Shown here: positions 1 to 64,000 of the stretch, in pieces | Position numbering within the stretch: the stretch's first letter is position 1 | Layout: each line of letters begins with the position of its first letter | Assembly (NCBI RefSeq): GCF_017921815.1 | Contig: NZ_JAGEMM010000001.1 | Location: 372,001 to 436,000, forward strand | DNA: 64,000 nucleotides | Direction: 5' to 3' | Origin: Microvirga antarctica | GTDB lineage: Bacteria > Pseudomonadota > Alphaproteobacteria > Rhizobiales > Beijerinckiaceae | The notes under the pieces: model-generated | Told to the model about the DNA's origin: nothing | The model's input: the letters and a program-made list of their open reading frames with translations, nothing else | Database searches by the model: none | Made by a program: the position numbers and the translations under genes

Positions 1-53
1 ATGCCATCATCGATTTCGAATCTGAGCATATGGCCTCTCCTGTTTGGCCGTCA

Positions 54-833
54 CTAGGGATGCGGATCGGAGTAATCCGTCGCCTGCTGGACGAGATCCC
101 AGATAGCGTTGGCCTGTGGCATTCTGATTTCTTCCAGAACGTGGCCTATCAAACCGACCGTCCGAGCAATCAACCCGATTCCGCGAACAGCCCGCCAATC
201 CAAACCGATATCCGAGGAAATCGCCCCGATAGCGGCGACTGCGTTCAACGTAAGCGGTCGCTGTAGCTTCTGGACCGCAAAACGGTGAATCTCCAACATC
301 AACTCCGTGTTCAGCGTAGGAACGCCCAACTCTCTTTGCATGTCGAACAGTTTCTGTGTGCGCGGATCAACCGGGTGGTGCGGCTGCCCCAACCCCGGAA
401 TCCGGCGCTTCGTAGAGGTGTACAATTCGACAATAGATTTCGCCTTCTCCGCCATCGAACCATCAAAGGCCGCAGCTTCAATCTGGAGCATCTTCGCCAC
501 GTTGCTTGAAGGCCCGACAAACGTATCGCCAGCCCCGAGCAAGCCACTCGCGACAGCCCCTTGCAGAGATTCCGGTGCGCCAAGAAATGTCAGTCGAGCG
601 GCTATTACGCTCGGCATCATGCCATGTTCGGCAATCGCTACAACCATGGCATTGATTAATCTGGACTCGGCAGGCCGCGGCAATTTTCCAGAAACTTCTA
701 GAAAAAACAAGTCCGCGATATCGATCTTGCCGATGAGTTCGTCGACAAGGTTATGGCCACGAACCGTGATGGAATCGACGTCAAGGGTCGCCATCTCCGT
801 TTTCACGCGGGAGGATTTTTTTGTCGTGCTCAT
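54..833 (-). CDS. citryl-CoA lyase-like protein (citrate synthase fold)
   Basis: 259 aa, the short form typical of citryl-CoA lyases, which share the citrate synthase C-terminal fold and cleave a citryl-type CoA thioester into acetyl-CoA and a 2-oxo acid. Visible family signatures are AEHGMMPS (about residues 68-75, His70 matching a citrate synthase catalytic His), a DPR motif at 156-158 and GLIARTVGLIGHVLEE near the C-terminus. The usual GxGHxxxxxDPR motif reads GLGQPHHPVDPR, so the canonical His is Gln150, with His152/153 nearby. It is the last gene of a leftward operon, 3 bp after the CoA-transferase, which could supply its CoA-ester substrate. The natural substrate cannot be deduced. Confidence 0.8.
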   Translation of the reverse strand: MSTTKKSSRVKTEMATLDVDSITVRGHNLVDELIGKIDIADLFFLEVSGKLPRPAESRLINAMVVAIAEHGMMPSVIAARLTFLGAPESLQGAVASGLLGAGDTFVGPSSNVAKMLQIEAAAFDGSMAEKAKSIVELYTSTKRRIPGLGQPHHPVDPRTQKLFDMQRELGVPTLNTELMLEIHRFAVQKLQRPLTLNAVAAIGAISSDIGLDWRAVRGIGLIARTVGLIGHVLEEIRMPQANAIWDLVQQATDYSDPHP

Positions 834-836
834 GAT

Positions 837-2651
837 CTATTTCTTTCTGCCGTTCAGAAAGTCGTTTCGAGGGTCGAATAGGCGCAACCGGATAAGCTCT
901 TCGCGTGTCGGCATCGGCTCGACGTCAAGGGTCGCCGCGACATCGAAGGTCCACTCACATTCTGCACGTATTTTTTCGACGACTTGAGATTGCGAGAGAT
1001 CATTCTGTGGGAATATGCCCGTCAATGCGAACCGTCCCTCTCGTTTCTCGAATATGCCGAGGTCAGTCACGAGAGTGGAAACCAGTCGCCCGGGGCTGGT
1101 GATATAGGGAAGTTTTGTAACGAGCCGCTTCGCAGATTGTTGCGTGATCGCGATGATGTCACGCGATGCAGAATTGATATCATTTGCGCCACCCGAACCG
1201 ACGAGAAAACGACCATCTTGGGCGTAGGTCGAGTTGATGTTGCCTTCTGCGTCGATCTGCGCCGCACCGATGATCGAGAGGCAGTTATTGTGACGGCTCC
1301 CGACAAATTGTCCAAGGACACCAAAGGCCGTTGTGAAACTCTTCGCACTCGCCAAATTCCGATTGGCAAAAATAAAGGGTTCGCCAGGCTGCGGCATGAA
1401 ACCGTAAAGTCCGATTTCTGCCACCAGTTCGACGGGAATTCCGTCATCGATCTGTAACTTGGAAACGGCTAACCACGCCGCGAGGTTGGCATAACCGACG
1501 CCCGCCTCAATGATCTCGAAGCCCTCTTCCTTGACCTTGTGTTCCAGCACATGAGTCGCTGCAACAACCATGGCGTCGATAGCGTCATGACCCTCTCGAC
1601 TCACGATCGAATCAATCGTCTCGGGAGTGAGATCATCCTGCCAGCTCTCGGTGAGGGAGCGGCCTCGCAGCATCTGAACCCGATCTCCGCCGAGCTTGCG
1701 GACATAGTCTTCGTGACTTCCAACGTCCAGGATCCATTCTTTCACCCATCGGTCAAAGTCTTCCTTTGTCCGCGAGGCCAGCCGAATTTCGCGAAAGAAA
1801 GAGTAATCCTCCACATAAGCCGCAACATCGACGCCGCCCGGGTTGTAGATCGCGTAAGGATGAGACCCCATCGGGGCTTCCGACACACTCAGAACGCGAT
1901 GCGAGGGAATTAGAGTTAGGGTCGGGTTGGCGCGGATCACATCGGTTGACACGACGCGTTCGACCGTGGCGATCACGCCCGCTTTCGCGGCGAACGCAAC
2001 AATATCGCCCTCGCCGAATGGTGGAGAAACCAGAATGTTTCCCTGCTCATCAGCTGCTAGTCCGTGCACGATCGTGACATCTGGCACGATCGCCTCCGCC
2101 AAGCCTATCCTCTCACCGCTGCCGAATGGATCGTCCATCTGTTGAAAGCTTGGGTTATCCTCCATCGAACTGCCCATCAGCGAACGCGTAAGGGCAAATG
2201 GAAAGCCTGATGCTCCCGCGGCGAGCCGCTGAGCGATAACCAAAAGCGACTGGTTCTCGATCTCGACCGAGCCGGAGTTGATCGCATGCTGAAATATCCG
2301 GTGTGGAGACGCTGTCGGGTAGTTCTCTCCGACAAAAGAGACCGTCATTTTCCGGATGAGGCCTTCCGAAACCAGGCTAGCCTGATTGGCAACCATTCCG
2401 GCGCAGACGACCCAGAAATTTGGCTTGGTACCCGCAAAGGCTCGCACGAGAGCATTGCTCGCCGCCATCGGTCTCGCGCCCGTGTAGCCGAAATGAATGG
2501 TCATTCCCGCCTTTACGTGCTTGGCAATGGCAACATCGAGAGGCATCACCTTGCTGGTGGCGTAGCGGGAAGGCGGTGCGAACATCTCCCGCAGGCGCCG
2601 GCGATCATAAACCGAATCGTCGCGCGACACACGATTCGAGTCACGTTCCAT
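837..2651 (-). CDS. fused two-domain CoA-transferase (GctAB/IpdAB-like)
   Basis: Family I CoA-transferase in which the alpha-like half (about residues 1-335) and beta-like half (about 360-604) are joined; in glutaconate CoA-transferase and in the ring-opening hydrolase IpdAB these are separate chains. The beta half has the region expected to carry the thioester-forming glutamate (ELVAEIGLYG, Glu near residue 412) and the later GSGGANDIN signature. The start used is ATG 2651; a TTG at 2666 directly abuts the upstream stop codon and has no better ribosome-binding site. It lies between the amidohydrolase and the lyase in one operon. It may transfer CoA to a carboxylic acid or, like IpdAB, hydrolyse a cyclic CoA ester; sequence alone does not decide. 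Confidence 0.8.
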   Translation of the reverse strand: MERDSNRVSRDDSVYDRRRLREMFAPPSRYATSKVMPLDVAIAKHVKAGMTIHFGYTGARPMAASNALVRAFAGTKPNFWVVCAGMVANQASLVSEGLIRKMTVSFVGENYPTASPHRIFQHAINSGSVEIENQSLLVIAQRLAAGASGFPFALTRSLMGSSMEDNPSFQQMDDPFGSGERIGLAEAIVPDVTIVHGLAADEQGNILVSPPFGEGDIVAFAAKAGVIATVERVVSTDVIRANPTLTLIPSHRVLSVSEAPMGSHPYAIYNPGGVDVAAYVEDYSFFREIRLASRTKEDFDRWVKEWILDVGSHEDYVRKLGGDRVQMLRGRSLTESWQDDLTPETIDSIVSREGHDAIDAMVVAATHVLEHKVKEEGFEIIEAGVGYANLAAWLAVSKLQIDDGIPVELVAEIGLYGFMPQPGEPFIFANRNLASAKSFTTAFGVLGQFVGSRHNNCLSIIGAAQIDAEGNINSTYAQDGRFLVGSGGANDINSASRDIIAITQQSAKRLVTKLPYITSPGRLVSTLVTDLGIFEKREGRFALTGIFPQNDLSQSQVVEKIRAECEWTFDVAATLDVEPMPTREELIRLRLFDPRNDFLNGRKK

Positions 2652-2666
2652 GGGGTGTCCAATCAA

Positions 2667-3536
2667 TTACAGCGTTCTGAAGACGTTGCGAGCAGCCTTG
2701 TAGAGAAGCATTTCGCGTGCATCCGGCTTCAGGCTCAATACTTTTACCTGGGCGAGGCTGTCGGCGTGGTTCACAACGGGAAAGTCAGTCCCCCACAGGA
2801 CCTTCCCCTTCCCACGGCTGTTTAGAAATTGAACGAGCGCAGGATCCCAATATTTCGGCGCATGCGCTCCCGCCCCTATGTAAAGGTTCGGGTGTTTCCA
2901 CGCGAGTGCGATCAGTTCCTGAACCCATGGCCAGCCGGTATGCGACGCGACAATGCGCAACTCCGGGAAATAGAGCGCAACGTCGTCGAGCAGGATGGGC
3001 TGTGCCATGGCGGATGGCATTCGCTCGGCGGAATGCCCCGTTTGAAGGATCACGGGCACATCGAGTTCGACACACTTGGCGTAGAACGGGTAGAAGTCAC
3101 GATGGTTAAGAGGCATGCCCCACCCGTAGGAATGGATATGAGCGCCCTCGAACCCCCATTCCTTAACGGCTTTCTCGAGTTCGCGCACGCCGTCCATTCC
3201 GAGAGTGACATCGACCCCGTAGAGACCACCGACCCGTCCGCCGCAGCTTTCCATCAAGTCTCTTATGACCGAGGCCTTCACATCGAGTAGCGGTGCCTTG
3301 TGCTTGAAACTCCACATCTTGAAGCTCGGCACAAAGACCTTTCCGACCCCGACTTCATCAAGCATGTCCACGAACTCGGCGGGTGAGTATCCCTTGAGGC
3401 GCTCGTCCATGTTCCACCACGAAACGAGCTTATGAAGCTCGTCGTTCTCAAGATACATGTTCCGCAGACCGTCCGGGGTGAAGATGTTGGTCCAATAGTC
3501 AATTGCGCGTGTATCGGCCGTCATCATGCTCCTCAT
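2667..3536 (-). CDS. amidohydrolase-2 family protein (ACMSD-like TIM barrel)
   Basis: 289-aa protein of the amidohydrolase_2 family, which includes decarboxylases (ACMSD), lactonases and hydratases of ring-cleavage pathways. C-terminal metal-site motifs are visible: ILQTGHS, IVASHTGWPW and LWGTDFPV (Asp). The usual N-terminal HxH motif is absent and the corresponding segment reads AIDYWTNIF, so the metal site is altered or lost. First gene of a leftward operon; its stop codon is immediately followed by the CoA-transferase gene. Start ATG 3536 has a weak GAGG upstream; ATG codons 9 and 12 bp further in are alternatives. An operator-like palindrome lies about 80 bp upstream. Family is clear, reaction unknown. 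Confidence 0.78.
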   Translation of the reverse strand: MRSMMTADTRAIDYWTNIFTPDGLRNMYLENDELHKLVSWWNMDERLKGYSPAEFVDMLDEVGVGKVFVPSFKMWSFKHKAPLLDVKASVIRDLMESCGGRVGGLYGVDVTLGMDGVRELEKAVKEWGFEGAHIHSYGWGMPLNHRDFYPFYAKCVELDVPVILQTGHSAERMPSAMAQPILLDDVALYFPELRIVASHTGWPWVQELIALAWKHPNLYIGAGAHAPKYWDPALVQFLNSRGKGKVLWGTDFPVVNHADSLAQVKVLSLKPDAREMLLYKAARNVFRTL

Positions 3537-3613
3537 CGACCTCTATAATCCTGAAGGAGTTTTTTGCCTCGCGGCCAAATCTCGCATCAACGATGGCACC
3601 ATCACTACCAGAT

Positions 3614-3631
3614 TCAGACTGATCGAACAAT
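3614..3631. promoter_or_regulatory. operator-like palindrome, copy 1
   Basis: TCAGACTGATCGAACAAT. It matches the copy at 9935-9952 at 14 of 18 positions, including the GACTGAT core and the AACAAT end. It lies about 80 bp upstream of the amidohydrolase start. TetR-type binding is inferred from size and symmetry. Confidence 0.5.
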
Positions 3632-3814
3632 CATTTTACGATGTTGCTCTGTCCACTCCCTCTCTTAGAATCGAGAATATTGAGAGCTCGACAATGAATT
3701 CGACCAGCGCTCCGGTCCGCGAGCCGGCAAAAGGGCAGGACAAATCCCCTCTTCTCACGACCGTATTGAAGAGACGATTAAAATAACCCAAACTTGCCAA
3801 CCCTTTCTGGGTTT

Positions 3815-3832
3815 ATTGACTGGTCAATCAAT
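3815..3832. promoter_or_regulatory. operator-like palindrome, copy 2
   Basis: ATTGACTGGTCAATCAAT, an 18-bp imperfect inverted repeat (ATTGA/TCAAT arms, inner TTGAC-TG-GTCAA). It is the most symmetric of three related sites and lies just upstream of the candidate -35 of the ABC-transporter operon. Confidence 0.6.
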
Positions 3833-3836
3833 CATA

Positions 3837-3864
3837 TTGACTTCCAATGCCTCCCGTGTACGGT
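3837..3864 (+). promoter_or_regulatory. candidate sigma70-type promoter of the ABC/SDR/PrpD operon
   Basis: TTGACT at 3837-3842, 16-bp spacer, TACGGT at 3859-3864, about 95 bp upstream of the ATPase start. The -35 box is good and the -10 box is weak. It is adjacent to operator copy 2. Confidence 0.35.
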
Positions 3865-3959
3865 TTAGCCTCTCGCGTCCCCCGTGTAATCGGTCATGAG
3901 GTCTCTCCGGCCGGCCACTGTGCCAGGTGCCGGGCGCAAAAGACTGATCAAGGAGCAAT

Positions 3960-4793
3960 TTGATCGTGGAAGCAGTTGCCCAGTCGGTGATCCTGTCCGC
4001 CGCTTCTCGGCCTACGGCCGTTTCACTCCAAGGTGTCACCTGCCAGTTTGCGGACTATACGGCCGTCGAGGATGCGAGCCTGACAATTGCCGACGGCGAA
4101 TTCGTATCGATCATCGGACCGACAGGTTGCGGCAAATCAACGTTGTTGAATGTCATCGCCGGCCTGCTTGAGCCAACGAGCGGTTCGGTTGAAATTTTCG
4201 GGCTTCCGATCGCCGGCCTCAACAGAAAGGCCGGATACATGTTTCAGTCAGACAGCCTTTTCCCGTGGCTCAGCGCGTTGGACAACGCTCAGATCGGCCT
4301 GGAATTCAGAGGCGTCCCCCTGGCGGAGCGCAAGGACCGCGCCGGAGTCTGGTTGAACCGTGTCGGACTCGCTGGGCACGAGCACAAATACCCACATCAG
4401 CTCTCGGGCGGCATGCGCAAACGCGTCTCACTTGCTCAGATGCTCGTTACGGATCCCGATATTCTTCTCATGGACGAGCCATTCAGCGCTCTTGATGTGC
4501 AGACACGGACCCTGATGGAGAATGAGCTCCTCGACCTCTGGTCTGCAGATCGCAAATCGGTAGCCTTCGTCACGCACGATCTGGAGGAAGCGATTTCGCT
4601 GTCGGATCGTGTGGTCATTCTCTCGGCCGGCCCCGCGACCCGCCCCATAGGAGAGTTCGTGATCGATATCCCACGTCCGCGCGATGTGGCGGAGATCCGG
4701 CATCAGCCACATTTTATTGAACTTTATCGCAACATCTGGGAGGCCATGAAGGACGAAGTTCTCAAGGCTTACGCGGTGAACCGACGGAAATAG
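3960..4793 (+). CDS. ABC transporter ATP-binding protein (TauB/SsuB/NitT type)
   Basis: 277-aa ATPase of the nitrate/sulfonate/taurine importer family. Walker A is GPTGCGKST (residues 53-61), the signature LSGGMRKR, and Walker B with Glu is ILLMDEPF followed by SALD; the switch His is in FVTHDLEEA. It should energise import through the permease encoded directly downstream. AGGAG at 3951-3955 precedes two candidate starts, TTG 3960 (4-nt spacing) and GTG 3966 (10-nt spacing). It begins an operon with permease, SDR-like and MmgE/PrpD genes. No cognate periplasmic binding protein is encoded nearby. Substrate unknown. Confidence 0.88.
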   Translation: MIVEAVAQSVILSAASRPTAVSLQGVTCQFADYTAVEDASLTIADGEFVSIIGPTGCGKSTLLNVIAGLLEPTSGSVEIFGLPIAGLNRKAGYMFQSDSLFPWLSALDNAQIGLEFRGVPLAERKDRAGVWLNRVGLAGHEHKYPHQLSGGMRKRVSLAQMLVTDPDILLMDEPFSALDVQTRTLMENELLDLWSADRKSVAFVTHDLEEAISLSDRVVILSAGPATRPIGEFVIDIPRPRDVAEIRHQPHFIELYRNIWEAMKDEVLKAYAVNRRK

Positions 4794-5642
4794 ATGGAGA
4801 GAAGCATGCCCACCGTCGCAAAAACGGATCCATCAACGATGACTACGGCCGGCGGGCAGACCCATCGCGCTAAGGGCAATCAGAGACGTTCGCCAGTGTC
4901 AATCCACGTGATGCAGGTGGCGCTCTTCATCGGCATTCTCACAGCATGGCAAATCACCTCGACTTTCAGCCTCGTTCCTCCGTACATCCTGGGCGAACCC
5001 ATCGGCGTCGCCAGGCAACTCTACGTCTGGCTTGTGACCGGCAAGGTCTATCCTCACATCGCTGTCACGCTGTTGGAGACCGTGCTCGCGTTCGTGATCG
5101 GTCTCGTGCTTGGCATCGGCATGGGCTTGCTGCTCGGCCTGAACGTGACGCTCGCAAAGCTATTTGACCCGTATCTGAAAGCTTTCAATGCCATGCCGCG
5201 CGTGGTTCTGGTGCCCATTTTCATCGTGTGGTTCGGCCTCGGTATCTGGTCGAAGGTGGCGTTGGGGATCACGCTTGTGTTCTTTATCGTTTTCTTCAAT
5301 GTCTTCCAGGGTGTCCGAGACGTAAATCCAGTTGTCCTCGCAAATGCGCGCATGTTGGGAGCCTCACGTCGCCAATTGCTTACGCGTGTATATCTGCCGT
5401 CTGCCACGGGCTGGGTTTTCTCAAGCCTTCACGCATCGGTCGGAATGGCATTCGCGGGCGCCGTTATCGGGGAATATATGGGGTCCGCAAGGGGCCTCGG
5501 TTACCTCATTCTGCAAGCTGAGAGCGTCTTCGATATCAACGCCGTTTTTGCCGGCATGGTACTCTTGACAATCTTTGCCGTGATCCTGGACTGGATTGTC
5601 TCGAGCTTCGAGAAGAGGTTGGTGAAGTGGAAGCCGGAGTGA
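4794..5642 (+). CDS. ABC transporter permease (TauC/SsuC/NitT type)
   Basis: 282-aa inner-membrane permease with a short hydrophilic N-terminus, about six hydrophobic segments, and the BPD-type EAA loop around NARMLGASRRQLLTRVYLPS that contacts the ATPase, followed by IGEYMGSARGLGYLI, typical of the TauC/SsuC family. ATG 4794 directly follows the ATPase stop codon; ATG 4806 is an alternative. It forms a heteromeric importer with the preceding ATPase, but the expected binding protein is missing from the window. The end overlaps the next gene, which implies translational coupling. Confidence 0.88.
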   Translation: MERSMPTVAKTDPSTMTTAGGQTHRAKGNQRRSPVSIHVMQVALFIGILTAWQITSTFSLVPPYILGEPIGVARQLYVWLVTGKVYPHIAVTLLETVLAFVIGLVLGIGMGLLLGLNVTLAKLFDPYLKAFNAMPRVVLVPIFIVWFGLGIWSKVALGITLVFFIVFFNVFQGVRDVNPVVLANARMLGASRRQLLTRVYLPSATGWVFSSLHASVGMAFAGAVIGEYMGSARGLGYLILQAESVFDINAVFAGMVLLTIFAVILDWIVSSFEKRLVKWKPE

Positions 5643-6439
5643 GTGATAAGGTTCTTGAGCTGCCCGGGCTGGTCGACAAAATCGCAGTTGTCACCGGTGC
5701 GAGCCGCGGGATTGGCGCAGCAATCGCGCGCGAGTTGGCGAGGCACGGTGCGGATGTGGTGTTGACTGCTCGGGATCCCGCTCCGCTGGCGGAGGTCGCT
5801 GCGGAAGTCAAAAGCCTTGGTCGCCGCTCAACCGTTGTTGCTGGTGATTTGACCCTGCCCGACTTCGGGTCCAAGGTTGTGAACGCCGCAATCGAGACAT
5901 TCGGAAGGGTCGACCTGCTGGTCAACAATGCGGGCGCAACCAAGCGAGGCAATTTTGTTGACCTGACCGACGCAGACTGGGACGATGGTTTCGCGCTCAA
6001 ATTTTTCGGCGCAGTGAGGATGTGCCGTCTGTGTTGGCCGGAGCTGCGGAAATCTCGTGGTGCAGTTCTGAACATCGGTGGTGCCGGTGGCCGAACCCCC
6101 GATAAGCCCTTCACCATCGGAAGTTCCGTCAACGCCGCCATGATGGCGTTCACAAAAGCCTTGGCGGATCTCGGCCGGGAAGATGACGTTAGAGTGAACC
6201 TCGTCAACCCTGGACTCATCCGTACCGATCGCCTTGAGAAACGGATCGTCGATGCCATGAAGGCGGATGGCATCACTCGTGAGCTGGCTGAGCAACAACT
6301 CAGTAATCAGGCCGCCATCACCCATATCGGCGAGGCTGAGGACATCGCACGCATTGTGGCGTTCATGCTGTCAGACAGCGGAATGCTATTCCATGGCAGC
6401 CTCGTGGATGCAGATGCCGGTTATACTAAGGGAGTTTGA
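5639..6439 (+). CDS. SDR-fold protein lacking the Ser-Tyr-Lys catalytic residues
   Basis: Short-chain dehydrogenase/reductase fold of about 266 aa with intact nucleotide-binding features: TGASRGIG (about 19-26), the acidic DL turn and NNAG. The active site is lost: where the family has YxxxK this protein has Gly and Asn (GSSVNAAMMAFTKAL, residues 161 and 165), and the usual Ser is in a GGAGG stretch. It may bind NAD(P)(H) without classical SDR chemistry, or use other residues. GTG 5639 overlaps the permease stop (GTGA); GTG 5627 is an alternative start. It is embedded in the transporter/PrpD operon and the reading frame is intact, so it is not a pseudogene. Confidence 0.8.
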   Translation: MSDKVLELPGLVDKIAVVTGASRGIGAAIARELARHGADVVLTARDPAPLAEVAAEVKSLGRRSTVVAGDLTLPDFGSKVVNAAIETFGRVDLLVNNAGATKRGNFVDLTDADWDDGFALKFFGAVRMCRLCWPELRKSRGAVLNIGGAGGRTPDKPFTIGSSVNAAMMAFTKALADLGREDDVRVNLVNPGLIRTDRLEKRIVDAMKADGITRELAEQQLSNQAAITHIGEAEDIARIVAFMLSDSGMLFHGSLVDADAGYTKGV

Positions 6440-7781
6440 TGCGACTCCGACCCGCGCGTTTGCCGCCGCAGCAACGCAATCACACTGGCGCGCAATCCCG
6501 GCCGGGGTTCGTCATGATGTGGTTAGAACGACAGTCAACGCCATCGGCTGCATGCTGGGAGGCGTTGACCATCCAGCCGTCAATCAGATCGAAGAATTCA
6601 CCAGGTCGATATCAGGCGCGCCCGTCGCGACCGTCTTGGGCACATCCATCTCACGTGATGCACCGAGGGCCGCACTGCTGAATGCTCTATCGGGATCCGT
6701 CTACGCATTTGACGATACCCACGCTCACTCGATTGTTCATCCGGGCACGCCGGTGGTCGCAGCAGCGCTGGCAGCGTCCGAGACCGCTCGCGGTGCGATC
6801 CCTGGCGAGACATTCCTCAACGCAGTAGCATGGGGACTTGAGATCGCCTGTCGCGTGAGCCGGCTGGTATCACCGGGTATGCCGATGGCCATATCGCAAA
6901 CCGGGACAGCAGGAATGCTTGGAGCCGCCGTCGCAGCCGGCGTCACACTTGGCTTGTCGGCGCAGCAACTGGGGTGGGCAATCGGGATTGCGGCAAGTTC
7001 TGCTGCCGGTATCCGAGCCGGGCATGGCACGATCTCGATGCACCTGCTGCCTGCCCGAGCCTCGATGCTCGGGGTGGAGTCGGCTCTCCTCGCCCAGGCG
7101 GGATTTGAGGGCGGAGACGAATCCCTTGCCGGACCTCATGGGTTCTTTGCTGGTTTCGGGGGCACCGCTTCGACGGATGGTCTTCTTGACGGACTTGGCA
7201 CAACCTTCGAGCTCTCAGCCAACACCTTCAAGCCCTATCCGTGTGGGATCGTAATCCACCCCATTATCGACGCCTGCCTGGCGCTCAATCCGCGCTTCAG
7301 TGCGCGCACCTCACCCATCAGAACCCTTAGGTTGATTGTTTCGCCTCAAGCGGCGGCGCTCGCTGATCGTCAGCATCCCGTCTCTGATTTAGCAGTGCAA
7401 GTCAGTCTGCAGCACTGGGCAGCGGCGGCACTCGTCTTCGGTAGAGCCGGGATCGATGAGGCAAGAATGCTCGCTGGTGAGAACAAGGAACTGATCAGGG
7501 ATCTCCGCGACAGGAGCTTGATCGTCGTTGATCCAGTGTGTGCCATCGACGCTGCCAGCGTCGAAATTTGTTTCGACGACGGAACGTCTGAAGTGGTTGT
7601 GGTCTCCCACTGCCGCGGAAGTCTTGACCTGCCTATGACGGACGCTGAGTTGAACGAGAAATTTGTGGCGCAAGCCACTCGAACTGTTGGTGCTGCGCAA
7701 GCGAGGCGCGCAGCGTCTCAGTCATGGGCTCTTTCAAACGTCCGTTTTGTGGCCACATTCATCCGGGAGCTGGCAATCTAA
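6414..7781 (+). CDS. MmgE/PrpD family protein
   Basis: About 455 aa, full length for MmgE/PrpD proteins, a group including 2-methylcitrate dehydratase, cis-aconitate decarboxylase and iminodisuccinate epimerase. Family features are the N-terminal helical domain (DVVRTTVNAIGCMLGG), the FDDTHAHSIVHPGTPVVAAAL segment split around His residues, and TFKPYPCGIVIHPIIDACL in the second domain. The frame is open from 6267, but homology-like sequence begins near ILREFDATPTRAF, so ATG 6414 was chosen, giving a 26-bp overlap with the SDR-like gene. Last gene of the operon. It probably dehydrates, isomerises or decarboxylates a polycarboxylate-like compound; the substrate is not deducible. Confidence 0.85.
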   Translation: MPVILREFDATPTRAFAAAATQSHWRAIPAGVRHDVVRTTVNAIGCMLGGVDHPAVNQIEEFTRSISGAPVATVLGTSISRDAPRAALLNALSGSVYAFDDTHAHSIVHPGTPVVAAALAASETARGAIPGETFLNAVAWGLEIACRVSRLVSPGMPMAISQTGTAGMLGAAVAAGVTLGLSAQQLGWAIGIAASSAAGIRAGHGTISMHLLPARASMLGVESALLAQAGFEGGDESLAGPHGFFAGFGGTASTDGLLDGLGTTFELSANTFKPYPCGIVIHPIIDACLALNPRFSARTSPIRTLRLIVSPQAAALADRQHPVSDLAVQVSLQHWAAAALVFGRAGIDEARMLAGENKELIRDLRDRSLIVVDPVCAIDAASVEICFDDGTSEVVVVSHCRGSLDLPMTDAELNEKFVAQATRTVGAAQARRAASQSWALSNVRFVATFIRELAI

Positions 7782-7802
7782 GCGACGAGACTGCTCAAGC
7801 CG

Positions 7803-8669
7803 CTAATCGGCATCGAGCGCCTTCGGTTGAACGCTTCGATGGAAACCTTCGAAGGGCTTCGAATTGCTGTGATCCTGCAAATCCCACACCGGCCGCGCGT
7901 TTGGCACCCCGCCGTCGACGCGGATGTAGGATCCTGTTGTGAACGCTGAGGCTGGTGACAATAGGTACGCCACCGCCGCGGAAACTTCTGCTTCCGTTCC
8001 CAGCCGCTTCAGCGGCACGTTGGCCCGCAAACGCCGGAACATCGCCTGGGCTTCGGCCGGGTATTTGTCCATGCCAGATGATGCGATCCACCCGGGGGCG
8101 ACTGCGTTCACCCTGACGCCAGATACCGCCCACTCGGTGGCTGCGGACTCGGTGAATGAAAGCATGCCCGCGCGCGCTGCGCCTGAATGCGCAGAGCCGG
8201 GCCATCCTCCCCAGATATCCGCAATAATATTGACAATGGAGCCCCCATTGAGCTCCATCCACGAGCGATAGACCTCGCGCGACACCAGAAAGCCGCCGGT
8301 CAGGTTGGTATCGACAACCGCCCTCCACCCTTTTGACTTCATGTCGCGGATAGGCTGGATATACTGTCCACCCGCATTGTTTACCAAGCCATCGACCCGG
8401 CCATGATGCGCGAGAACCCCTGAGACCATCGCACTGACAGCCTCCTCATCGCGAATGTCACAGACGTGCACACTGGCCCGCCCTCCATCCTCGGCAATTT
8501 CCCTCGCGGCGGTCTCAAGCCTGTCCAAAGAACGCCCGACAAGCGCGACAGAAGCACCAAGCGACGAAAGTTCATGCGCCATGCAGCGACCAAGCCCACT
8601 GCCCCCGCCTGTCACAACGACCACTTTGCCAACGAAAAGATTCTGTCGAAAGACTGAGGAGTAGGGCAT
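7803..8669 (-). CDS. PECR-like SDR (peroxisomal trans-2-enoyl-CoA reductase type)
   Basis: 288-aa SDR with TGGGSGLG cofactor motif (20-27), NNAG and VDGG near the end. The active-site segment is HSGAARAG (161-168) where classical SDRs have YxxxK; the same HSGAARAG occurs in animal peroxisomal trans-2-enoyl-CoA reductase (PECR), and related 2,4-dienoyl-CoA reductases also lack the Tyr, so the change marks a functional subfamily. Expected role is NADPH-dependent reduction of an enoyl-CoA. It lies 18 bp downstream of the acyl-CoA dehydrogenase gene in a two-gene leftward operon and converges on the PrpD gene. Confidence 0.83.
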   Translation of the reverse strand: MPYSSVFRQNLFVGKVVVVTGGGSGLGRCMAHELSSLGASVALVGRSLDRLETAAREIAEDGGRASVHVCDIRDEEAVSAMVSGVLAHHGRVDGLVNNAGGQYIQPIRDMKSKGWRAVVDTNLTGGFLVSREVYRSWMELNGGSIVNIIADIWGGWPGSAHSGAARAGMLSFTESAATEWAVSGVRVNAVAPGWIASSGMDKYPAEAQAMFRRLRANVPLKRLGTEAEVSAAVAYLLSPASAFTTGSYIRVDGGVPNARPVWDLQDHSNSKPFEGFHRSVQPKALDAD

Positions 8670-8687
8670 TGCAGACCTCCAAGACCG

Positions 8688-9824
8688 TCAGGATGCGAGT
8701 TGCCGGCCGATAATCTCCTTCATGATTTCGTTAGTTCCACCATAGATCCGGTGGATGCGAGAATCTGTCCAAAGCCGCGAGATCGGGTATTCGCGCATGT
8801 AGCCGTATCCGCCAAAGAGTTGCAGGCAGTCGTCGATCGCCTTACAGGCGATGTCCGTGACCCAAAACTTGGATATCGCGGCAGACTTGATGTCGAATTC
8901 TCCCCTCGCCTCTTCGTCGATGCAGCGGTCGACATAGACACGTGCGACCTCGAGGTCTGCGGCAATCTCCGCAAGCTTGAATCGGATGGCTTGGAAATCG
9001 ACGATCCGCTGCCCGAAGGCCCTCCGCTCGCGGACGTACTGGAGGGCGAGATCATAGGCGACCTCAGCTTCGCTTATGGCTGTCGTAACAATGGCCAATC
9101 GCTCTCGGGGCATCAGTTTCATCATGTTCTTAAAACCCGCACCCAATTCTCCCAGCGCGTCGGCGGCCGCAAGCGGGACGTCATCGAAGAAAAGTTCAGC
9201 AGTATCCCCCGCCTTTTGGCCGATCTTCTCGAGCATCCGCCCCCGCCGGTATCCTGGAAGAACGGTGTCCAGAAGAAAGAGGGAAATTCCCTTTTCGGAA
9301 CTTTTGCAGGCGACGACGACCAGATCGGCGTTGTGGCCATTTGTAATGAATGTTTTCTGACCGGACAGAAGATATCCCCCCGCACCATTGGGACGGGCGG
9401 ATGTCCTGATCGACTTCAAGTCACTTCCGGCCTCTGGCTCCGACATGCCGATCGCTGCAATCGCCTCACCGCTCACCATCTTCGGCAGCCACTTCATCTT
9501 CTGCTCTTCAGAACCAAGCTCGAGAAGGTATGCGGCCACGATATCGCTATGTGCAATCAGGCAGGCATTGAGAGAGTGCGCGCCGCCCCTAGCAAGCTCT
9601 TCGTGGACGATGGCGTTGAAGAGAAAGTCGCCGTCCGGCCCGCCATATTGCTCCGGCACATCCGGGCAGAGCATTCCCATCTGCCCAATCGCCCGCCAAA
9701 CGTCTCGCGATACGATTCCCGCATCGTCCCAATCGTTCACGCGCGGGGTGATGTCTCGTTCGATGAACCGACGGACAGCACTTCGGAAGTCTTCGTGAGC
9801 GGATGTGAATATTCTGCGCTGCAT
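8688..9824 (-). CDS. acyl-CoA dehydrogenase (LCAD/IVD-like)
   Basis: 378-aa FAD-dependent acyl-CoA dehydrogenase of normal length. AAIGMSEPEAGSDL and FITNG mark the FAD/substrate region. The C-terminal segment YGGTNEIM (361-368) has Gly where MCAD and SCAD carry the catalytic Glu in YEGT; the alternative base is present as Glu241 in MPRERL, the position used by long-chain and isovaleryl-CoA dehydrogenases. That subgroup often accepts branched acyl-CoAs, which fits the racemase-like gene in this region. It should introduce a 2,3-double bond and pass electrons to ETF. First gene of a leftward operon, divergent from the ABC-transporter operon. Confidence 0.9.
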   Translation of the reverse strand: MQRRIFTSAHEDFRSAVRRFIERDITPRVNDWDDAGIVSRDVWRAIGQMGMLCPDVPEQYGGPDGDFLFNAIVHEELARGGAHSLNACLIAHSDIVAAYLLELGSEEQKMKWLPKMVSGEAIAAIGMSEPEAGSDLKSIRTSARPNGAGGYLLSGQKTFITNGHNADLVVVACKSSEKGISLFLLDTVLPGYRRGRMLEKIGQKAGDTAELFFDDVPLAAADALGELGAGFKNMMKLMPRERLAIVTTAISEAEVAYDLALQYVRERRAFGQRIVDFQAIRFKLAEIAADLEVARVYVDRCIDEEARGEFDIKSAAISKFWVTDIACKAIDDCLQLFGGYGYMREYPISRLWTDSRIHRIYGGTNEIMKEIIGRQLAS

Positions 9825-9934
9825 CGTACATCCGTTTGAGGCCGCCTGAATGGAGCGAGCGCAACTTCGCCATCAGTCGTTCGGCGACCACGACAAAGAC
9901 CTAGCTCACGTTAGGTAAGCGACGGAGAGATTAT

Positions 9935-9952
9935 GTTGACTGATTAAACAAT
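9935..9952. promoter_or_regulatory. operator-like palindrome, copy 3
   Basis: GTTGACTGATTAAACAAT. It shares TTGACTG and CAAT ends with copy 2 and most positions with copy 1, and overlaps the -35 and spacer of the promoter at 9936-9964, a typical repressor position. Confidence 0.58.
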
Positions 9953-9964
9953 CACTCATAATCT
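9936..9964 (+). promoter_or_regulatory. sigma70-type promoter of the branched-chain-type ABC operon
   Basis: TTGACT at 9936-9941, 17-bp spacer, TAATCT at 9959-9964, about 100 bp upstream of the binding-protein start. Both boxes and the spacing are close to consensus. It is overlapped by operator copy 3. Confidence 0.55.
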
Positions 9965-10067
9965 GCCTTACCGACAGTACCTCGTCAATACAGAAACTAA
10001 GGGCTGTCCGCATTTCGGCACGCTGAGAGTGCGTCGCCGTCACGTAACCATCTCGCGGAGGAGACGC

Positions 10068-11264
10068 ATGAGACATTTCGGAAAACTGGTCATGGTTGGC
10101 ATGGCCGCAGCTTCTCTGGCTGTGGCGACGGGATCCGCCTCAGCGGCGGACGATATTGTACTGGGCTATGTCGACGATCTCTCGGCCTTGGTGGCGGAAG
10201 CCGGCAATGACAGCCTGAAGGGCGTAAAGCTCGCGGTAAGCGAGGCCAATGCGACCGGCGGCGTGGGTGGAAAGAAGATTCGCCTCGTCGTGTACGATGG
10301 CAAGGTCGATACTCAGCTGACCTCGACCTACATCTCTCGCGCAATCGAGGATGACGGCGCAGTCGCTGTATTTGGCGGAAATGTCTCTGGTGCAATTCCG
10401 AGCGCCATGACGATTGTGAATGAAGAAAAGGTGCCGTTCTTCAGCATGTCTGCCGCCACGGACTCGTTCACGAATCCCGTCACGCCTTACTTCTTCCGCT
10501 TCGGTCCGTCGAACAGCCAAGATGCCGCCGCCGTCGCGCAGCTGATCTCGGAGGCCGGCCTCAAAAAGGTCGCGATCATTAACAATTCCCTGCCGTTTGG
10601 ACTCGACGGCAGCAAAGCCATCACAGCCGCCCTTAAAGAAAAGGGTGTCGATGTTGTGATCAACGAAGTCTACGAGGTCAACAGCACAGATGTCTCGCCG
10701 CAAGTCGTGAAAGTTCGCGACGCCAAGCCAGAGGCCGTTGTCGTCTGGCCGTATCCGGCCGACGGCGGGCGCGTCCTGCGCACGATGGCCCAACTCAATC
10801 TAAATGTGCCTACGGTGATTGCCCGCGTGGCGCTTTTCGATGCGTTCAGGGAACTCGCCGGCAAGGCTGCCGATGGCGTGCTGGTACCCAATACGGTCGA
10901 CACCGAGCGCCCCGAGGTCAAAGCCATGCTCGACAAGTTGACGGCCGAGTTCGGCCAGCGCCCCCCAACCATGTATATCGCCATGGGCTATGACGGTGCG
11001 AAGGCCGCCATTCAGGCCCTTCAAGATTCAAAGGTTCAGGCCGCGTTGAAATCCGACGACCTCCCCGCGGCCCGCGTCGCGCTTCGTGACGCCCTTGAGT
11101 CGATTGGAACGTTTTCGAGCCTGCAGGGGGCAGCGGGGAATACTTTGAAGTTTAGCTCTCAAAGTCATCAGGGCCTTCACGGAAACAACATTTTTGTCTG
11201 GGCCCAAGTGCAAGACGGAAAACTGAAAAAGGCTGACCCAAAATCCTTTGCTCCGAAGAACTAG
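10068..11264 (+). CDS. branched-chain-type ABC transporter substrate-binding protein
   Basis: 398-aa periplasmic binding protein of the LivJ/LivK (type I fold, HAAT) family. The signal peptide spans about residues 1-28 (hydrophobic core then GSASA-AD). The mature part follows the family pattern: GVKLAVSEANATGGVGGKKI, then VAVFGGNVSGA and a C-terminal GYDGAKAAIQAL. ATG 10068 was chosen because GGAGGAG lies just upstream; the longer frame from 10029 starts with an Arg-rich stretch and no signal sequence. It begins an operon with permeases, ATPases, a racemase-like gene and a MaoC gene. These proteins bind many carboxylates besides amino acids, so the ligand is probably the catabolic substrate of this region. 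Confidence 0.88.
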   Translation: MRHFGKLVMVGMAAASLAVATGSASAADDIVLGYVDDLSALVAEAGNDSLKGVKLAVSEANATGGVGGKKIRLVVYDGKVDTQLTSTYISRAIEDDGAVAVFGGNVSGAIPSAMTIVNEEKVPFFSMSAATDSFTNPVTPYFFRFGPSNSQDAAAVAQLISEAGLKKVAIINNSLPFGLDGSKAITAALKEKGVDVVINEVYEVNSTDVSPQVVKVRDAKPEAVVVWPYPADGGRVLRTMAQLNLNVPTVIARVALFDAFRELAGKAADGVLVPNTVDTERPEVKAMLDKLTAEFGQRPPTMYIAMGYDGAKAAIQALQDSKVQAALKSDDLPAARVALRDALESIGTFSSLQGAAGNTLKFSSQSHQGLHGNNIFVWAQVQDGKLKKADPKSFAPKN

Positions 11265-11275
11265 TCTGCAACTCA

Positions 11276-11299
11276 GGGCGCTGCCATTCTGCAGCGCCC
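11276..11299 (+). terminator. intra-operon hairpin after the binding-protein gene
   Basis: Perfect 9-bp stem GGGCGCTGC / GCAGCGCCC with a 6-nt loop, not followed by a T run. Hairpins here commonly stabilise the binding-protein mRNA or attenuate the rest of the operon; this role is inferred. Confidence 0.6.
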
Positions 11300-11330
11300 C
11301 GTAAAGCGACGATCACTCGGCAACATCGAG

Positions 11331-12218
11331 GTGCGTGTGCAGACATTTGGCATTCTGATCCTTTCGGGACTGACGAACGGCAGCGTCTATGCTCTCGTCG
11401 GTCTCTCTCTTGCGATGACCTACGGTGCAAGCCGTGTGATCAATTTCGCCCAGGGCGAGTTCGTCATGCTCGGCGCGTTGTCGACGGTCCTCTTCGTGAC
11501 AACTTTTTCGCTCCCAATGGTCGTCGGTATTCCGATGGTCTTGATCGTTTGCGCTACCGTGGGTTTCCTCGTCGAGCGCCTCGCCTATCGTCCGCTGGTT
11601 CGTCGAGGCTCGCAACCATTGACTATCATGATCGGCACGCTTGCCTGTGCGTCCATCATGACCGGGACTGCCTTGCTCATCTGGGGGCCAAACCAGCTTT
11701 TCGTCCCGAACGCATTCTCGCTTGAGGGGGTGACAATCGCAGGCATCACCTCGACGCCACAGCAGCTAGCTATCATCGCGACATTCGCATTCCTGATGGC
11801 ACTTATTTGGTTCATGCTCTACCGGACGACCTTTGGCCTCACCATCAGAGCGGTCGGAATCGATCCTGCCGTCGCCACACTGATGGGAATTCGCGCAGAA
11901 ACAATCATTGCATTCTCGTTTGTCTTCAGCGCGATCGTTGGTGGGCTGACGGGGGGCCTCGTCGGTCCACTGCTTGGTGGCCATGTATCGATGGGCATCA
12001 TGCTCACGATCAAGGGTTTCATGGCAGTCATCCTTGGGGGCATGGGCAGCCCCTTCGCTGCGGCAGCCGGTGGCATCGCGATCGGGCTGCTTGAGGCGAC
12101 GGTCGCGTTCTATGGAAATAGCTTCTATGCGGAGCCGATCATATTCGGCCTCATTCTGATGATGCTGATCATTCGACCCACGGGGCTTCTCGGGGAGTGG
12201 GAGGCCAATCGGAAATGA
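11331..12218 (+). CDS. branched-chain-type ABC transporter permease (LivH-like)
   Basis: 295-aa integral membrane permease. LivH features are the N-terminal GLTNGSVYALVGLSLAMTYG segment, INFAQGEFVMLGA, ERLAYRPLVRR, a central cytoplasmic loop AVGIDPAVATLMGI and the final RPTGLLGEWE. Start GTG 11331; GTG 11337 is also possible. The stop overlaps the next gene's start (ATGA). It forms the membrane channel with the LivM-like protein. Confidence 0.87.
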   Translation: MRVQTFGILILSGLTNGSVYALVGLSLAMTYGASRVINFAQGEFVMLGALSTVLFVTTFSLPMVVGIPMVLIVCATVGFLVERLAYRPLVRRGSQPLTIMIGTLACASIMTGTALLIWGPNQLFVPNAFSLEGVTIAGITSTPQQLAIIATFAFLMALIWFMLYRTTFGLTIRAVGIDPAVATLMGIRAETIIAFSFVFSAIVGGLTGGLVGPLLGGHVSMGIMLTIKGFMAVILGGMGSPFAAAAGGIAIGLLEATVAFYGNSFYAEPIIFGLILMMLIIRPTGLLGEWEANRK

Positions 12219-13207
12219 GCTCCACCACCCTTCGCAACTGGCTCCCGGCCACGGTGATCCTCATGATCGGGGCGGTCCTCCCTTGGCTTTTGCAAGGAAA
12301 CTTTCAGCTTCGAATCGCGATGTTGACCTGGGTCTTCGCAATATTCGGAATGGGGTTCAATTTGCTCTATGGAATAGCCGGACAGCTGTCGCTTGGACAG
12401 CAGGCCTTCTTTGCTATCGGCGCATACACGTTCGCACTTCTACAAATCCATTTCGCCTTGTCGCTTCCCCTGGCTTTGCTCGGAGGAATTGTCGTCTGCG
12501 CTGTGGTCGGACTCGTGATTGGACTACCTGTCCTGCGCCTCCGCACCCACTATCTTGCCATGGCGACATTGATGTTCGCCATGATTGTCCACGACGTTGC
12601 GTTGCGCTGGACCGACTTCACAGGCGGCACCTCTGGATTGCGCGTGCCGCCACCGTCGCTATTCGGCGCACGGCTTGAACGTATTGATCTCTACTATCTC
12701 GTCTTCGGACTGGCGGCGGCGGCGTATTGCCTCCAGATTTTCATAAAATCCACTCATCTTGGCAGGGCTCTCGAGGCCGTCAAAACAGACGAGACGGCGG
12801 CCTCGAGCGTCGGAATCGACGTGACACGCTACAAGGTCAGCATATTCGTCGTTGCCGCCATGTTTGCTGCCGTAGCGGGCATAGCGTACGCTCTGGTAAG
12901 TCGTGGCGTCGACCCATCTTATTCGGGCATCGGGATGGTCGTGAACCTGCTAACGCTATCGGTCGTTGGCGGCCTCGGCAGCCGGATTGGCCCTTTTATC
13001 GGGGCCGCAATCGTGATCATCGCGCCACAGATTCTCGCGGGCTTGCAGGAATACCAGACCCTGATCTACGGCGTCGGACTGCTCGTGTTTATGATTTTTC
13101 TGCCACGCGGCATCGGTGGATCGATAGAGCGATCAGCTGAAGGTTCGTTTGATGATCCTAAAGGAGAGAAATCGGCACGGCGTATATCGAGGGCCGAGAC
13201 CCCATGA
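12215..13207 (+). CDS. branched-chain-type ABC transporter permease (LivM-like)
   Basis: 330-aa permease partner of the LivH-like protein, with many hydrophobic segments, the LivM pattern [24 protein letters not shown], a cytoplasmic loop [23 protein letters not shown] and C-terminal RGIGG. ATG 12215 overlaps the upstream stop as ATGA, so it is preferred over an ATG 18 bp earlier. Its own end overlaps the LivG-like start in the same way, indicating tight translational coupling. Confidence 0.87.
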
Positions 13208-13992
13208 CCACGCCTCCCCCTCTCCTGTCGATCCGGGAGGTCAGCAAGCGGTTCGGGGGGCTTTCTGCGGTCGATGCCGTGTCTTTCGAGGTCCATAGTG
13301 GAGAGATCGTAGGTGTCATCGGGCCAAATGGCGCCGGTAAGTCCACCTTGTTCAACCTGGTGTCAGGGTTAGCACCGTTGACCGGCGGTGATGTGATCTT
13401 CGGCGGCAACGATATGACGCTTGTTCCGCCCCATGAGAGAAGCGCGATTGGGATGACGCGCACCTTTCAGATCGTTCGGCTGTTCGGTCATCTTTCGGTG
13501 ATCGAGAATGTCATGCTTGGCGGTCATTGTCGTACCACGCAAGGGTTTGCTTCGTCGCTTCTCAGACTCCCAAAGGTTCTCATCGATGATCGGAAGCTGC
13601 GTCATCTCGCGATGCACTGGTTGAATTTCGTCGGTCTCTCAAAGCGCGCAGACGAACCCGCGTCCCACCTGCCACATGGACAGCAACGAATGGTCGAGAT
13701 AGCGCGTGCGATGATCTCCGGCCCAAAGCTCCTGCTGCTGGACGAGCCAGCAGCCGGCCTGAACGGCGCGGAAACGACGAACCTGCTCAACATTCTTCGG
13801 CAGCTGAATGATCGTGGGCTGTCCATCCTTCTCGTCGAACATGACATGAAGTTCATCATGGGCATATGTGACCGCATCGTCGTTCTGGATCACGGCACGG
13901 GCATCGCCCAGGGAACACCTCAGGAGATTAGGCAGAACCCAGCCGTCATCGAAGCTTATCTCGGCAAGAGGAACGGTGATGCTGCGCATTGA
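13204..13992 (+). CDS. branched-chain-type ABC transporter ATPase (LivG-like)
   Basis: 262-aa ATPase. Walker A is GPNGAGKST, followed by the LivG-type [12 protein letters not shown] stretch, Walker [13 protein letters not shown] and switch [10 protein letters not shown]. The signature motif reads [10 protein letters not shown] rather than LSGGQ/LSYGQ, a tolerated deviation that may affect ATPase kinetics. It starts within the LivM-like stop codon (ATGA) and overlaps the LivF-like gene by 14 bp. It pairs with that protein to drive the importer. Confidence 0.87.
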
Positions 13993-14707
13993 GGGCCTCA
14001 AGTCCGGCTATGGCAAGAGCGAGGTTCTTCATGGCGTATCCATGTCGATCAATGCCGGACAAGTGGTCACGATCATCGGCGCAAACGGTGCCGGAAAGTC
14101 CACCCTGGTCAACACCTTGTCGAAGCTTTTACCGATCATGTCCGGTAGAATCGAGTTCGATGGCCGCGACATCACGGCTCTTTCGGCGTCGGACGTCGTG
14201 GACCTCGGAATCATTCAGGTGCCGGAAGGACGAAAGCTATTCGGGCCGCTCACGGTTGACGAGAATCTCACACTCGGTTCTTACCGCGTGCGGCACGCGC
14301 CGAAAGCGGAGCTCACCGATCGTCGGAAATTTGTCTTGGATCTGTTTCCTCGTCTTGCCGAACGGGCGACGCAGCGCGCAGCGACGCTATCGGGCGGCGA
14401 GCAGCAGATGGTCGCCCTCGGCCGTGCGTTGATGGCAGGGCCGCGGCTCCTCCTGCTAGATGAATTGACCCTTGGCCTTGCACCCATCGTCATCGACGAG
14501 ATGTTCGAAACACTGGAGCGTCTCAAGCGCGAGGGGCTGACGATGCTACTGGTGGAGCAACGCGCAGATGCAGCCTTGGCATTGGCGGACCATGCCTACG
14601 TCATGGCAACCGGGGATGTGGTTGCAGAGGGACCGGCGCCTGACCTGCGCAACGACGAGCGCGTCCGGAAGGCGTATCTTGGCGAGTCGGACATCACTTC
14701 CGACTAA
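13979..14707 (+). CDS. branched-chain-type ABC transporter ATPase (LivF-like)
   Basis: 242-aa ATPase with Walker A GANGAGKST, VPEGRKLFGPLTVDENL, signature LSGGEQQMVALGRALM and Walker B LLLLDELTLGLAP. In Walker B the usual DEP reads DEL (Asp-Glu retained, Pro to Leu). Homology begins at [15 protein letters not shown], so ATG 13979 (or GTG 13976) is the start, not the longer open frame from 13868 that runs into the preceding gene. It partners the LivG-like ATPase. Confidence 0.87.
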   Translation: MLRIEGLKSGYGKSEVLHGVSMSINAGQVVTIIGANGAGKSTLVNTLSKLLPIMSGRIEFDGRDITALSASDVVDLGIIQVPEGRKLFGPLTVDENLTLGSYRVRHAPKAELTDRRKFVLDLFPRLAERATQRAATLSGGEQQMVALGRALMAGPRLLLLDELTLGLAPIVIDEMFETLERLKREGLTMLLVEQRADAALALADHAYVMATGDVVAEGPAPDLRNDERVRKAYLGESDITSD

Positions 14708-14721
14708 ACAAAGGTGTTTAA

Positions 14722-15825
14722 ATGCGGCCACTCAGCGATCTCCTGGTGCTGGATTTTTCGACGCTTCTCCCCGGTCCCATGGCAACGCTTCTGCTCGTCG
14801 AGGCCGGCGCGCGGGTCGTCAAGATCGAACCACCGTCTGGTGATGCCATGCGCAGTTATCCGCCGATCTGGGGAAAGGACAGTGCGCTCTTTGCAATGCT
14901 CAACCGGGGCAAGGAAAGCCTCGCGCTGGATCTCAAAAGCTCAGATGGCCTCAAGCAGGTGCGCAAGCTCGCAAAAGAGGCGGATGTCCTGGTGGAGCAG
15001 TTCCGACCTGGGGTGATGGCAAGGCTTGGACTTGGACCCATTGAGTTAGCGGAATTGAATCCGCGTCTGATTTACTGCTCTATCACGGGCTATGGCCAGA
15101 CAGGCCCTCGTTCGAACGAAGCGGGCCACGACCTCAATTTCCTCGGCGACACCGGTTATCTTGCTCTTTCGAGCGGCGACATATCGGCGCCTGTTCAACC
15201 AGCCGCCCCTATTGGAGACATCGCTGGCGGCTCCTATCCTGCCGTCATCAATATTCTCCTTGCGCTCGAAGAACGACGCCAAACGGGCCGGGGCCGGCAT
15301 ATCGACATCGCTATGAGCGAGAACTTGTTCCCCATGACCTATTGGGCTCTTGCAACGGGATTTGCGACGAACGAGTGGCCGGGCAATGGGACTGATCTCG
15401 TGACCGGTTCGTCACCACGGTATCGCGTTTATGCAACGCGCGATCGCAAGGGACTCGTCGTGGCTGCCTTGGAAGAAAAGTTCTGGTCAATCTTTTGCGC
15501 TCGGCTCGATCTGGACGTCTCGTTCCGCGATGACTCGGTGGACCCTGCCAGGACCATGGGTGAGATCGCGCGCATCGTCATCGCAGAGGATGCTGAGTTC
15601 TGGACAAACCGGTTTTCTGGCGCGGATTGCTGTTGCTCGATCATGTCGGATATTTCACACGCGGTAAGAGATCCGCACTTCGTCAAGAGAGGCGTCTTTG
15701 CACACACGGTTGTCAACGAGCGCGGCGACACCATGCCAGCGCTACCCATTCCTATTGATCCCGGATTTCGGCATGAGCCAGATGTTGCACGCAGCGCACC
15801 TGCATTGCGTCGCGCGCTTGACTGA
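14722..15825 (+). CDS. CaiB/BaiF family protein, alpha-methylacyl-CoA racemase-like
   Basis: 367 aa, the length of alpha-methylacyl-CoA racemases (AMACR/MCR). The triad of mycobacterial MCR (His126, Asp156, Glu241) has counterparts His136 (AGHDLNFL), Asp166 (IGDIAGGS) and Glu251 (ALEEKFW), with the same 30- and 85-residue spacings. This favours a racemase that interconverts 2R/2S-methyl-branched acyl-CoAs over a family III CoA-transferase, although both share the fold. It follows the ABC transporter by 14 bp and precedes a MaoC hydratase, as expected where racemisation precedes stereospecific acyl-CoA dehydrogenation. Three consecutive Cys near residue 297 are unusual. Confidence 0.83.
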   Translation: MRPLSDLLVLDFSTLLPGPMATLLLVEAGARVVKIEPPSGDAMRSYPPIWGKDSALFAMLNRGKESLALDLKSSDGLKQVRKLAKEADVLVEQFRPGVMARLGLGPIELAELNPRLIYCSITGYGQTGPRSNEAGHDLNFLGDTGYLALSSGDISAPVQPAAPIGDIAGGSYPAVINILLALEERRQTGRGRHIDIAMSENLFPMTYWALATGFATNEWPGNGTDLVTGSSPRYRVYATRDRKGLVVAALEEKFWSIFCARLDLDVSFRDDSVDPARTMGEIARIVIAEDAEFWTNRFSGADCCCSIMSDISHAVRDPHFVKRGVFAHTVVNERGDTMPALPIPIDPGFRHEPDVARSAPALRRALD

Positions 15826-15876
15826 TCGACACCTGCCTCTCACCGAACTGCCAAAGACGGCAAGGAGTCTTGCATT

Positions 15877-16752
15877 TTGCTGGATCAAACTGTTATCGGC
15901 GCTGCGGATAAAGACGTCGTAATTTCCGTTGACCCAAGCCATCTCAGTGCGTACGCAGAGGCAATCGGGGAGACAAACTCCGTATACTTTTCGAAGCAGT
16001 CCGCCTTGAAGGCCGGCTATCCCGATATCCTGATCCCCCTGACGTACTATTTCTCGCTCGGATTATTGCGCGAGAGACCGCTGGGATTTTTGGAAGATCG
16101 AAGCGTCGATCTCAAAAAAATCCTGCATGGAGAGCAATCATTCCGCTACACTCGCCTCGCTTTCGCAGGCGAAAGCCTGATGGTTTCACGCCGTGTTGGG
16201 GACTTCTATCGAAGAAAAAGTGGAGAACTGCTGTTTATCGTGGTGGAGACGAGAATCTGTGACGCCTCGGGCGACCTCGTTGCAACTTCCAGCGAAACCT
16301 TGGTTTTGCCGAGGCACCCACCGATAGAAAAGTCAGTCGCCCGCGAGCCGATTGTTCACCAGAAAGTTGATCCGGGTGGATTACATCCGCTACGACCTGG
16401 CGTCGTCACGAAAGCGCTCCTGAGACGGTTCGCTCACGCATCGGGCGATCAGAACCCAGTCCATACCGATCGGCTGGTGGCCAGGGCCGCTGGCTACGAT
16501 GATGTGTTTGCGCACGGCATGCTCTCAATGGCTTGGCTCGGGCGTCTCCTTACCGATGCAACCCGACAAGAAAACGTGCACTCGTTTACCGCTCGGTTTT
16601 CTCGACGGATGCCCCTTCATGCGAGACCGATTTGCAACGGCCTGCTCCGGAAACATGACGCCCCTTCGGGCGATCATGAATTCGACCTCAGCATTCAATT
16701 GTACTCAGGACAACCGATCGCAACTGGGGCAGCAGCCGTCGCCCGTTCTTGA
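15877..16752 (+). CDS. MaoC-like dehydratase/hydratase (two hot-dog domains)
   Basis: 291 aa with an N-terminal FAS1/MaoC_N-type hot-dog domain (about 15-145; GYPDILIPLTYYFSL, ILHGEQSFRY) and a C-terminal MaoC domain (about 175-290) carrying the hydratase dyad Asp191/His196 in ASGDQNPVHTD followed by AHGMLSMAWLGRLL. The architecture resembles 2-enoyl-CoA hydratases, HTD2-type and mesaconyl-CoA hydratases. Start TTG 15877 is supported by AAGGAG at 15862-15867. Last gene of the operon; it would hydrate the enoyl-CoA made by the acyl-CoA dehydrogenase. Confidence 0.83.
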   Translation: MLDQTVIGAADKDVVISVDPSHLSAYAEAIGETNSVYFSKQSALKAGYPDILIPLTYYFSLGLLRERPLGFLEDRSVDLKKILHGEQSFRYTRLAFAGESLMVSRRVGDFYRRKSGELLFIVVETRICDASGDLVATSSETLVLPRHPPIEKSVAREPIVHQKVDPGGLHPLRPGVVTKALLRRFAHASGDQNPVHTDRLVARAAGYDDVFAHGMLSMAWLGRLLTDATRQENVHSFTARFSRRMPLHARPICNGLLRKHDAPSGDHEFDLSIQLYSGQPIATGAAAVARS

Positions 16753-16901
16753 GATGGACCGTCCATCGGCTTGACCAGAACTCATGCCTCTGGACCGACC
16801 GTGTCTTTCACTGCTTCCAGCGTCCACAAGCCAAGGGAAAGAGTCGGATCGGCATCAGCCGGCCAAGCAGCAGCAATTCGCCAACCGACCCCAAGCAGGT
16901 A

Positions 16902-18518
16902 TTATTGTCCCCCGCCGCTTGCGCCCCGTTGAACGGCCTCAAGCGCCTTCTCGATGCTGAGCGAGCCGCCGACCTGGCTCGGCGGATAGTCTTTGAACGT
17001 CTGGAGAAACTCGCCAACGAGGGTCACGGCCGGGACCATGGTCCAGAGTTTTTCTCCCCACCATCGGCCGTACAACATCGACTCGCTCTGATAACGCTCC
17101 CACGGATCTTGGCGAAGGTTGGTAACCAGGGGAAGGTTCGTCGTTTCCTCGGTGCCGGTGAACAGGTTGCCCTTGATGGTCTTGAAGCTCAGCTTCCAGT
17201 CATTGTAGCGGATGGCCGTGAGGTCGCCGTTATCCGTGAAGTAGAAGAATTCTTTCCGCGGGCCCTCGTTGGCGTCGCCTTTCAAAAAAGGCATAAAATT
17301 GTAGCCGTCGAGATGCGTCTTGAAGATCTTCTCTCCCACCTTCAGGCCGGTCAGAAGCTTCGCCTTGACGTCGGGTTCCCCGGCTGCTGCCAGGAGTGTC
17401 GGCAGGAAGTCCTCGCCGGCGATCGTATCATTGATGATGCGACCTGGCTTGATGGTCCCCGGCCACTTTGCCACCATGGGCACGCGGAAGCCGCCTTCGT
17501 AGGTCGTGCCCTTCTCGCCGCGGAACGGTGAATTACCGCCGTCGGGCCAGGAAAACGTCTCGGCTCCGTTGTCGCTGGTAAACACCACAATGGTGTTGTC
17601 GGCGATACCGGCGTCATCCAGCTTCTTCAGGATCGACCCGACGGCTGCGTCCAGTTCCATGATCGCGTCGGCATAGAGGCCGTAGCCGCTCTTGTCCTGC
17701 CATTTTGGCCCGAGATGCGTCCAGACGTGCGTCCGGGTCGTATTGTGCCAGAGGAAAAATGGCTTGTTGGCCTTGACCGAACGGTCAATGAAATCGACCG
17801 ACCGGCGAACAAGTTCGTCGTCGACGTCCTCCATGTTGAACTTCGCCTTCGGGTCCATATTCGGATGCGGCGGCAATGGACCAGCGTCAACGATGACCTG
17901 TTTGCCAACCTTGCCCCAGCGTGGATCCGTCGTCGGATCGTCTACGGTCGTAGCCTTGGTATCAATGATATTGCGCGGGCCAAAATTGGCGAGAAATTGC
18001 GGACTCTTCGGGTACTGAGGGTCGTACGGCTCTTCCATGGCGTTGAGATGGTAGAGGATGCCGTAGAATTCATCGAAGCCGTGGACCGTCGGAAGGTACT
18101 CGTTGCGGTCGCCAAGATGGTTCTTACCGATCTGCGCCGTTGCGTAGCCGTGAGGTTTGAGCAGTTCCGCGATCGTCGGGTCTTTGTCCTGCAACCCCTG
18201 CTTGGCTGCTGGCATTCCTACCTTCAGCAGCCCGGTGCGGAAGGGACTCTGTCCGAGAATGAATGCAGCGCGCCCTGGGGTGCAGGATTGCTGGGCGTAG
18301 TAGTCGGTGAAGAGCGCACCTTCGCTGGCAATGCGGTCGATGTTGGGTGTGCGTCCCCCCATCATGCCTCGATGATAGGCGCTGACGTTCCAGATGCCGA
18401 CATCATCCGCCATGATGACCACGATATTCGGCTTGGCTGACGTTTGGGCCGACGCTGCGCTGCTCAGCGTCAGTGGCAACGCCACGGCTGCGGCCATCAA
18501 AAGCTTGGCTTTGATCAT
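16902..18518 (-). CDS. exported arylsulfatase (Cys-type)
   Basis: 538-aa sulfatase with a Sec signal peptide (about 1-24, ending AASAQ). MADDVG near 37-41 supplies metal-binding aspartates; CTPGR (79-83) is the CxPxR motif whose Cys becomes formylglycine; TSDNGAE is the second metal motif. It should hydrolyse sulfate esters in the periplasm and needs a formylglycine-generating enzyme, which is not encoded here. The substrate is not evident; it may be scavenging of organosulfate or processing of a sulfated glycan. Last gene of a leftward envelope cluster, 70 bp after the HAD gene, and convergent with the MaoC gene. Confidence 0.9.
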   Translation of the reverse strand: MIKAKLLMAAAVALPLTLSSAASAQTSAKPNIVVIMADDVGIWNVSAYHRGMMGGRTPNIDRIASEGALFTDYYAQQSCTPGRAAFILGQSPFRTGLLKVGMPAAKQGLQDKDPTIAELLKPHGYATAQIGKNHLGDRNEYLPTVHGFDEFYGILYHLNAMEEPYDPQYPKSPQFLANFGPRNIIDTKATTVDDPTTDPRWGKVGKQVIVDAGPLPPHPNMDPKAKFNMEDVDDELVRRSVDFIDRSVKANKPFFLWHNTTRTHVWTHLGPKWQDKSGYGLYADAIMELDAAVGSILKKLDDAGIADNTIVVFTSDNGAETFSWPDGGNSPFRGEKGTTYEGGFRVPMVAKWPGTIKPGRIINDTIAGEDFLPTLLAAAGEPDVKAKLLTGLKVGEKIFKTHLDGYNFMPFLKGDANEGPRKEFFYFTDNGDLTAIRYNDWKLSFKTIKGNLFTGTEETTNLPLVTNLRQDPWERYQSESMLYGRWWGEKLWTMVPAVTLVGEFLQTFKDYPPSQVGGSLSIEKALEAVQRGASGGGQ

Positions 18519-18588
18519 ATTGTACCCTTGTGGTCTGTTATCGGGAGGATGGCCGGATGATCGATGTCGATACCGATTCTAGGCTTCC

Positions 18589-19605
18589 TCAGTTTGCCGG
18601 AGGGAAAATCACCTTCCAGTCGCTCTTCATATCGACGATGGTCCAGCCTTTGGCAGCCGCCTCGTCCCACGCCTTGTCGAGCTTGCCGATCAGCGATTTG
18701 CGATCGTAGGCCCATTCGCGCACCGCGTCGGTATGATGCACGAGGGCGGCGAAACGTGGTCCCTCGCCGGCCATGGTCCATTCCAGCATCTGTTGGTCAC
18801 CGTCGGAATTTCCGAACGCAAAAATCGGCCGCCGTCCGATGAAGCGGTTAATGCCGACCGGCTTTCCGGGACCATCGTCGATGAAGTCGATCTTCATCTC
18901 CTTCACCAGTTCGGGCTTCCCGTCGTCACCCTTTTGAAACTTGACGACGCCCGATGAGCCAACGACCTGTTCGGGCGGGATGCCATAGCTGCTTTCCGCG
19001 AAGACGCGCATGAATTCGACCCCACCACCCGAGGCGATGAAAGTCTTGAATCCAGTGGCCCGGAGGTAAGCCAGCAGCTCGAGCTGCGGCTGGTAGACCA
19101 TCTGGGTGTAGGGCACCTTCTTGGTCGGATGCCGGGCCGTTGCGAGCCAGTCGGCGACGGTCTTGTTGAACGCGTCAGTCGTCATCCCGCTATGGGAGAT
19201 GGCCACAATCTCCTCCAGGCCCTTCTTGCCCGACGCCATGACCTTCTTCATGTCGCCGGCGAGGACGGACTGGAAAGGCTCCTTCTTGGCCCATTCCGGA
19301 TGCTGTGGCGCCAGGCGCTTCACTTCCTCCAGTGCGTAGATCAGCTGGAAGTACAGGGGCTGCTCGGCCCACAACGTGCCGTCATTGTCGAAGGTCGCAA
19401 TCCGCTTCTCCGGAGCAACGAAGTCTGGCCCGCCTTCCTTTGTCACCTTGGCGACGAAGTCGAGGATCGACGTTTTTGTGGGTCCGTCGTTCCAAGAGGG
19501 CAGCGGGTCGGATTGGGCGGAGGCAGGCACGGCCGCGGCCAGAAAGAAGCTTCCGGCAACCAGGAGGCGCCTGATTGATGGCCGAGTGAACAGCCTTGTG
19601 AACAT
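18589..19605 (-). CDS. exported HAD-superfamily phosphatase
   Basis: 338-aa protein with a signal peptide (hydrophobic LLVAGSFFLAAAVPASA, cleavage near residue 30). HAD motif I is FDNDGTLW (nucleophile Asp73, acid Asp75), motif II is in FIASGGG, and motif IV is GNSDGDQQM. The layout resembles phosphoserine-phosphatase-type HADs, but export points to a periplasmic phosphomonoester substrate. Start ATG 19605 with AAAGGTG upstream; the frame continues open to 19728 without a signal sequence. Together with the flanking sulfatases it suggests joint release of phosphate and sulfate from extracellular esters. Confidence 0.85.
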   Translation of the reverse strand: MFTRLFTRPSIRRLLVAGSFFLAAAVPASAQSDPLPSWNDGPTKTSILDFVAKVTKEGGPDFVAPEKRIATFDNDGTLWAEQPLYFQLIYALEEVKRLAPQHPEWAKKEPFQSVLAGDMKKVMASGKKGLEEIVAISHSGMTTDAFNKTVADWLATARHPTKKVPYTQMVYQPQLELLAYLRATGFKTFIASGGGVEFMRVFAESSYGIPPEQVVGSSGVVKFQKGDDGKPELVKEMKIDFIDDGPGKPVGINRFIGRRPIFAFGNSDGDQQMLEWTMAGEGPRFAALVHHTDAVREWAYDRKSLIGKLDKAWDEAAAKGWTIVDMKSDWKVIFPPAN

Positions 19606-19779
19606 AGTGACACCTTTACGACGTGGTCGTCGGCAGACACCGGACAGCCTGAAGCTGCTGGCTAGCGTGGATTCCCTGTAGGGGGCGCCTTCAGACTCGT
19701 CTCGACACGTCATATTCGAGGACCGCACGGTAGGCCCATCGAATCAGCTGGCGCTCCGAACCAACACGTTCCGCACGAC

Positions 19780-20064
19780 CTAGAAGTCGTCACCCGAACT
19801 CCGGCAGCGATAGCCGATGAAGCACTGAGGGTTATTGGAACTCGGCACCCAGGCGGGCTCCGGGAACTGATCAACAAGGCACTCCGCCCCGCTTTTGACG
19901 AACCGCGCATAGGTGTTGGGGCCGGTATCGAGGACCACGGCACCCTCTTTCATGACCATCTGTCGATTGGCCGAGCAGGGACGGGTCGAGGTCGGTGGGC
20001 CGACCTGTGCCAGGGCGGCTGTCGACAGTGTCACCAATGCAAAGCCGGCAAGAACGTATCTCAT
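19780..20064 (-). CDS. small secreted Cys-containing protein
   Basis: 94 aa with a clear signal peptide (MRYVLAGFALVTLSTAALAQ). The mature part of about 75 residues has four Cys, which could form two disulfides, and no family I recognise. Start ATG 20064 is preferred because AAGGAGTTGGAG lies directly upstream; an ATG 27 bp earlier lacks one. It sits inside the leftward sulfatase cluster. Probably periplasmic; function unknown. Confidence 0.7.
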   Translation of the reverse strand: MRYVLAGFALVTLSTAALAQVGPPTSTRPCSANRQMVMKEGAVVLDTGPNTYARFVKSGAECLVDQFPEPAWVPSSNNPQCFIGYRCRSSGDDF

Positions 20065-20151
20065 CTCCAACTCCTTTTTATTTCGAGGCATGTACGACGA
20101 TTCAAGGGGAGCAGTGGCCGAACCAATCGTTGGCTCGCCACCACCCTTTCG

Positions 20152-20664
20152 CTACTTGTTCATCTCGATGAGGACTTCGTCCTTGCCGAGGCTCAGGGTC
20201 ATGCCCTCGCTCGTGCCGACGAGGTGCATGATGACGCCGGCCTTGTTCCCAAGCCAGAGTTCGCTACGGCCGCTCGTCTCAAGGCCGATGGGACCGGTTC
20301 CCTCAACCCAGATTCCGTCGAATTCAGACAGGCTGTTGAGGTCGTAGATTTCGCCGGAAACCTGTCGCTTGGAAACGCTGCCGGGTCCGATGACGGTGCC
20401 CGCGAGCCGGAACGGATAGGTCTTCCCCTTGAAGGCGAGGACGCCCTTGCCGACGCCGGCACCGCCGACGAAGACTTCAGTGAGGGTCACCTTTCCGGAC
20501 GGCTTCTCATTCGCGATGCTCAGCTGCGTCGGGGCCTTGATGGGGATCGGGCTTTCCGATGTCAGGGAGGCGCAGCCTGCCACGGACAGCGCCAGAGCGA
20601 TGGCCAAGGCCGGCGCCGAGCGGGAAAGCGAGACATCCTGCATCATCTTCCGAAAGGTATTCAC
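20152..20664 (-). CDS. putative lipoprotein of the sulfatase cluster
   Basis: 170-aa protein with a lipoprotein signal (LALSVAGCAS; lipid-modified Cys about residue 32). The remainder is beta-rich, with GAGVGKGVLAFKGKTYPFRL and Gly-containing strands ending in LGKDEVLIEM. It resembles uncharacterised proteobacterial envelope proteins but I cannot name the family. Start GTG 20664 has GGAG six bases upstream and avoids overlap with the neighbouring small gene; ATG 20646 and 20643 are alternatives. Likely a periplasm-facing lipoprotein. Confidence 0.7.
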   Translation of the reverse strand: MNTFRKMMQDVSLSRSAPALAIALALSVAGCASLTSESPIPIKAPTQLSIANEKPSGKVTLTEVFVGGAGVGKGVLAFKGKTYPFRLAGTVIGPGSVSKRQVSGEIYDLNSLSEFDGIWVEGTGPIGLETSGRSELWLGNKAGVIMHLVGTSEGMTLSLGKDEVLIEMNK

Positions 20665-20747
20665 GTCAATCTCCGTCGTGGTCGTCTGGCTGGCGTTTGC
20701 GGCGACGCACCGCCGCTCGATGCGATAGGATCTCGATCGTCGCGGTC

Positions 20748-20936
20748 TCAATACCGGCGGCGAGCGGGAGCAACCACCACCGCTCTGCGCGCTGGTACAC
20801 GGCGTACGGCCACTGCGCCATGAGGTCCGACGCATCCCGCCCTGACCACGCCGCGGGCACAGACCACGGCGCTGGCTTCGGTCGGCAAAAGTGCGGCGGT
20901 GAACAGAAGCCCGAGAGCGAGTATGGCGTATTTCAT
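20748..20936 (-). CDS. small secreted basic protein
   Basis: 62 aa: signal peptide of about 23 residues (MKYAILALGLLFTAALLPTEASA), then a short mature part with two Cys (VVCARGVVRAGCVGPHGA) and an Arg/Val-rich tail (VRRVPARRAVVVAPARRRY). Similar short CARGV...GCVGPxGA proteins occur in rhizobia and remain uncharacterised (recalled, not searched). Start ATG 20936 with AGGAG upstream. Located between the large sulfatase and the lipoprotein. Confidence 0.7.
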   Translation of the reverse strand: MKYAILALGLLFTAALLPTEASAVVCARGVVRAGCVGPHGAVAVRRVPARRAVVVAPARRRY

Positions 20937-20994
20937 GATGGTCTCCTGACGTTGAAAGGACGTCGGCATGGGTGGAATGGGGCAGCCTTCAGCT

Positions 20995-23454
20995 TTAGTC
21001 CTTCTTCTTGACCGCGTCTTTCATCTTGTCCTCGTCGGTCGCCGCAAGCTGCCACGGGCCGAGATTGATGGTGAGCTTGGAGATCTTGCCGTCGAAGGCG
21101 AACGGCAGCTGATAATCCTTGCCGTTGATCTCGGTGCGCAGATCCGTGCCGATGTCGAACGTCTCGTCGGAGACTTGCAGGAAGGCGATCGAGTTCGCCT
21201 GCTTGGCGGTCGCCACGACCTTGCCGTCGACCTTCAACACGCCGGTCCCGCCCTTCGCAATGCCAGGCCCGTCATAGGTGTAGTCGAACACCAGCGTGTG
21301 CTTGCCAGCTGAAAGGACATCCGGGCCCTCCCACCGATACTGCGCCAGTGTCAGCATGTTGTAGTTGAAGACCGGTTTTCCCTTCAGCAGATAGAACCCC
21401 CATCCGCCCCAGCGGCCGCCCAAAGTCGCGATCATGCCGTTGCCGCCCGAGGCTGGCACGTCGATCTCGGCCGTGATGGTGTAGTTCTTGCCGAGAATGT
21501 TTGGAGCGTTGGCCACGGGGATGCCGGGGTTGATGCCCGTATAGGTGAACTCGGTCCGGCCCGCTGTGGTACTCGGCCGGGGCTCGACAGCTCGGGCGAA
21601 GGAGCGGTTGTCGAGCGGCAGCACGTTGTATTTTGTCGCTTCCTGCAGCCAGATCGCCTGCATCTCCTTCAGCTTCTCCGGCATTTTGGCGGCGAGGTCA
21701 TTGGCCTGGGAATAATCCTCGGCGAGGTTGTACAGCTCCCATTTGTAATCAACCGGAGACGGAAGCGGCGCGTTCAGGATCCACGGCCCGTGCGGGGGCG
21801 TCGTGTTGGCGTACCAGCCGTCGTGATAGATGCCGCGGTTGGCGATCATCTCGAAATATTGCGTCTTGTGCGTGGTGGGCGCGGCCGCATTGGCCTTGTC
21901 GAAGGTGTACAGCATGCTGACACCTTCGATCGGCTTCTGCTTGATCCCGTCGACGAACTCCGGCGCCTTGATGCCGGTGGCTTCGAGGATCGTCGGCACG
22001 ATGTCGATGATGTGGTGGAACTGATGGCGGATGCCGCCGGGATCACCGATGTGACCGGGCCACGACATCGCCATGCCCTGGCGCGTCCCGCCAAAGTGCG
22101 AGGCGATCTGCTTGGTGTATTTGAACGGTGTGTCGAATGCCCACGACCAGCCTACCGCCATGTGCGGGTAGGTCTCGGCTGATCCCCACGCATCGTAGGA
22201 CTTGAGCTGGTCGGCGATCGGGATGTCGAGGATGCCGTTGTAGGCCGTCCACTGGTTCGGCGTGCCGACCAACGTGCCCTCGGGGCTCGTGCCGTTATCG
22301 CCGACGATGTAGATGATCAGGGTGTTGTCGAGGTCCCCCATATCCTGGACCTGCTGGATGACGCGGCCGATCTCGTTGTCGGTATAAGCCGCGTAGCCGG
22401 CGAACACTTCCGCCTGCCGCGCAAACAGCTTCTTCTCGTCGGCCGAGAGGGTGTCCCATTTCGGCAGGCTGTCGGGCCATTCGGTCAGCTGCGCATTAGC
22501 CGGAACGACGCCCAGGCGCTTCTGGTTCGCGAAAACCTGGTCGCGCATGGCGTTCCAGCCCATGTCGAACTCGCCGCGGAACTTGTCGATCCATTCCTTC
22601 TTCGGCTGGTGCGGCGAGTGAGTGCCTCCCGGCACGTAATAAACCATCCACGGCGAGTCGGGCGCTGATGCCTTCATGCCCTGCATGTAGCTGATGGCCT
22701 TGTCGGCGGTATCAGTGGTCAGGTTGTAATCTGGCTTCCCGATCCAGGGAAACACCTGCCGATTGTTCTCGAACAGATACGGGGTCCATTGGTCGGTCTC
22801 GCCGCCCATGAAGCCATAGTAGTAGTCGAAGCCCATACCAGAAGGCCACTGATCGAAGGGTCCGGCGACGCTGTACTGGAAGTCAGGCGTGTTGTGGTCT
22901 TTGCCGAACCAAGACGTGGCGTAGCCATTGTCCTTTAGGACGCGCCCGATGGTGGCGTCCTCGGGGCCGATGATGGAATCGTAGCCCGGGAACCCTGTCG
23001 ACAGTTCGGTGATGACGCCGAAGCCGCCGGAATGGTGATTGCGTCCCGTGATGAGCGCGGCGCGCGAGGGCGAGCACAATGCCGTCGAGTTGAATTCGGT
23101 GAACCGCAAGCCCGTGCTGGCGACGCGGTCTAGTGCAGGGGTCGGAATGACACCCCCGAAAGTGCCGCTGACGCCGTAACCCTGGTCATCGGTCATGATC
23201 AGGAGGATGTTCGGAGCGCCCTTCGGTGGCACGATGCGCGGCGGCCACCAGGTCTTCGAACCTTCGAGCGTCTCCTTGATGACACCGCCGAAGGGCGGTG
23301 ATGGCACCGGGAGTTGATTGCCCGGAACGGTGATGGTCGCGCTGGGCTGGCCCAGGACGCCGTTGACCTGCTGGGCCATGACGGGCGTGCCGATGGTCGT
23401 GGTCGCGAGCAACATTGTCGCGATGGCACTCAATTTGAACGTCTTCTCAGCCAT
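20995..23454 (-). CDS. large exported arylsulfatase (Cys-type)
   Basis: 819-aa sulfatase with a signal peptide (about 1-28). MTDDQG (87-92) and DNGTSPEG mark the metal site; CSPSR (127-131) is the formylglycine motif. Beyond the catalytic domain, about 200 C-terminal residues form a beta-sandwich-like extension (GGNGMIATLGGRWGGWGFYL, KISKLTINLGP) seen in the long arylsulfatase subfamily. Start ATG 23454 is chosen for the signal peptide; an ATG 27 bp upstream only adds a basic extension. Likely periplasmic sulfate-ester hydrolysis. Another gene of this subfamily survives as a 3' remnant at 55910-56110. Confidence 0.9.
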   Translation of the reverse strand: MAEKTFKLSAIATMLLATTTIGTPVMAQQVNGVLGQPSATITVPGNQLPVPSPPFGGVIKETLEGSKTWWPPRIVPPKGAPNILLIMTDDQGYGVSGTFGGVIPTPALDRVASTGLRFTEFNSTALCSPSRAALITGRNHHSGGFGVITELSTGFPGYDSIIGPEDATIGRVLKDNGYATSWFGKDHNTPDFQYSVAGPFDQWPSGMGFDYYYGFMGGETDQWTPYLFENNRQVFPWIGKPDYNLTTDTADKAISYMQGMKASAPDSPWMVYYVPGGTHSPHQPKKEWIDKFRGEFDMGWNAMRDQVFANQKRLGVVPANAQLTEWPDSLPKWDTLSADEKKLFARQAEVFAGYAAYTDNEIGRVIQQVQDMGDLDNTLIIYIVGDNGTSPEGTLVGTPNQWTAYNGILDIPIADQLKSYDAWGSAETYPHMAVGWSWAFDTPFKYTKQIASHFGGTRQGMAMSWPGHIGDPGGIRHQFHHIIDIVPTILEATGIKAPEFVDGIKQKPIEGVSMLYTFDKANAAAPTTHKTQYFEMIANRGIYHDGWYANTTPPHGPWILNAPLPSPVDYKWELYNLAEDYSQANDLAAKMPEKLKEMQAIWLQEATKYNVLPLDNRSFARAVEPRPSTTAGRTEFTYTGINPGIPVANAPNILGKNYTITAEIDVPASGGNGMIATLGGRWGGWGFYLLKGKPVFNYNMLTLAQYRWEGPDVLSAGKHTLVFDYTYDGPGIAKGGTGVLKVDGKVVATAKQANSIAFLQVSDETFDIGTDLRTEINGKDYQLPFAFDGKISKLTINLGPWQLAATDEDKMKDAVKKKD

Positions 23455-23567
23455 GGGCCTATCCCTTGCTCTGCCGGCCACCCCAATGGGCGCTGCGCGG
23501 ACATCTGCGCGTGTCGTGGGGGTTCCTCGCGGCCATGGCCGCGAGGGAAACTTCGCGACGGCGAAGG

Positions 23568-23927
23568 CTATTTGAGTTCGATGCCGAGCTTTGCCCGTTC
23601 GTCCTTGAACACGACGGCGAGGCCCTCGATGATCTTCTTGCCGGGATTGGCTTTGCAGTAGACGATGAGCTCATGCTCGGTCTCGCGGCCCTTCTTGAAG
23701 TCGAGGAAGTGCTTCTTGGCGAGGCCGTTATACCAACCGCTGTACCAGCTTGAGAGCGCATCGGCGTCTTCCTGGAAAGTGCCGGCGAGTTGCGCGCAGG
23801 TGAGCGCCTGTACGTCGATGAAGCCTTTGGCATCGGCATAGCTCGACAGCGAGACCGGCGCCTGGGCGCTTGCCGGGACAGAACCGATCGCCGCAAGAGC
23901 AGCCGCGAGAATGATAGTTTTGAACAT
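23568..23927 (-). CDS. HdeA/HdeB-like periplasmic protein
   Basis: 119 aa with a signal peptide (about 1-22) and the HdeA-like pattern: a first Cys in LTCAQLAGTF, the aromatic-rich SSWYSGWYNGLA helix and a second Cys in LIVYCKANPGKK, expected to form the family disulfide. HdeA proteins are acid-stress chaperones; many rhizobial relatives are uncharacterised. AAGGAA precedes ATG 23927. It is the first gene after the GTAG-repeat promoter region and begins the sulfatase cluster. Confidence 0.8.
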   Translation of the reverse strand: MFKTIILAAALAAIGSVPASAQAPVSLSSYADAKGFIDVQALTCAQLAGTFQEDADALSSWYSGWYNGLAKKHFLDFKKGRETEHELIVYCKANPGKKIIEGLAVVFKDERAKLGIELK

Positions 23928-23995
23928 TGTCCGATTCCTTGTCGTCGGGTTCAGGTGTCCGACGCTACGGCATCGTCACTATCTGCTGAACGGCC

Positions 23996-24043
23996 GTAGC
24001 GGGACGTAGCATCCTGTAGTCTCTGTAGTGGAGGTGACGTAGG
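23996..24043. promoter_or_regulatory. GTAG direct-repeat array upstream of the sulfatase cluster
   Basis: GTAG tetramers start at 23996, 24006, 24016, 24025 and 24039, mostly about one helical turn apart. Winged-helix regulators of the OmpR type often bind direct repeats spaced this way. The upstream gene encodes a protein with a winged-helix-like N-terminus. The binding role is inferred. Confidence 0.45.
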
Positions 24044-24091
24044 TGACGGCCCAAACATCTGGAAGAAATCGGTTATTCGCGAAGTGGCCTT

Positions 24092-25900
24092 CTACGGTGC
24101 CGAGGTGAGGACGTTCTTTCCCATCACCGGAAAGCCGGCCTTGATAGCCCCATCAGCCAGCCTTTGGCGGTCTTGGGGCGAGATCCCACGCACGGAAAGC
24201 TGCATGTCCAGGTCGTCGAAGAACCGGGGTTGCATCGACAGGAAGGCAGCCTTTGCTGCCACTGTTTCGGCCTTCATGCCCTTATCGGCATAAATGATGG
24301 CGGCCACCGCCTGATAAAGAGCAAACCGCTGGAGGTCGGCCTTGCGCACAAGATCGACCGCGCGATCCGTGTCGCCCTGCATGTAGGCTGCCAGCGCCAG
24401 CATGCCCTTGTAGAAGCCAGCATTGCCTGAATTCAGGATGAGAGCACGCTCAAGGAGGGTGGTTCCGCGCTCCCAGTCTCCCGACATGGCAATGCGGCTG
24501 CCGTATTCCCCGAGAAGCTCCGAGTCGTTCGGATTAAGCGTCAGCGCACGCTCGCCAATGCGCCGTCCCTCATTGGGTTGCCCTGTAAAGAACAGCATCG
24601 TCATCTGCGCCTGAATGGCACGCGCGTTGTCGGGATCGAGCTGTGCTGCGGTCTCGGCTGCAGTAAGAGCCCGCCGCGTGGGCGCCGGTTCGCCAGCCCT
24701 AGGATTGAAGCCGAAACGCATCTCGTCGAGGTAGAGGTAGGATAGCATCGCCCAGGCGGTAGCGTAGTCGGGATAGCGGGCGACCGCCTGCTCGAGGCAA
24801 GACCGGACTCCGGCATGCGCCGTTGCGCTCAACTCATTGCGATAGGCATAAAAGCGTAGCGTGCAGCTGTACGCCTCGATATCCGCCGTGGTCTTGCGCT
24901 CGGCGCGCCGGGTGTCGGCGCGGAAGATGATGCCATAGGGCTGCGCCACCGCGCTCGCGATCTTCTCGGCGACATCCTGTTCGATGGTGAGGATGTCCTG
25001 CGTGCGAAGATCATCATCGTAGGTCTGCGACCATAAGATGACGCTGGTCTCCAGGTCGATCAAGCGAGCAGTAACCCGCAATCGATTGTTGCCGACGAGC
25101 CGCAAGGATCCTTCGACAGCAAAGCGCGCCCCGAAGTCCCGCTGCAGCCGTGCCGGATCGACGATCGGGGAGATGCGAGCCGTCGTCTCGCGCCCCGGAA
25201 TTGTCAGCTCCTTGAAGCGGGCCAGCTGCGCAATGATCTCCTCGGTCAAACCGGCAGCGTAGAGCTTGGTATCGGGTCCCTCGCCGAGATCGACAAACGG
25301 AGCGACCGCGACCGCCGGTCCGGTAGGCGAGGACGCAATCTCGTCACGCGCGGAAAACCGCGAACTGCCGCGCGCCAGGTAGGCTGCCACACTGAAAACG
25401 GCGACGAGGAGCACCACGACGGCGGCAATACGGGCCCACTTGCTGCGAGGAGATACCGGGCTGACGGGCCCAATCTGAGGGGCTTGCACCGAAGACAGTT
25501 GCGGTTCTGGCGCGATTTCCGCGATGACCGATGTCGCATGTCGAACGTCAAAAGTCGGGACGTAACCGCCTTTGGGAATGTTGATCAGAACGGTGTCACT
25601 GTGACCGGCCAACAAGTAGTAACGTTCGAGCGCCCGGCGTAGGCGCCCCGCTTCGATCCGCACCACCGGATCATTTTGGGCGTCAAACGAGGCATCGCGG
25701 CCGAAGACCTCCGTGGCGATCGAATAGGCCTTGAGTCGATCGGCACGGCCCTCGAGCGCCTCTGTGATGACGTAACGAAGAAACTGCCTGGCCCTCTCGG
25801 GCACTTTGAAATCCGGGCTTGCGTCGATCCGCGCCAGCTGCGCCTCGATCTCAAGCCGAGTTGCGTGAGGCCCCTCGGAAACGTCTGGCGTTGGTCGCAT
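24092..25900 (-). CDS. membrane-anchored winged-helix-like / TolB-like / TPR protein
   Basis: 602 aa. N-terminal domain about 15-118 (FLRYVITEALEGRADRLKAY, DPVVRIEAGRLRRAL, PKGGYVPTF) of a winged-helix-like type often fused to TPRs; one membrane span at about 156-176; a TolB/FlgO-like domain about 190-330 (VAVAPFVDLGEG, GLTEEIIAQLARF, SQTYDDDL); then TPR-like helices to about 560. Such proteins are often labelled adenylate cyclases, but no cyclase domain is visible. The topology suggests a ToxR/CadC-like sensor with a cytoplasmic DNA-binding end and a periplasmic sensing part. It lies 165 bp upstream of, and codirectional with, the sulfatase cluster, whose promoter holds the GTAG array. The regulatory link is inferred. 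Confidence 0.75.
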   Translation of the reverse strand: MRPTPDVSEGPHATRLEIEAQLARIDASPDFKVPERARQFLRYVITEALEGRADRLKAYSIATEVFGRDASFDAQNDPVVRIEAGRLRRALERYYLLAGHSDTVLINIPKGGYVPTFDVRHATSVIAEIAPEPQLSSVQAPQIGPVSPVSPRSKWARIAAVVVLLVAVFSVAAYLARGSSRFSARDEIASSPTGPAVAVAPFVDLGEGPDTKLYAAGLTEEIIAQLARFKELTIPGRETTARISPIVDPARLQRDFGARFAVEGSLRLVGNNRLRVTARLIDLETSVILWSQTYDDDLRTQDILTIEQDVAEKIASAVAQPYGIIFRADTRRAERKTTADIEAYSCTLRFYAYRNELSATAHAGVRSCLEQAVARYPDYATAWAMLSYLYLDEMRFGFNPRAGEPAPTRRALTAAETAAQLDPDNARAIQAQMTMLFFTGQPNEGRRIGERALTLNPNDSELLGEYGSRIAMSGDWERGTTLLERALILNSGNAGFYKGMLALAAYMQGDTDRAVDLVRKADLQRFALYQAVAAIIYADKGMKAETVAAKAAFLSMQPRFFDDLDMQLSVRGISPQDRQRLADGAIKAGFPVMGKNVLTSAP

Positions 25901-26044
25901 CGCTTCCTCCGTTCTACGACCGCCGGCGAACGAACGGAGGGAACGTTACCTACAGTAACATACGTCAAACCTCCCAATCCACCTGCTACACAATTCACCA
26001 AGGCGGGGAATCGGGGCTTTCGCCCGGGTTCCTGAGGATGATCA

Positions 26045-26305
26045 ATGGACCAGGGCCTTGCCGCTGTCGTGCAGCATCTACCGCACCGCCGAAGAGCCAT
26101 TATGGAGCTTGCCATGCGAAGCGAAAGCTTCCGCTCCTTATGCGCCGACGTGGTCGACGCCGAAAGGGCGCTGCAACGCTGGAAGCAAACCGATACTCCA
26201 ATCAGCCGTGCACGAAGTGACGAGTACATGGCCCTCATAGAAGGTCTGCTCAACGAGGTCGAACTCGCCCTCGCGACCGATATTCAAGCCGACCTTAAAC
26301 CTTGA
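26045..26305 (+). CDS. small conserved-looking hypothetical protein
   Basis: 86-aa hydrophilic helical protein with the pattern HRRRAIMELAMRSESFRSLC followed by DAERALQRWKQT and EYMALIEGLLNEVE. Similar short proteins (FRxLCxD...ALxRW...EYxxLxxxLExE) occur in alphaproteobacteria with no known function (recalled, not searched). Start ATG 26045, or internal ATG 26102 at MELAMRSES. It stands alone between the regulator and the tRNA region. Confidence 0.55.
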   Translation: MDQGLAAVVQHLPHRRRAIMELAMRSESFRSLCADVVDAERALQRWKQTDTPISRARSDEYMALIEGLLNEVELALATDIQADLKP

Positions 26306-26905
26306 GTCCGTGCAGCCGTCCCGCTCGTTTCTTTCCCCAGCCCGAACAAATGCGATTGGAGCGACCGGCAAAAGACGCAATCGGTTGCAGAAGATTTGGT
26401 GCCGCGAGAGGGATTTGAATCCTGCCACCCCTCGTTGCTGATCATTAAGCGAACCGTCGAAGCCTGACCGAGAGGGCTCAGACATCCCCCATCTGCGCGG
26501 TGGCTATTTGGCCACCGACCGACCGATCTCCCGGCGAGATTTAAGAATGACGAAGGGAGACGGGATCTTAAGCCGAACCTTCCACCAATTTTGGAGACGA
26601 GCGTGGCAGCCGGCTTTCGGCAAGGACATCAGGCCGGTGAGAGCGCTCGAACCCCTGCAACGCGATCTCCGATGCAGCGAGAGACCGATGGCCACGGTTG
26701 CGTCGCGCTCGATCGAGCATCCCCCGGGCGATCACGCAGACCAGCAATCCGGCTGAAGGGGCGGAATGAGAAGATTAAATTGCGACGCCGAGTTCCGCCA
26801 GACCGAGAGGCAAGCGTGGAGGCCATTTGGATTCGCTTGGATGCCTATTCGCCACCGACACCCCAAAGGGGGCGGCCAATCACCACCTAAGCCTATAGAA
26901 AGGCT
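26306..26905. other. gene-poor junction before tRNA-Lys
   Basis: 600 bp with no convincing protein gene; its short open frames lack ribosome-binding sites and family features. It contains a tRNA-3'-end-like fragment at 26397-26428 and an inverted repeat AAGCC...GGCTT (26889-26906) just past the tRNA. It separates the accessory left arm from the housekeeping block. Confidence 0.6.
26397..26428 (-). other. tRNA 3'-end-like fragment (possible att-site relic)
   Basis: Read on the minus strand it ends TTCAAATCCCTCTCGCGGCA plus CCA: a T-loop-like TTCAAAT, an acceptor-like strand and CCA. The matching 5' acceptor strand is absent nearby, so this is not a complete tRNA gene. Tyrosine-recombinase elements often leave such tRNA 3' ends as attachment sites, but no integrase is present. 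Confidence 0.3.
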
Positions 26906-26980
26906 TGGTGAGCGCGGATGGGATCGAACCATCGACCCGCTGATTAAAAGTCAGCTGCTCTACCACTGAGCTACGCGCCC
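26906..26980 (-). tRNA. tRNA-Lys(UUU)
   Basis: Complete cloverleaf on the minus strand: acceptor GGGCGCG pairs with CGCGCTC (one G-U), D-arm GCTCAGTGGTAGAGC, anticodon arm GCTGA-CTTTTAA-TCAGC (anticodon TTT), T-arm GATGG-TTCGATC-CCATC, discriminator A and encoded CCA at 26906-26908. It decodes AAA/AAG. Confidence 0.96.
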
Positions 26981-27224
26981 ATCTTGGGCGAGGCGGCGGT
27001 CACAAATCCGCCTCGAACTCCGCTAAGTCACTGGAAACCGTCATTCTTTCAAGAGCGGAAGAACGCGGTTAAGCCAGAGATTCAGCACGCGGGACGATGT
27101 CCCGCGGGAAGTGAGCCCGAAATAGGGGCTATCGGGTGGCGGGTCAATCGAAAAGGCCTAAGATGGCGCTCTAAATCGATCCCAGCGGAGGAGCGTTTCT
27201 CCGCGTCCGGTTCCTCCCTTCAGG

Positions 27225-29630
27225 TTGAGCAGTTTGATGTCCGATTCCCGTTTGGTGTACCTCGCCGAGTTCGAACGCAAGATCCGCTGGCTCGCCAGTT
27301 GGACGATTCACAATGCCAATCATGTCAGGCCGAACTCGGACGGCATGAAGGTGGGCGGCCACCAGGCGTCATCCGCCTCCCTGTCCACGATCATGACCGC
27401 CCTGTACCTGGCGGTGCTCAAGCCGCAGGACAGGGTCGCGGTCAAGCCTCACGCCAGTCCCATTTTTCACGCCATCCAGTACCTTCTCGGCCATCAAACC
27501 CGCGAGAAACTCGAAAATTTCCGCTCCTATAAGGGCGCGCAATCCTATCCGTCCCGCACCAAGGACATCGACGACGTGGATTTCTCGACCGGATCGGTCG
27601 GCCTCGGCGTCGCCCAAACCCTGTTCGCCAGCCTCGTGCAGGATTACGTGAAGGCGCATGACTGGGCCGCGGACCTGCCGGAAGGCCGCATGATCGCGCT
27701 GCTGGGCGACGCGGAGATGGACGAGGGCAACATCTTCGAGGCGCTTCTCGAGGGCTGGAAGCAGGGCGTGCGCAACACGTGGTGGATCATCGACTACAAC
27801 CGCCAGAGCCTCGACGCGGTGGTCCGGGAGGGCCTGTTCGACCGTTTCGAATCGATCTTCCGCTCTTTCGGGTGGGATGTGGTCGTGCTCAAGCATGGCA
27901 CCCTGATGGAGGAAGCCTTCGCCGAGCCCGGCGGTGACAAGCTTCGGACTTGGATCGACACCTGTCCGAACCAGCTTTATTCCGCCCTCACCTTCCAGGG
28001 TGGCGCGGCCTGGCGCAAACGCCTGCTCGATGACCTGGGCGACCAGGGCGATGTGACACGACTGATCGAGAAGCGCTCCGACGAGGCGCTGGCCCGGCTC
28101 ATGTCCAATCTCGGCGGTCACGACCTCCCGAGCCTGCTCAAAGCCTTCGAGTCGATCGACCACGATCGCCCGACCGTCTTCATCGCCTACACGATCAAGG
28201 GGTTCGGCCTGCCGCTCGCCGGCCACAAGGACAATCATGCGGGGCTCTTGACCCCCACGCAGATGGACGGTTATCGCGGCTCGGCCAAGGTCCGGCCCGG
28301 ACACGAATGGGAGCCCTTTGAGGGCCTCGATCTGCCGGCCGCTGATCTCGCGCAGTTCCTGAAATCGGTGCCCTTCAACGCGCGCGGCACGCGGCGCTAC
28401 CAAGCCCCGAAAATCGACGTCCCTGCTGCCTTGAAGACGCCCACTCAGCCGGTGATGTCGACACAGCAGGGTTTCGGGCTCATCCTCCATGAACTGGCCC
28501 GATCGAGCGAACCCCTCGCCGATCGTATCGTCACCACGGCGCCGGACGTCACCGTGTCGACGAATCTCGGCGCCTGGGTGAACCGTCGCGGATTGTTTGC
28601 CCGCGACGAGATGAAGGACCTCTTCAAGTCTGAGCGGATTCCCTCGACGTTCACCTGGGATTTCGGGCCGACAGGACAGCACATGGAACTCGGCATCGCC
28701 GAGATGAACCTGTTCATTCTTCTCTCGGCGCTGGGCCTGTCCCATTCCCTGTTCGGCGAGCGGCTCCTGCCCATCGGCACCCTCTACGACCCGTTCATTT
28801 CACGCGGGCTCGATGCGCTCAATTACGCCTGCTACCAGGATGCGCGCTTCATCGTCGTGGCAACGCCCTCGGGCGTGACCCTGGCGCCGGAGGGCGGCGC
28901 GCACCAATCCATTGGCACGCCGCTGATCGGCCTCGCGCAGGACGGACTGGCCTCGTTCGAACCTGCCTTCGTGGACGAATTGTCGGTGATCCTGCGCTGG
29001 GCGTTCGATTACCTCCAGCGCGACGGCGACGGAGAAGCCAATGAGCGGACCTGGCTGCGTGACGAAACCGGAGGCTCGGTCTATCTCCGGCTTTCGACAC
29101 GCAGCATCGATCAGCCGCAACGGGAGATGACGCCGGCTCTGGAGTCCGACATCGTGGACGGGGCCTATTGGCTGCGGCGTCCAGGCCCGAACGCGCAGGT
29201 GGTGGTGGCCTTTACTGGCGCCGTCGCCCCCGAGGCCATTGAGGCGGTGGGACTGATGGCGGAGGATCGGCGCGATATCGGGCTGCTCGCCATCACGTCG
29301 GCGGACCGGCTGAACGCAGGATGGACAGCGGCCCAGCGTGCCCGTGAGCGCGGCCTCGTTCATGCCCGCAGCCATATCGAGCGGCTTCTTGGCGAACTGC
29401 AGCCCCATTGCGGCCTGGTGACGGTCATCGACGGCCATCCGGCGACGCTCGCCTGGCTTGGGTCCGTCATGGGTCACCGCACCCGCTCCCTCGGCGTCGA
29501 GCATTTCGGCCAGACCGGCACGGTGAAGGAGCTGTACCGCCATTTCGGCATCGACGCGCAGGGTATCATTGCGGCTGCCGAGATGATCGCTCCGGGGCGG
29601 CCAATCCGGCACCTCAAGGCGCTGGGTTGA
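27225..29630 (+). CDS. AceE-like homodimeric 2-oxoacid dehydrogenase E1 / transketolase-like protein
   Basis: 801-aa thiamine-diphosphate enzyme of the homodimeric pyruvate dehydrogenase E1 type (AceE/MdeB), shorter than E. coli AceE (about 886 aa). The ThDP/Mg motif is GDAEMDEGN (161-169) with Asn192 in IDYNRQSLD; the middle and C-terminal transketolase domains are complete (GIAEMNLFILLSALG, FGQTGTVKELYRHFGID). No E2 or E3 gene is adjacent, so whether it feeds a dehydrogenase complex or acts alone on a 2-oxo acid is open. Start TTG 27225 or ATG 27237; neither has a strong ribosome-binding site. Monocistronic or followed loosely by the next gene. Confidence 0.85.
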   Translation: MSSLMSDSRLVYLAEFERKIRWLASWTIHNANHVRPNSDGMKVGGHQASSASLSTIMTALYLAVLKPQDRVAVKPHASPIFHAIQYLLGHQTREKLENFRSYKGAQSYPSRTKDIDDVDFSTGSVGLGVAQTLFASLVQDYVKAHDWAADLPEGRMIALLGDAEMDEGNIFEALLEGWKQGVRNTWWIIDYNRQSLDAVVREGLFDRFESIFRSFGWDVVVLKHGTLMEEAFAEPGGDKLRTWIDTCPNQLYSALTFQGGAAWRKRLLDDLGDQGDVTRLIEKRSDEALARLMSNLGGHDLPSLLKAFESIDHDRPTVFIAYTIKGFGLPLAGHKDNHAGLLTPTQMDGYRGSAKVRPGHEWEPFEGLDLPAADLAQFLKSVPFNARGTRRYQAPKIDVPAALKTPTQPVMSTQQGFGLILHELARSSEPLADRIVTTAPDVTVSTNLGAWVNRRGLFARDEMKDLFKSERIPSTFTWDFGPTGQHMELGIAEMNLFILLSALGLSHSLFGERLLPIGTLYDPFISRGLDALNYACYQDARFIVVATPSGVTLAPEGGAHQSIGTPLIGLAQDGLASFEPAFVDELSVILRWAFDYLQRDGDGEANERTWLRDETGGSVYLRLSTRSIDQPQREMTPALESDIVDGAYWLRRPGPNAQVVVAFTGAVAPEAIEAVGLMAEDRRDIGLLAITSADRLNAGWTAAQRARERGLVHARSHIERLLGELQPHCGLVTVIDGHPATLAWLGSVMGHRTRSLGVEHFGQTGTVKELYRHFGIDAQGIIAAAEMIAPGRPIRHLKALG

Positions 29631-29661
29631 CATCAGACCGGCCTGCCCCGATCACCCCCGG

Positions 29662-30720
29662 ATGAGCGGCACCACCGACCTGACGCCGTGGCGGCATTTC
29701 AGCCTTTGGTTCGCGGCGACATCCTTCGCCGTGACCGCATTGCTGTTCGGGTTCGTCTTGGCCTTCGATCCCTATGGGCTGCGCGCCGCCCCGGGACGGG
29801 CAGCCTCCCCGCTCATGGATATCAACCAGCGCTTCATGTATCCGCAGATCGCACGCGGCGGCATCTTCGACTCGGCGGTCTTTGGGACCTCGACGGTTCG
29901 CCTTCTCGACCCGGCGCGACTTGATCGCGCTTTCGGCGGCGCCTTCGTGAATTTCGGCATGAACGCCGCGACGCCGTGGGAGCAGCTTCAGCTCGCGTCC
30001 CTGTACCTGAGGCGGCAGCCGGAGCCCCGCACTCTGATGTTCGGCCTCGACGAGACATGGTGCGCCGCCGACGCCGATGAAAAACGCCTGACCTTCCGGG
30101 CGTTCCCGCCGTGGCTCTACGACGACGACCCGCTGAACGATTATCCGGCGCTTCTCAACCTGACCACTCTGGAAATCGCCGGGCGGGTCGCCCTCAATCG
30201 CCTGGGGATGCTGCCGGCGCGCCTGCCGCAGAACGGCTACGAGATCTTCCTTCCGGACGATGCCGCCTACGATCTGGAGCGCGCCCGCATGCACATTCAA
30301 AGGAGCGGTTCCGGCATGGGGGAGATTGCGGCCGCGGCAGCCGTGGGCGCCCAGCCCTTCAAGCTCCCGGCAGTCGACTGGCTGGACGAACTTCTCGCAA
30401 GAGTGAAGCCCTCCACTCGCGTCGCCATCGCTTTCATGCCGGCCCACGCGGTGATGTTGCCACCGCCCAGCAGTGTCGACTTTCAGCGCGAGGCGGCTTG
30501 CAAAGCCCGCGTGGCGGATCTCGGACGCCGGCACGGGGCACTGGTCCTGGATTTCCGCCTTCGCTCGAACGTGACGACGGACGATTCCAACTATTGGGAC
30601 GCGCTGCATTACCGTGTCGGCATCGCGGACCGGATCGTGGATGGTTTGCGGGACGCCGGGTCGACCGGGAACGCCGCGTCAGACGGCTTCTACACCGTGC
30701 TCAATCGTCCGCAGCCTTAG
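29662..30720 (+). CDS. membrane-anchored SGNH-hydrolase-like protein
   Basis: 352 aa. An N-terminal membrane anchor (about 12-35, [20 protein letters not shown]) is followed by a periplasmic domain. FGTSTVRLL (about 75-83) resembles the GDS block with its Ser, and NYWDALHYR near the C-terminus resembles the DxxH block, as in AlgX/DltD-like esterases and acyltransferases. It may modify a cell-surface polymer; the substrate is unknown. It lies 31 bp after the E1 gene and its 3' end overlaps the convergent tgt gene by about 20 bp. Confidence 0.6.
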
Positions 30721-31873
30721 GCAGATCACCAAGCGGCTCGGCGAACCCATCGCGCTCGCCCTGCGCCCAGCCTTCCTTCACCTCACCGATGTGATCGGCG
30801 AGCCGTCCTTCCGCGATCGCCTTGCGCAAACCGGCCATCAGCTCCTGGTAATAGGCGAGGTTGTTCCACGTGAGCAGCATCATGCCGAGGATCTCGTTCG
30901 AGCGCACGAGGTGGTGGAGATAGGCTCGCGAATAGGCGTTGGAGGCCGCGCATTTCGACTCCGCATCGAGCGGGCGGGTGTCCTCCGCGTGCTTGGCGTT
31001 GCGCATGTTCATGCGGCCGTGGCGGGTGAAAACCTGCCCGTGGCGGCCGGCGCGGGTGGGCATCACGCAGTCGAACATATCGATACCGCGGCGCACCGAT
31101 TCGACGATGTCGTCGGGCGTGCCGACGCCCATCAGATAGCGCGGCTTCTCCCGTGGCAGATGCGGCTCGACCGTCTCGATGATCCTCAGCATGACATCCT
31201 GCGGCTCGCCGACGGCCAATCCGCCAATGGCGTAGCCCTTGAGGTCGAGGGCTGCGAGTTCGCGGGCGCTTTCGATCCGCAGCGCGTCGACCGCGCCGCC
31301 CTGCACGATGCCGAACATCGCCTTGCCGGGCTGATCGCCAAAGGCGATCTTGCAGCGTTCGGCCCAGCGGAGGGACAGGCGCATCGCCTTATCGGCGACA
31401 TCGTCCGCGCAGGGCAGCTTCACACACTCGTCGAGTTGCATCTGAATGTCCGAGCCCAGAAGGCCCTGGATCTCGATCGACCGCTCAGGCGTCATCACGT
31501 GGGTCGAGCCGTCGATATGCGACTGGAACGTCACGCCGGTCTCGTCGATCTTGCGCAAGGCAGCGAGCGACATCACTTGGAAGCCGCCTGAATCGGTGAG
31601 GATCGGATAGGGCCAGTTCATGAAGTGGTGGAGCCCGCCCAGCTTGGCCACGCGCTCGGCGCCGGGCCGCAGCATGAGGTGATAGGTGTTGCCCAGCACC
31701 ACATCGGCACCCAGCGCTTTTACCTGGTCCGGATACATGGCCTTGACGGTAGCGGCAGTTCCCACGGGCATGAAAGCCGGCGTGCGGATGACGCCGCGCG
31801 GCATGCGGATTTCGCCGGTGCGCGCGACGCCGTCTGTCTTTGCTATCGTGAAGGTAAACTGGTCTGAGGTCAT
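30701..31873 (-). CDS. tgt: queuine/preQ1 tRNA-guanine transglycosylase
   Basis: 390-aa bacterial TGT, exchanging G34 of GUN-anticodon tRNAs for preQ1. [10 protein letters not shown] carries the general-base Asp94, GIVQGG the substrate loop, and [13 protein letters not shown] the nucleophile Asp268. The structural zinc site is unusual: Zymomonas TGT uses Cys318/320/323 and His349, but the equivalent residues here are Ser306, Cys308, Ser311 and Asn337. Start ATG 31873 at MTSDQFTF. Downstream of queA on the same strand (100-bp gap), the partner enzyme of queuosine biosynthesis. Confidence 0.95.
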
Positions 31874-31972
31874 CAGGGATCCTGAGGCAATGGCGCGGAC
31901 TGTGATCAACACAGTCGAACGGGAAAACGCGACCGTAAGCTGCCGCGCTAGACAGGGGAAGGCGACTTGCCG

Positions 31973-33058
31973 CTAGGCGGCGTCATCGCGGAACAGCAGG
32001 CTGGCATCGCCGTAGGAGTAGAACCGGTAGCCGGCGGCAATGGCATGGTCGTAGGCTGCCCGCATCTTGTCCATGCCGGCAAAGGCCGAGACCAGCATGA
32101 ACAGGGTCGAGCGCGGCAGGTGGAAATTGGTCATCAGCACGTCCACCGCCCGGAACCGGTAGCCTGGCGTCATGAAGATGGCGGTGTCGCCGGAAAACGC
32201 CACGATCGTTCCATCGGGCTCCGCCGCGCTCTCGAGAAGGCGCAGGGAGGTCGTGCCCACCGCAACAACGCGGCCGCCGCGCGCTCGCGCGGCATTGATC
32301 GCTGAGGCCGTCTGCGCGCTGACGCTGCCCCATTCCGCATGCATCCGATGATCGGCCGTATCGTCGGCTTTTACTGGCAGGAACGTGCCCGCGCCGACAT
32401 GGAGGGTGACGAAGTGACGGGCAATGCCGCGCGCATCGAGCTGTTGAAAGAGCGCGTCAGTAAAGTGCAGTCCGGCGGTCGGCGCCGCGACTGCGCCCTC
32501 GTCGCGGGCGTAGATGGTTTGATAATCGGCCGAGTCCTGGTCGTCGGTCGTGCGCTTTCCGGCGATGTAGGGGGGCAATGGCAGTTCGCCGAACCGGGCG
32601 ATTGCCTCGTCGAGAACGGGACCCGAAAAGCCAAATCGGAGCACAACCTCACCGCCCTCCCCTTTTTCGAGAACCTCGGCATCGAGGCTGGTCAGTTCAC
32701 AGGCGCTGCTCTCGCCGGCCTCCCCGAAGCCGATCCGATCGCCAACCAGGAGCTTCTTGGCCGGGCGCGCAAAGGCCCGCCAGCAATCGGCGCTCTCACG
32801 TTTGTGCAACATGATTTCGACCTTCGCGGAGGTCTCCTCGCGGGTGCGGATGCCGCGCAGGCGCGACGGAATGACCTTCGTGTCGTTGAGGACGAGAATG
32901 TCACCCGGGTGCAGCAGGTCGGCAAGCGCGCGCACGAGGCTGTCCTCGAAACCGGCATCGGGCCGGACGACGAGCATGCGCGCGGCGTCGCGCGGCTCGG
33001 CCGGACGAAGCGCAATACTGGTCTCGGGCAGATCGAAATCGAAAAGGTCAACACGCAT
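31973..33058 (-). CDS. queA: S-adenosylmethionine:tRNA ribosyltransferase-isomerase
   Basis: 361-aa QueA, which transfers and rearranges the ribosyl of SAM onto preQ1-tRNA to make epoxyqueuosine-tRNA. Signatures: [19 protein letters not shown] at the N-terminus, [31 protein letters not shown] and [17 protein letters not shown]. Start ATG 33058 at MRVDLF; the upstream open frame is not QueA-like. Upstream member of the queA-tgt pair. Confidence 0.95.
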
Positions 33059-33169
33059 GGGCGCTACCGTTAGCGGCACAGTTTGCCAGCGGCAAGCGGT
33101 GCGGGAACCGCATGGGTGCACAGCCGGCGACGCCGAATAGGCAAACGCGGTGGGAAAAGCGCGCCACCC

Positions 33170-33212
33170 TTGACGAAACACGAACACAAGTTATGTGTTA
33201 TAAAATTACACA
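33170..33212 (+). promoter_or_regulatory. candidate promoter with inverted repeat
   Basis: TTGACG at 33170-33175, 16-bp spacer and TATGTG at 33192-33197, in an AT-rich patch also holding the inverted repeat ATGTG...CACAT (33192-33212). It would drive the small membrane protein at 33229. The -10 is weak. Confidence 0.3.
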
Positions 33213-33228
33213 TCTGGAGGCATTTGCG

Positions 33229-33693
33229 GTGGATGAGGAAAGGGCGAAAGCCGTGAGGGAGCGCCTCGCGGGCTACAGGGCGATCTGGCCGGATATCACG
33301 ACCGAAAAAGGCGTGGCGGAAGCGGTCAAGGGCGGCGCTGCAGCGGCCGCCTACCTCGCGATATCGTACGCGCTGTCGATTGCGCTCTCCGTTTTCATGG
33401 GTATGGACGTCCTGCGGGCCGGCGGCGATGCCGCGGCGCTGATAAGCGTCAATGGCGTGCTTGCCGCCGCCGCGTTCTCCATCATGTGGTTGATCTGGAA
33501 GAAACACAGCATCGTGGCTGCGTCGCTGGGGTTGGCGTGGATCGCCTTCGAGGTCGCGGCCAAGGTGGTCTCGATGTCGGCCAACAAGAGCATGGTGGTC
33601 GCGATCTTTGCCCTGATCTTCAGCATCAATGGCCTGAGGGGCACGCTCGCTGCGCGACGCCGAGTGTCCGGCACGACCGAGCCGCAGGTCTAG
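33229..33693 (+). CDS. small four-helix membrane protein
   Basis: 154-aa integral membrane protein with a basic, charged N-terminus (VDEERAKAVRERLAGYRAIW) and about four hydrophobic segments (AAAAAYLAISYALSIALSVF, VNGVLAAAAFSIMWLIW, IVAASLGLAWIAFEVAAKVV, MVVAIFALIFSINGL). No family recognised. Start GTG 33229 has a strong GGAGG (33216-33220) eight bases upstream; the frame is open further 5' but lacks a ribosome-binding site. It interrupts the leftward ppi-queA block in the opposite orientation. Confidence 0.65.
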   Translation: MDEERAKAVRERLAGYRAIWPDITTEKGVAEAVKGGAAAAAYLAISYALSIALSVFMGMDVLRAGGDAAALISVNGVLAAAAFSIMWLIWKKHSIVAASLGLAWIAFEVAAKVVSMSANKSMVVAIFALIFSINGLRGTLAARRRVSGTTEPQV

Positions 33694-33700
33694 ACTCTTT

Positions 33701-33733
33701 CCGGTCCCTCCGGTGTTCGGCTGGAGGGACCGG
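33701..33733. terminator. bidirectional hairpin between convergent genes
   Basis: Perfect 11-bp stem CCGGTCCCTCC / GGAGGGACCGG with an 11-nt loop, placed between the stop codons of the membrane protein (+) and the cyclophilin (-). Probably ends transcription from both sides. Confidence 0.7.
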
Positions 33734-33743
33734 GGAGCATGGT

Positions 33744-34211
33744 TTAGGCAGCGTCTGCCAGAACCTTCATCGACACGATCTTGTCGGGATCGCGGGCTGG
33801 CTCGCCGCGCTTGATGAGGTCCACATTCTCCATGCCTTCCACGACCTTGCCCCAGACGGTGTATTGCTTGTCGAGGAAGCGGGCGTCGTCGAACACGATG
33901 AAGAACTGCGAATTGGCCGAGTTCGGCGCCGAGGTGCGGGCCATCGAGCAAATGCCGCGCACATGCGGCTCGGCGTTGAACTCCGCCTTGAGGTCGGGCA
34001 GATCGGACCCGCCAGTGCCGGTGCCATTCGGGCAGCCGGTCTGGGCCATGAAGCCATCGATCACACGATGGAACACGATGCCGTCGTAAAAGCCCTTGCG
34101 GGCCAACGTCTTGATTCGCTCCACGTGGCCAGGGGCCAGATCGGGACGGAGCTCAATGACGACTTTGCCCTTGGTGGTTTCGAGCACGAGTGTGTTTTCG
34201 GGATCTGCCAT
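33744..34211 (-). CDS. cytoplasmic peptidyl-prolyl cis-trans isomerase (cyclophilin)
   Basis: 155-aa cyclophilin without a signal peptide, PpiB-like. Active-site motifs FHRVIDGFMAQTG (Arg, Phe and Gln ligands) and NSANSQFFI are intact. It catalyses X-Pro isomerisation in protein folding. Start ATG 34211 at MADPENTLVL. It is one of two cyclophilin genes flanking the TonB-C-like gene and is closely similar in sequence to the exported copy, suggesting a local duplication with different localisation. Confidence 0.92.
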   Translation of the reverse strand: MADPENTLVLETTKGKVVIELRPDLAPGHVERIKTLARKGFYDGIVFHRVIDGFMAQTGCPNGTGTGGSDLPDLKAEFNAEPHVRGICSMARTSAPNSANSQFFIVFDDARFLDKQYTVWGKVVEGMENVDLIKRGEPARDPDKIVSMKVLADAA

Positions 34212-34261
34212 CGGGGTCTCCTGTACTGGCATCAAAAGAGGAAGAACGGCGCGTCTGCCGC

Positions 34262-34762
34262 TCACATAGGTCTGGTGTCGCTAAAGCGGAAGATCATAAG
34301 ACGCCCGGCGACTGCGCCTCCGAGCTTTTCCGTAAAGGGAAGCGGCGTACAGCGTTTGAACGCCTCTGTCACCGAGCGTGTGAAAGCCTCCCGCTGATCC
34401 TGATCACCGGCCCCTGGCCGGTAATAGGTGATCTGCGGCCGGCCGAGGACCTCGCCATTTCGCTTGAAGGCGAGGCGCAAGGTAATCTCCTGCCCGGAGA
34501 ACCCGCTGCCAGCCGGCGCCTGCCAGCAGGCCCCAAGCGCCCGGAAGATATCCGCGAGGGTATCGATCCGTTGCAGGGATTCGTTGCTGCCCGGACGCAC
34601 CACGCCACCCAGGTTCTCGGACAGACCCTGCGGCGGCTCGAGCTGCCGCTGCCGCTCATCGGGATCGCCGAAATCCTGAGCTTGCGCGAAGGCGTACGGA
34701 AGCAAGGACGCCAGTGCCAGTGCGGCTATCAAGCTGCCGGCTTTTGCTCCGCGTCCTGCCAT
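34262..34762 (-). CDS. secreted TonB-C-terminal-like protein
   Basis: 166-aa protein with an N-terminal hydrophobic signal or anchor (SLIAALALASLLPYAFAQA). The C-terminal 90 residues follow a TonB/TolA C-terminal-like pattern: LGACWQAPAGSG, EITLRLAFKRNGEVLGRP, RCTPLPF and GRLMIFRF. Two Cys in that domain could pair. It may be an envelope adaptor, but no TonB box or Pro-rich span is present. Start ATG 34762; an in-frame ATG at 34810 would overlap the upstream cyclophilin gene. It lies between two cyclophilin genes in one leftward operon. Confidence 0.65.
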   Translation of the reverse strand: MAGRGAKAGSLIAALALASLLPYAFAQAQDFGDPDERQRQLEPPQGLSENLGGVVRPGSNESLQRIDTLADIFRALGACWQAPAGSGFSGQEITLRLAFKRNGEVLGRPQITYYRPGAGDQDQREAFTRSVTEAFKRCTPLPFTEKLGGAVAGRLMIFRFSDTRPM

Positions 34763-34790
34763 CTCACGCAATCTCAGGAGGGCCGCGCCC

Positions 34791-35342
34791 CTACTTCGCG
34801 TCGGCAGCAATCTGCAGCTTCACGATCTTGTCGGGGCTCGTCACCATGCCGTTGGCGGCGGAATTGCCCTTCTTGATCTTGTCGGCCACATCCATGCCAG
34901 AGACGACCTCGCCGAAGATGGTGTACTGGCCGGTCAGCGGGCCGCACCCGTCATAGCAGATGAAGAACTGGCTGTTGGCGGAGTCGGGGCTCTGCGAACG
35001 TGCCATGCCGACAGATCCCCGCTTGAACTGGGTCTTGGAAAACTCGGCCGGAACGTTCGGCAGGTCGGACTTGCCCGTTCCAGTGCCGGTTGGATCGCCT
35101 GTCTGCGCCATGAAGCCGTCGATGACCCGGTGGAACACGATGCCGTCGTAGAACCCCTTCTTGGCCAGGGCCTTGATCTGCTCCACATGCTTCGGCGCGA
35201 GGTCCGGCCGGAGGCGGATCGTGATGCGGCCGTCCTTCGTATCGAGATAAATCGTGTTCTGCGGATCGGCTGCCTGCTGCGCCGCGGCGGGAATCAGGCT
35301 GGCAAGCACGAGCGCTCCGGCTGCGAACAAACGCTTCATCAC
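34791..35342 (-). CDS. periplasmic peptidyl-prolyl cis-trans isomerase (cyclophilin)
   Basis: 183-aa cyclophilin with a signal peptide (about 1-21, LVLASLIPAAAQQA). Active-site motifs FHRVIDGFMAQTG and NSANSQFFI are intact, so it should assist folding of exported proteins (PpiA-like role). Adjacent ATG codons at 35342 and 35339 are both possible starts. It follows coaD by 24 bp. Confidence 0.93.
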   Translation of the reverse strand: MMKRLFAAGALVLASLIPAAAQQAADPQNTIYLDTKDGRITIRLRPDLAPKHVEQIKALAKKGFYDGIVFHRVIDGFMAQTGDPTGTGTGKSDLPNVPAEFSKTQFKRGSVGMARSQSPDSANSQFFICYDGCGPLTGQYTIFGEVVSGMDVADKIKKGNSAANGMVTSPDKIVKLQIAADAK

Positions 35343-35366
35343 AATGTCTCCTTGAAAGGGTGCGGC

Positions 35367-35867
35367 TTACCGCCGGTTGAATGTTTCTGTCAGGCGCGTG
35401 GCGACCCTCTCGGGCACAAAGGCCGAGACGTCACCGCCCATCCCGGCGATCTGACGGACAAGCGTGGCGGTGATGGGGCGAACGAGAGGCGAAGCGGCAA
35501 AGAAAACCGTCTGGATCTCCGGCGCCATCGCGGCATTCATCGAGGCCATCTGGATTTCATAGTCGAAATCCGTCCCGTCGCGCAGGCCGCGAACGATGAG
35601 CGTCGCGCCATGGCGTCGCGCCGCGTCGACGGCCAGATCCTTGAAGGTCACAGCCTCAAGAGTCGCGCCGCTTTCCGCGGCAACCGGGCCGCACACCAGG
35701 TTGATCAATTCGGCCCGTTCCTCGGACGAAAAGATCGGAGTCTTGGATGAGTGCACGCCGATGGCCATGACGATGTGATCCGCCACACGGCTTGCTTGCC
35801 GCACCACGTCCAGATGTCCGTTGGTGACGGGATCGAAGCTTCCGGTGAAGAGTGCGGTTCGGGCCAT
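35367..35867 (-). CDS. coaD: phosphopantetheine adenylyltransferase
   Basis: 166 aa, normal length. [14 protein letters not shown] contains the nucleotidyltransferase TxGH motif (TNGH); [16 protein letters not shown] and the C-terminal [13 protein letters not shown] are CoaD signatures. It adenylylates 4'-phosphopantetheine to dephospho-CoA. First gene of the leftward coaD-cyclophilin-TonB-like-cyclophilin cluster. Confidence 0.96.
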
Positions 35868-36061
35868 AAGGCTATGAAGTAGCTTGAGATTGGCGCGGGG
35901 GCAAGCTGAACGGCACCATTTCCCTAGGCACCCTCCGAGGCCGACCCGCCGCGCTGAACCATCCCGCAGGACTTACCGAGCGTAAGCTTGTGCGTTGGCG
36001 CACGCCCTTCTGTCCGTCCGCATGCGACAACACGGTCGACCTTGCGAAAAAGGAGGGTCTC

Positions 36062-36151
36062 ATGTTCTTCCGCCTCTTCGTCGTCGTCGCGACTGCCGCC
36101 GTCGTCCTCAGCCCTGCCGCCTGGGCTACCTTCACCCACACATCCATCTAG
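36062..36151 (+). CDS. 29-aa hydrophobic leader-like peptide
   Basis: A very short frame with a near-perfect ribosome-binding site: AAGGAGGG at 36050-36057, four bases before ATG. The product has a signal-peptide-like make-up: Arg at position 4, a hydrophobic core (LFVVVATAAVVL), then SPAAWA and only TFTHTSI. It could be a short secreted peptide, a membrane micro-protein or a leader. It is divergent from coaD and convergent with gyrA, so it needs its own promoter, and is followed by a hairpin at 36180. No homologue recalled. Confidence 0.5.
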   Translation: MFFRLFVVVATAAVVLSPAAWATFTHTSI

Positions 36152-36179
36152 CCTCGTCCGCTTGCCGTTTCCACAATCG

Positions 36180-36200
36180 TGGCCGGGACCAGCCCGGCCA
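36180..36200. terminator. hairpin between the mini-ORF and gyrA
   Basis: Perfect 8-bp stem TGGCCGGG / CCCGGCCA with loop ACCAG, in the convergent gap between the 29-aa ORF and the end of gyrA. No T run follows; it may act with factors or serve as an mRNA end stabiliser. Confidence 0.5.
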
Positions 36201-36337
36201 TCGAAAGCGATCGTCCCCTTCCCCGGAACCCCTTACTCAGGGTTTCGAGAGACGCACCACGCAACAGTTCTTGTCTCGCGTTACTGTTCAGCAGCGGTGG
36301 GTTCCGGGCTTCCCTTCATCAGGGCAGGAACACGCGG

Positions 36338-39148
36338 TCAGCTCTCGTTCTCGCCGTCCTCGGGCGCATCCTCACCTGGGCCGCCGTCAATGACCCCGCC
36401 CTCGTCGACGATTTCTTCGTCGTCGGCGGTGTCGTCCTCGCCCTCGATGTGCTCGACCGACACCACCCGCTCCTTGCCTTTGGTGGCAAAGACCGTGACG
36501 CCCTGCGAGTTGCGGCCGACCGTGCGGATGCCGTCCACCGGAACCCGGATCAACTGGCCGTTATCCGTAACCAGCATGATCTGATCGGAATTCTCCACCG
36601 GGAAGGACGCCACCAGTTGGCCGTTGCGGCTGTTGACCGCCATGGCCGTGATGCCTTTGCCGCCGCGGCCGGTGATCCGGTATTCATAAGACGACGTCCG
36701 CTTGCCGTATCCCTTCTCCGACAGGGTCAGGATGAACTGCTCGTGGGCGCTGAGTTCGGTATAGCGCTCCATGGAGAGGGCTTCTCCGGCGATCCCCTCC
36801 TCGTCTCCCGATTCGACCGCACCGTCACTGGGGGCGTCGGCGTTTGAGACTTCACCCATCACGGCGCGGCGCATCTTGAGATACCCTGCCCGCTCTTCCC
36901 CGGTCGCCGCCATGTGGCGCAGGATCGCCATCGAGATAATGGCGTCCCCGGCGGCCAGATTGATGCCGCGCACGCCCATGGAATCGCGACCCTTAAAGAC
37001 ACGCACCTCAGGGACGGCGAAACGGATGCACTGTCCCTTCGCGGTTGTCAGCAGGACGTCGTCGTTCTCCGAACAGATCTGCACGTCGACGATCGACTCG
37101 CCGGCATCGAGCTTCATGGCAATCTTGCCGCCGCGATTGACCTGGATGAAATCCGACAGCTTGTTGCGCCGCACGGTCCCGCGGGACGTTGCAAACATGA
37201 CGTCGAGCTTGTCCCAAGTCGCCTCGTCTTCGGGCAGCGGCATGATCGTGGTGATGCGCTCGTCTTTCTCGAGCGGCAGCATGTTGACCAGGGCCTTGCC
37301 CTTGGCATTGGGCGCGGCAAGCGGCAGCCGCCACACCTTTTCCTTGTAGGCTTGGCCGAGCGACGAGAAGAAGATGACCGGCGTGTGGGTGTTCACGACG
37401 AAGAGCCGCGTGACGAAATCCTCGTCGCGCGTGACCATGCCGGCGCGGCCCTTGCCGCCGCGACGCTGAGCGCGATAGGTCGAGAGCGGCACCCGCTTGA
37501 TGTAGCCGGCATGCGACACGGTCACGACCATGTCCTCGCGCTGGATCAGATCCTCGTCGTCCACGTCAGCTTCCCAGTCCATGATCTGGGTTCGGCGGGG
37601 CGTCGAGAAGGCGTCGCGGATCTGTGACAGCTCGTCCTTGATGATCGTCATGATCCGGATACGCGAGCGCAGGATCTCGAGGTAGTCGGAAATTTCCGCC
37701 GCGAGCTTCGAGAGCTCGTCGCCGATTTCGTCACGACCGAGCGCGGTGAGGCGCTGCAGGCGCAGCTCGAGGATCGCGCGGGCTTGCGCCTCCGAAAGGC
37801 GATAGGAGCCGTCATCGTTGATCTTGTGGCGCGGGTCGTCGACCAGCAGGATCAGCGGTGCGATATCCTGCGCCGGCCAGTCGCGGCCCATCAGGGCCTC
37901 GCGGGCGGAGTTGGGATCGGGCGCGGTCCGGATGAGGCGGATAACCTCGTCGATGTTGGCCACGGCGATAGCCAGACCGCACAGGACGTGGGCGCGCTCG
38001 CGCGCCTTGTTGAGCAGATATTTCGTCCGCCGCGATACGACTTCCTCGCGGAAATCGACGAAGGCCTTAATGAGATCCTTGAGGTTCATCAATTCCGGAC
38101 GGCCGCCGTTCAGCGCCACCATATTGGCGCCGAAGCTCGTCTGCAGCGGCGTGTAGCGATAGAGCTGGTTGAGCACGACATCGGCCATGGCGTCGCGCTT
38201 GATCTCGATCACGATGCGCATGCCGTCGCGATCGGATTCGTCGCGCAGGTCGGAAATTCCCTCGATCTTCTTCTCGCGAACGAGCTCGGCGATCTTTTCG
38301 ATCAGCGTCGCCTTGTTCACCTGATAGGGGATCTCATTGATGATGATCGCTTCGCGCTCCTTGCGCACGATTTCGATCTCGGATTTGCACCGCATGATGA
38401 TGGAGCCACGCCCCGTCAGATAGGCGGATCGCGCGCCGGCACGGCCCAAGATCATCGCACCCGTGGGGAAGTCCGGCCCGGGGATGATCTGGATCAGTTG
38501 CTCGGTGGAAATGTCTGGATCGTCGATGAAGGCGAGGCAGCCGTCGATCACTTCGCCCAGATTGTGCGGCGGCATGTTGGTGGCCATGCCCACCGCGATG
38601 CCACCGGCACCGTTGACGAGGAGATTGGGAAAGCGCGCCGGCAGCACGACCGGCTCGTATTTCGACTCGTCGTAGTTCGGGCTGAAATCGACCGTGTCCT
38701 TGTCGATGTCTTCCAACAGCGGCATCGCCGCCCGGGTCAGGCGCGACTCGGTGTACCGCATCGCCGCCGGCGGATCGCCATCGACAGAACCGAAATTGCC
38801 CTGGCCATCGACCAGCAGCACCCGGAGCGCGAAATCCTGCGCCATGCGCACCAACGCATCGTAGATCGATTGGTCGCCATGCGGGTGATACTGACCCATC
38901 ACGTCACCGACGATGCGCGAGGATTTCACGTGCTTCTTGTCGGGCGTGTAACCGCTCTCGTGCATGGCGTAGAGGATGCGCCGATGCACGGGCTTCAGGC
39001 CGTCTCTTGCGTCAGGCAGTGCCCGGCTGACGATCACGCTCATGGCGTAATCGAGATAGGAGCGCTTCATCTCGTCGACGATGGAGATGATCTTTACGTC
39101 GCTGGCCGGCTGGTCGCCCCCGGGGCCAATATCTTTCGGATCGGTCAA
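36338..39148 (-). CDS. gyrA: DNA gyrase subunit A
   Basis: 936-aa GyrA. The breakage-reunion domain carries catalytic Tyr132 in [10 protein letters not shown]; the GyrA box QRRGGKGR needed for DNA wrapping is present before the beta-pinwheel C-terminal domain, so this is GyrA rather than ParC. An acidic C-terminal tail ([17 protein letters not shown]) follows. The quinolone-resistance region reads [18 protein letters not shown] with Gln at the E. coli Ser83 position, as I recall for several alphaproteobacteria, so it need not mean acquired resistance. Transcribed alone, with a 340-bp upstream gap. Confidence 0.97.
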
Positions 39149-39492
39149 GGTCGGTCTTTCTCAAAACGCCCGTCTGCAAGGAGCGGCTGGAGCAGCCACC
39201 CTATACAGCTCGACCGCCACACGCGAATCCGGGGCGATTGCAAAAGGCGAATCCAAGTGAAATCAAACCTTTAGATGACTGACAACGGCGTATTTTTCAA
39301 GGCGTTTCGAGCGCTTATCCAAAGCCAGGCGGCATCTGCATCAAACGATTCGCGCCGGGTTGCCGACGCCTCTCATCTGCGAGGTTTATATACCTAATTC
39401 ACCCGGAGATTTCCGAGGGCCGATAGGGTCAGGACGCTGCTTCCCCGTCTGCGTATCGGGGCTACCTGGCTATCATGCGAGAGGGACGGGAC
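39149..39492. other. gyrA upstream intergenic region
   Basis: 344 bp between the start of gyrA and the end of the PP2C-like gene, both leftward. It is AT-richer around 39250-39420 and should hold the gyrA promoter, but I see no clear -35/-10 pair, no hairpin with a T run and no small gene. Confidence 0.5.
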
Positions 39493-40341
39493 TCACGCTC
39501 TCAACAGAAGCGCCGTGGCATCATCGCTCACCTTGAAGCGCGGGAACAGGCGACCATCCGGGTCGATTTCCGTCTCGATATGGCGGGCCGTCGCGGCCAG
39601 GGACGCCAGCCCCTCGTTCAGCGCCTTTTGGACAAGCGCCTGCGCATCCAGGTGAGCGTAGAGGTCTACAAGTGAGGAAAATCCGTCGCTCGTGAGGAGG
39701 ATGACCGTCCCGTCCTCACAGGGGACCCGGGCGTACCGGACCCGGTCTGCGGCGCCGGGGTCAAGCCCCAGCAGCGCAAGGCCGCCGCCCTTCTTCTGTC
39801 GCTCGCGCCGACCGGCGAGCCAGGTCTGAAACACCTCAGACTTGCCAATGTCCTTTGGCGTGCAGCCGCTTGCCGAAAGGAGTTCGGCCGCTTTCGCCAT
39901 CTCGAATTTGCGCAGGTCCGGCGCATCGCCGACGGTCACGACGTGTCCGTCCAGGCCTCGCAGGAATGCGGTCGTGTCGGCAAAGGTCCAGACATCGAGG
40001 CTGTCGCCCTGTCGACGCACTAGGGTCATGGCCCCCACGGGCCAGGTCATGAAATCCAGGCGCTCGGGGGGAGCCCGGTGCATGAAGAGCCGTCGCGCCT
40101 CTTCCATCACATGCCGCAGGAGCGCCACTCCGTCAGCGGCCTGGGGCGCGAGATCGGACAGGCGCTCGCTGGCAAAGTCAGCAAGCCAGGCGGCATCGCT
40201 GTCTGCGTTCATGAGCGCAGGCGTGCCGGGAAAGATAGACGTGTCGATGACCCAAGCGTAGTCGCCGCTCGCCCCGCAGGAATCCTCGTTCGGGCGGTCA
40301 TGAGACCCTGCCAGGCTGATCCGGTCCAGAACCGTGAACAT
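39493..40341 (-). CDS. divergent PP2C-like (PPM) phosphatase-family protein
   Basis: 282-aa protein with PP2C landmarks: SHDRPNEDSCG at the N-terminus, YAWVIDTSIF at the first metal motif, LTSDGFSSLVD and a C-terminal SDDATALLL. The usual DGxG/H after the first metal Asp is replaced by DTSIF, so metal binding may be reduced. It could be an active Ser/Thr phosphatase or a pseudophosphatase. Start ATG 40341 at MFTVLDRISL. It is divergent from the marC-type gene with a 69-bp gap. Confidence 0.65.
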   Translation of the reverse strand: MFTVLDRISLAGSHDRPNEDSCGASGDYAWVIDTSIFPGTPALMNADSDAAWLADFASERLSDLAPQAADGVALLRHVMEEARRLFMHRAPPERLDFMTWPVGAMTLVRRQGDSLDVWTFADTTAFLRGLDGHVVTVGDAPDLRKFEMAKAAELLSASGCTPKDIGKSEVFQTWLAGRRERQKKGGGLALLGLDPGAADRVRYARVPCEDGTVILLTSDGFSSLVDLYAHLDAQALVQKALNEGLASLAATARHIETEIDPDGRLFPRFKVSDDATALLLRA

Positions 40342-40410
40342 CGTTGCGCAACCCCTCGCCAAAAGCTCTCGAAGAGGCCATAACCCATAGATCTCGACGA
40401 GGTCCAGCAG

Positions 40411-41049
40411 ATGCTTCTCGACTACATCTCCGCCGCTCTGGTCACGATCCTCGTCACGCTCGATCCGCCCGCGCTGGCGCCGATCTTCGTGTCGTTGACC
40501 CGGGGCATGAACGCGGCAGAGCGGCGCCGGGTCGCGCTGCGGGCGGCGATTATCGCCTTCGGCATCCTGGCGTTTTTCGGCCTGGGTGGCGAAATCCTGC
40601 TTCGGCTTCTGGGAGTTGGAATTCCGGCGTTCCGCATTTCAGGCGGGTTGCTGCTGTTCTGGATCGCCTTCGAGATGGTGTTCGAGCGCCGCAACGAGCG
40701 CAAGCAACACACGGCCGACATCGCCATCACCGAGGATCACATCCGCAATGTGGCCGCCTTTCCCCTGGCGATCCCGCTCATGGCCGGACCGGGCGCCATC
40801 ACGGCCACGATCCTTCTGGCGGGTCGGGCGGAGGGAAAGCTCGTTTATCTCGGCGCGCTCATCGCCATTCTGGCGCTCGGCGTCTTCAGCTGCTTTGCGG
40901 TTTTCATGGGCGCCGACAGGGTTTCCCGCTGGCTCGGCGTCACGGGCAACATCGTGCTGAGCCGCCTTTTGGGGGTGATCCTGGCGGGCCTTGCCGTCCA
41001 GTTCATCATCAACGGCGTCACCGACCTCATCCCCCTCGCGCGGCCCTGA
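40411..41049 (+). CDS. MarC family integral membrane protein
   Basis: 212 aa, about six transmembrane segments. Family signatures are VTLDPPALAPIFVSLT at the N-terminus, ISGGLLLFWIAFEMVF, AFPLAIPLMAGPGAITATILL and NIVLSRLLGVILAGLAVQFIINGV. Function in the inner membrane is unknown; the historical link to multiple antibiotic resistance is not supported for the family. Start ATG 40411; the longer open frame in another phase is a shadow. Confidence 0.9.
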   Translation: MLLDYISAALVTILVTLDPPALAPIFVSLTRGMNAAERRRVALRAAIIAFGILAFFGLGGEILLRLLGVGIPAFRISGGLLLFWIAFEMVFERRNERKQHTADIAITEDHIRNVAAFPLAIPLMAGPGAITATILLAGRAEGKLVYLGALIAILALGVFSCFAVFMGADRVSRWLGVTGNIVLSRLLGVILAGLAVQFIINGVTDLIPLARP

Positions 41050-41096
41050 GCGGGCTGGGTTGTCGGTCGCGACGGCTTGACACGCGGACTGACGCA

Positions 41097-42215
41097 TTAC
41101 CCGAGCGTTTCTAACAGACGTTTGATCAATTCCTGACGCGGTGCGATCGAGGAGATCAGGCCATATTCCTGCAGCGTGTGCGCGCCATCGCCGTCGATTC
41201 CCAGACCGTCGAGCGTCGGGATCCCGATGGCCGCCGTGAAATTGCCGTCCGATCCGCCGCCCGCCCGCGGGGAGGCTACCAGATCGATACCGATCTGGGA
41301 CGCTAGGGATTTAGCGTGATCGAACAGACGTTGGGTTTCGGCGCTGCATTCGTAGGGCGGACGATTCATATCGCCCACCACGCTGACCTTGAAGTCGGGA
41401 CTCTGGGCTTGGAGCGCGCGGATGGCCGCAGTGAGGACTTCGCCGTCAGACACGGTCTCGACCCGCAAGTCCACCGGGAATGTACAATGCTGCGGGATGG
41501 TGTTGACGGCCGTGCCGCCTGAAATCATGCCGACTGTCGTGGTAATGCCACGGGCATAGTCGGTCATCGCCTCGACGGCAAGAATCTGACGGGCCGCTTC
41601 GTAGATCGCGTTGCGTCCGTCGGGATGCCGCGAGCCCGCATGGGCGGGGCGCCCCTCCACATGGACATCAAAGCGACCGACGCCCTTGCGGGATGTGACG
41701 ATCTTGCCGCCGTCCCGCGCCGGTTCTGTCACCAGCGCGAACGCCGATGCCCGACCGAGATCCTCGATAGTCGCGCGGGTCATCGGGCTGCCGATTTCCT
41801 CGTCCGGCGTGACGATGAACACCATCGGCCGCGCGGCGTCGCCGCTGCGGGCCACTTCCTTGAAGGCCTGGATGGCGAAATAGGCTCCGCCCTTCATGTC
41901 GTAGACGCCCGGACCATAGAGGCGGTCGCCTTCGATTCTGAGCGGCAGATCGCCCTTGATCGTGCCCACCGGATGGACGGTGTCCAGATGCGACATGATG
42001 AGAATCGAGGGCTTGTCCTGCTGCGGCCCCGCCCGCAGGATAAGCGCGTCGCCGAGTCCTTGCGAGCCGGGGATCCGCTCGACAGCGATGGGGGCATCGG
42101 CCACCTCCGCCGCCACGAGATCCATCATCAGGTTGACCCCCGCCACGTCGTTCGTCGGGCTCTCAGTGCGGATCCAGGTGAGCAGCGTGTCGAGCGAGGG
42201 CGATGAGAGGGTCAT
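41097..42215 (-). CDS. M20 family metallopeptidase (glutamate carboxypeptidase-like)
   Basis: 372-aa zinc amidohydrolase of the ArgE/DapE/CPG2 family. Zinc ligands and catalytic residues are visible: SHLDTVHP, bridging Asp in YDMKGG, catalytic Glu pair in TPDEEIGS, TEPA and the C-terminal His in GDGAHT; the dimerisation domain begins near SRKGVGRFDVHVEGRPAHAG. No signal peptide, so cytoplasmic. It probably removes a C-terminal Glu-like residue or deacylates an N-acyl amino acid; the substrate is uncertain. Confidence 0.88.
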   Translation of the reverse strand: MTLSSPSLDTLLTWIRTESPTNDVAGVNLMMDLVAAEVADAPIAVERIPGSQGLGDALILRAGPQQDKPSILIMSHLDTVHPVGTIKGDLPLRIEGDRLYGPGVYDMKGGAYFAIQAFKEVARSGDAARPMVFIVTPDEEIGSPMTRATIEDLGRASAFALVTEPARDGGKIVTSRKGVGRFDVHVEGRPAHAGSRHPDGRNAIYEAARQILAVEAMTDYARGITTTVGMISGGTAVNTIPQHCTFPVDLRVETVSDGEVLTAAIRALQAQSPDFKVSVVGDMNRPPYECSAETQRLFDHAKSLASQIGIDLVASPRAGGGSDGNFTAAIGIPTLDGLGIDGDGAHTLQEYGLISSIAPRQELIKRLLETLG

Positions 42216-42295
42216 GGGGTGATGCCTATTATCTGCGCTTCCGGTGAGGTACCGTCTCGCTTCCCAAACATCAACCGCCGAAAGGCCTGCCAGCC

Positions 42296-42811
42296 CTAGA
42301 ACGGGATGTCGTCGTCGATATCGCCGTATTTTGACCCGCCGCCCGAAGCGGGGGCGGAAGCCGGCCTGCGTTCCATGGGTGAGGAAGACCCGAAATCGCC
42401 ACCGCGACTGATCTGCCCGCCGCCGCCCTGCTCCTCGGCGAAATCACCGCCACCGCCGCCGCGGCTGTCGAGAAGCGTGAGTTCGCCACGGAATCGCTGA
42501 AGCACGATCTCGGTCGTGTACTTCTCCTGGCCGGACTGGTCCTGCCATTTGCGGGTCTGAAGCTGACCCTCGATGTACACTTTCGAGCCCTTCTTCAGGT
42601 ATTGCTCGGCAACACGGGCAAGGTTCTCATTGAAAATGACAACCGAATGCCACTCGGTCTTCTCCTTGCGCTCGCCGGAATTCTTGTCTTTCCAGTTTTC
42701 GGACGTGGCGATGCGCAGGTTGACCACCGGATCGCCCGATCCCATGCGACGCACTTCCGGGTCGCGGCCCAGATTGCCCACGAGGATCACTTTGTTCACG
42801 CTGCCGGCCAT
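42296..42811 (-). CDS. ssb: single-stranded DNA-binding protein
   Basis: 171-aa SSB with the OB-fold N-terminus ([53 protein letters not shown]), a Gly-rich linker and the acidic tip DDDIPF that recruits partner proteins. Start ATG 42811; an ATG three codons earlier is less typical. Located near uvrA, a common arrangement in alphaproteobacteria. Confidence 0.96.
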
Positions 42812-42965
42812 CGGCGTCACTCCCGTTCAAATCTCAGGGTGTCTTCTGCGGCGGGAAAGCGCCTGCGACAACCCGAAGGATCGATCTCTCCCCAATAAAA
42901 GGCAGGCAGCCTGAGAGTTCCGAACACGCAGGCCAGCAGGAGGCAGCGGACCGGATGGACGGTCC

Positions 42966-43313
42966 TCAGGGGCCTATGATTCGCCGAACCTCCGCCAAAG
43001 AGGCCTCGCAGGCGGCCTTGTCGCCGGCCGCGTCTGCCTGTCGGGCCTGAACCAGCGCAGCGGCGGCTGGCTCGAGGGGGATGCCCTCCCCCAGCTTCTC
43101 CTCCGCCTTGGCAATAGATTGCGGCGTCGGCTGGTGATGGAGTTGCGCAGTCTCCGCCTGCTTTCCAGTCGCGCCCTTCCCGGCCACGGAGTCGACGCGC
43201 TCATCGAGTCGGGCCTGCATTTTGTCGATGTCGACCGTGCACGGCCCGGCGATGGCAGCACCGACCGAAAGCACCATCGTCACCACGGCCCCGGCGAGGC
43301 GAAAACTTGTCAT
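42966..43313 (-). CDS. small secreted helical protein
   Basis: 115 aa with a signal peptide (about 1-22, AGAVVTMVLSVGAAIAG). The mature protein is charged and helical, with Cys in PCTVDIDKMQARLDERVD and KAACEASLAEVRRI that could form one disulfide, and a central QPTPQSIAKAEEKLGEG. No named family recognised; similar short exported proteins are common in rhizobia. It is divergent from uvrA, separated by 246 bp. Confidence 0.7.
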   Translation of the reverse strand: MTSFRLAGAVVTMVLSVGAAIAGPCTVDIDKMQARLDERVDSVAGKGATGKQAETAQLHHQPTPQSIAKAEEKLGEGIPLEPAAAALVQARQADAAGDKAACEASLAEVRRIIGP

Positions 43314-43559
43314 GTAGGTCCCCCGAATATTCGACCCCAGTCTACACCACAGAGCTTGTCAGCACATGGTTTGCTTAAAGGCCGAGGCCGATTTTGTCGC
43401 AGCGCCGACGCCCCGTAGGGCCGATTGCCGCATGTACTCTCTTTGTTCTAGAGTCTCCGGACCGAATCGCTCGGACTGGTTGTTTCCGCGCAGGCCGGAT
43501 CACATATTGCTGATCCGGCCTGACGAGGCTGGTTTCCCACTTCAGAACTTGAGCAGGCC

Positions 43560-46493
43560 ATGGCTAAACTCGACGATCTGTTCAACCGCGCCAGAGCGGG
43601 TGACCCCAACGCGCGCGTGATTTCCGTCCGCGGCGCCCGCGAACACAACCTGAAGAACGTGGACCTGATGGTCCCGCGCGACCAGCTCGTGGTGTTCACC
43701 GGCCTCTCCGGATCGGGAAAGTCCTCGTTGGCCTTCGACACGATCTACGCTGAGGGACAACGTCGCTACGTGGAATCCCTGTCGGCCTACGCCCGCCAGT
43801 TCCTGGAAATGATGCAGAAGCCGGACGTCGACCAGATCGACGGCCTGTCGCCGGCGATTTCCATCGAGCAGAAGACGACGTCGCGCAATCCCCGCTCGAC
43901 AGTCGGCACGGTGACCGAGATCTATGACTACATGCGCCTGCTCTGGGCGCGGGTCGGCATCCCCTACTCGCCAGCAACCGGCCTGCCCATCGAGAGCCAG
44001 ACGGTGAGCCAGATGGTCGATCGGGTGCTCGCATTGCCGGCCAAGACCCGGCTTTACCTGCTCGCGCCGGTGGTTCGCGGCCGAAAGGGCGAGTACCGCA
44101 AGGAGATTGCGGAGTTTCAGAAAAAGGGCTTTCAGCGCCTGAAAATCGACGGCGAGTACTACGCCATCGACGAACCGCCGACCCTAGACAAGAAATTCAA
44201 GCACGATATCGACGTGGTCGTCGACCGGATCGTGGTCCGGGCGGATATCGCGGCGCGGTTGGCCGAATCCTTCGAGACAGCGCTTGAGCTGACCGACGGC
44301 ATCGCGGTGGTGGAATATGCCGACGACAAGGACGACAAGGGGCAGCCCAAGCGCATCGTCTTCTCGTCGAAATTTGCCTGTCCGGTGTCCGGCTTCACGA
44401 TTCCGGAGATCGAGCCGCGCCTGTTCTCGTTCAACAACCCCTTCGGCGCCTGCCCTACCTGTGGCGGAATCGGCCACGAGATGCGGATCGACGAGGCGCT
44501 GATCGTTCCGGACGAGACGATTTCGCTGAAGCGCGGCGCGATCGCCCCGTGGGCGAAGTCGTCTTCGCCCTATTATGGCCAGACCCTCGAAGCGATCACG
44601 AAGCACTACAAGGCGTCCATGACCAAGCCGTGGGCCGAACTCCCGGAGAAGGTACGCGACGCGATCCTGTTCGGATCCGGGTCGGACGCGATCCGGATGG
44701 CCTATGACGACGGGCTTCGGGCCTATGAGGTGAGAAAGCCCTTCGAGGGCGTCATCACCAATCTGGAGCGTCGTTACAAGGAAACGGAGAGCGACTGGGC
44801 GCGGGATGAAATCGGCCGCTACATGAGCGAGACGCCGTGCGGTTCATGCGGTGGAAAACGCCTGAAGCCGGAGGCCCTGGCCGTCAAGATTGCAGGCTCG
44901 GATATCGGCGATGCGACAAGTCTGTCTGTGCGCGACGCCCACGGCTGGTTCGGCCGCCTGACAGAACAATTGACGCCTAAGCAGAACGAAATCGCTGGCC
45001 GCATTCTCAAGGAGATCCGCGACCGCCTGACCTTCCTGGTCGATGTCGGCCTTGAATACCTGACCCTGGCACGCGCCTCCGGCACCCTGTCGGGCGGCGA
45101 AAGCCAGCGCATCCGGTTGGCGAGCCAGATCGGATCGGGCCTGACGGGCGTGCTTTATGTCCTCGACGAACCCTCCATCGGACTGCACCAGCGCGACAAC
45201 GAGCGCCTGCTGGTGACGCTGAAGCGACTGAGGGATCTGGGCAACACGGTCATCGTCGTCGAGCACGACGAGGACGCCATTCTGCAGGCGGATTATGTGT
45301 TCGATATCGGGCCGGGCGCCGGGATCCATGGCGGCGAGATCGTGGCGGAGGGAACCCCCTCCGAGATCCTCGCCAATCCGAAGTCGCTCACGGGGCAGTA
45401 TCTCACCGGTGAGATGTCGGTGAAGGTCCCCCCAAAGCGGCGCAAGCCTTCGAAGAGCCGAATGCTCAAGGTCGTGGGCGCCAGGGGTAACAATCTCAAG
45501 AACGTGACGGCCGAAATTCCGCTGGGGACATTTACCTGCATCACCGGCGTGTCCGGCGGCGGCAAATCCACCCTGGTGATCGACACCCTCTACAAGGCGG
45601 TGGCGCGCAAGCTCAACGGCGCGATGGAGCACCCTGCCCCCTTCGACCGGATCGAGGGGCTCGAGCATCTCGACAAGGTCATCGACATCGACCAATCGCC
45701 GATTGGGCGCACGCCGCGGTCGAACCCAGCGACCTATGTGGGCGCATTCACGCCGATCCGGGAGTGGTTTGCCGGTCTTCCGGAAGCGAAAGCACGCGGC
45801 TACCAGGCAGGCCGGTTCTCCTTCAACGTCAAGGGCGGACGCTGCGAAGCCTGTTCGGGGGACGGGGTCATCAAGATTGAGATGCACTTCCTGCCGGATG
45901 TTTACGTCACGTGCGATGTCTGCAAGGGCAAGCGCTACGATCGGGAGACCCTTGAGGTCAAATACCGGGACAAATCCATCGCCGACGTGCTCGACATGAC
46001 GGTCGAGGAAGCGCGGGACTTGTTCAAGGCCGTGCCGTCAATCCGCGAGAAGATGCAGACGCTGTCCCGTGTCGGTCTCGACTACGTGCATGTGGGCCAG
46101 CAGGCCACCACCCTCTCGGGCGGCGAGGCCCAGCGCGTGAAACTGTCGAAGGAGTTGTCGAAGCGGGCGACCGGCCGCACGCTCTACATCCTGGACGAGC
46201 CGACGACCGGCCTGCACTTCCACGACGTCGCCAAGCTGTTGGAAGTGCTTCACGAATTGGTTGAGCAGGGCAATTCGGTCGTCGTGATCGAGCACAATCT
46301 GGAGGTCATCAAGACCGCCGATTGGGTGATCGACATGGGGCCTGAAGGCGGCGACGGCGGTGGCCAGATCGTCGCGCAGGGCACTCCGGAGGACATCTGC
46401 AAGGTGAAGGAAAGCTATACCGGCCGCTTCCTCAAGGGCGTGCTGGCGCGCCGTCCCTTGAAAAAGGCGAAGATGAAGGAAGCGGCCGAATAG
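43560..46493 (+). CDS. uvrA: UvrABC system protein A
   Basis: 977-aa damage-recognition ATPase of nucleotide excision repair. Two ABC modules: Walker [10 protein letters not shown] (about residue 49) and GVSGGGKST (about 663), with two LSGGE-type signatures ([30 protein letters not shown]). Zinc motifs CPTCGG, CGSCGG and CEACSG...CDVCKG are intact. ATG 43560 starts [12 protein letters not shown] found no exact GTTC-N7-GTTC alphaproteobacterial LexA box in the upstream gap. Confidence 0.98.
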
Positions 46494-46503
46494 GGTTCAG
46501 CTC

Positions 46504-47052
46504 TCAGCTGATCGGTCTTCCCTTGGACGGCAGCATGCGCTGCAAGATGCCGTCGTGCCAGAGATAGTGGTGAGCCAGCGCGGCACCGGCGTGAACGAGG
46601 GCTATCACCATGATGAGGTTTGCTGCCAGCTCATGCCACTCCGTGAGGCTGCGGCGCAGAGTGGGATCGCCGATCCGAGGCAGCGACCAGAGCCCGAAGA
46701 AACTGACGCCGCGGACGAACGCGTTGGCGATACCCAGGGCCACGACGGCGATCAGCAGGCCGTAAAGCGCAAAATGGGTGATGCTCGCGAGAAGTCCCAG
46801 GAACCCGGTCTCGGCCGGGGGAAGCCTCCCGCCAGGTCCCAGACGCCACAGCAAACGGGCGATCAAGATCAGCGCGAGGCCGAAGCCGAACACGAAATGC
46901 AGGGACCAGTCCGTGTCGCGTAACGGGCCACGGGGGAAGAAATCCGCGGTCTGCCCCATCACCCATAAAAGCGCGACGAGAGCCGCGGTCGCCCAATGGA
47001 GCCCGATCGTGACACGATCGTAAGAAAGCTTGCTGTTCATTTCGGCTGACAT
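46504..47052 (-). CDS. cytochrome b561 family protein
   Basis: 182-aa membrane protein with four transmembrane helices and conserved His residues for b-type heme: TIGLHWATAALVALLW, LHFVFGFGLALILIARLLWRL, SITHFALYGLLIAV and WHELAANLIMVIALVHAGAALAHH. Probably a YodB/CybB-type quinol-linked superoxide- or electron-transfer protein of the inner membrane. Start ATG 47052 or 47040. Its end overlaps a short hairpin after convergent uvrA. Confidence 0.88.
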   Translation of the reverse strand: MSAEMNSKLSYDRVTIGLHWATAALVALLWVMGQTADFFPRGPLRDTDWSLHFVFGFGLALILIARLLWRLGPGGRLPPAETGFLGLLASITHFALYGLLIAVVALGIANAFVRGVSFFGLWSLPRIGDPTLRRSLTEWHELAANLIMVIALVHAGAALAHHYLWHDGILQRMLPSKGRPIS

Positions 47053-47315
47053 CGTAATTCCTTACGCCTAGCAGGCTCGCGCGCCGTGGCCTCGCGAGGC
47101 TAGTCCTATATTGCACCGCAGCATAGGGTCTCAATCAATTGCGACTTCCATAGGTCTTTCTATGGCCAAGCTCGCGGCTTGTGATGAAAGCGCCAGCACG
47201 TTGATTCCGAGCCAGGTTGACGGCTCCAAGGCGACCGAAGTGCCCTGCGGCACCGTTGGCCGGGCAAACGCTCGATAGATACGGGTCGCCACCCTCATCC
47301 AAAGGGGAGATTGTC

Positions 47316-47501
47316 ATGAATTGTGCAACCCATCGCTGGCTCGCCGCGACCGGCCCGTTGACTCAGGCCCTACTCGATGAAATCCGGGCCGCTCTTCATC
47401 ACGTCCGGCATGATCATCCGGCGAGCCATCTGGCCGATCTGGCCGAGCGGAAGCTCAATGAGCTCCAATGTCATCTGAATCACCCGGAGAGACCAGACTA
47501 G
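47316..47501 (+). CDS. small hypothetical His-rich protein
   Basis: 61 aa (MNCATHRWLAATGPL...), cytoplasmic, with two Cys and many His (ALHHVRHDHPASHLADLAERKLNELQCHLNHPE), predicted helical. A GGGGAG ribosome-binding site lies eight bases upstream of ATG 47316. No family recognised; the His/Cys content could suit metal binding. It lies 220 bp before the DUF1127 gene on the same strand. Confidence 0.5.
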   Translation: MNCATHRWLAATGPLTQALLDEIRAALHHVRHDHPASHLADLAERKLNELQCHLNHPERPD

Positions 47502-47722
47502 TCGATGGCCAGCGGGCAGGGCTCGAACGAAAGGTGGTTAACAATCCATGCACCAGGCGCGCGCCTCCTTAACCTTGCCTTAGGCCGCTATGCGACTAAA
47601 GCATAACAGACCTACTTTATTACCACTCCTCGCGCGCACCCTCCGCCCCTATATGCTGCATTGCACACGCAAGAACAAACGGCCGCCGGTCGCCTAGGCC
47701 GGCTAACTGACAGGAAGCTATC

Positions 47723-47878
47723 ATGTTCGTCACTTACATTCTCTCTAAGGTCCGCTCCTATATGCGTTATCGCGAAACCGTCCGTGAGCTTTCGCAGCTT
47801 TCGGATCGCGAGTTGGACGATCTCGGAATCTCCCGTTTCCAGATCGACAGCATCGCCCGCGAACACGCCGTCGCCTAA
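47723..47878 (+). CDS. DUF1127 domain small protein
   Basis: 51 aa. The C-terminal half matches the DUF1127 (YjiS-like) signature: RETVRELSQLSDRELDDLGISRFQIDSIAREHAVA, written here as RELSQLSDRELDDLGIS then FQIDSIAREH. Arg-rich DUF1127 proteins in Agrobacterium influence RNA turnover and phosphate or carbon metabolism; the role here is unknown. CAGGAAG precedes ATG 47723. Two hairpins follow the stop codon. Confidence 0.88.
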   Translation: MFVTYILSKVRSYMRYRETVRELSQLSDRELDDLGISRFQIDSIAREHAVA

Positions 47879-47881
47879 AAA

Positions 47882-47924
47882 TTGCTGCATCGCAGCAACT
47901 GCCCTCGCCCGCCTTCCGGCGGGC
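47882..47924 (+). terminator. double hairpin after the DUF1127 gene
   Basis: First stem TTGCTGC / GCAGCAA (47882-47898, 3-nt loop), second stem GCCCGCC / GGCGGGC (47907-47924, TTCC loop) followed by a T-containing tail. Probable transcription end for the small gene. Confidence 0.65.
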
Positions 47925-48004
47925 GTTCGCATTTCTGGACCTGCAGCAGCCATGACATTCCTGAACTGTTGATCCGCCGGGCTATCGTGGCTTAAAGCGG
48001 TGCC

Positions 48005-49426
48005 ATGAAAACCTTCAGCACGCCTCTCGAACCCATCCACGTCATCGGCGGAGGCCTGGCCGGATCGGAAGCAGCCTGGCAGATTGCCCAGGCCGGCGTT
48101 CCGGTCATCCTGCATGAGATGAGGCCAGTCCGTGGGACGGACGCCCACAAGACTGACGGTCTTGCTGAACTCGTCTGCTCCAATTCGTTCCGCTCGGACG
48201 ACGCGGGCGCGAACGCCGTGGGACTCCTGCACCAGGAAATGCGATCGCTCGGCTCCCTCATCATGGCGAAGGGGGATGCGCATCAGGTTCCGGCGGGCGG
48301 TGCGCTGGCGGTCGACCGTGACGGGTTCTCGACCGCCGTAACCGCCGCCCTCGAGGCGCATCCGCTAGTCATCATCGAGCGGGACGAAGTCGCGGGCCTG
48401 CCGCCCGAGGAATGGTCGTCGGTCATCGTTGCCACCGGCCCACTGACATCCCCGGCACTGGCCGAGGCCATTCTCGCGCTGACCGGCGAGAAGGAACTGG
48501 CCTTTTTCGACGCCATCGCGCCCATCGCCTATCGCGAATCCATCAACATGGACGTGGCCTGGTTCCAGTCGCGCTACGACAAGGTCGGACCAGGTGGCAC
48601 CGGCAAGGATTACATCAACTGCCCCATGAACAAGGAGCAGTACGACGCGTTCATCGATGCCCTGATCGCGGGTGACACGGCGGACTTCAAGGAATGGGAA
48701 GCGAACACGCCTTATTTCGACGGCTGCCTGCCCATCGAGCTGATGGCGGTACGGGGCCGAGAGACGCTCCGGCACGGGCCGATGAAACCGGTCGGCCTGA
48801 CGGACCCCAATAACCCCACGGTCAAGCCCTATGCGATCGTCCAGCTTCGGCAGGACAACGCGCTCGGGACCTTGTTCAACATGGTCGGCTTCCAGACCAA
48901 GCTGAAATACGGTGAGCAGACACGGATCCTTCGGATGATTCCAGGTCTCGAGAACGCCGAATTCGCCCGGTTGGGCGGTCTGCATCGCAACACCTATCTG
49001 AACTCGCCGGTGCTGCTCGACCCGACCCTTCGGCTCAAAGCGATGCCGCGACTGCGTTTTGCCGGCCAGATCACGGGTTGCGAGGGGTATGTTGAAAGCG
49101 CCGCCATCGGCTTGATGACCGGCCGCATGGCCGCAGCCGAGCGCCTGGGCCACACGGTTGCGCCCCTGCCGGACACCACCGCGCTTGGCGCGCTCATCAA
49201 CCACATCACCGGTGGTCACATCGAGACCATCGACGAAGGCCCGCGCTCGTTCCAGCCCATGAACGTCAATTTTGGCCTCTTTCCGCCGATCGCGTTCACG
49301 CCGAAATCGGAGGACGGCAAGCGGTTGCGCGGCCCGGCCAAATCGGTGGCCCGAAAGCACGCTTTGACCGATCGCGCCAGGGTCGACCTCGCCGGCTGGA
49401 TCGCTTCTTCGGCAACCACCGGGTAA
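48005..49426 (+). CDS. trmFO: methylenetetrahydrofolate-tRNA-(uracil-5-)-methyltransferase
   Basis: 473-aa folate/FAD-dependent TrmFO, which makes m5U54 in tRNA using CH2-THF. FAD motif [15 protein letters not shown] at the N-terminus; [16 protein letters not shown] (Cys of the active-site pair), [14 protein letters not shown] (second Cys) and [18 protein letters not shown] are TrmFO hallmarks that separate it from GidA. Start ATG 48005. Confidence 0.96.
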
Positions 49427-49557
49427 TCGTCGGCGTGGTGCGATGACGACATGACGCGCGGCTGTCGTTGCGGCGGTCCCGGCAAGCGCTTAAAGTCACC
49501 AGGCTCGTTCTGGTGGACGGGCTGGTGCGGCAAAACATAATCTCCGGGAGAGCATCG

Positions 49558-50079
49558 ATGTCGATAGCGTGCAGGTTTGAGCGGAGCCTCCTGAGGCATG
49601 ATGAGATCGACGTGGTCGGTCAGAGCCATCACCCGACAATCCTGTCGCTCGATGCTGCGGATCTGCGGGCCCTGCGTGACAATCTCCGACAGTTGCGCGA
49701 CGTCGAAAAAACCCTCGCGTTCCAAAAGCGACGCGAAGCACGGGGAAAAGGCGAGCCTCGGGGTGCCAATTTCCCTGGCACTGCCGAGCGGCCGCTGCAG
49801 CGCAAGCAGGTCTTTGCCGCGGCCCTCAAGCGGGTGAACAAGGAAGAAGCGCGAATGGCTCGCCTGACAGCGCGCCGGTCGCTGAGCGAGTCGGCCCAGC
49901 GCGCCCTTGCCCTTCGCAAGTCGAGCGCGGCAAGCCATCATCCGACGGCCGGACAGACCGCCGCTGAGGGGATGCGACCGGTCGAGAGCAACAAGCGACG
50001 TGCAACCATTCCCGGAAGCCAGATCGGGAGTGTTTCAAAGGCCACGAAACGTGCCCAGGCGACCCGCGACTCGCGATAA
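49558..50079 (+). CDS. conserved basic alphaproteobacterial protein of unknown function
   Basis: 173 aa, strongly basic and helical. Recognisable blocks: SHHPTILSLDAADLRALRDN, QKRREARGKGEPRGANFPGT, LQRKQVFAAALKRVNKE and a C-terminal TIPGSQIGSVSKATKRAQ. I recall the same blocks in hypothetical proteins of other alphaproteobacteria. Charge suggests nucleic-acid binding, but no domain is evident. Start ATG 49558 with GGGAGAG upstream; the frame is open to 49468. Confidence 0.65.
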   Translation: MSIACRFERSLLRHDEIDVVGQSHHPTILSLDAADLRALRDNLRQLRDVEKTLAFQKRREARGKGEPRGANFPGTAERPLQRKQVFAAALKRVNKEEARMARLTARRSLSESAQRALALRKSSAASHHPTAGQTAAEGMRPVESNKRRATIPGSQIGSVSKATKRAQATRDSR

Positions 50080-50251
50080 TGGGCGCTCGACGATTTCCGA
50101 GCGGCTATGGGCGCGAAGTGGCTCGCATCGCCAAAAGAGTTGCAGATGCCTCCGCTTCCTGTCTGGCCTCCACAGACAGCGGTTGCAGAGGTGATGCGCG
50201 TGAGCCTTCGCCATCTGGCAGGCTCGCAGGCTATGGACGGCCCACACATCG

Positions 50252-50884
50252 ATGACCGTCTCGCAACCGGTGTCAGACCTCGCCCGCTCCGCTCTCGGCT
50301 TTCTCAGCCTGGCGGATACCGAGGCGCTCGGCCGGAATGGAATTCTCGTCCCCTCGCCGCACACCACACTCGTCTCGCCCGACGTCGCGATTGATCGGGG
50401 AGTCGTTCTGTGGCCCGGAGTGATTCTCCAGATCGTCGACGAGGGCGTCCTGTCCATCGGTGGAGGGACAATTTTGTATCCCGGCGCCCGCGTCGTCGCG
50501 GATGGGGGCCGGATCCGGATCGGGGCGGAGGTCGAGATCGGGGAGGAAGGCGGGTTCACCATCAAGGCGTCGTCCGGTCATGAGATATCAATCGGACGAG
50601 GCGCGCGGCTGCTGGGCGGAGGATCGCTGACCCTGTCCAATGTCCTGGGCGAAGGCAGCCAAATCCTCGGGCCCATTCGCGCGCAGAATTGCCGGCTGGC
50701 GGATGGCGCCTCGCACCGGCATCCGGTGCCGGACGAACGGGGCGCAGTCCTGAAAGGCGCCGGTGTCGCTCGCGGCATTACGCTGGCGCGCGGGCAGGTC
50801 ATTCAGAGTTTCGGCTTGTTTCACGAGACGCCGATAAGACGCCAATCCGAGTTTCACCCGGGCGCGCCGAAAGCCGAGAGCTGA
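50252..50884 (+). CDS. left-handed beta-helix (hexapeptide-repeat) protein
   Basis: 210 aa. From about residue 38 to 160 it shows hexapeptide-like turns (VSPDVAIDRGVVLWPGVIL, GTILYPGARV, VEIGEEGGFTI, ISIGRGARLLGG, GEGSQILGPI) as in the C-terminal domain of GlmU and related acyltransferases. No N-terminal nucleotidyltransferase domain is present and no catalytic His is certain, so enzyme activity is unproven. Start ATG 50252. Convergent with the NDUFA12-type gene (38-bp gap). Confidence 0.7.
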   Translation: MTVSQPVSDLARSALGFLSLADTEALGRNGILVPSPHTTLVSPDVAIDRGVVLWPGVILQIVDEGVLSIGGGTILYPGARVVADGGRIRIGAEVEIGEEGGFTIKASSGHEISIGRGARLLGGGSLTLSNVLGEGSQILGPIRAQNCRLADGASHRHPVPDERGAVLKGAGVARGITLARGQVIQSFGLFHETPIRRQSEFHPGAPKAES

Positions 50885-50922
50885 ACGCCGGTGCGGCCTT
50901 GCGCAGAGCGGGAGTCCGAAGG

Positions 50923-51333
50923 CTATTCCGCCGGGCTCCAGGGCACGTAATCACCCGTTGCCGGAGGACGCTGGCCGGTTCCAAGCTGGGAGCCGGGGGG
51001 ATGGTAGGCCAACGGCGTCCCGGTCAGATTGGGAATATGCCCCTTCTCCCACTCGCGCGGGTGGTAGGTTTCCTCGCTCGGGGGCAGGCTCGAATTGTGG
51101 GTGAGCCAAGCGCGCCAGCCGGGCGGAACCTTCGATGCGTCGGCGATGCCGTTATAAATGACCCAGCGACGTTCGGTGCCAACGGAGCGATCGATCAGCG
51201 GTCCTTCGGCGCGGTAATAGCGATTTCCCAGTTCGTCGTGGCCTACCGGCTTGCCGAAGCGCCAGGTGTAGAACCGGGTGCCCAGGGTTTCGCCGTTCCA
51301 CCAGGTGAAGAACTGAAGCCAGAATTGTTTCAT
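50923..51333 (-). CDS. NDUFA12-family complex I accessory subunit
   Basis: 136-aa protein of the NDUFA12/B17.2 family, an accessory subunit of NADH:ubiquinone oxidoreductase shared by alphaproteobacteria and mitochondria. Signature regions: FFTWWNGETLGTRFYTWRFG, VGHDELGNRYYRA, RRWVIYNGIADASKVPPGW, WLTH and the C-terminal YVPWSP. Start ATG 51333 (MKQFWLQFF) or 51345. Encoded alone, divergent from nrdJ. Confidence 0.93.
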   Translation of the reverse strand: MKQFWLQFFTWWNGETLGTRFYTWRFGKPVGHDELGNRYYRAEGPLIDRSVGTERRWVIYNGIADASKVPPGWRAWLTHNSSLPPSEETYHPREWEKGHIPNLTGTPLAYHPPGSQLGTGQRPPATGDYVPWSPAE

Positions 51334-51690
51334 GGGTGCCGCCAAAGAGGGGGTCGAGGTTGCGCGGAATATGGCTTCGCGGGCGCGCGAAGTCCAGCCG
51401 GAAGCGCGGCTGTCTCCAAGAGATGATTCTGGCCAGGAAGGGGGCGAGTCGCCACCGTCCGATTCCCCCGCGCGAGATTGCTTTTCCTACTGTTTTTCTT
51501 GTCAGCGCGAGGCTGTCGAAAAACCGGCGCACGTCAACGGCTGAAATAAATATTCCTCCCGGATTTGCGCCGTGAAGGCAGGTCCCAAGGCATCGCGACA
51601 GCGTCGTCCACGGCTCGCCAGCAGGATTCTCAAAGGACTCCCGGGAACTTAGCCGGCCATCCACAGGCTCCGCACTTTTTTAACGGTTAG

Positions 51691-51706
51691 ACACTATATC
51701 TAGTTT
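51691..51706. promoter_or_regulatory. NrdR box 1 upstream of nrdJ
   Basis: ACACTATATCTAGTTT, close to the NrdR consensus (ACAC-AT-rich centre-GTGT). Its centre is 32 bp, about three helical turns, from that of box 2, matching the tandem geometry needed by this ATP/dATP-sensing repressor. Confidence 0.7.
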
Positions 51707-51722
51707 CGAACGACGCCCGCGA

Positions 51723-51738
51723 CCACAAGTTCTTGACG
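51723..51738. promoter_or_regulatory. NrdR box 2 upstream of nrdJ
   Basis: CCACAAGTTCTTGACG, with a palindromic CAAG-TT-CTTG core, less conserved at its ends than box 1. The 32-bp centre-to-centre spacing from box 1 supports it. The nrdR gene is not in the window. Confidence 0.6.
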
Positions 51739-52018
51739 TCGGGCGAGGAAGGGGACTAGGTTTTGAGGGTGCCGATCCAAGACCGGCGCCGGCTGGATGA
51801 CAGCCGGAGAGACATCCCGATAGGTATTGCGTCTCAGCCTCGTGGCAACCTTTTTGCTGCGGGCGGAATGTTGCCCGGGGTGAAGGTCGAAACTTGGACG
51901 CGTGTGCGTGTGGCGGCCCTAAAATGGGTCGCGGAGGCGTTTAAACCGATTGTGGGCTGGGGAGCCGCGAGGAATCGTGGCCAGGGGACGGTTGTCCCCG
52001 ATTGATGGGATTTGACTG

Positions 52019-55000
52019 ATGCGGATCGAGCGGCGCTATACGAAATCAGGGCAGTCGCCCTACTCCTCCCTCTCTTTTCGTCTCGCGACGAGCGAGATAC
52101 GCAACCCGGACGGCTCGGTCGTCTTCAAGCTCGACAAGATCGAGGTCCCCGAGACCTGGAGCCAGGTCGCATCCGATGTGCTGGCCCAGAAGTATTTCCG
52201 CAAGGCAGGCGTCCCAGCGCGGCTGAAGAAGGTCGAAGAGAACGACGTTCCCTCGTGGCTGTGGCGTTCGACCCAGGACGACGCGGCCCTGGCCGATCTC
52301 GCGCCCGAGACGCGCTTTGGTTCCGAGGTCTCCTCCAAGCAGGTCTTCGATCGCCTTGCAGGGTGCTGGACCTATTGGGGCTGGAAGGGCGGCTATTTCA
52401 CGTCCGAGGACGACGCGCAGGCATTCTACGACGAGTTGCGCTTCATGCTGGCCAACCAGATGGTCGCCCCGAACTCGCCGCAATGGTTCAACACCGGCCT
52501 GCACTGGGCCTATGGCATCGACGGCCCGAGCCAGGGTCACTATTACGTCGACTACAAGACCGGCAAGCTGACGAAGTCCAAGTCCTCGTACGAGCATCCG
52601 CAGCCCCATGCCTGCTTCATCCAGGGCGTCGAGGACGACCTCGTCAACGAAGGCGGGATCATGGACCTGTGGGTGCGCGAAGCGCGCCTGTTCAAATACG
52701 GCTCGGGCACCGGTTCCAACTTCTCCAAACTGCGTGGCGAGGGCGAGAAGCTCTCGGGCGGTGGTCGCTCGTCGGGTCTGATGTCGTTCCTGAAGATCGG
52801 CGACCGCGCAGCGGGCGCGATCAAGTCGGGCGGCACGACGCGCCGCGCGGCCAAGATGGTAGTGGTCGACGTCGACCACCCGGACATCGAGACCTATATC
52901 GACTGGAAGGTGAAGGAAGAGCAGAAGGTGGCGGCCCTCGTCACCGGATCGAAGCTCGGCAGCAAGCACCTCAAGGCGATTATGCGCGCCTGCGTGAATT
53001 GCGAAGCCGATGACGATGCCTGCTTCGATCCGGAGAAGAACCCGGCCCTGAAGAAAGAGATCAAGATGGCCCGCCGGGTGATGATCCCGGACAGCTACAT
53101 CAAGCGGGTGATCCAGTTCGCCAAGCAGGGCTACACGGATATCGACTTTCCGATCTACGACACCGATTGGGATTCGGATGCCTACCTCACCGTATCGGGA
53201 CAGAATTCCAATAACTCGGTGTCGCTGACAGACGACTTCCTCCGCGCGGTCGAAGCGGACAGCGACTGGGACCTGAAGGCGCGCAAGGACGGCAAGACCA
53301 CCAAGACGCTCAAGGCGCGCGATCTCTGGGAGCAGATCGGCCATGCGGCTTGGGCATCGGCTGATCCGGGCCTGCACTTCAACACGACCATGAACGATTG
53401 GCATACCTGCCCGGCCGGCGGCCGCATCCGTGCGTCGAACCCGTGCTCGGAATACATGTTCCTCGATGACACGGCCTGCAACCTTGCCTCCGCCAACCTG
53501 CTGCAGTTCTACGATCGTGAGACCAAGTCGTTCGATGTGGAATCCTACGAGCATGCGTGCCGCCTGTGGACGGTGGTGCTCGAAATCTCCGTGACGATGG
53601 CGCAGTTTCCCTCGAAGGAGATCGCCGCCCTGTCGTACGAGTACCGCACGCTCGGCCTCGGCTACGCCAATATCGGCGGCCTTCTGATGACCATGGGCCT
53701 CGGCTACGATTCGGATGAGGCCCGCGCGCTGGGCGGCGCCCTGACCGCGATCATGACCGGTACCGCCTATGCCACCTCGGCCGAGATGGCCAGTGAACTG
53801 GGACCGTTCCCCAACTATCAAAAGAACGCCAAGGCGATGCTTCGCGTGATCCGCAATCATCGCCGTGCGGCGCATGGTATTGCGGAAGGCTACGAGGAAC
53901 TGAGCAACATCCCGGTTCCGCTCGATTCCAAATCCTGCCCTGAAGAGAAGCTGGTTGCTCACGCCCGCCGGGCGTGGGACCGGGCGCTCGATCTCGGCGA
54001 AGCGCACGGCTACCGTAACGCGCAGGCCACCGTGATCGCGCCGACCGGCACCATCGGCCTCGTGATGGATTGCGACACCACCGGCATCGAGCCCGATTTC
54101 GCCCTCGTCAAGTTCAAGAAGCTCGCCGGCGGCGGCTATTGGAAGATCATCAACCGCGCCGTGCCCGACGCCCTGCGCACGCTCGGCTATCGCGAATCGG
54201 AAATCGCCGAGATCGAGGTCTATGCGCTCGGTCACGGTTCCATGAAGCAGGCCCCGGCGATCAACCCCGGTTCGCTCGCCGCCAAAGGCTTCACGGAAGA
54301 GAAGATCGCCGCGCTCGAAGGCGGAATGAAGAGCGCCTTCGACATCAAGTTCGTGTTCAATAAATGGACCCTTGGCGAGGATTTCCTCACCGGCACGCTG
54401 AAAGTACCGGCCGAAAAACTCAACGACCCGTCCTTCGAGATCTTGCCGTATCTGGGTTTCTCGAAGGCCGAAATCGAGGCCGCCAATATCCATGTTTGCG
54501 GAGCGATGACGCTTGAAGGTGCGCCGCACCTCAAGGTCGAGCACTATTCGGTGTTCGATTGCGCCAATCCCTGCGGCCGCATCGGCAAGCGCTACCTCTC
54601 GGTCGACAGCCACATCCGCATGATGGCGGCGGCGCAGCCCTTCATTTCCGGGGCGATCTCCAAGACCATCAACATGCCGAACGACGCGACGGTGGAGGAT
54701 TGCAAGAGCGCCTACATGCTCTCGTGGCGCCTCGCGCTGAAGGCGAACGCCCTGTACCGCGACGGCTCCAAGCTCTCGCAGCCGCTCAATTCCGCGCTCA
54801 TCGCCGATGAGGACGAAGAAGCGGATGAGGCGGTCGAAGCACTGGTTGCGATGCCGAACGCTGCGAAAGCCACGCACATCTCCGAGAAGATCGTCGAGCG
54901 CATCGTGGAGCGTGTGGTCGCCATCCGTGACCGCGAGAAGATGCCCGACCGCCGCAAGGGTTACACTCAGAAAGCCGTCGTGGGCGGCCACAAGGTGTAT

Positions 55001-55714
55001 CTGCGCACGGGCGAATACGACGACGGCCGCATCGGCGAGATCTTCATCGACATGCACAAGGAGGGCGCAGCCTTCCGTGCGATGATGAACAACTTCGCCA
55101 TCGCGATTTCGCTCGGCCTGCAATATGGCGTGCCGCTCGAGGAATACGTGGAGGCCTTTACCTTCACGCGCTTCGAGCCTGCAGGTTTCGTGCAGGGGAA
55201 TGAGCGCATCAAGAGCGCGACCTCGATCCTCGACTACGTGTTCCGGGAACTGGCGGTCTCGTATCTGGGCCGCAACGACCTCGCCCATGTGGACCCGTCG
55301 GAATCCGGCCCGACCACCATCGGCCAGGGCGAGAACCAGTCGAAGGCTCCCGAGCCTTCGTCCGCCTCGTCGTACATCTCCAAGGGCTTCACCCGCGGCA
55401 CGTCCGACCGTCTGATGCTCATCCCCGGCGGCGCCGCCAATAGCGGTCTCGCACGGACCGGCACGGTCGGCCTGACCATGGGCGCCACCGCGCTCAAGGC
55501 CGAGCCGCACGAACACGTGGGAGAGGCCGAGATCGCCAAGCTCGGGTTCAGCGCACCTGCCGCCATGCAGGTGACGACAGCGGACCGGCGCGCCGAAGCC
55601 AAGATGAAAGGCTATGTCGGCGAGAGCTGCCCTGAATGTGCGAACTTCACGCTGGTCCGGAACGGGACCTGCCTGAAATGCGACACGTGCGGGTCGACGA
55701 CCGGGTGCTCGTGA
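52019..55714 (+). CDS. nrdJ: vitamin B12-dependent (class II) ribonucleoside-diphosphate reductase
   Basis: 1231-aa single-chain class II RNR, converting ribonucleotides to deoxyribonucleotides with adenosylcobalamin, independent of oxygen. [12 protein letters not shown] near the N-terminus, active-site [20 protein letters not shown], and a C-terminal zinc-ribbon-like CPEC...CLKCDTCG with the terminal Cys pair are typical of the long alphaproteobacterial form. ATG 52019 follows a 280-bp leader with paired NrdR boxes. Three hairpins follow the stop codon. Confidence 0.97.
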
Positions 55715-55750
55715 TCTTGTGAGCAGGGCTGCGGACGATGACATGCGAGG

Positions 55751-55858
55751 CGAAGCTCCCCGTTTTTGAGCTTCGACTTTCGCAAATGCGTCGTCTCGGC
55801 AATGCGTCAACCTAGCCGAGACGGCCACTGAAACGGCGGCGAGCGTCGGCTCGCCGCC
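55751..55858. terminator. three consecutive hairpins after nrdJ
   Basis: Perfect stems in series: CGAAGCTC/GAGCTTCG (55751-55775), GTCTCGGC/GCCGAGAC (55793-55822, 14-nt loop) and GGCGGCGAGC/GCTCGCCGCC (55835-55858, GTCG loop). None has a long T run, though the first loop is T-rich. Likely 3'-end processing or termination of nrdJ mRNA. Confidence 0.6.
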
Positions 55859-55909
55859 GAAGCACAGGCAAACAAAACCGGGGCAGTGTGAGGCGAGCAG
55901 GAGGGCTGA

Positions 55910-56110
55910 GGACTTGAATATGTCGCAGCAGAACGTCTCGACGAAGATCGGCCTGAGCCACCCTTCCCGCTGACCGCGAAGCTGAACAAGCTCACCATCA
56001 AGGTGGATCGGCCGACCTTGTCACCGGAAGACATCAAGAAGCTCGAGGGCGCCCAGGCCACGGCGGTGGACGGCACGCCCCTGACACGCGTCCAGGCCGG
56101 ACCGCACTAG
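55910..56110 (+). pseudogene. 3' remnant of a long arylsulfatase gene
   Basis: A frame without a plausible start encodes the last 66 residues of a sulfatase: PFPLTAKLNKLTIKVDRP then LSPEDIKKLEGAQ and a stop. It aligns with LPFAFDGKISKLTINLGP at the end of the 819-aa sulfatase in this window and with C-termini of similar sulfatases. The upstream frame is closed by TGA at 55907, and nothing of the catalytic domain remains between here and nrdJ. A terminator follows at 56133. Confidence 0.65.
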
Positions 56111-56132
56111 CCGCCTCTGCCTTCTCCACAGG

Positions 56133-56169
56133 GGGATCCGGCGACTTTCAACGGCGCCGGGTCCCTTTT
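56133..56169 (+). terminator. Rho-independent terminator after the sulfatase remnant
   Basis: 11-bp GC-rich stem GGGATCCGGCG / CGCCGGGTCCC (one G-T pair), 11-nt loop, followed directly by TTTT. Probably the original terminator of the decayed sulfatase gene. Confidence 0.75.
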
Positions 56170-56292
56170 GCGTAGCCAGCAGCCGCAACGCCAGTCCTAA
56201 ACCCGGGAGGCATCGAACTGTGCCGGACTCGGCAATGGAATTGATGCTTGGACGGGGGATAATGCTCGCTGAAGCGTGGCGAGGAATGAACG

Positions 56293-56883
56293 ATGGACCA
56301 TGTCAGCTCACTGGCCGGAACGACACTTTCGCGCCGACCGATGATCGTCGGGATCGGCGGGACAACGAAGCCGGACTCCACTTCCGAGAAGGCGCTCCGG
56401 GCCTGTATGGCAATGGTCGCGAAATCCGGTGCGGAGACCCGCATCTTCGGTGCCACGGATCTCGACCTGCCCATGTATCGATACGAGGCAGGCGAGCGAA
56501 GCGGCGCCGTTGCCCATCTGGTCGAGTCGCTGCGGCAATGCACGGGCGTGATCATTTCCGCGCCAGCTTATCACGGCTCGATCCCGGGCCTCATCAAAAA
56601 CGCCTTGGACTACGTGGAAGATCTCAGCGGCGATGCGAGACCCTATCTCGACGGGCGGCCGGTTGCGTGCATCGTATCGGCTGCCGGCGTGCAGGCGATG
56701 GGAACGACGCTCGTCTCGCTGCGGATGATCATCCACTCCTTGCGTGGATGGCCAACCCCGTTCGGCGCCGTCATCAACGCGCAGACCGCGCCTTTCGACG
56801 CCGGCGGCGAATGCACAGACGAAGACGTCCGCAAACAGTTGAAGATCGTCGCCAAGCAGGTCTGCGCATTCATATCGGCCTGA
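56293..56883 (+). CDS. NAD(P)H-dependent FMN reductase
   Basis: 196-aa flavodoxin-like reductase of the NADPH-dependent FMN reductase family. IVGIGGTTKPDSTSEKAL is the phosphate-binding loop and SAPAYHGSIPGLIKNALDYV the flavin-binding segment. It could supply reduced FMN to the flavin monooxygenase encoded at 57797, as in two-component systems such as HpaC-HpaB or HsaB-HsaA, although classical partners belong to another reductase family. Start ATG 56293. It converges with the SDR gene at 56989. Confidence 0.85.
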   Translation: MDHVSSLAGTTLSRRPMIVGIGGTTKPDSTSEKALRACMAMVAKSGAETRIFGATDLDLPMYRYEAGERSGAVAHLVESLRQCTGVIISAPAYHGSIPGLIKNALDYVEDLSGDARPYLDGRPVACIVSAAGVQAMGTTLVSLRMIIHSLRGWPTPFGAVINAQTAPFDAGGECTDEDVRKQLKIVAKQVCAFISA

Positions 56884-56988
56884 TTCATGATGCAAATCGC
56901 AGCATGACAGCGCCGAGAGAGCAGGGAAAATTGAAAAGGCCGCGTCCATCGGAATCGCCCGGGGAGCACGGCCTTCTTGTGCCAACCG

Positions 56989-57753
56989 TCAGTGAAACGT
57001 GCGTCCGCCGTCGACCGCGAGTGTCGTTCCGGTCACATATGACGACTCGTGACTTGTCAGAAACAGGATCGCAGCTGCGATCTCATCAGGACCGGCCCAG
57101 CGTCGGAGCAGATATTTGTCGAGAGGCACCGGCGGCCCGTCATCCGCGCTCTTCTTCAGACCCTCGTTCATCGGTGTATCCACCAGGCCCGGGCAGATGG
57201 TGTTGACACGCACATCTGGCGCAAGATCGACCGCGAGCGCCTTCGAGAAGGACAGCACTCCTCCCTTGGATGCAGCGTAGGCACCGGCCGTCGCCACCGG
57301 CTGTAATGCCTGCGCAGACGAGATGTTTACGATGGTCGAGCCCTCGGCCTGTCGCAACCATTGGCTCGTCTCGCGGCACACCAGAAACGCGCCGGTGAGA
57401 TTGACGTCGATGACACGTTTCCAGGTCTCGAGCGTCGTCTCGGCGATCGTATTGAGGGCGACAATGCCGGCAGAGTTCACGAGCCCGTCGATGCCGCCGA
57501 ATTCCGCGGCGGCCGCGGCGATGGCCCGCTTGACTGATGCCTCGTCCGTCACGTCGATCTGAACCGGATAGCCACCAATCGCCTCGGCGGCAGCCTCTGC
57601 TGCCGCAAGGTTGATGTCCATCACGGCGACACGGGCGCCCTCCTGCACGAACAGCGAGGCGGTCGCGCGGCCGATCCCGGAGGCAGCACCGGTGACCACG
57701 ATCGTGCGCCCACGCAGTCGCCCGGCGGATAAAGAGGAGGTCTGTTCGGCCAA
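56989..57753 (-). CDS. short-chain dehydrogenase/reductase, active type (SDR A)
   Basis: 254-aa classical SDR: cofactor motif TGAASGIG (21-28), Asp at the end of beta-2 (VMDIN) favouring NAD(H), NSAG, catalytic Ser in NISSAQ and Tyr/Lys in YAASKGG, C-terminal VDGGRTFH. It is closely related along its length to the SDR at 60222, including the shared GRTFH end. Downstream of the monooxygenase gene by 43 bp, so probably cotranscribed. Likely oxidises or reduces a secondary alcohol/ketone of the pathway. Confidence 0.88.
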   Translation of the reverse strand: MAEQTSSLSAGRLRGRTIVVTGAASGIGRATASLFVQEGARVAVMDINLAAAEAAAEAIGGYPVQIDVTDEASVKRAIAAAAAEFGGIDGLVNSAGIVALNTIAETTLETWKRVIDVNLTGAFLVCRETSQWLRQAEGSTIVNISSAQALQPVATAGAYAASKGGVLSFSKALAVDLAPDVRVNTICPGLVDTPMNEGLKKSADDGPPVPLDKYLLRRWAGPDEIAAAILFLTSHESSYVTGTTLAVDGGRTFH

Positions 57754-57796
57754 GAGGTTGTCTCCGGTTATTTGCTCTGAGTTTGTCGTCTATCGC

Positions 57797-58984
57797 TCAC
57801 ACGGCCTGATCATGCCACTGCGCGAGGATGGGCTTCACCACGTCGACCATTGCGTTGGTGTCCACGAAAATATGCTGCGTGGCTGCCGACATGTCGCGCA
57901 TGCACCGCCCGAGGACGCTGGGATTGCGCAAGGAATCCGAGCCGCCCGACGTATAGCAAAACCGCACGACGTCGGCTGCCACCCGGTGGACGTAGATCAC
58001 ATTCTGACGAAACCGCTGGCGCTGCGCCGGCGTGAGGGTCTCGCCACGGGCGATGGTTTCCTCGGCGTCTCTGTAGACATCCCACGTGAACGAGCGTGCG
58101 GCCTGATAGGTCGCCTCGTGGAAAGCGAAGTCGTGGCGGAAAACCGGATGTTCTCCAAGAACTGTCTGGTAGGCCGGGCGCTTCTTCCCGAAGGCGAGCT
58201 TGGCGATTTCCTCGAGAGAGCGCTTCATCAGACCCAGAGCCACGGCGGTGTGACCCGCGCAGGCGAGGCCGGCGATCCCCACATCGTAAATCCGCCAGTC
58301 GCGCCGCCCTTTGACCTCAGTCCGCTCGAGCGTACGGCCTTCGGGAACGAACACTTCGGGGAGATCGTAATCGACACTCCCGGTGCCACCCAGGCCGAAC
58401 ACGTCCCAGTTACCCTTGAACTCGACCTGTGCACGGGGCACGAAGAAGATCTGCACCCTCGGGCTGCCATCCGGCATCTTACGGACCTGGCCATCATCGA
58501 GCACGAGCATGCCCGCACCGAGCCAATCGGCCTGGAGGGAGCCGCTCCCGAACTTGTATTTGCCGCTGCCGCGATACCCACCGTCGACTTCGACACAGGT
58601 TCCGCCGGGGCCGAGCATCCCCGCCATGATCGGCTTCTTCCCGTCGCCGAACATCGCCTCGACCTCGGATTCGCTGCAGAATCCGACGGCAACCGCCGTG
58701 CCGGTGGAATTGGCCATCAACGACCAGCCAGCCGACCCATGGGCGCGGCTGACTTCCTCCCAGACCGCAAGCGATGTGAGCAGGTTCGCCTGGAGGCCAC
58801 CTAACGATTTGGGAACGAGAAGCCAGAACAGCTCCGACTCGCGAAGCGCCTCGAAGACAGGCTTGGTCATGTTGCCGGTCTCTTCGGAGGCCAGTGCCTC
58901 GCTGTCGACCAAAGCTGCAAGCGATCGGGCTCGGTCGATGAGGTCATCGTCCTCGGTCAGGAACCTCTGGCTATGGGCGTTCAT
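57797..58984 (-). CDS. flavin-dependent monooxygenase, acyl-CoA dehydrogenase fold (HsaA/HpaH-like)
   Basis: 395-aa group D flavoprotein monooxygenase. N-terminal helical domain with VPKSLGG; middle beta domain (ADWLGAGMLVL, VFGLGGTGSVDYDL); C-terminal segment CYTSGGSDSLRNPSVLGRCM followed by RDMSAATQHIFVD, diagnostic of the HsaA / p-hydroxyphenylacetate hydroxylase C2 / DszC group rather than true acyl-CoA dehydrogenases. It needs reduced flavin from a separate reductase, possibly the one at 56293. Together with SDRs and a hydrolase it suggests hydroxylation of an aromatic, alicyclic or terpenoid compound. Start ATG 58984. Confidence 0.87.
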   Translation of the reverse strand: MNAHSQRFLTEDDDLIDRARSLAALVDSEALASEETGNMTKPVFEALRESELFWLLVPKSLGGLQANLLTSLAVWEEVSRAHGSAGWSLMANSTGTAVAVGFCSESEVEAMFGDGKKPIMAGMLGPGGTCVEVDGGYRGSGKYKFGSGSLQADWLGAGMLVLDDGQVRKMPDGSPRVQIFFVPRAQVEFKGNWDVFGLGGTGSVDYDLPEVFVPEGRTLERTEVKGRRDWRIYDVGIAGLACAGHTAVALGLMKRSLEEIAKLAFGKKRPAYQTVLGEHPVFRHDFAFHEATYQAARSFTWDVYRDAEETIARGETLTPAQRQRFRQNVIYVHRVAADVVRFCYTSGGSDSLRNPSVLGRCMRDMSAATQHIFVDTNAMVDVVKPILAQWHDQAV

Positions 58985-59172
58985 GTGTTCCGTCTCCCTT
59001 CAAACCGGCCCAATTGCGATGCCTCAATCAGGCATGCAGCGGGCGTTTGTATCGCCGCATCGGTCGTTGAGAGCCGGACCGACTCCATCGCCGAGATGCT
59101 GACCACTTATCGCACGACGATACACCTTCAGCCGGCGTTGCCTCCAATGCCGTCTCGGCGCTCCGTCAATAC

Positions 59173-60102
59173 TCAGGAGGCATCGAATGGGCGCCCACGT
59201 GACCCGGCGTCGCCGGATAACTCGGTGACAAGCTCGACGAACCGTGACAGGGCAGCGCTCATACGGTCGGCGCGCCAGACGAGATCGAGATCCACGGGAA
59301 TCGAGAAATTCTCTATCGGCTTGAGCACCAGGTCGTTGTAGTCGCGGGTTCGGCACGAGGCGTTCACGAATGCCACGCCCATTCCGGCGGACACCATATT
59401 GAGAAGTGTATGTTCATTGTCGGCACGATGGGCGATGCGAGGAATCAGGCCCGCCGCAACGCATGCGGCAGTAAGCCGGGCGTGATGGATGCGATTGAGA
59501 GTCTTGCTAGGGAAAATCTGCGGCTCGTCCCTGAGATCTGACAAGACAATCTTGTCCGCCCGGGCGAGGCGATGGTCTGCCGGCAGCGCAAGAACGTGGT
59601 CGTCCTTCGACACGTTGAAATATCCAAGGCGCGTATCATCGCGCGGTCGGTTGAACAGAAAGCCGGCATCGATTTCGTTGCGCTCAAGCGCGAGGAATTG
59701 CCGCTCGGACATGAGGACGGTCAACTGGAGCTCGATATCGGGGTAGCGCAGGCGGAAGGCCTGAAAATAGCGCGGCAATGCCCGGTTTCTCGCCGCAATC
59801 TCATTGAAAGCGATCCGCAGGATACCGATTTGGCCCTGCGCCACTCTGATAACGCGCTCACGCGCATCGTCGATGCTGTCAAGAATCTTGATCGATTCCT
59901 CGAGCATCACTTCGCCTGCCGGCGTCAGCCTGATGCCCCTTGGTTGCCGATCGAGGAGCGCGACGCCGAGATATTGTTCAAGATCGCGGATCTGCCGCCA
60001 GAGTGCGGGCTGGGTCACGTGCACCCGCTCCGCCGCGCGATTGAAATTGAGCTCTTCGCCCACGGCAACAAAGTAGCGCAGATGGCGGAGTGCAATCATC
60101 AC
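59173..60102 (-). CDS. LysR-type transcriptional regulator
   Basis: 309-aa LTTR. Winged helix-turn-helix at residues 4-62 (LRHLRYFVAVGEELNFNRAA, RVHVTQPALWRQIRDLEQYL), then a CatM/BenM-like effector domain (AFNEIAARNRALPRYFQAFR, LPADHRLA, GMGVAFV). Start ATG 60102 with a second ATG at 60099. It is divergent from the SDR gene at 60222 and carries a symmetric ATGCA-N4-TGCAT site 18 bp upstream, consistent with control of the divergent gene and autoregulation. Confidence 0.92.
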   Translation of the reverse strand: MMIALRHLRYFVAVGEELNFNRAAERVHVTQPALWRQIRDLEQYLGVALLDRQPRGIRLTPAGEVMLEESIKILDSIDDARERVIRVAQGQIGILRIAFNEIAARNRALPRYFQAFRLRYPDIELQLTVLMSERQFLALERNEIDAGFLFNRPRDDTRLGYFNVSKDDHVLALPADHRLARADKIVLSDLRDEPQIFPSKTLNRIHHARLTAACVAAGLIPRIAHRADNEHTLLNMVSAGMGVAFVNASCRTRDYNDLVLKPIENFSIPVDLDLVWRADRMSAALSRFVELVTELSGDAGSRGRPFDAS

Positions 60103-60119
60103 GATGCCTTTTGTTTATG

Positions 60120-60133
60120 ATGCACGGCTGCAT
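60120..60133. promoter_or_regulatory. palindrome in the LysR/SDR divergent promoter
   Basis: ATGCA-CGGC-TGCAT, a perfect 14-bp inverted repeat (T-N10-A type) between the regulator and the divergent SDR gene. LysR-type regulators bind T-N11-A-like palindromes in such positions. Binding is inferred. Confidence 0.45.
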
Positions 60134-60221
60134 TGGGCAATGTTCCTAGCGCTGCGGTTCGGCAATAGTCTGTCCGCGCCGCAAGATGCGCGGGAACGAC
60201 AAGAGCCGTGGGGGAAGCCGG

Positions 60222-60959
60222 ATGAGACTGAAGAACCGACGCATCATCATAACGGGCGCGGGATCGGGTTTCGGCCGCGCCACGGCTGGCCTGTTCGCTC
60301 GAGAGGGCGCCGCGCTTGCCCTTTTCGATCAGGATGAAAAGGCAGTTGCCGAGACCGCGGCCATGTTCGGTGGCCACGCCTATCAGGTCGATGTTACCGA
60401 TGAGGATCAGGTGAACCGCGTCGTGTCGTCGGCGGTAGAGGCATTGGGCGGGCTCGACGGGGTCGTCAACTCGGCCGGCATTATGTCGTCGGCCTCGTTC
60501 GAGGACACGGATCCCGCATCCTGGCGCCGGGTGATCGAGGTCAATCTCACCGGAACCTATCTCGTCTGCCGTGCCGCCCTGCCGGCATTGCGCCAGGCCG
60601 AGCATGCGACCATCGTCAATATCGCCTCCGGCCAGGCTCTGTTGCCTTCGCTCACCGGATGCAGCTATGCGGCGTCGAAAGCCGGTGTGATGATGTTCAC
60701 CAAATCCCTTGCGGTGGAGCTGGCGCCCAGCATCAGAGCGAACGTAATCTGCCCTGGAGCCAGCGACACGCCCATGACCCAGAAGGTCCTGCCACCCAGC
60801 GAGGTCGCCAAGCGCGCTGCGCTGGCGCAATCCTACGCTCTCAAGCGCCTCACCGAACCCGAGGAAGTCGCCAACGCGATCCTCTTCCTGACGTCGTCGG
60901 AGGCCTCGGCCATCACGGGAATAGCCATGTCGGTCGATTGCGGCCGGACATTCCACTGA
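60222..60959 (+). CDS. short-chain dehydrogenase/reductase, active type (SDR B)
   Basis: 245-aa classical SDR: TGAGSGFG cofactor motif, FDQD at the end of beta-2 (NAD preference), NSAG, catalytic Ser in NIASGQ, YAASKAG and C-terminal VDCGRTFH. Paralogue of SDR A at 56989; both share VNSAG, ICPG, DTPM and GRTFH blocks. Start ATG 60222 at MRLKNRRIIITG; the earlier open frame has no SDR features. Divergent from the LysR gene, so probably its main regulated target. Confidence 0.88.
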   Translation: MRLKNRRIIITGAGSGFGRATAGLFAREGAALALFDQDEKAVAETAAMFGGHAYQVDVTDEDQVNRVVSSAVEALGGLDGVVNSAGIMSSASFEDTDPASWRRVIEVNLTGTYLVCRAALPALRQAEHATIVNIASGQALLPSLTGCSYAASKAGVMMFTKSLAVELAPSIRANVICPGASDTPMTQKVLPPSEVAKRAALAQSYALKRLTEPEEVANAILFLTSSEASAITGIAMSVDCGRTFH

Positions 60960-61029
60960 CATCAGCCGGACGTCGATCAACGACTGTCGCGCCTGAGCGA
61001 GCGGCGCCCTCTCGCGCCGCTTGTTCACC

Positions 61030-61833
61030 TCAGTGAAGGGCGTCGGCACGCGACAACCAGTCCATCATGATCTGGTTGAACGCATCATCGAACTCCACGT
61101 TCGGAAAATGACGCCCCCCGGGAATCTCGACATAGCGCGCGCCTGGAATCAGCCGGGCAATTTCCTGGTTCGAGGCGGGCGGTGTGCTGACGTCGTCCGA
61201 TCCCGCGACGACAAGCGTCGGAGCTGTCACGCCAGGCAGGCGGCCGGATACATTGTGGGCGAGGATTGCCTCCATGCAGCCGAAATAGCCGTCGAGAGAC
61301 GTCCCCAGAAACGTCTCGCGCAGCGCCATCCACCGCGGCCCGTGTGTCTCCTGATACGCCGGCGAATACCGACGCCACATGTTGTCATCCACAATCGAAC
61401 CCAGGGATTTCTGTGCGCGAACGGTCTCGATGCGTCCCCGCATGAAGGCCTCGTCACCATCCCACCGGGAGGTCGTCGCGCAGGCCATCAGGGACAGCAA
61501 CCGGTCAGGATAATCGGCCGCGAGCACTTGGCCGATCATCCCGCCCATCGACAACCCGATCAGGTGGACGGACGTGAATCCAAGACTATCCAAGATTGCG
61601 ACAACATCAGCCGCCAGGAGCTCGATCGTATAGGGGCCCGGATAGGGACTGCTCCCCCCATGACCGCGCATATCAAGCCGGAGAACCTGATAACCGGCCG
61701 CGAGCAGAATAGGCACCTGCTCCGCCCACATACCTGAATCCGACGTCAGCGAATGCGTCATGCACACGACAGGTCCAGACGCCGGGCCGAGCAAGTCATA
61801 GTGAAGATGACCGTTATCTCTCACGAGCAGCAT
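61030..61833 (-). CDS. alpha/beta hydrolase (enol-lactonase-like)
   Basis: 267-aa alpha/beta-fold hydrolase with nucleophile elbow GLSMGG (Ser), acid Asp in GSDDVSTPP and catalytic His in GGRHFPNVE; RLDMRGHGGSSP is the oxyanion-loop region. It resembles 3-oxoadipate enol-lactonases and meta-cleavage product hydrolases. No signal peptide. Follows the SDR at 61873 by 39 bp on the same strand; a ring-opening or ester/lactone-hydrolysis step in the pathway is plausible. Confidence 0.87.
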   Translation of the reverse strand: MLLVRDNGHLHYDLLGPASGPVVCMTHSLTSDSGMWAEQVPILLAAGYQVLRLDMRGHGGSSPYPGPYTIELLAADVVAILDSLGFTSVHLIGLSMGGMIGQVLAADYPDRLLSLMACATTSRWDGDEAFMRGRIETVRAQKSLGSIVDDNMWRRYSPAYQETHGPRWMALRETFLGTSLDGYFGCMEAILAHNVSGRLPGVTAPTLVVAGSDDVSTPPASNQEIARLIPGARYVEIPGGRHFPNVEFDDAFNQIMMDWLSRADALH

Positions 61834-61872
61834 CGAAAGCTCCCATCTCTCGTTAGGGGCATTGGGCCGTCA

Positions 61873-62631
61873 TCAATAAAAGACGCGACCGCCGTTGATC
61901 ACGAGCGTCTGCCCGGTGATGAACCGCGCCTCGTCGCTTGCGAGGAAAGCCACACCGTTGGCGATATCTTCTGGCTCACACATGTGCCCCATCGGGATCG
62001 CAGCCAGCGCGCGATCAAAGGTTTCCTTGGGCAGGCGTCGCGGTCCCCTTGTATTCGTGCCGCCAGGGCAGATCGAGTTGACGTTCACTCCGAATTCGGC
62101 GAGTTCCTGCGCGAGCGAGCGCGTGAACCCCATGACGCCGGCTTTCGCCGCGGCATAGTCGGCAATGCCATGATCGCCGGCAATCGCAGAATCCGACGCG
62201 ATGTTGACGATCTTGCCGGTCTTGCGTTCGCGCATGGAGGGGACGACCTGCCGCGAGCACGACAGGGTCGTCATCAGCGAAACGCCAACGACAAAGTCCC
62301 AGATGGCAGGATCCGAGCACCAGAACTCACTCGCGCGCTCCCGCGCCGTCTGGCCGACATTGTTGAGCAGAATGTCGACTGGGCCAAGATCCTGGACGAT
62401 CTTCGCGAAGGCGCCTTCTACCTGCTCCCGATTCATCAGATCACAGGCGATCGCAACCACCTCCCCTCCGACATCCCTGATCGCCGCCACCGTGTCGGCC
62501 AGTGGTCCATCCTCGATGTCGAGGACTGCCACCCTTGCGCCGTCCTGTGCGAAGCGGATCGCCGACGCGCGCCCAATCCCATTGGCACCGCCCGTCACCA
62601 CTGCGACTTTCCCATCAAAACGCTTCGCCAT
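61873..62631 (-). CDS. short-chain dehydrogenase/reductase, active type (SDR C)
   Basis: 252-aa classical SDR: TGGANGIG cofactor motif, LDIED after beta-2, NNVG in place of NNAG, Ser in NIASDSA, YAAAK catalytic pair and C-terminal INGGRVFY. More distant from SDR A and B than they are from each other. It lies 43 bp downstream of the LivF-like ATPase gene and upstream of the hydrolase, probably in one leftward operon with the transporter. Confidence 0.88.
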   Translation of the reverse strand: MAKRFDGKVAVVTGGANGIGRASAIRFAQDGARVAVLDIEDGPLADTVAAIRDVGGEVVAIACDLMNREQVEGAFAKIVQDLGPVDILLNNVGQTARERASEFWCSDPAIWDFVVGVSLMTTLSCSRQVVPSMRERKTGKIVNIASDSAIAGDHGIADYAAAKAGVMGFTRSLAQELAEFGVNVNSICPGGTNTRGPRRLPKETFDRALAAIPMGHMCEPEDIANGVAFLASDEARFITGQTLVINGGRVFY

Positions 62632-62674
62632 CGCTTATCCTGTCTGAATGTGAGGTGTGAATCGGTTAAAGCCG

Positions 62675-63382
62675 TCAGGCCACGGCGAGATGCTTGTTGC
62701 GAATATCTTCGTTCGCATCGAACACGGCCCAGTCACCCTCAAAGACGACGCGGCCGGTATCGAGGACGTAGAGACGGTCCGTGCATTTTCGCGCGAACCA
62801 GATGTTTTGCTCGACCAGAAGCAGGGAGATCCCCTCCTCCGCACAGATCGACGACACGATTGCGGCAAGCTCCTCGACGATGACGGGTGCGAGCCCCTCT
62901 GTCGGCTCATCCAGCAAGAGGAGGCGCGGGCGGGCGGCAATCGCGCGCGCAACCGCCAACATCTGCTGCTGGCCGCCACTGAGTTGCCCGCCAAATCGCT
63001 CCCGAAGGGGCTGCAACATCGGGAAGCGCTCAAGGATCCGCGCCACTGGTAGCGCCGGTCGCTCGCGGGAAGCGCCGAACCCTGCAAGCTCGATATTCTC
63101 TTCCACGGTGATGTGCGTGAAGATGCGGCGGTCTTCCGGAACCAAGGCGATCCCCAGCCGTGCCCGCTTGAACCAAGGCGTCGCGCCGAGCATTCGGTCG
63201 AGATAGGCCACCTCTCCAGCCGCGCGTGGCCCGCTATTGGTGATGGACTTCAGCAATGTCGTCTTGCCGGCTCCGTTGCGCCCGAGCACGGAGACCCGCC
63301 CGCCGGGCGGAATGTGCAGGGACACATCGTGCAGAATGTGACTCTGCCCGTAGAAGGCATTGAGATCCTTAATGCGCAGCAT
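62675..63382 (-). CDS. branched-chain-type ABC transporter ATPase (LivF-like), second system
   Basis: 235-aa ATPase: Walker A GRNGAGKTT, VPEDRRIFTHITVEENI, signature LSGGQQQMLAVARAIA, Walker B LLLLDEPTEGLAP and switch VEQN. Start ATG 63382 at MLRIKDLNAFYGQSH; it overlaps the LivG-like gene by 14 bp. The remaining transporter genes lie beyond the window edge. Its context suggests uptake of the compound degraded by the right-arm cluster. Confidence 0.88.
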   Translation of the reverse strand: MLRIKDLNAFYGQSHILHDVSLHIPPGGRVSVLGRNGAGKTTLLKSITNSGPRAAGEVAYLDRMLGATPWFKRARLGIALVPEDRRIFTHITVEENIELAGFGASRERPALPVARILERFPMLQPLRERFGGQLSGGQQQMLAVARAIAARPRLLLLDEPTEGLAPVIVEELAAIVSSICAEEGISLLLVEQNIWFARKCTDRLYVLDTGRVVFEGDWAVFDANEDIRNKHLAVA

Positions 63383-64000
63383 TGTAGATATCCTGGCCAA
63401 GATACACAGCCCGCACGGTCGGATTCTCTCGGACCTCGGCGACGGTTCCTTCCGCAATGACCTCGCCGTAATTCATGACCAACACGCGGTCGGCAAGATT
63501 GAAGATGACGTCCATGTCATGCTCGGTCATCACCACAGAGACACCACGCTCGGCACGGATCGTCTGAATCAGTTCGACGATCTGCATGCGATCCCCAGGG
63601 GCCATTCCGGCTGTCGGCTCGTCGAGAAGAAGAATGCTGGGCTCGAGGGCCAGGGTCTCGGCGAGTTCGAGGCGCTTCTTATCGCCATGCGATAGAGACG
63701 CCGCCGATGCGTGTCTCAGATGGGCAATCCCAAGTGCGAACAACAGCGCATCCGCTTCTTCGACAACCTGCCTTGCCGGTCGCCACCGCCACCACGGCGC
63801 GCCGTAATCCCCAGCATTGCGGCGCCTGGATTCGATAGCCACAATCACGTTCTCCCGGGCCGTTAGCTCAAGGAAGACGCGCGACACCTGAAAAGTGCGG
63901 CCCATCCCCAGGCTCGTGCGCGTGTGGGCGGGGACTTTCGTGACATCGGCGCCCTGGAAGCTGATCGTCCCGGCGCGGCTGGCGACCTCGCCGGTCAGAA
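63369..64000 (-). CDS. branched-chain-type ABC transporter ATPase (LivG-like), 5' end beyond window
   Basis: Partial gene: the last about 209 codons are present and the N-terminus with Walker A lies past base 64000. Visible: GMGRTFQVSRVFLELTARENV, signature LSHGDKKRLELAETLA, Walker B LLLDEPTAGMAP and TEHDMDVIF. The signature LSHGD differs from LSGGQ, as is common in LivG proteins. An ATG at 63905 is internal. Partner of the LivF-like ATPase. Confidence 0.87.
   Translation of the reverse strand, partial: LTGEVASRAGTISFQGADVTKVPAHTRTSLGMGRTFQVSRVFLELTARENVIVAIESRRRNAGDYGAPWWRWRPARQVVEEADALLFALGIAHLRHASAASLSHGDKKRLELAETLALEPSILLLDEPTAGMAPGDRMQIVELIQTIRAERGVSVVMTEHDMDVIFNLADRVLVMNYGEVIAEGTVAEVRENPTVRAVYLGQDIYNAAH

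Follow-up and report, generated by a model that had tools for sequence, protein, structure and literature searches.

A putative TetR-controlled catabolic regulon for a cyclic or branched carboxylic acid in Microvirga antarctica, with a citrate-synthase-fold protein that lacks canonical catalytic residues

The question raised by this locus is whether the genes at the left end of the window (the whole stretch of 64,000 nucleotides that was analysed) form one catabolic pathway, and for what kind of acid. The first-pass annotation had proposed an undescribed pathway assembled from a lyase, a fused CoA-transferase, a MmgE/PrpD protein, a racemase, an acyl-CoA dehydrogenase (ACAD) and a MaoC hydratase. 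Pfam and NCBIfam profile searches confirmed the families of the cluster genes, and all of the named parts are present; the list itself needs to be changed, as the cluster extends further to the left and the racemase and lyase labels have to be qualified. The cluster reaches ∼6 kb beyond the left window edge, where it encodes a TetR regulator, an acyl-CoA ligase (FadD), a BadH-like dehydrogenase (SDR3) and an enoyl-CoA hydratase (ECH). The minus-strand operon of the window goes on leftward with ECH, SDR3, FadD and TetR; beyond it, on the plus strand, come an SDR gene and one for the NMT1-type binding protein that the window lacks. The strand pattern is one of four blocks. No thiolase family was detected in Pfam scans of the cluster genes. 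The genes in the window are listed below; percentages are identities to the orthologs at locus L039 of genome G1005.

1..29, minus strand: 5' end of the gene for the 252-aa ECH, which starts at window position 29 and extends left to L011:19271 (65%)
54..833, minus strand: 'citryl-CoA lyase'-like protein of the citrate synthase fold, lacking both the catalytic Asp and the GxGH His (PF00285, NF004868; 71%)
837..2666, minus strand: class I CoA-transferase with alpha and beta halves fused; its E-x-G glutamate is residue 417 (PF01144; 69%)
2667..3536, minus strand: amidohydrolase-2 family protein, BB4693/3irs-like (PF04909; 83%)
3960..4793, plus strand: NMT/Tau-type ABC transporter ATPase (absent in the G1005 locus)
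4794..5642, plus strand: NMT/Tau-type ABC permease (absent in the G1005 locus)
5627..6439, plus strand: short-chain dehydrogenase SDR1 (absent in the G1005 locus)
6267..7781, plus strand: MmgE/PrpD family member whose start is uncertain but lies downstream of that of the ORF (no match in the G1005 genome)
7803..8669, minus strand: short-chain dehydrogenase SDR2 (76%)
8688..9824, minus strand: ACAD (73%)
10029..11264, plus strand: branched-chain-type ABC substrate-binding protein, SBP (65%)
11331..12218, plus strand: LivH-type permease (80%)
12197..13207, plus strand: LivM-type permease (69.5%)
13204..13992, plus strand: LivG-type ATPase (67%)
13973..14707, plus strand: LivF-type ATPase (start approximate; 71%)
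14722..15825, plus strand: CaiB-family protein, alpha-methylacyl-CoA-racemase-like (AGHD and GDIAGG kept; 59%)
15877..16752, plus strand: FAS1-like/MaoC double-hotdog hydratase (no counterpart seen in G1005)

Fifteen genes keep their order and orientation at locus L039 of G1005, a genome of another family in the same class and the only one in which an orthologous cluster was found (identities of 59–83%, pN/pS of 0.13–0.38). The lyase, fused CoA-transferase and amidohydrolase, whose co-occurrence had been proposed as a check, are thus co-conserved and co-linear in the single other genome that carries the unit. The NMT-type transporter, SDR1, PrpD and MaoC are absent at the G1005 locus, and for PrpD and MaoC no match was found anywhere in that genome at E≤1e-20. 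The GC content is 57.3% for window positions 1–16752, 62.5% for the remaining window and 63.8% for the G1005 locus. The compact set of ∼15 genes was apparently acquired horizontally and is probably switched as a single unit. An operator-like motif, GACTG-N6-CAATCA, which was spotted by eye first and counted afterwards, has five exact matches in the 4.5-Mb genome; three of the five lie in cluster promoters, that of the PrpD operon included, and the other two are inside ORFs:

3617..3633, no strand: operator-like site GACTGATCGAACAATCA, 80 nt upstream of the amidohydrolase start; equivalent at L039 8380–8396
3818..3834, no strand: operator-like site GACTGGTCAATCAATCA, 125 nt upstream of the NMT-type ATPase start
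9938..9954, no strand: operator-like site GACTGATTAAACAATCA, between ACAD and SBP, 113 and 74 nt from their starts

The 17 bases of GACTGATTAAACAATCA are identical at L039 10750–10766, and L039 has two operator-like sites, both at places equivalent to those here; taken alone, its two sites at one mismatch were reached in 8 of 200 shuffles. The 15-gene synteny across families at 59–83% identity and the presence of three of the five exact genomic sites in its promoters indicate that the cluster is more than a chance assembly. On account of the rare operator in three promoters here and the two equivalent sites in the relative, the cluster including the PrpD operon is predicted to be one regulon, probably under control of the putative TetR protein. 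PrpD and its transporter are probably local additions to it. The set of genes originally claimed as one unit therefore holds in part: PrpD and the second transporter share the operator, but PrpD, MaoC and the NMT transporter fall outside the conserved unit. Telling the core apart from the apparently added PrpD and NMT transporter genes narrows the biochemistry, and the result is a testable catabolic regulon, with operator, regulator and core genes, for a cyclic or branched acid. No description of such a catabolic unit was found in the literature searched, which agrees with its having been called undescribed.

The lyase-like protein passes the NCBIfam model NF004868 'citryl-CoA lyase' (289.1 bits, cut-off 193). 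Foldseek of its structure model (pLDDT 78.9, best of five; 63.5–69.2 for the others) gave as top PDB match 6hxp, the citryl-CoA lyase of Hydrogenobacter thermophilus, with an E of 1.3e-11 and a TM of 0.70 but an rmsd of 8.8. The two have the same fold and ∼32–33% identity, and share the His of DHG/EHG, the Arg of DPR and a C-terminal Arg and His; the window protein differs in the change of the catalytic Asp to Val and of the GxGH His to Gln, the latter with a one-residue deletion. The Asp belongs to the NVD motif and, by the numbering of ACLY and citrate synthase, presumably corresponds to Asp1026 of human ACLY. The exact role of Asp1026 in the human enzyme is debated (PMC10115795). Present in 6hxp and in the other paralog of this genome, the Asp is Val in the L039 ortholog as well and is absent in 17 of the 17 NF004868-passing proteins checked, from haloarchaea to rhodococci; the His is Gln in the window and L039 proteins and kept in the other 15. 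Since these catalytic residues are missing, 'citryl-CoA lyase' is, judged from the sequence, a family label only. The canonical cleavage put forward in the first-pass annotation is accordingly doubtful, and the window protein, having lost both Asp and His, may be no lyase. Because none of the 17 members has the Asp, the name given by NF004868 may be mistaken in many genomes. Of the 12 named plasmid loci fetched, 9 have an ACAD annotated near the lyase homolog. In four plasmid operons the lyase gene is accompanied by HMG-CoA lyase and biotin carboxylase, which gives them an acyclic, branched look; some homologs accompany CaiB and LeuCD-like genes or TTT/TRAP transporter genes.

The fused CoA-transferase matches PF01144 and also has a half resembling the class I beta subunit, for which TIGR02428 stays under its cut-off. 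Both halves match glutaconate CoA-transferase (1poi) and other class I enzymes, with the E-x-G glutamate conserved; unlike in these, the subunits are fused into one 609-aa chain, the identity is low and the neighbours are catabolic. The glutamate (E417, in the beta half) aligns with the SENG motif of succinyl-CoA:3-ketoacid CoA-transferases and occurs in all 10 sequences aligned (8/8 of alignment A1, window included, plus L039 and L040). The protein also matches IpdA structures weakly. At the position that differs between the IpdA entries 6coj and 6co6 it has Leu141, and Glu occurs there in 0 of the 10; this position, placed via the single displayed difference between the two entries, we take to be the catalytic Glu105 of IpdA. 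In five of nine non-core loci (L007, L008, L013, L014 and L040), a relative of the fused transferase has a BadI/MenB-like hydrolase next to it or no more than 2 kb away; three of these loci (L007, L008 and L013) additionally encode a ligase, an ACAD and a BadH-like SDR. These BadI/MenB-like proteins, too, score under the BadI and MenB cut-offs.

In the amidohydrolase, the N-terminal HxH metal motif is replaced by IDYWTN, and H168, H199 and D251, which we assume to have the role known for them in metal-dependent amidohydrolases, are kept in 4/4 sequences. NCBIfam matches of the CaiB-family protein are mostly to CoA-transferases and all far under cut-off (succinyl-CoA:mesaconate CoA-transferase, 155.7 against 700); its nearest solved relatives are alpha-methylacyl-CoA racemases. 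Its AGHD and GDIAGG align with AGHD and GDFGGG of MCR, so that the His/Asp pair (His126/Asp156 of MCR) is retained. The GHD recurs in the ortholog of G1005 and in the Paracoccus protein of L027, with Y or F in L023, L026 and L029. Calling the protein a racemase is reasonable, given the kept AGHD and GDxxGG and the closest solved relatives. Both Pfam domains of the MmgE/PrpD protein pass the gathering score (157 and 82.5 bits, cut-offs 32.1). The best NCBIfam score of ACAD, to acryloyl-CoA reductase, is a generic signal, and AliB (TIGR03207) is scored below cut-off (198.2 against 575.35); the protein is 46% identical to an ACAD near a lyase and MaoC in Rhodococcus DMU1.

To the left of the window, FadD is best matched by AliA (454.6 bits, cut-off 792.3), nearly tied with a medium-chain ligase model (452.4 bits) that is the clear winner in three relatives, and SDR3 by BadH (227.5 bits, cut-off 431.2). 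None of 14 genome matches to BadI exceeds the cut-off of 467.6 (best 136.8; cluster ECH 49.6 bits), a model that also gives sub-cut-off matches in 11 of 14 control genomes; BadI or thiolase function may be supplied elsewhere in the genome, which has these 14 crotonase matches. The ligase, BadH-like SDR and ECH, which the first-pass annotation could not take into account as they lie outside the window, suggest that the acyl-CoA chemistry is alicyclic or branched and not of the alkyl-citrate kind. The cyclohexanecarboxylate (bad-ali) pathway, with AliA, AliB, BadK, BadH and BadI, has in common with the cluster a ligase, ACAD, enoyl-CoA hydratase and BadH-like dehydrogenase in a regulated cluster, as in Aromatoleum sp. 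CIB (PMC9795900). Compared with that pathway, our cluster is without BadI, has TetR and not MarR (BadR), scores under the AliA, AliB and BadH cut-offs, and carries in addition the remodelled lyase, fused CoA-transferase, amidohydrolase, AMACR-like CaiB protein and Liv importer. The lrc operon for limonene ring cleavage in Syntrophobacteraceae LiM6 (PMC12583861) likewise follows a route of alicyclic acyl-CoA intermediates, includes a CoA-transferase and is proposed to cleave at the tertiary carbinol of an acyl-CoA, but has a ring-opening hydrolase (LrcA) and thiolases, and assigns the cleavage to LrcC of the HMG-CoA-synthase superfamily.

Our tentative reading is that the unit, apparently horizontally acquired and probably TetR-controlled, serves to degrade a carboxylic acid in CoA-bound form; the putative substrate is an alpha-substituted alicyclic (of cyclohexane or terpenoid type) or a branched acid. 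The acid would be imported through the Liv importer and converted to its CoA ester by FadD, after which the CaiB racemase would set the alpha stereocentre; desaturation by ACAD and hydration by ECH (plus MaoC in this strain) would follow, and the hydroxyl, where secondary, would be oxidised by BadH-like SDR3 and/or SDR2. In the best reading, the remodelled lyase, the amidohydrolase or both would cleave the C-C bond: the citrate-synthase-fold protein, and not a thiolase or BadI, would cut a (tertiary) beta-hydroxy- or beta-keto-acyl-CoA, and the amidohydrolase would be a second C-C or ring hydrolase. The fused CoA-transferase would re-activate the freed carboxylate, an acyl-CoA intermediate would probably relieve TetR, and the NMT transporter, SDR1 and PrpD would have been added behind the same operator in this strain. 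That an Asp/His-less citrate-synthase-fold enzyme and an HxH-less amidohydrolase, acting on alicyclic or tertiary-alcohol acyl-CoA, constitute a new C-C cleavage that replaces BadI hydrolysis and thiolysis is a doubtful possibility; if true, the widespread NF004868 subfamily is misnamed and has a different chemistry. The alicyclic or branched reading draws on the synteny, the operator, the AliA and BadH best models, the BadI/MenB neighbours, the lack of BadI and thiolase in the cluster itself and the ACAD near lyase homologs; against it stand the FadD tie, the AliA, BadH and AliB scores below cut-off, the relatives' BadI/MenB-like proteins under their own cut-offs, a BadI or thiolase function that other genes of the genome may supply, the generic ACAD signal, the HMG-CoA-lyase plasmid operons, the Asp/His loss of the lyase, the single orthologous cluster and an operator seen by eye.

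The AMACR-like CaiB protein and the 46% identity to the Rhodococcus DMU1 ACAD also fit an acyclic route for methyl-branched isoprenoid acids, in which racemase, ACAD and hydratase would make a tertiary 3-hydroxy-acyl-CoA for the lyase to split into acetyl-CoA and a keto acid, with no ring involved. Such a route would resemble the four plasmid operons (which join HMG-CoA lyase and biotin carboxylase to SDR, lyase and ACAD, some also having MaoC and some Liv genes), but the window cluster has neither carboxylase nor HMG-CoA lyase, SDR3 and, narrowly, FadD are best matched by BadH and AliA, and the transferase relatives adjoin BadI/MenB-like proteins; we regard it as rather unlikely. Breakdown of an alkyl-citrate-, itaconate- or tricarballylate-type polycarboxylate, by CoA transfer, hydration (PrpD) and retro-aldol cleavage of the citryl- or citramalyl-CoA type, would suit the lyase fold and its NCBIfam subfamily score, the CaiB/LeuCD-like and TTT/TRAP neighbours of some homologs and the far sub-cut-off mesaconate transferase score. 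It is quite improbable, with the Asp missing throughout the subfamily and the His here as well, PrpD and MaoC outside the conserved unit, an AMP-forming acyl-CoA ligase, ACAD and BadH-like SDR in the core, and transporters of the Liv and NMT and not the TTT/TRAP type.

The proposal that the fused transferase acts as an IpdAB-like hydrolase opening a bicyclic (steroid C/D-like) ring has been weakened and is very unlikely. The protein shares the class I fold with IpdAB, and the BadI/MenB-like proteins beside several homologs recall EchA20 beside IpdAB (PMC5380842). According to the same paper, IpdB has Gly57 where transferases have the beta-subunit Glu, which the window protein and its relatives keep as Glu417; Glu is found in none of them at the presumed IpdA position, and the window core is without an EchA20/BadI partner. 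Least probable of all, and hardly to be expected, is a mere side-by-side placement of unrelated transport and metabolic operons; the four strand blocks and the absence of the NMT operon and PrpD from the second genome would fit it, but the fifteen-gene synteny across families and the operator common to three promoters here and two equivalent places in L039 speak against it.

Scans of the window (G000:C110:372001-436000, within a 4.5-Mb genome) with Pfam and NCBIfam placed each protein family where the first-pass annotation had put it. The cluster extends beyond the left window edge into the adjoining stretch (L011), and the genes at this end are:

L011 13734-14762, + strand: NMT1-type substrate-binding protein (PF09084)
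L011, left of the TetR-to-ECH genes, + strand: SDR
L011 15771-16454, - strand: TetR regulator
L011 16599-18239, - strand: AMP-forming acyl-CoA ligase (FadD)
L011 18316-19110, - strand: short-chain dehydrogenase SDR3
Start codon at window 29, - strand: enoyl-CoA hydratase ECH, 252 aa, spanning the window edge

The core of the cluster forms one unit. G1005, a genome of another family in the same class, carries TetR, FadD, SDR3, ECH, lyase, CoA-transferase, amidohydrolase, SDR2 and ACAD on one strand and SBP, LivH, LivM, LivG, LivF and CaiB on the other, in both cases in the gene order of the window cluster. The gene-neighbourhood comparison thus bears out the proposed co-occurrence of lyase, fused CoA-transferase and amidohydrolase, which are neighbours in the same order in G1005 too. 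The 15 shared genes have protein identities of 59-83% and pN/pS values of 0.13-0.38 (with synonymous sites near saturation), which indicates purifying selection. The fused CoA-transferase is rare within the groups searched: it was detected in 3 of 397 genomes of the order (E≤1e-30; the two besides the window's at 31% identity, one of them partial, at a contig end), 1 of 398 genomes of the phylum (1e-60), 3 of 385 genomes of the class (profile, 1e-60) and 1 of 17 genomes in the family of G1005, the order-level search covering the same 17 genomes. A single scan of genome contigs yielded one relative, at 39%. The lyase was matched in 4 of 61 relatives (1e-30), namely the window's own and three at 35-40% identity.

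Three exact copies of an operator-like pattern, GACTGNNNNNNCAATCA, lie in the window:

Window 3617-3633: 80 nt before the amidohydrolase, which opens the - strand operon
Window 3818-3834: 125 nt ahead of the operon that starts with the NMT ATPase and ends with PrpD
Window 9938-9954: in the gap separating the divergently transcribed ACAD and SBP genes

The motif was first spotted by eye: it stands between ACAD and SBP in both genomes, and a similar sequence precedes the amidohydrolase. At one mismatch the window gave 5 matches versus a shuffle mean of 0.98 (0 of 100 shuffles reached 5), and 8 of 200 shuffles of the G1005 locus (L039) reached two. Chance figures computed for the motif's occurrence in these regions are post hoc, because it was first noticed there. 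Independent support is given by its genome-wide rarity and its positions in L039. The whole genome holds exactly 5 exact matches (none for the reversed-pattern control), and the two outside the cluster lie within transporter-like ORFs. Of the two exact sites in L039, one precedes the amidohydrolase, while the other falls between ACAD and SBP and is identical over its 17 bases to that of the window. The pattern was absent from 52 of the 59 loci fetched, and L011 had no exact match; the seven loci that bear it are overlapping pieces of both clusters and two stretches with the remaining genome sites. The TetR protein, 78% identical between the two genomes, is predicted to bind this site, and the cluster is probably one regulon. 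An earlier pattern, TTGAC-N-R-GTCAA, was tried and proved unproductive, and a sigma-70/terminator scan gave nothing exceeding shuffles.

PrpD and MaoC, which the first-pass annotation had counted among the pathway enzymes, fall outside the conserved unit and are unmatched in G1005. In G1005 the stretch from amidohydrolase to SDR2 lacks genes for the NMT ATPase and permease, SDR1 and PrpD. Its contig stops at TetR on the left side and about 0.6 kb past CaiB, and this ∼0.6 kb holds no MaoC match; a search of the whole G1005 genome (E≤1e-20), weak because it was run without a control, matched neither protein. PrpD was ruled out as a core enzyme by its absence from the G1005 locus and genome, despite the operator-like site in its promoter, and MaoC by its absence after CaiB and from the genome. 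Plasmid relatives of PrpD (three examined of eight records) had no context in common with the core. Because the operator-like site also precedes the NMT/SDR1/PrpD operon, which is missing from the G1005 locus, this operon looks like a local addition placed under the control of the cluster.

The NMT1-type binding protein in L011 is the component absent from the NMT/Tau-type transporter of the window. The transporter is split, with ATPase and permease at window 3960-5642 and the presumed binding protein about 9 kb off, and the conserved - strand operon separates them, an arrangement suggestive of two interleaved clusters. The GC content is 57.3% for window 1-16752, 62.5% for the remainder of the window and 63.8% for the G1005 locus. 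To the right of the cluster lie two sulfatase-family genes (PF00884; window 16902-18518 and 20995-23481, - strand) and, farther on, DNA gyrase A and UvrA family genes. On the left, L011 6321-10799 holds hydantoinase A and B genes, then an RraA-like gene and an ORF labelled GntR-type by eye, a catabolic-looking block beside the cluster.

The 'citryl-CoA lyase' passes NCBIfam NF004868 (289.1 bits, cut-off 193), and the best structural match of its model (the top one of five, built on a 5-sequence alignment, mean pLDDT 78.9) is citryl-CoA lyase 6hxp (E 1.3e-11, TM 0.70, rmsd 8.8), yet the NVD-motif Asp of 6hxp, also present in the other paralog of the genome, is Val in the window protein. We aligned 17 sequences that all pass NF004868: those of the window, L039, L015-L017 (L015 scores better on NF004867, though under the cut-off of that model) and 12 named plasmid loci drawn from 103-104 matching plasmid records. 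None of the 17 has the Asp (Thr in 10, Ser in 3, Ala in 2, Val in 2). Fifteen retain the GxGH histidine; only in the window and L039 is it a Gln, accompanied by a one-residue deletion. The NVD-motif Asp presumably corresponds to Asp1026 of human ATP-citrate lyase. Asp1026 is essential in the human enzyme, its chemical versus allosteric role being debated in the sections consulted (PMC10115795). Of the citryl-CoA-lyase assignment, the subfamily score and the fold hold up; the window protein is not called a citryl-CoA lyase here, because both the Asp and the GxGH His are gone. Judged from the aligned sequences, the label may be wrong for the NF004868 subfamily. An ACAD is annotated near 9 of the 12 plasmid lyase homologs (flanks of 6-10 kb; L023, L024, L029, L050-L053, L055 and L056, with none annotated in L026, L054 and L057), which suggests that the lyase works on a beta-hydroxyacyl-CoA.

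The halves of the fused CoA-transferase match glutaconate and succinyl-CoA:3-ketoacid CoA-transferases. IpdAB, a steroid ring-opening hydrolase of class I CoA-transferase fold, has Gly57 at the position of the transferases' catalytic Glu, according to the excerpt consulted (PMC5380842), whereas the fused transferase has Glu417 there. This Glu is kept in all eight sequences of the transferase alignment (window included), in L039 and in L040. As displayed, the IpdA entries 6coj and 6co6 differ in a single residue, which we take to be the catalytic Glu105; at this position the window protein has Leu, and Glu is found in none of the ten sequences. On these residues IpdAB-like ring opening, an option raised from the sequence at first, was rejected as the main reading.

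For FadD the best NCBIfam model is cyclohexanecarboxylate-CoA ligase, narrowly (454.6 bits, the medium-chain ligase model reaching 452.4), and for SDR3 it is BadH (227.5 bits), both scores being well under the equivalog cut-offs. The medium-chain model outscores AliA for FadD in three relatives, and FabG outscores BadH for the RHA1 counterpart of SDR3. The cluster contains no BadI (ECH scores 49.6 bits on this model); genome-wide the BadI model gives 14 matches, the highest at 136.8 bits (cut-off 467.6). No thiolase was found among the cluster proteins scanned with Pfam. A plain bad-ali pathway was rejected, as the cut-offs are unmet. The solved structures most similar to CaiB are those of alpha-methylacyl-CoA racemases, and it retains the AGHD and GDxxGG motifs, in agreement with the racemase proposed earlier; the NCBIfam matches of CaiB, CoA-transferases and one isomerase, are all far under cut-off. 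The amidohydrolase, a 3irs/BB4693-type protein, lacks HxH; H168, H199 and D251 are kept in all four sequences. A relative in Paracoccus AK26 lies beside SDR, ACAD, ECH and CoA-transferase genes, and a search of open-access literature gave no match for amidohydrolase C-C hydrolases.

The cluster most likely works as follows. The Liv importer would take up the substrate acid, FadD would activate it, CaiB racemise, ACAD desaturate and ECH hydrate it, and SDR3/SDR2 would oxidise the hydroxyl where secondary; the remodelled lyase and/or the amidohydrolase would then cut the C-C bond, replacing BadI and thiolase, and the fused transferase would re-activate the carboxylate set free. We infer that the substrate is an alicyclic or branched acid. 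The strongest rival is an acyclic branched-acid pathway, favoured by the HMG-CoA lyase and biotin carboxylase genes in four of the nine ACAD-bearing lyase loci (L050, L052, L053 and L056), which are closely alike and therefore not independent. CoA-dependent catabolic operons are a known kind of system; to our knowledge, none described so far has this gene combination and this lyase active site. No pathway with the gene set was found in the parts of the literature consulted, which is not proof because these were open-access papers only. The limonene ring cleavage (lrc) operon of LiM6 has, in the portion consulted (PMC12583861), a ring-opening hydrolase and thiolases, whereas the window cluster has neither.

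The four alike loci, on Roseibium, Roseovarius, Nitratireductor and Paracoccus plasmids, form a recurrent operon of AMP ligase, two biotin-dependent carboxylase subunits, HMG-CoA lyase, SDR, the Asp-less 'citryl-CoA lyase' and ACAD, with MaoC, PrpD, CoA-transferase or Liv genes nearby in some; no description of it was found in a search of open-access literature. Nine fused-transferase loci lie outside the 15-gene unit (L006-L010, L013, L014, L025 and L040). No BadI/MenB-like match was found in L006 and L009 (1e-8); a weaker crotonase (37-38%) lies 6-10 kb from the transferase in L010 and L025. Remoter contexts (a Desulfobacteraceae MAG, Streptomyces and Rhodococcus P450 loci) have few core genes in common; in the Rhodococcus ones the crotonase, 6-10 kb away, is 37-38% like the BadI-like protein of RHA1. 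In five of the nine, a BadI/MenB-like protein adjoins the fused class I CoA-transferase or lies within 2 kb of it (L007 14959-16770, L008 11989-13665, L013 5713-7386, L014 4340-5257 and L040 6286-8154). Those of L007, L008 and L013 score 270-344 bits, under the NCBIfam cut-offs, with MenB or BadI as best model; the L014 protein is 73% identical to that of L008 and the L040 protein 45% to that of L007. Ligase, BadH-like SDR and ACAD are also present at the transferase loci of RHA1 pRHL3, Azoarcus KH32C and the genome G185. This pairing, accompanied by BadH-like SDR and ligase in L007, L008 and L013, is a second uncharacterised module, probably for an alicyclic acid.
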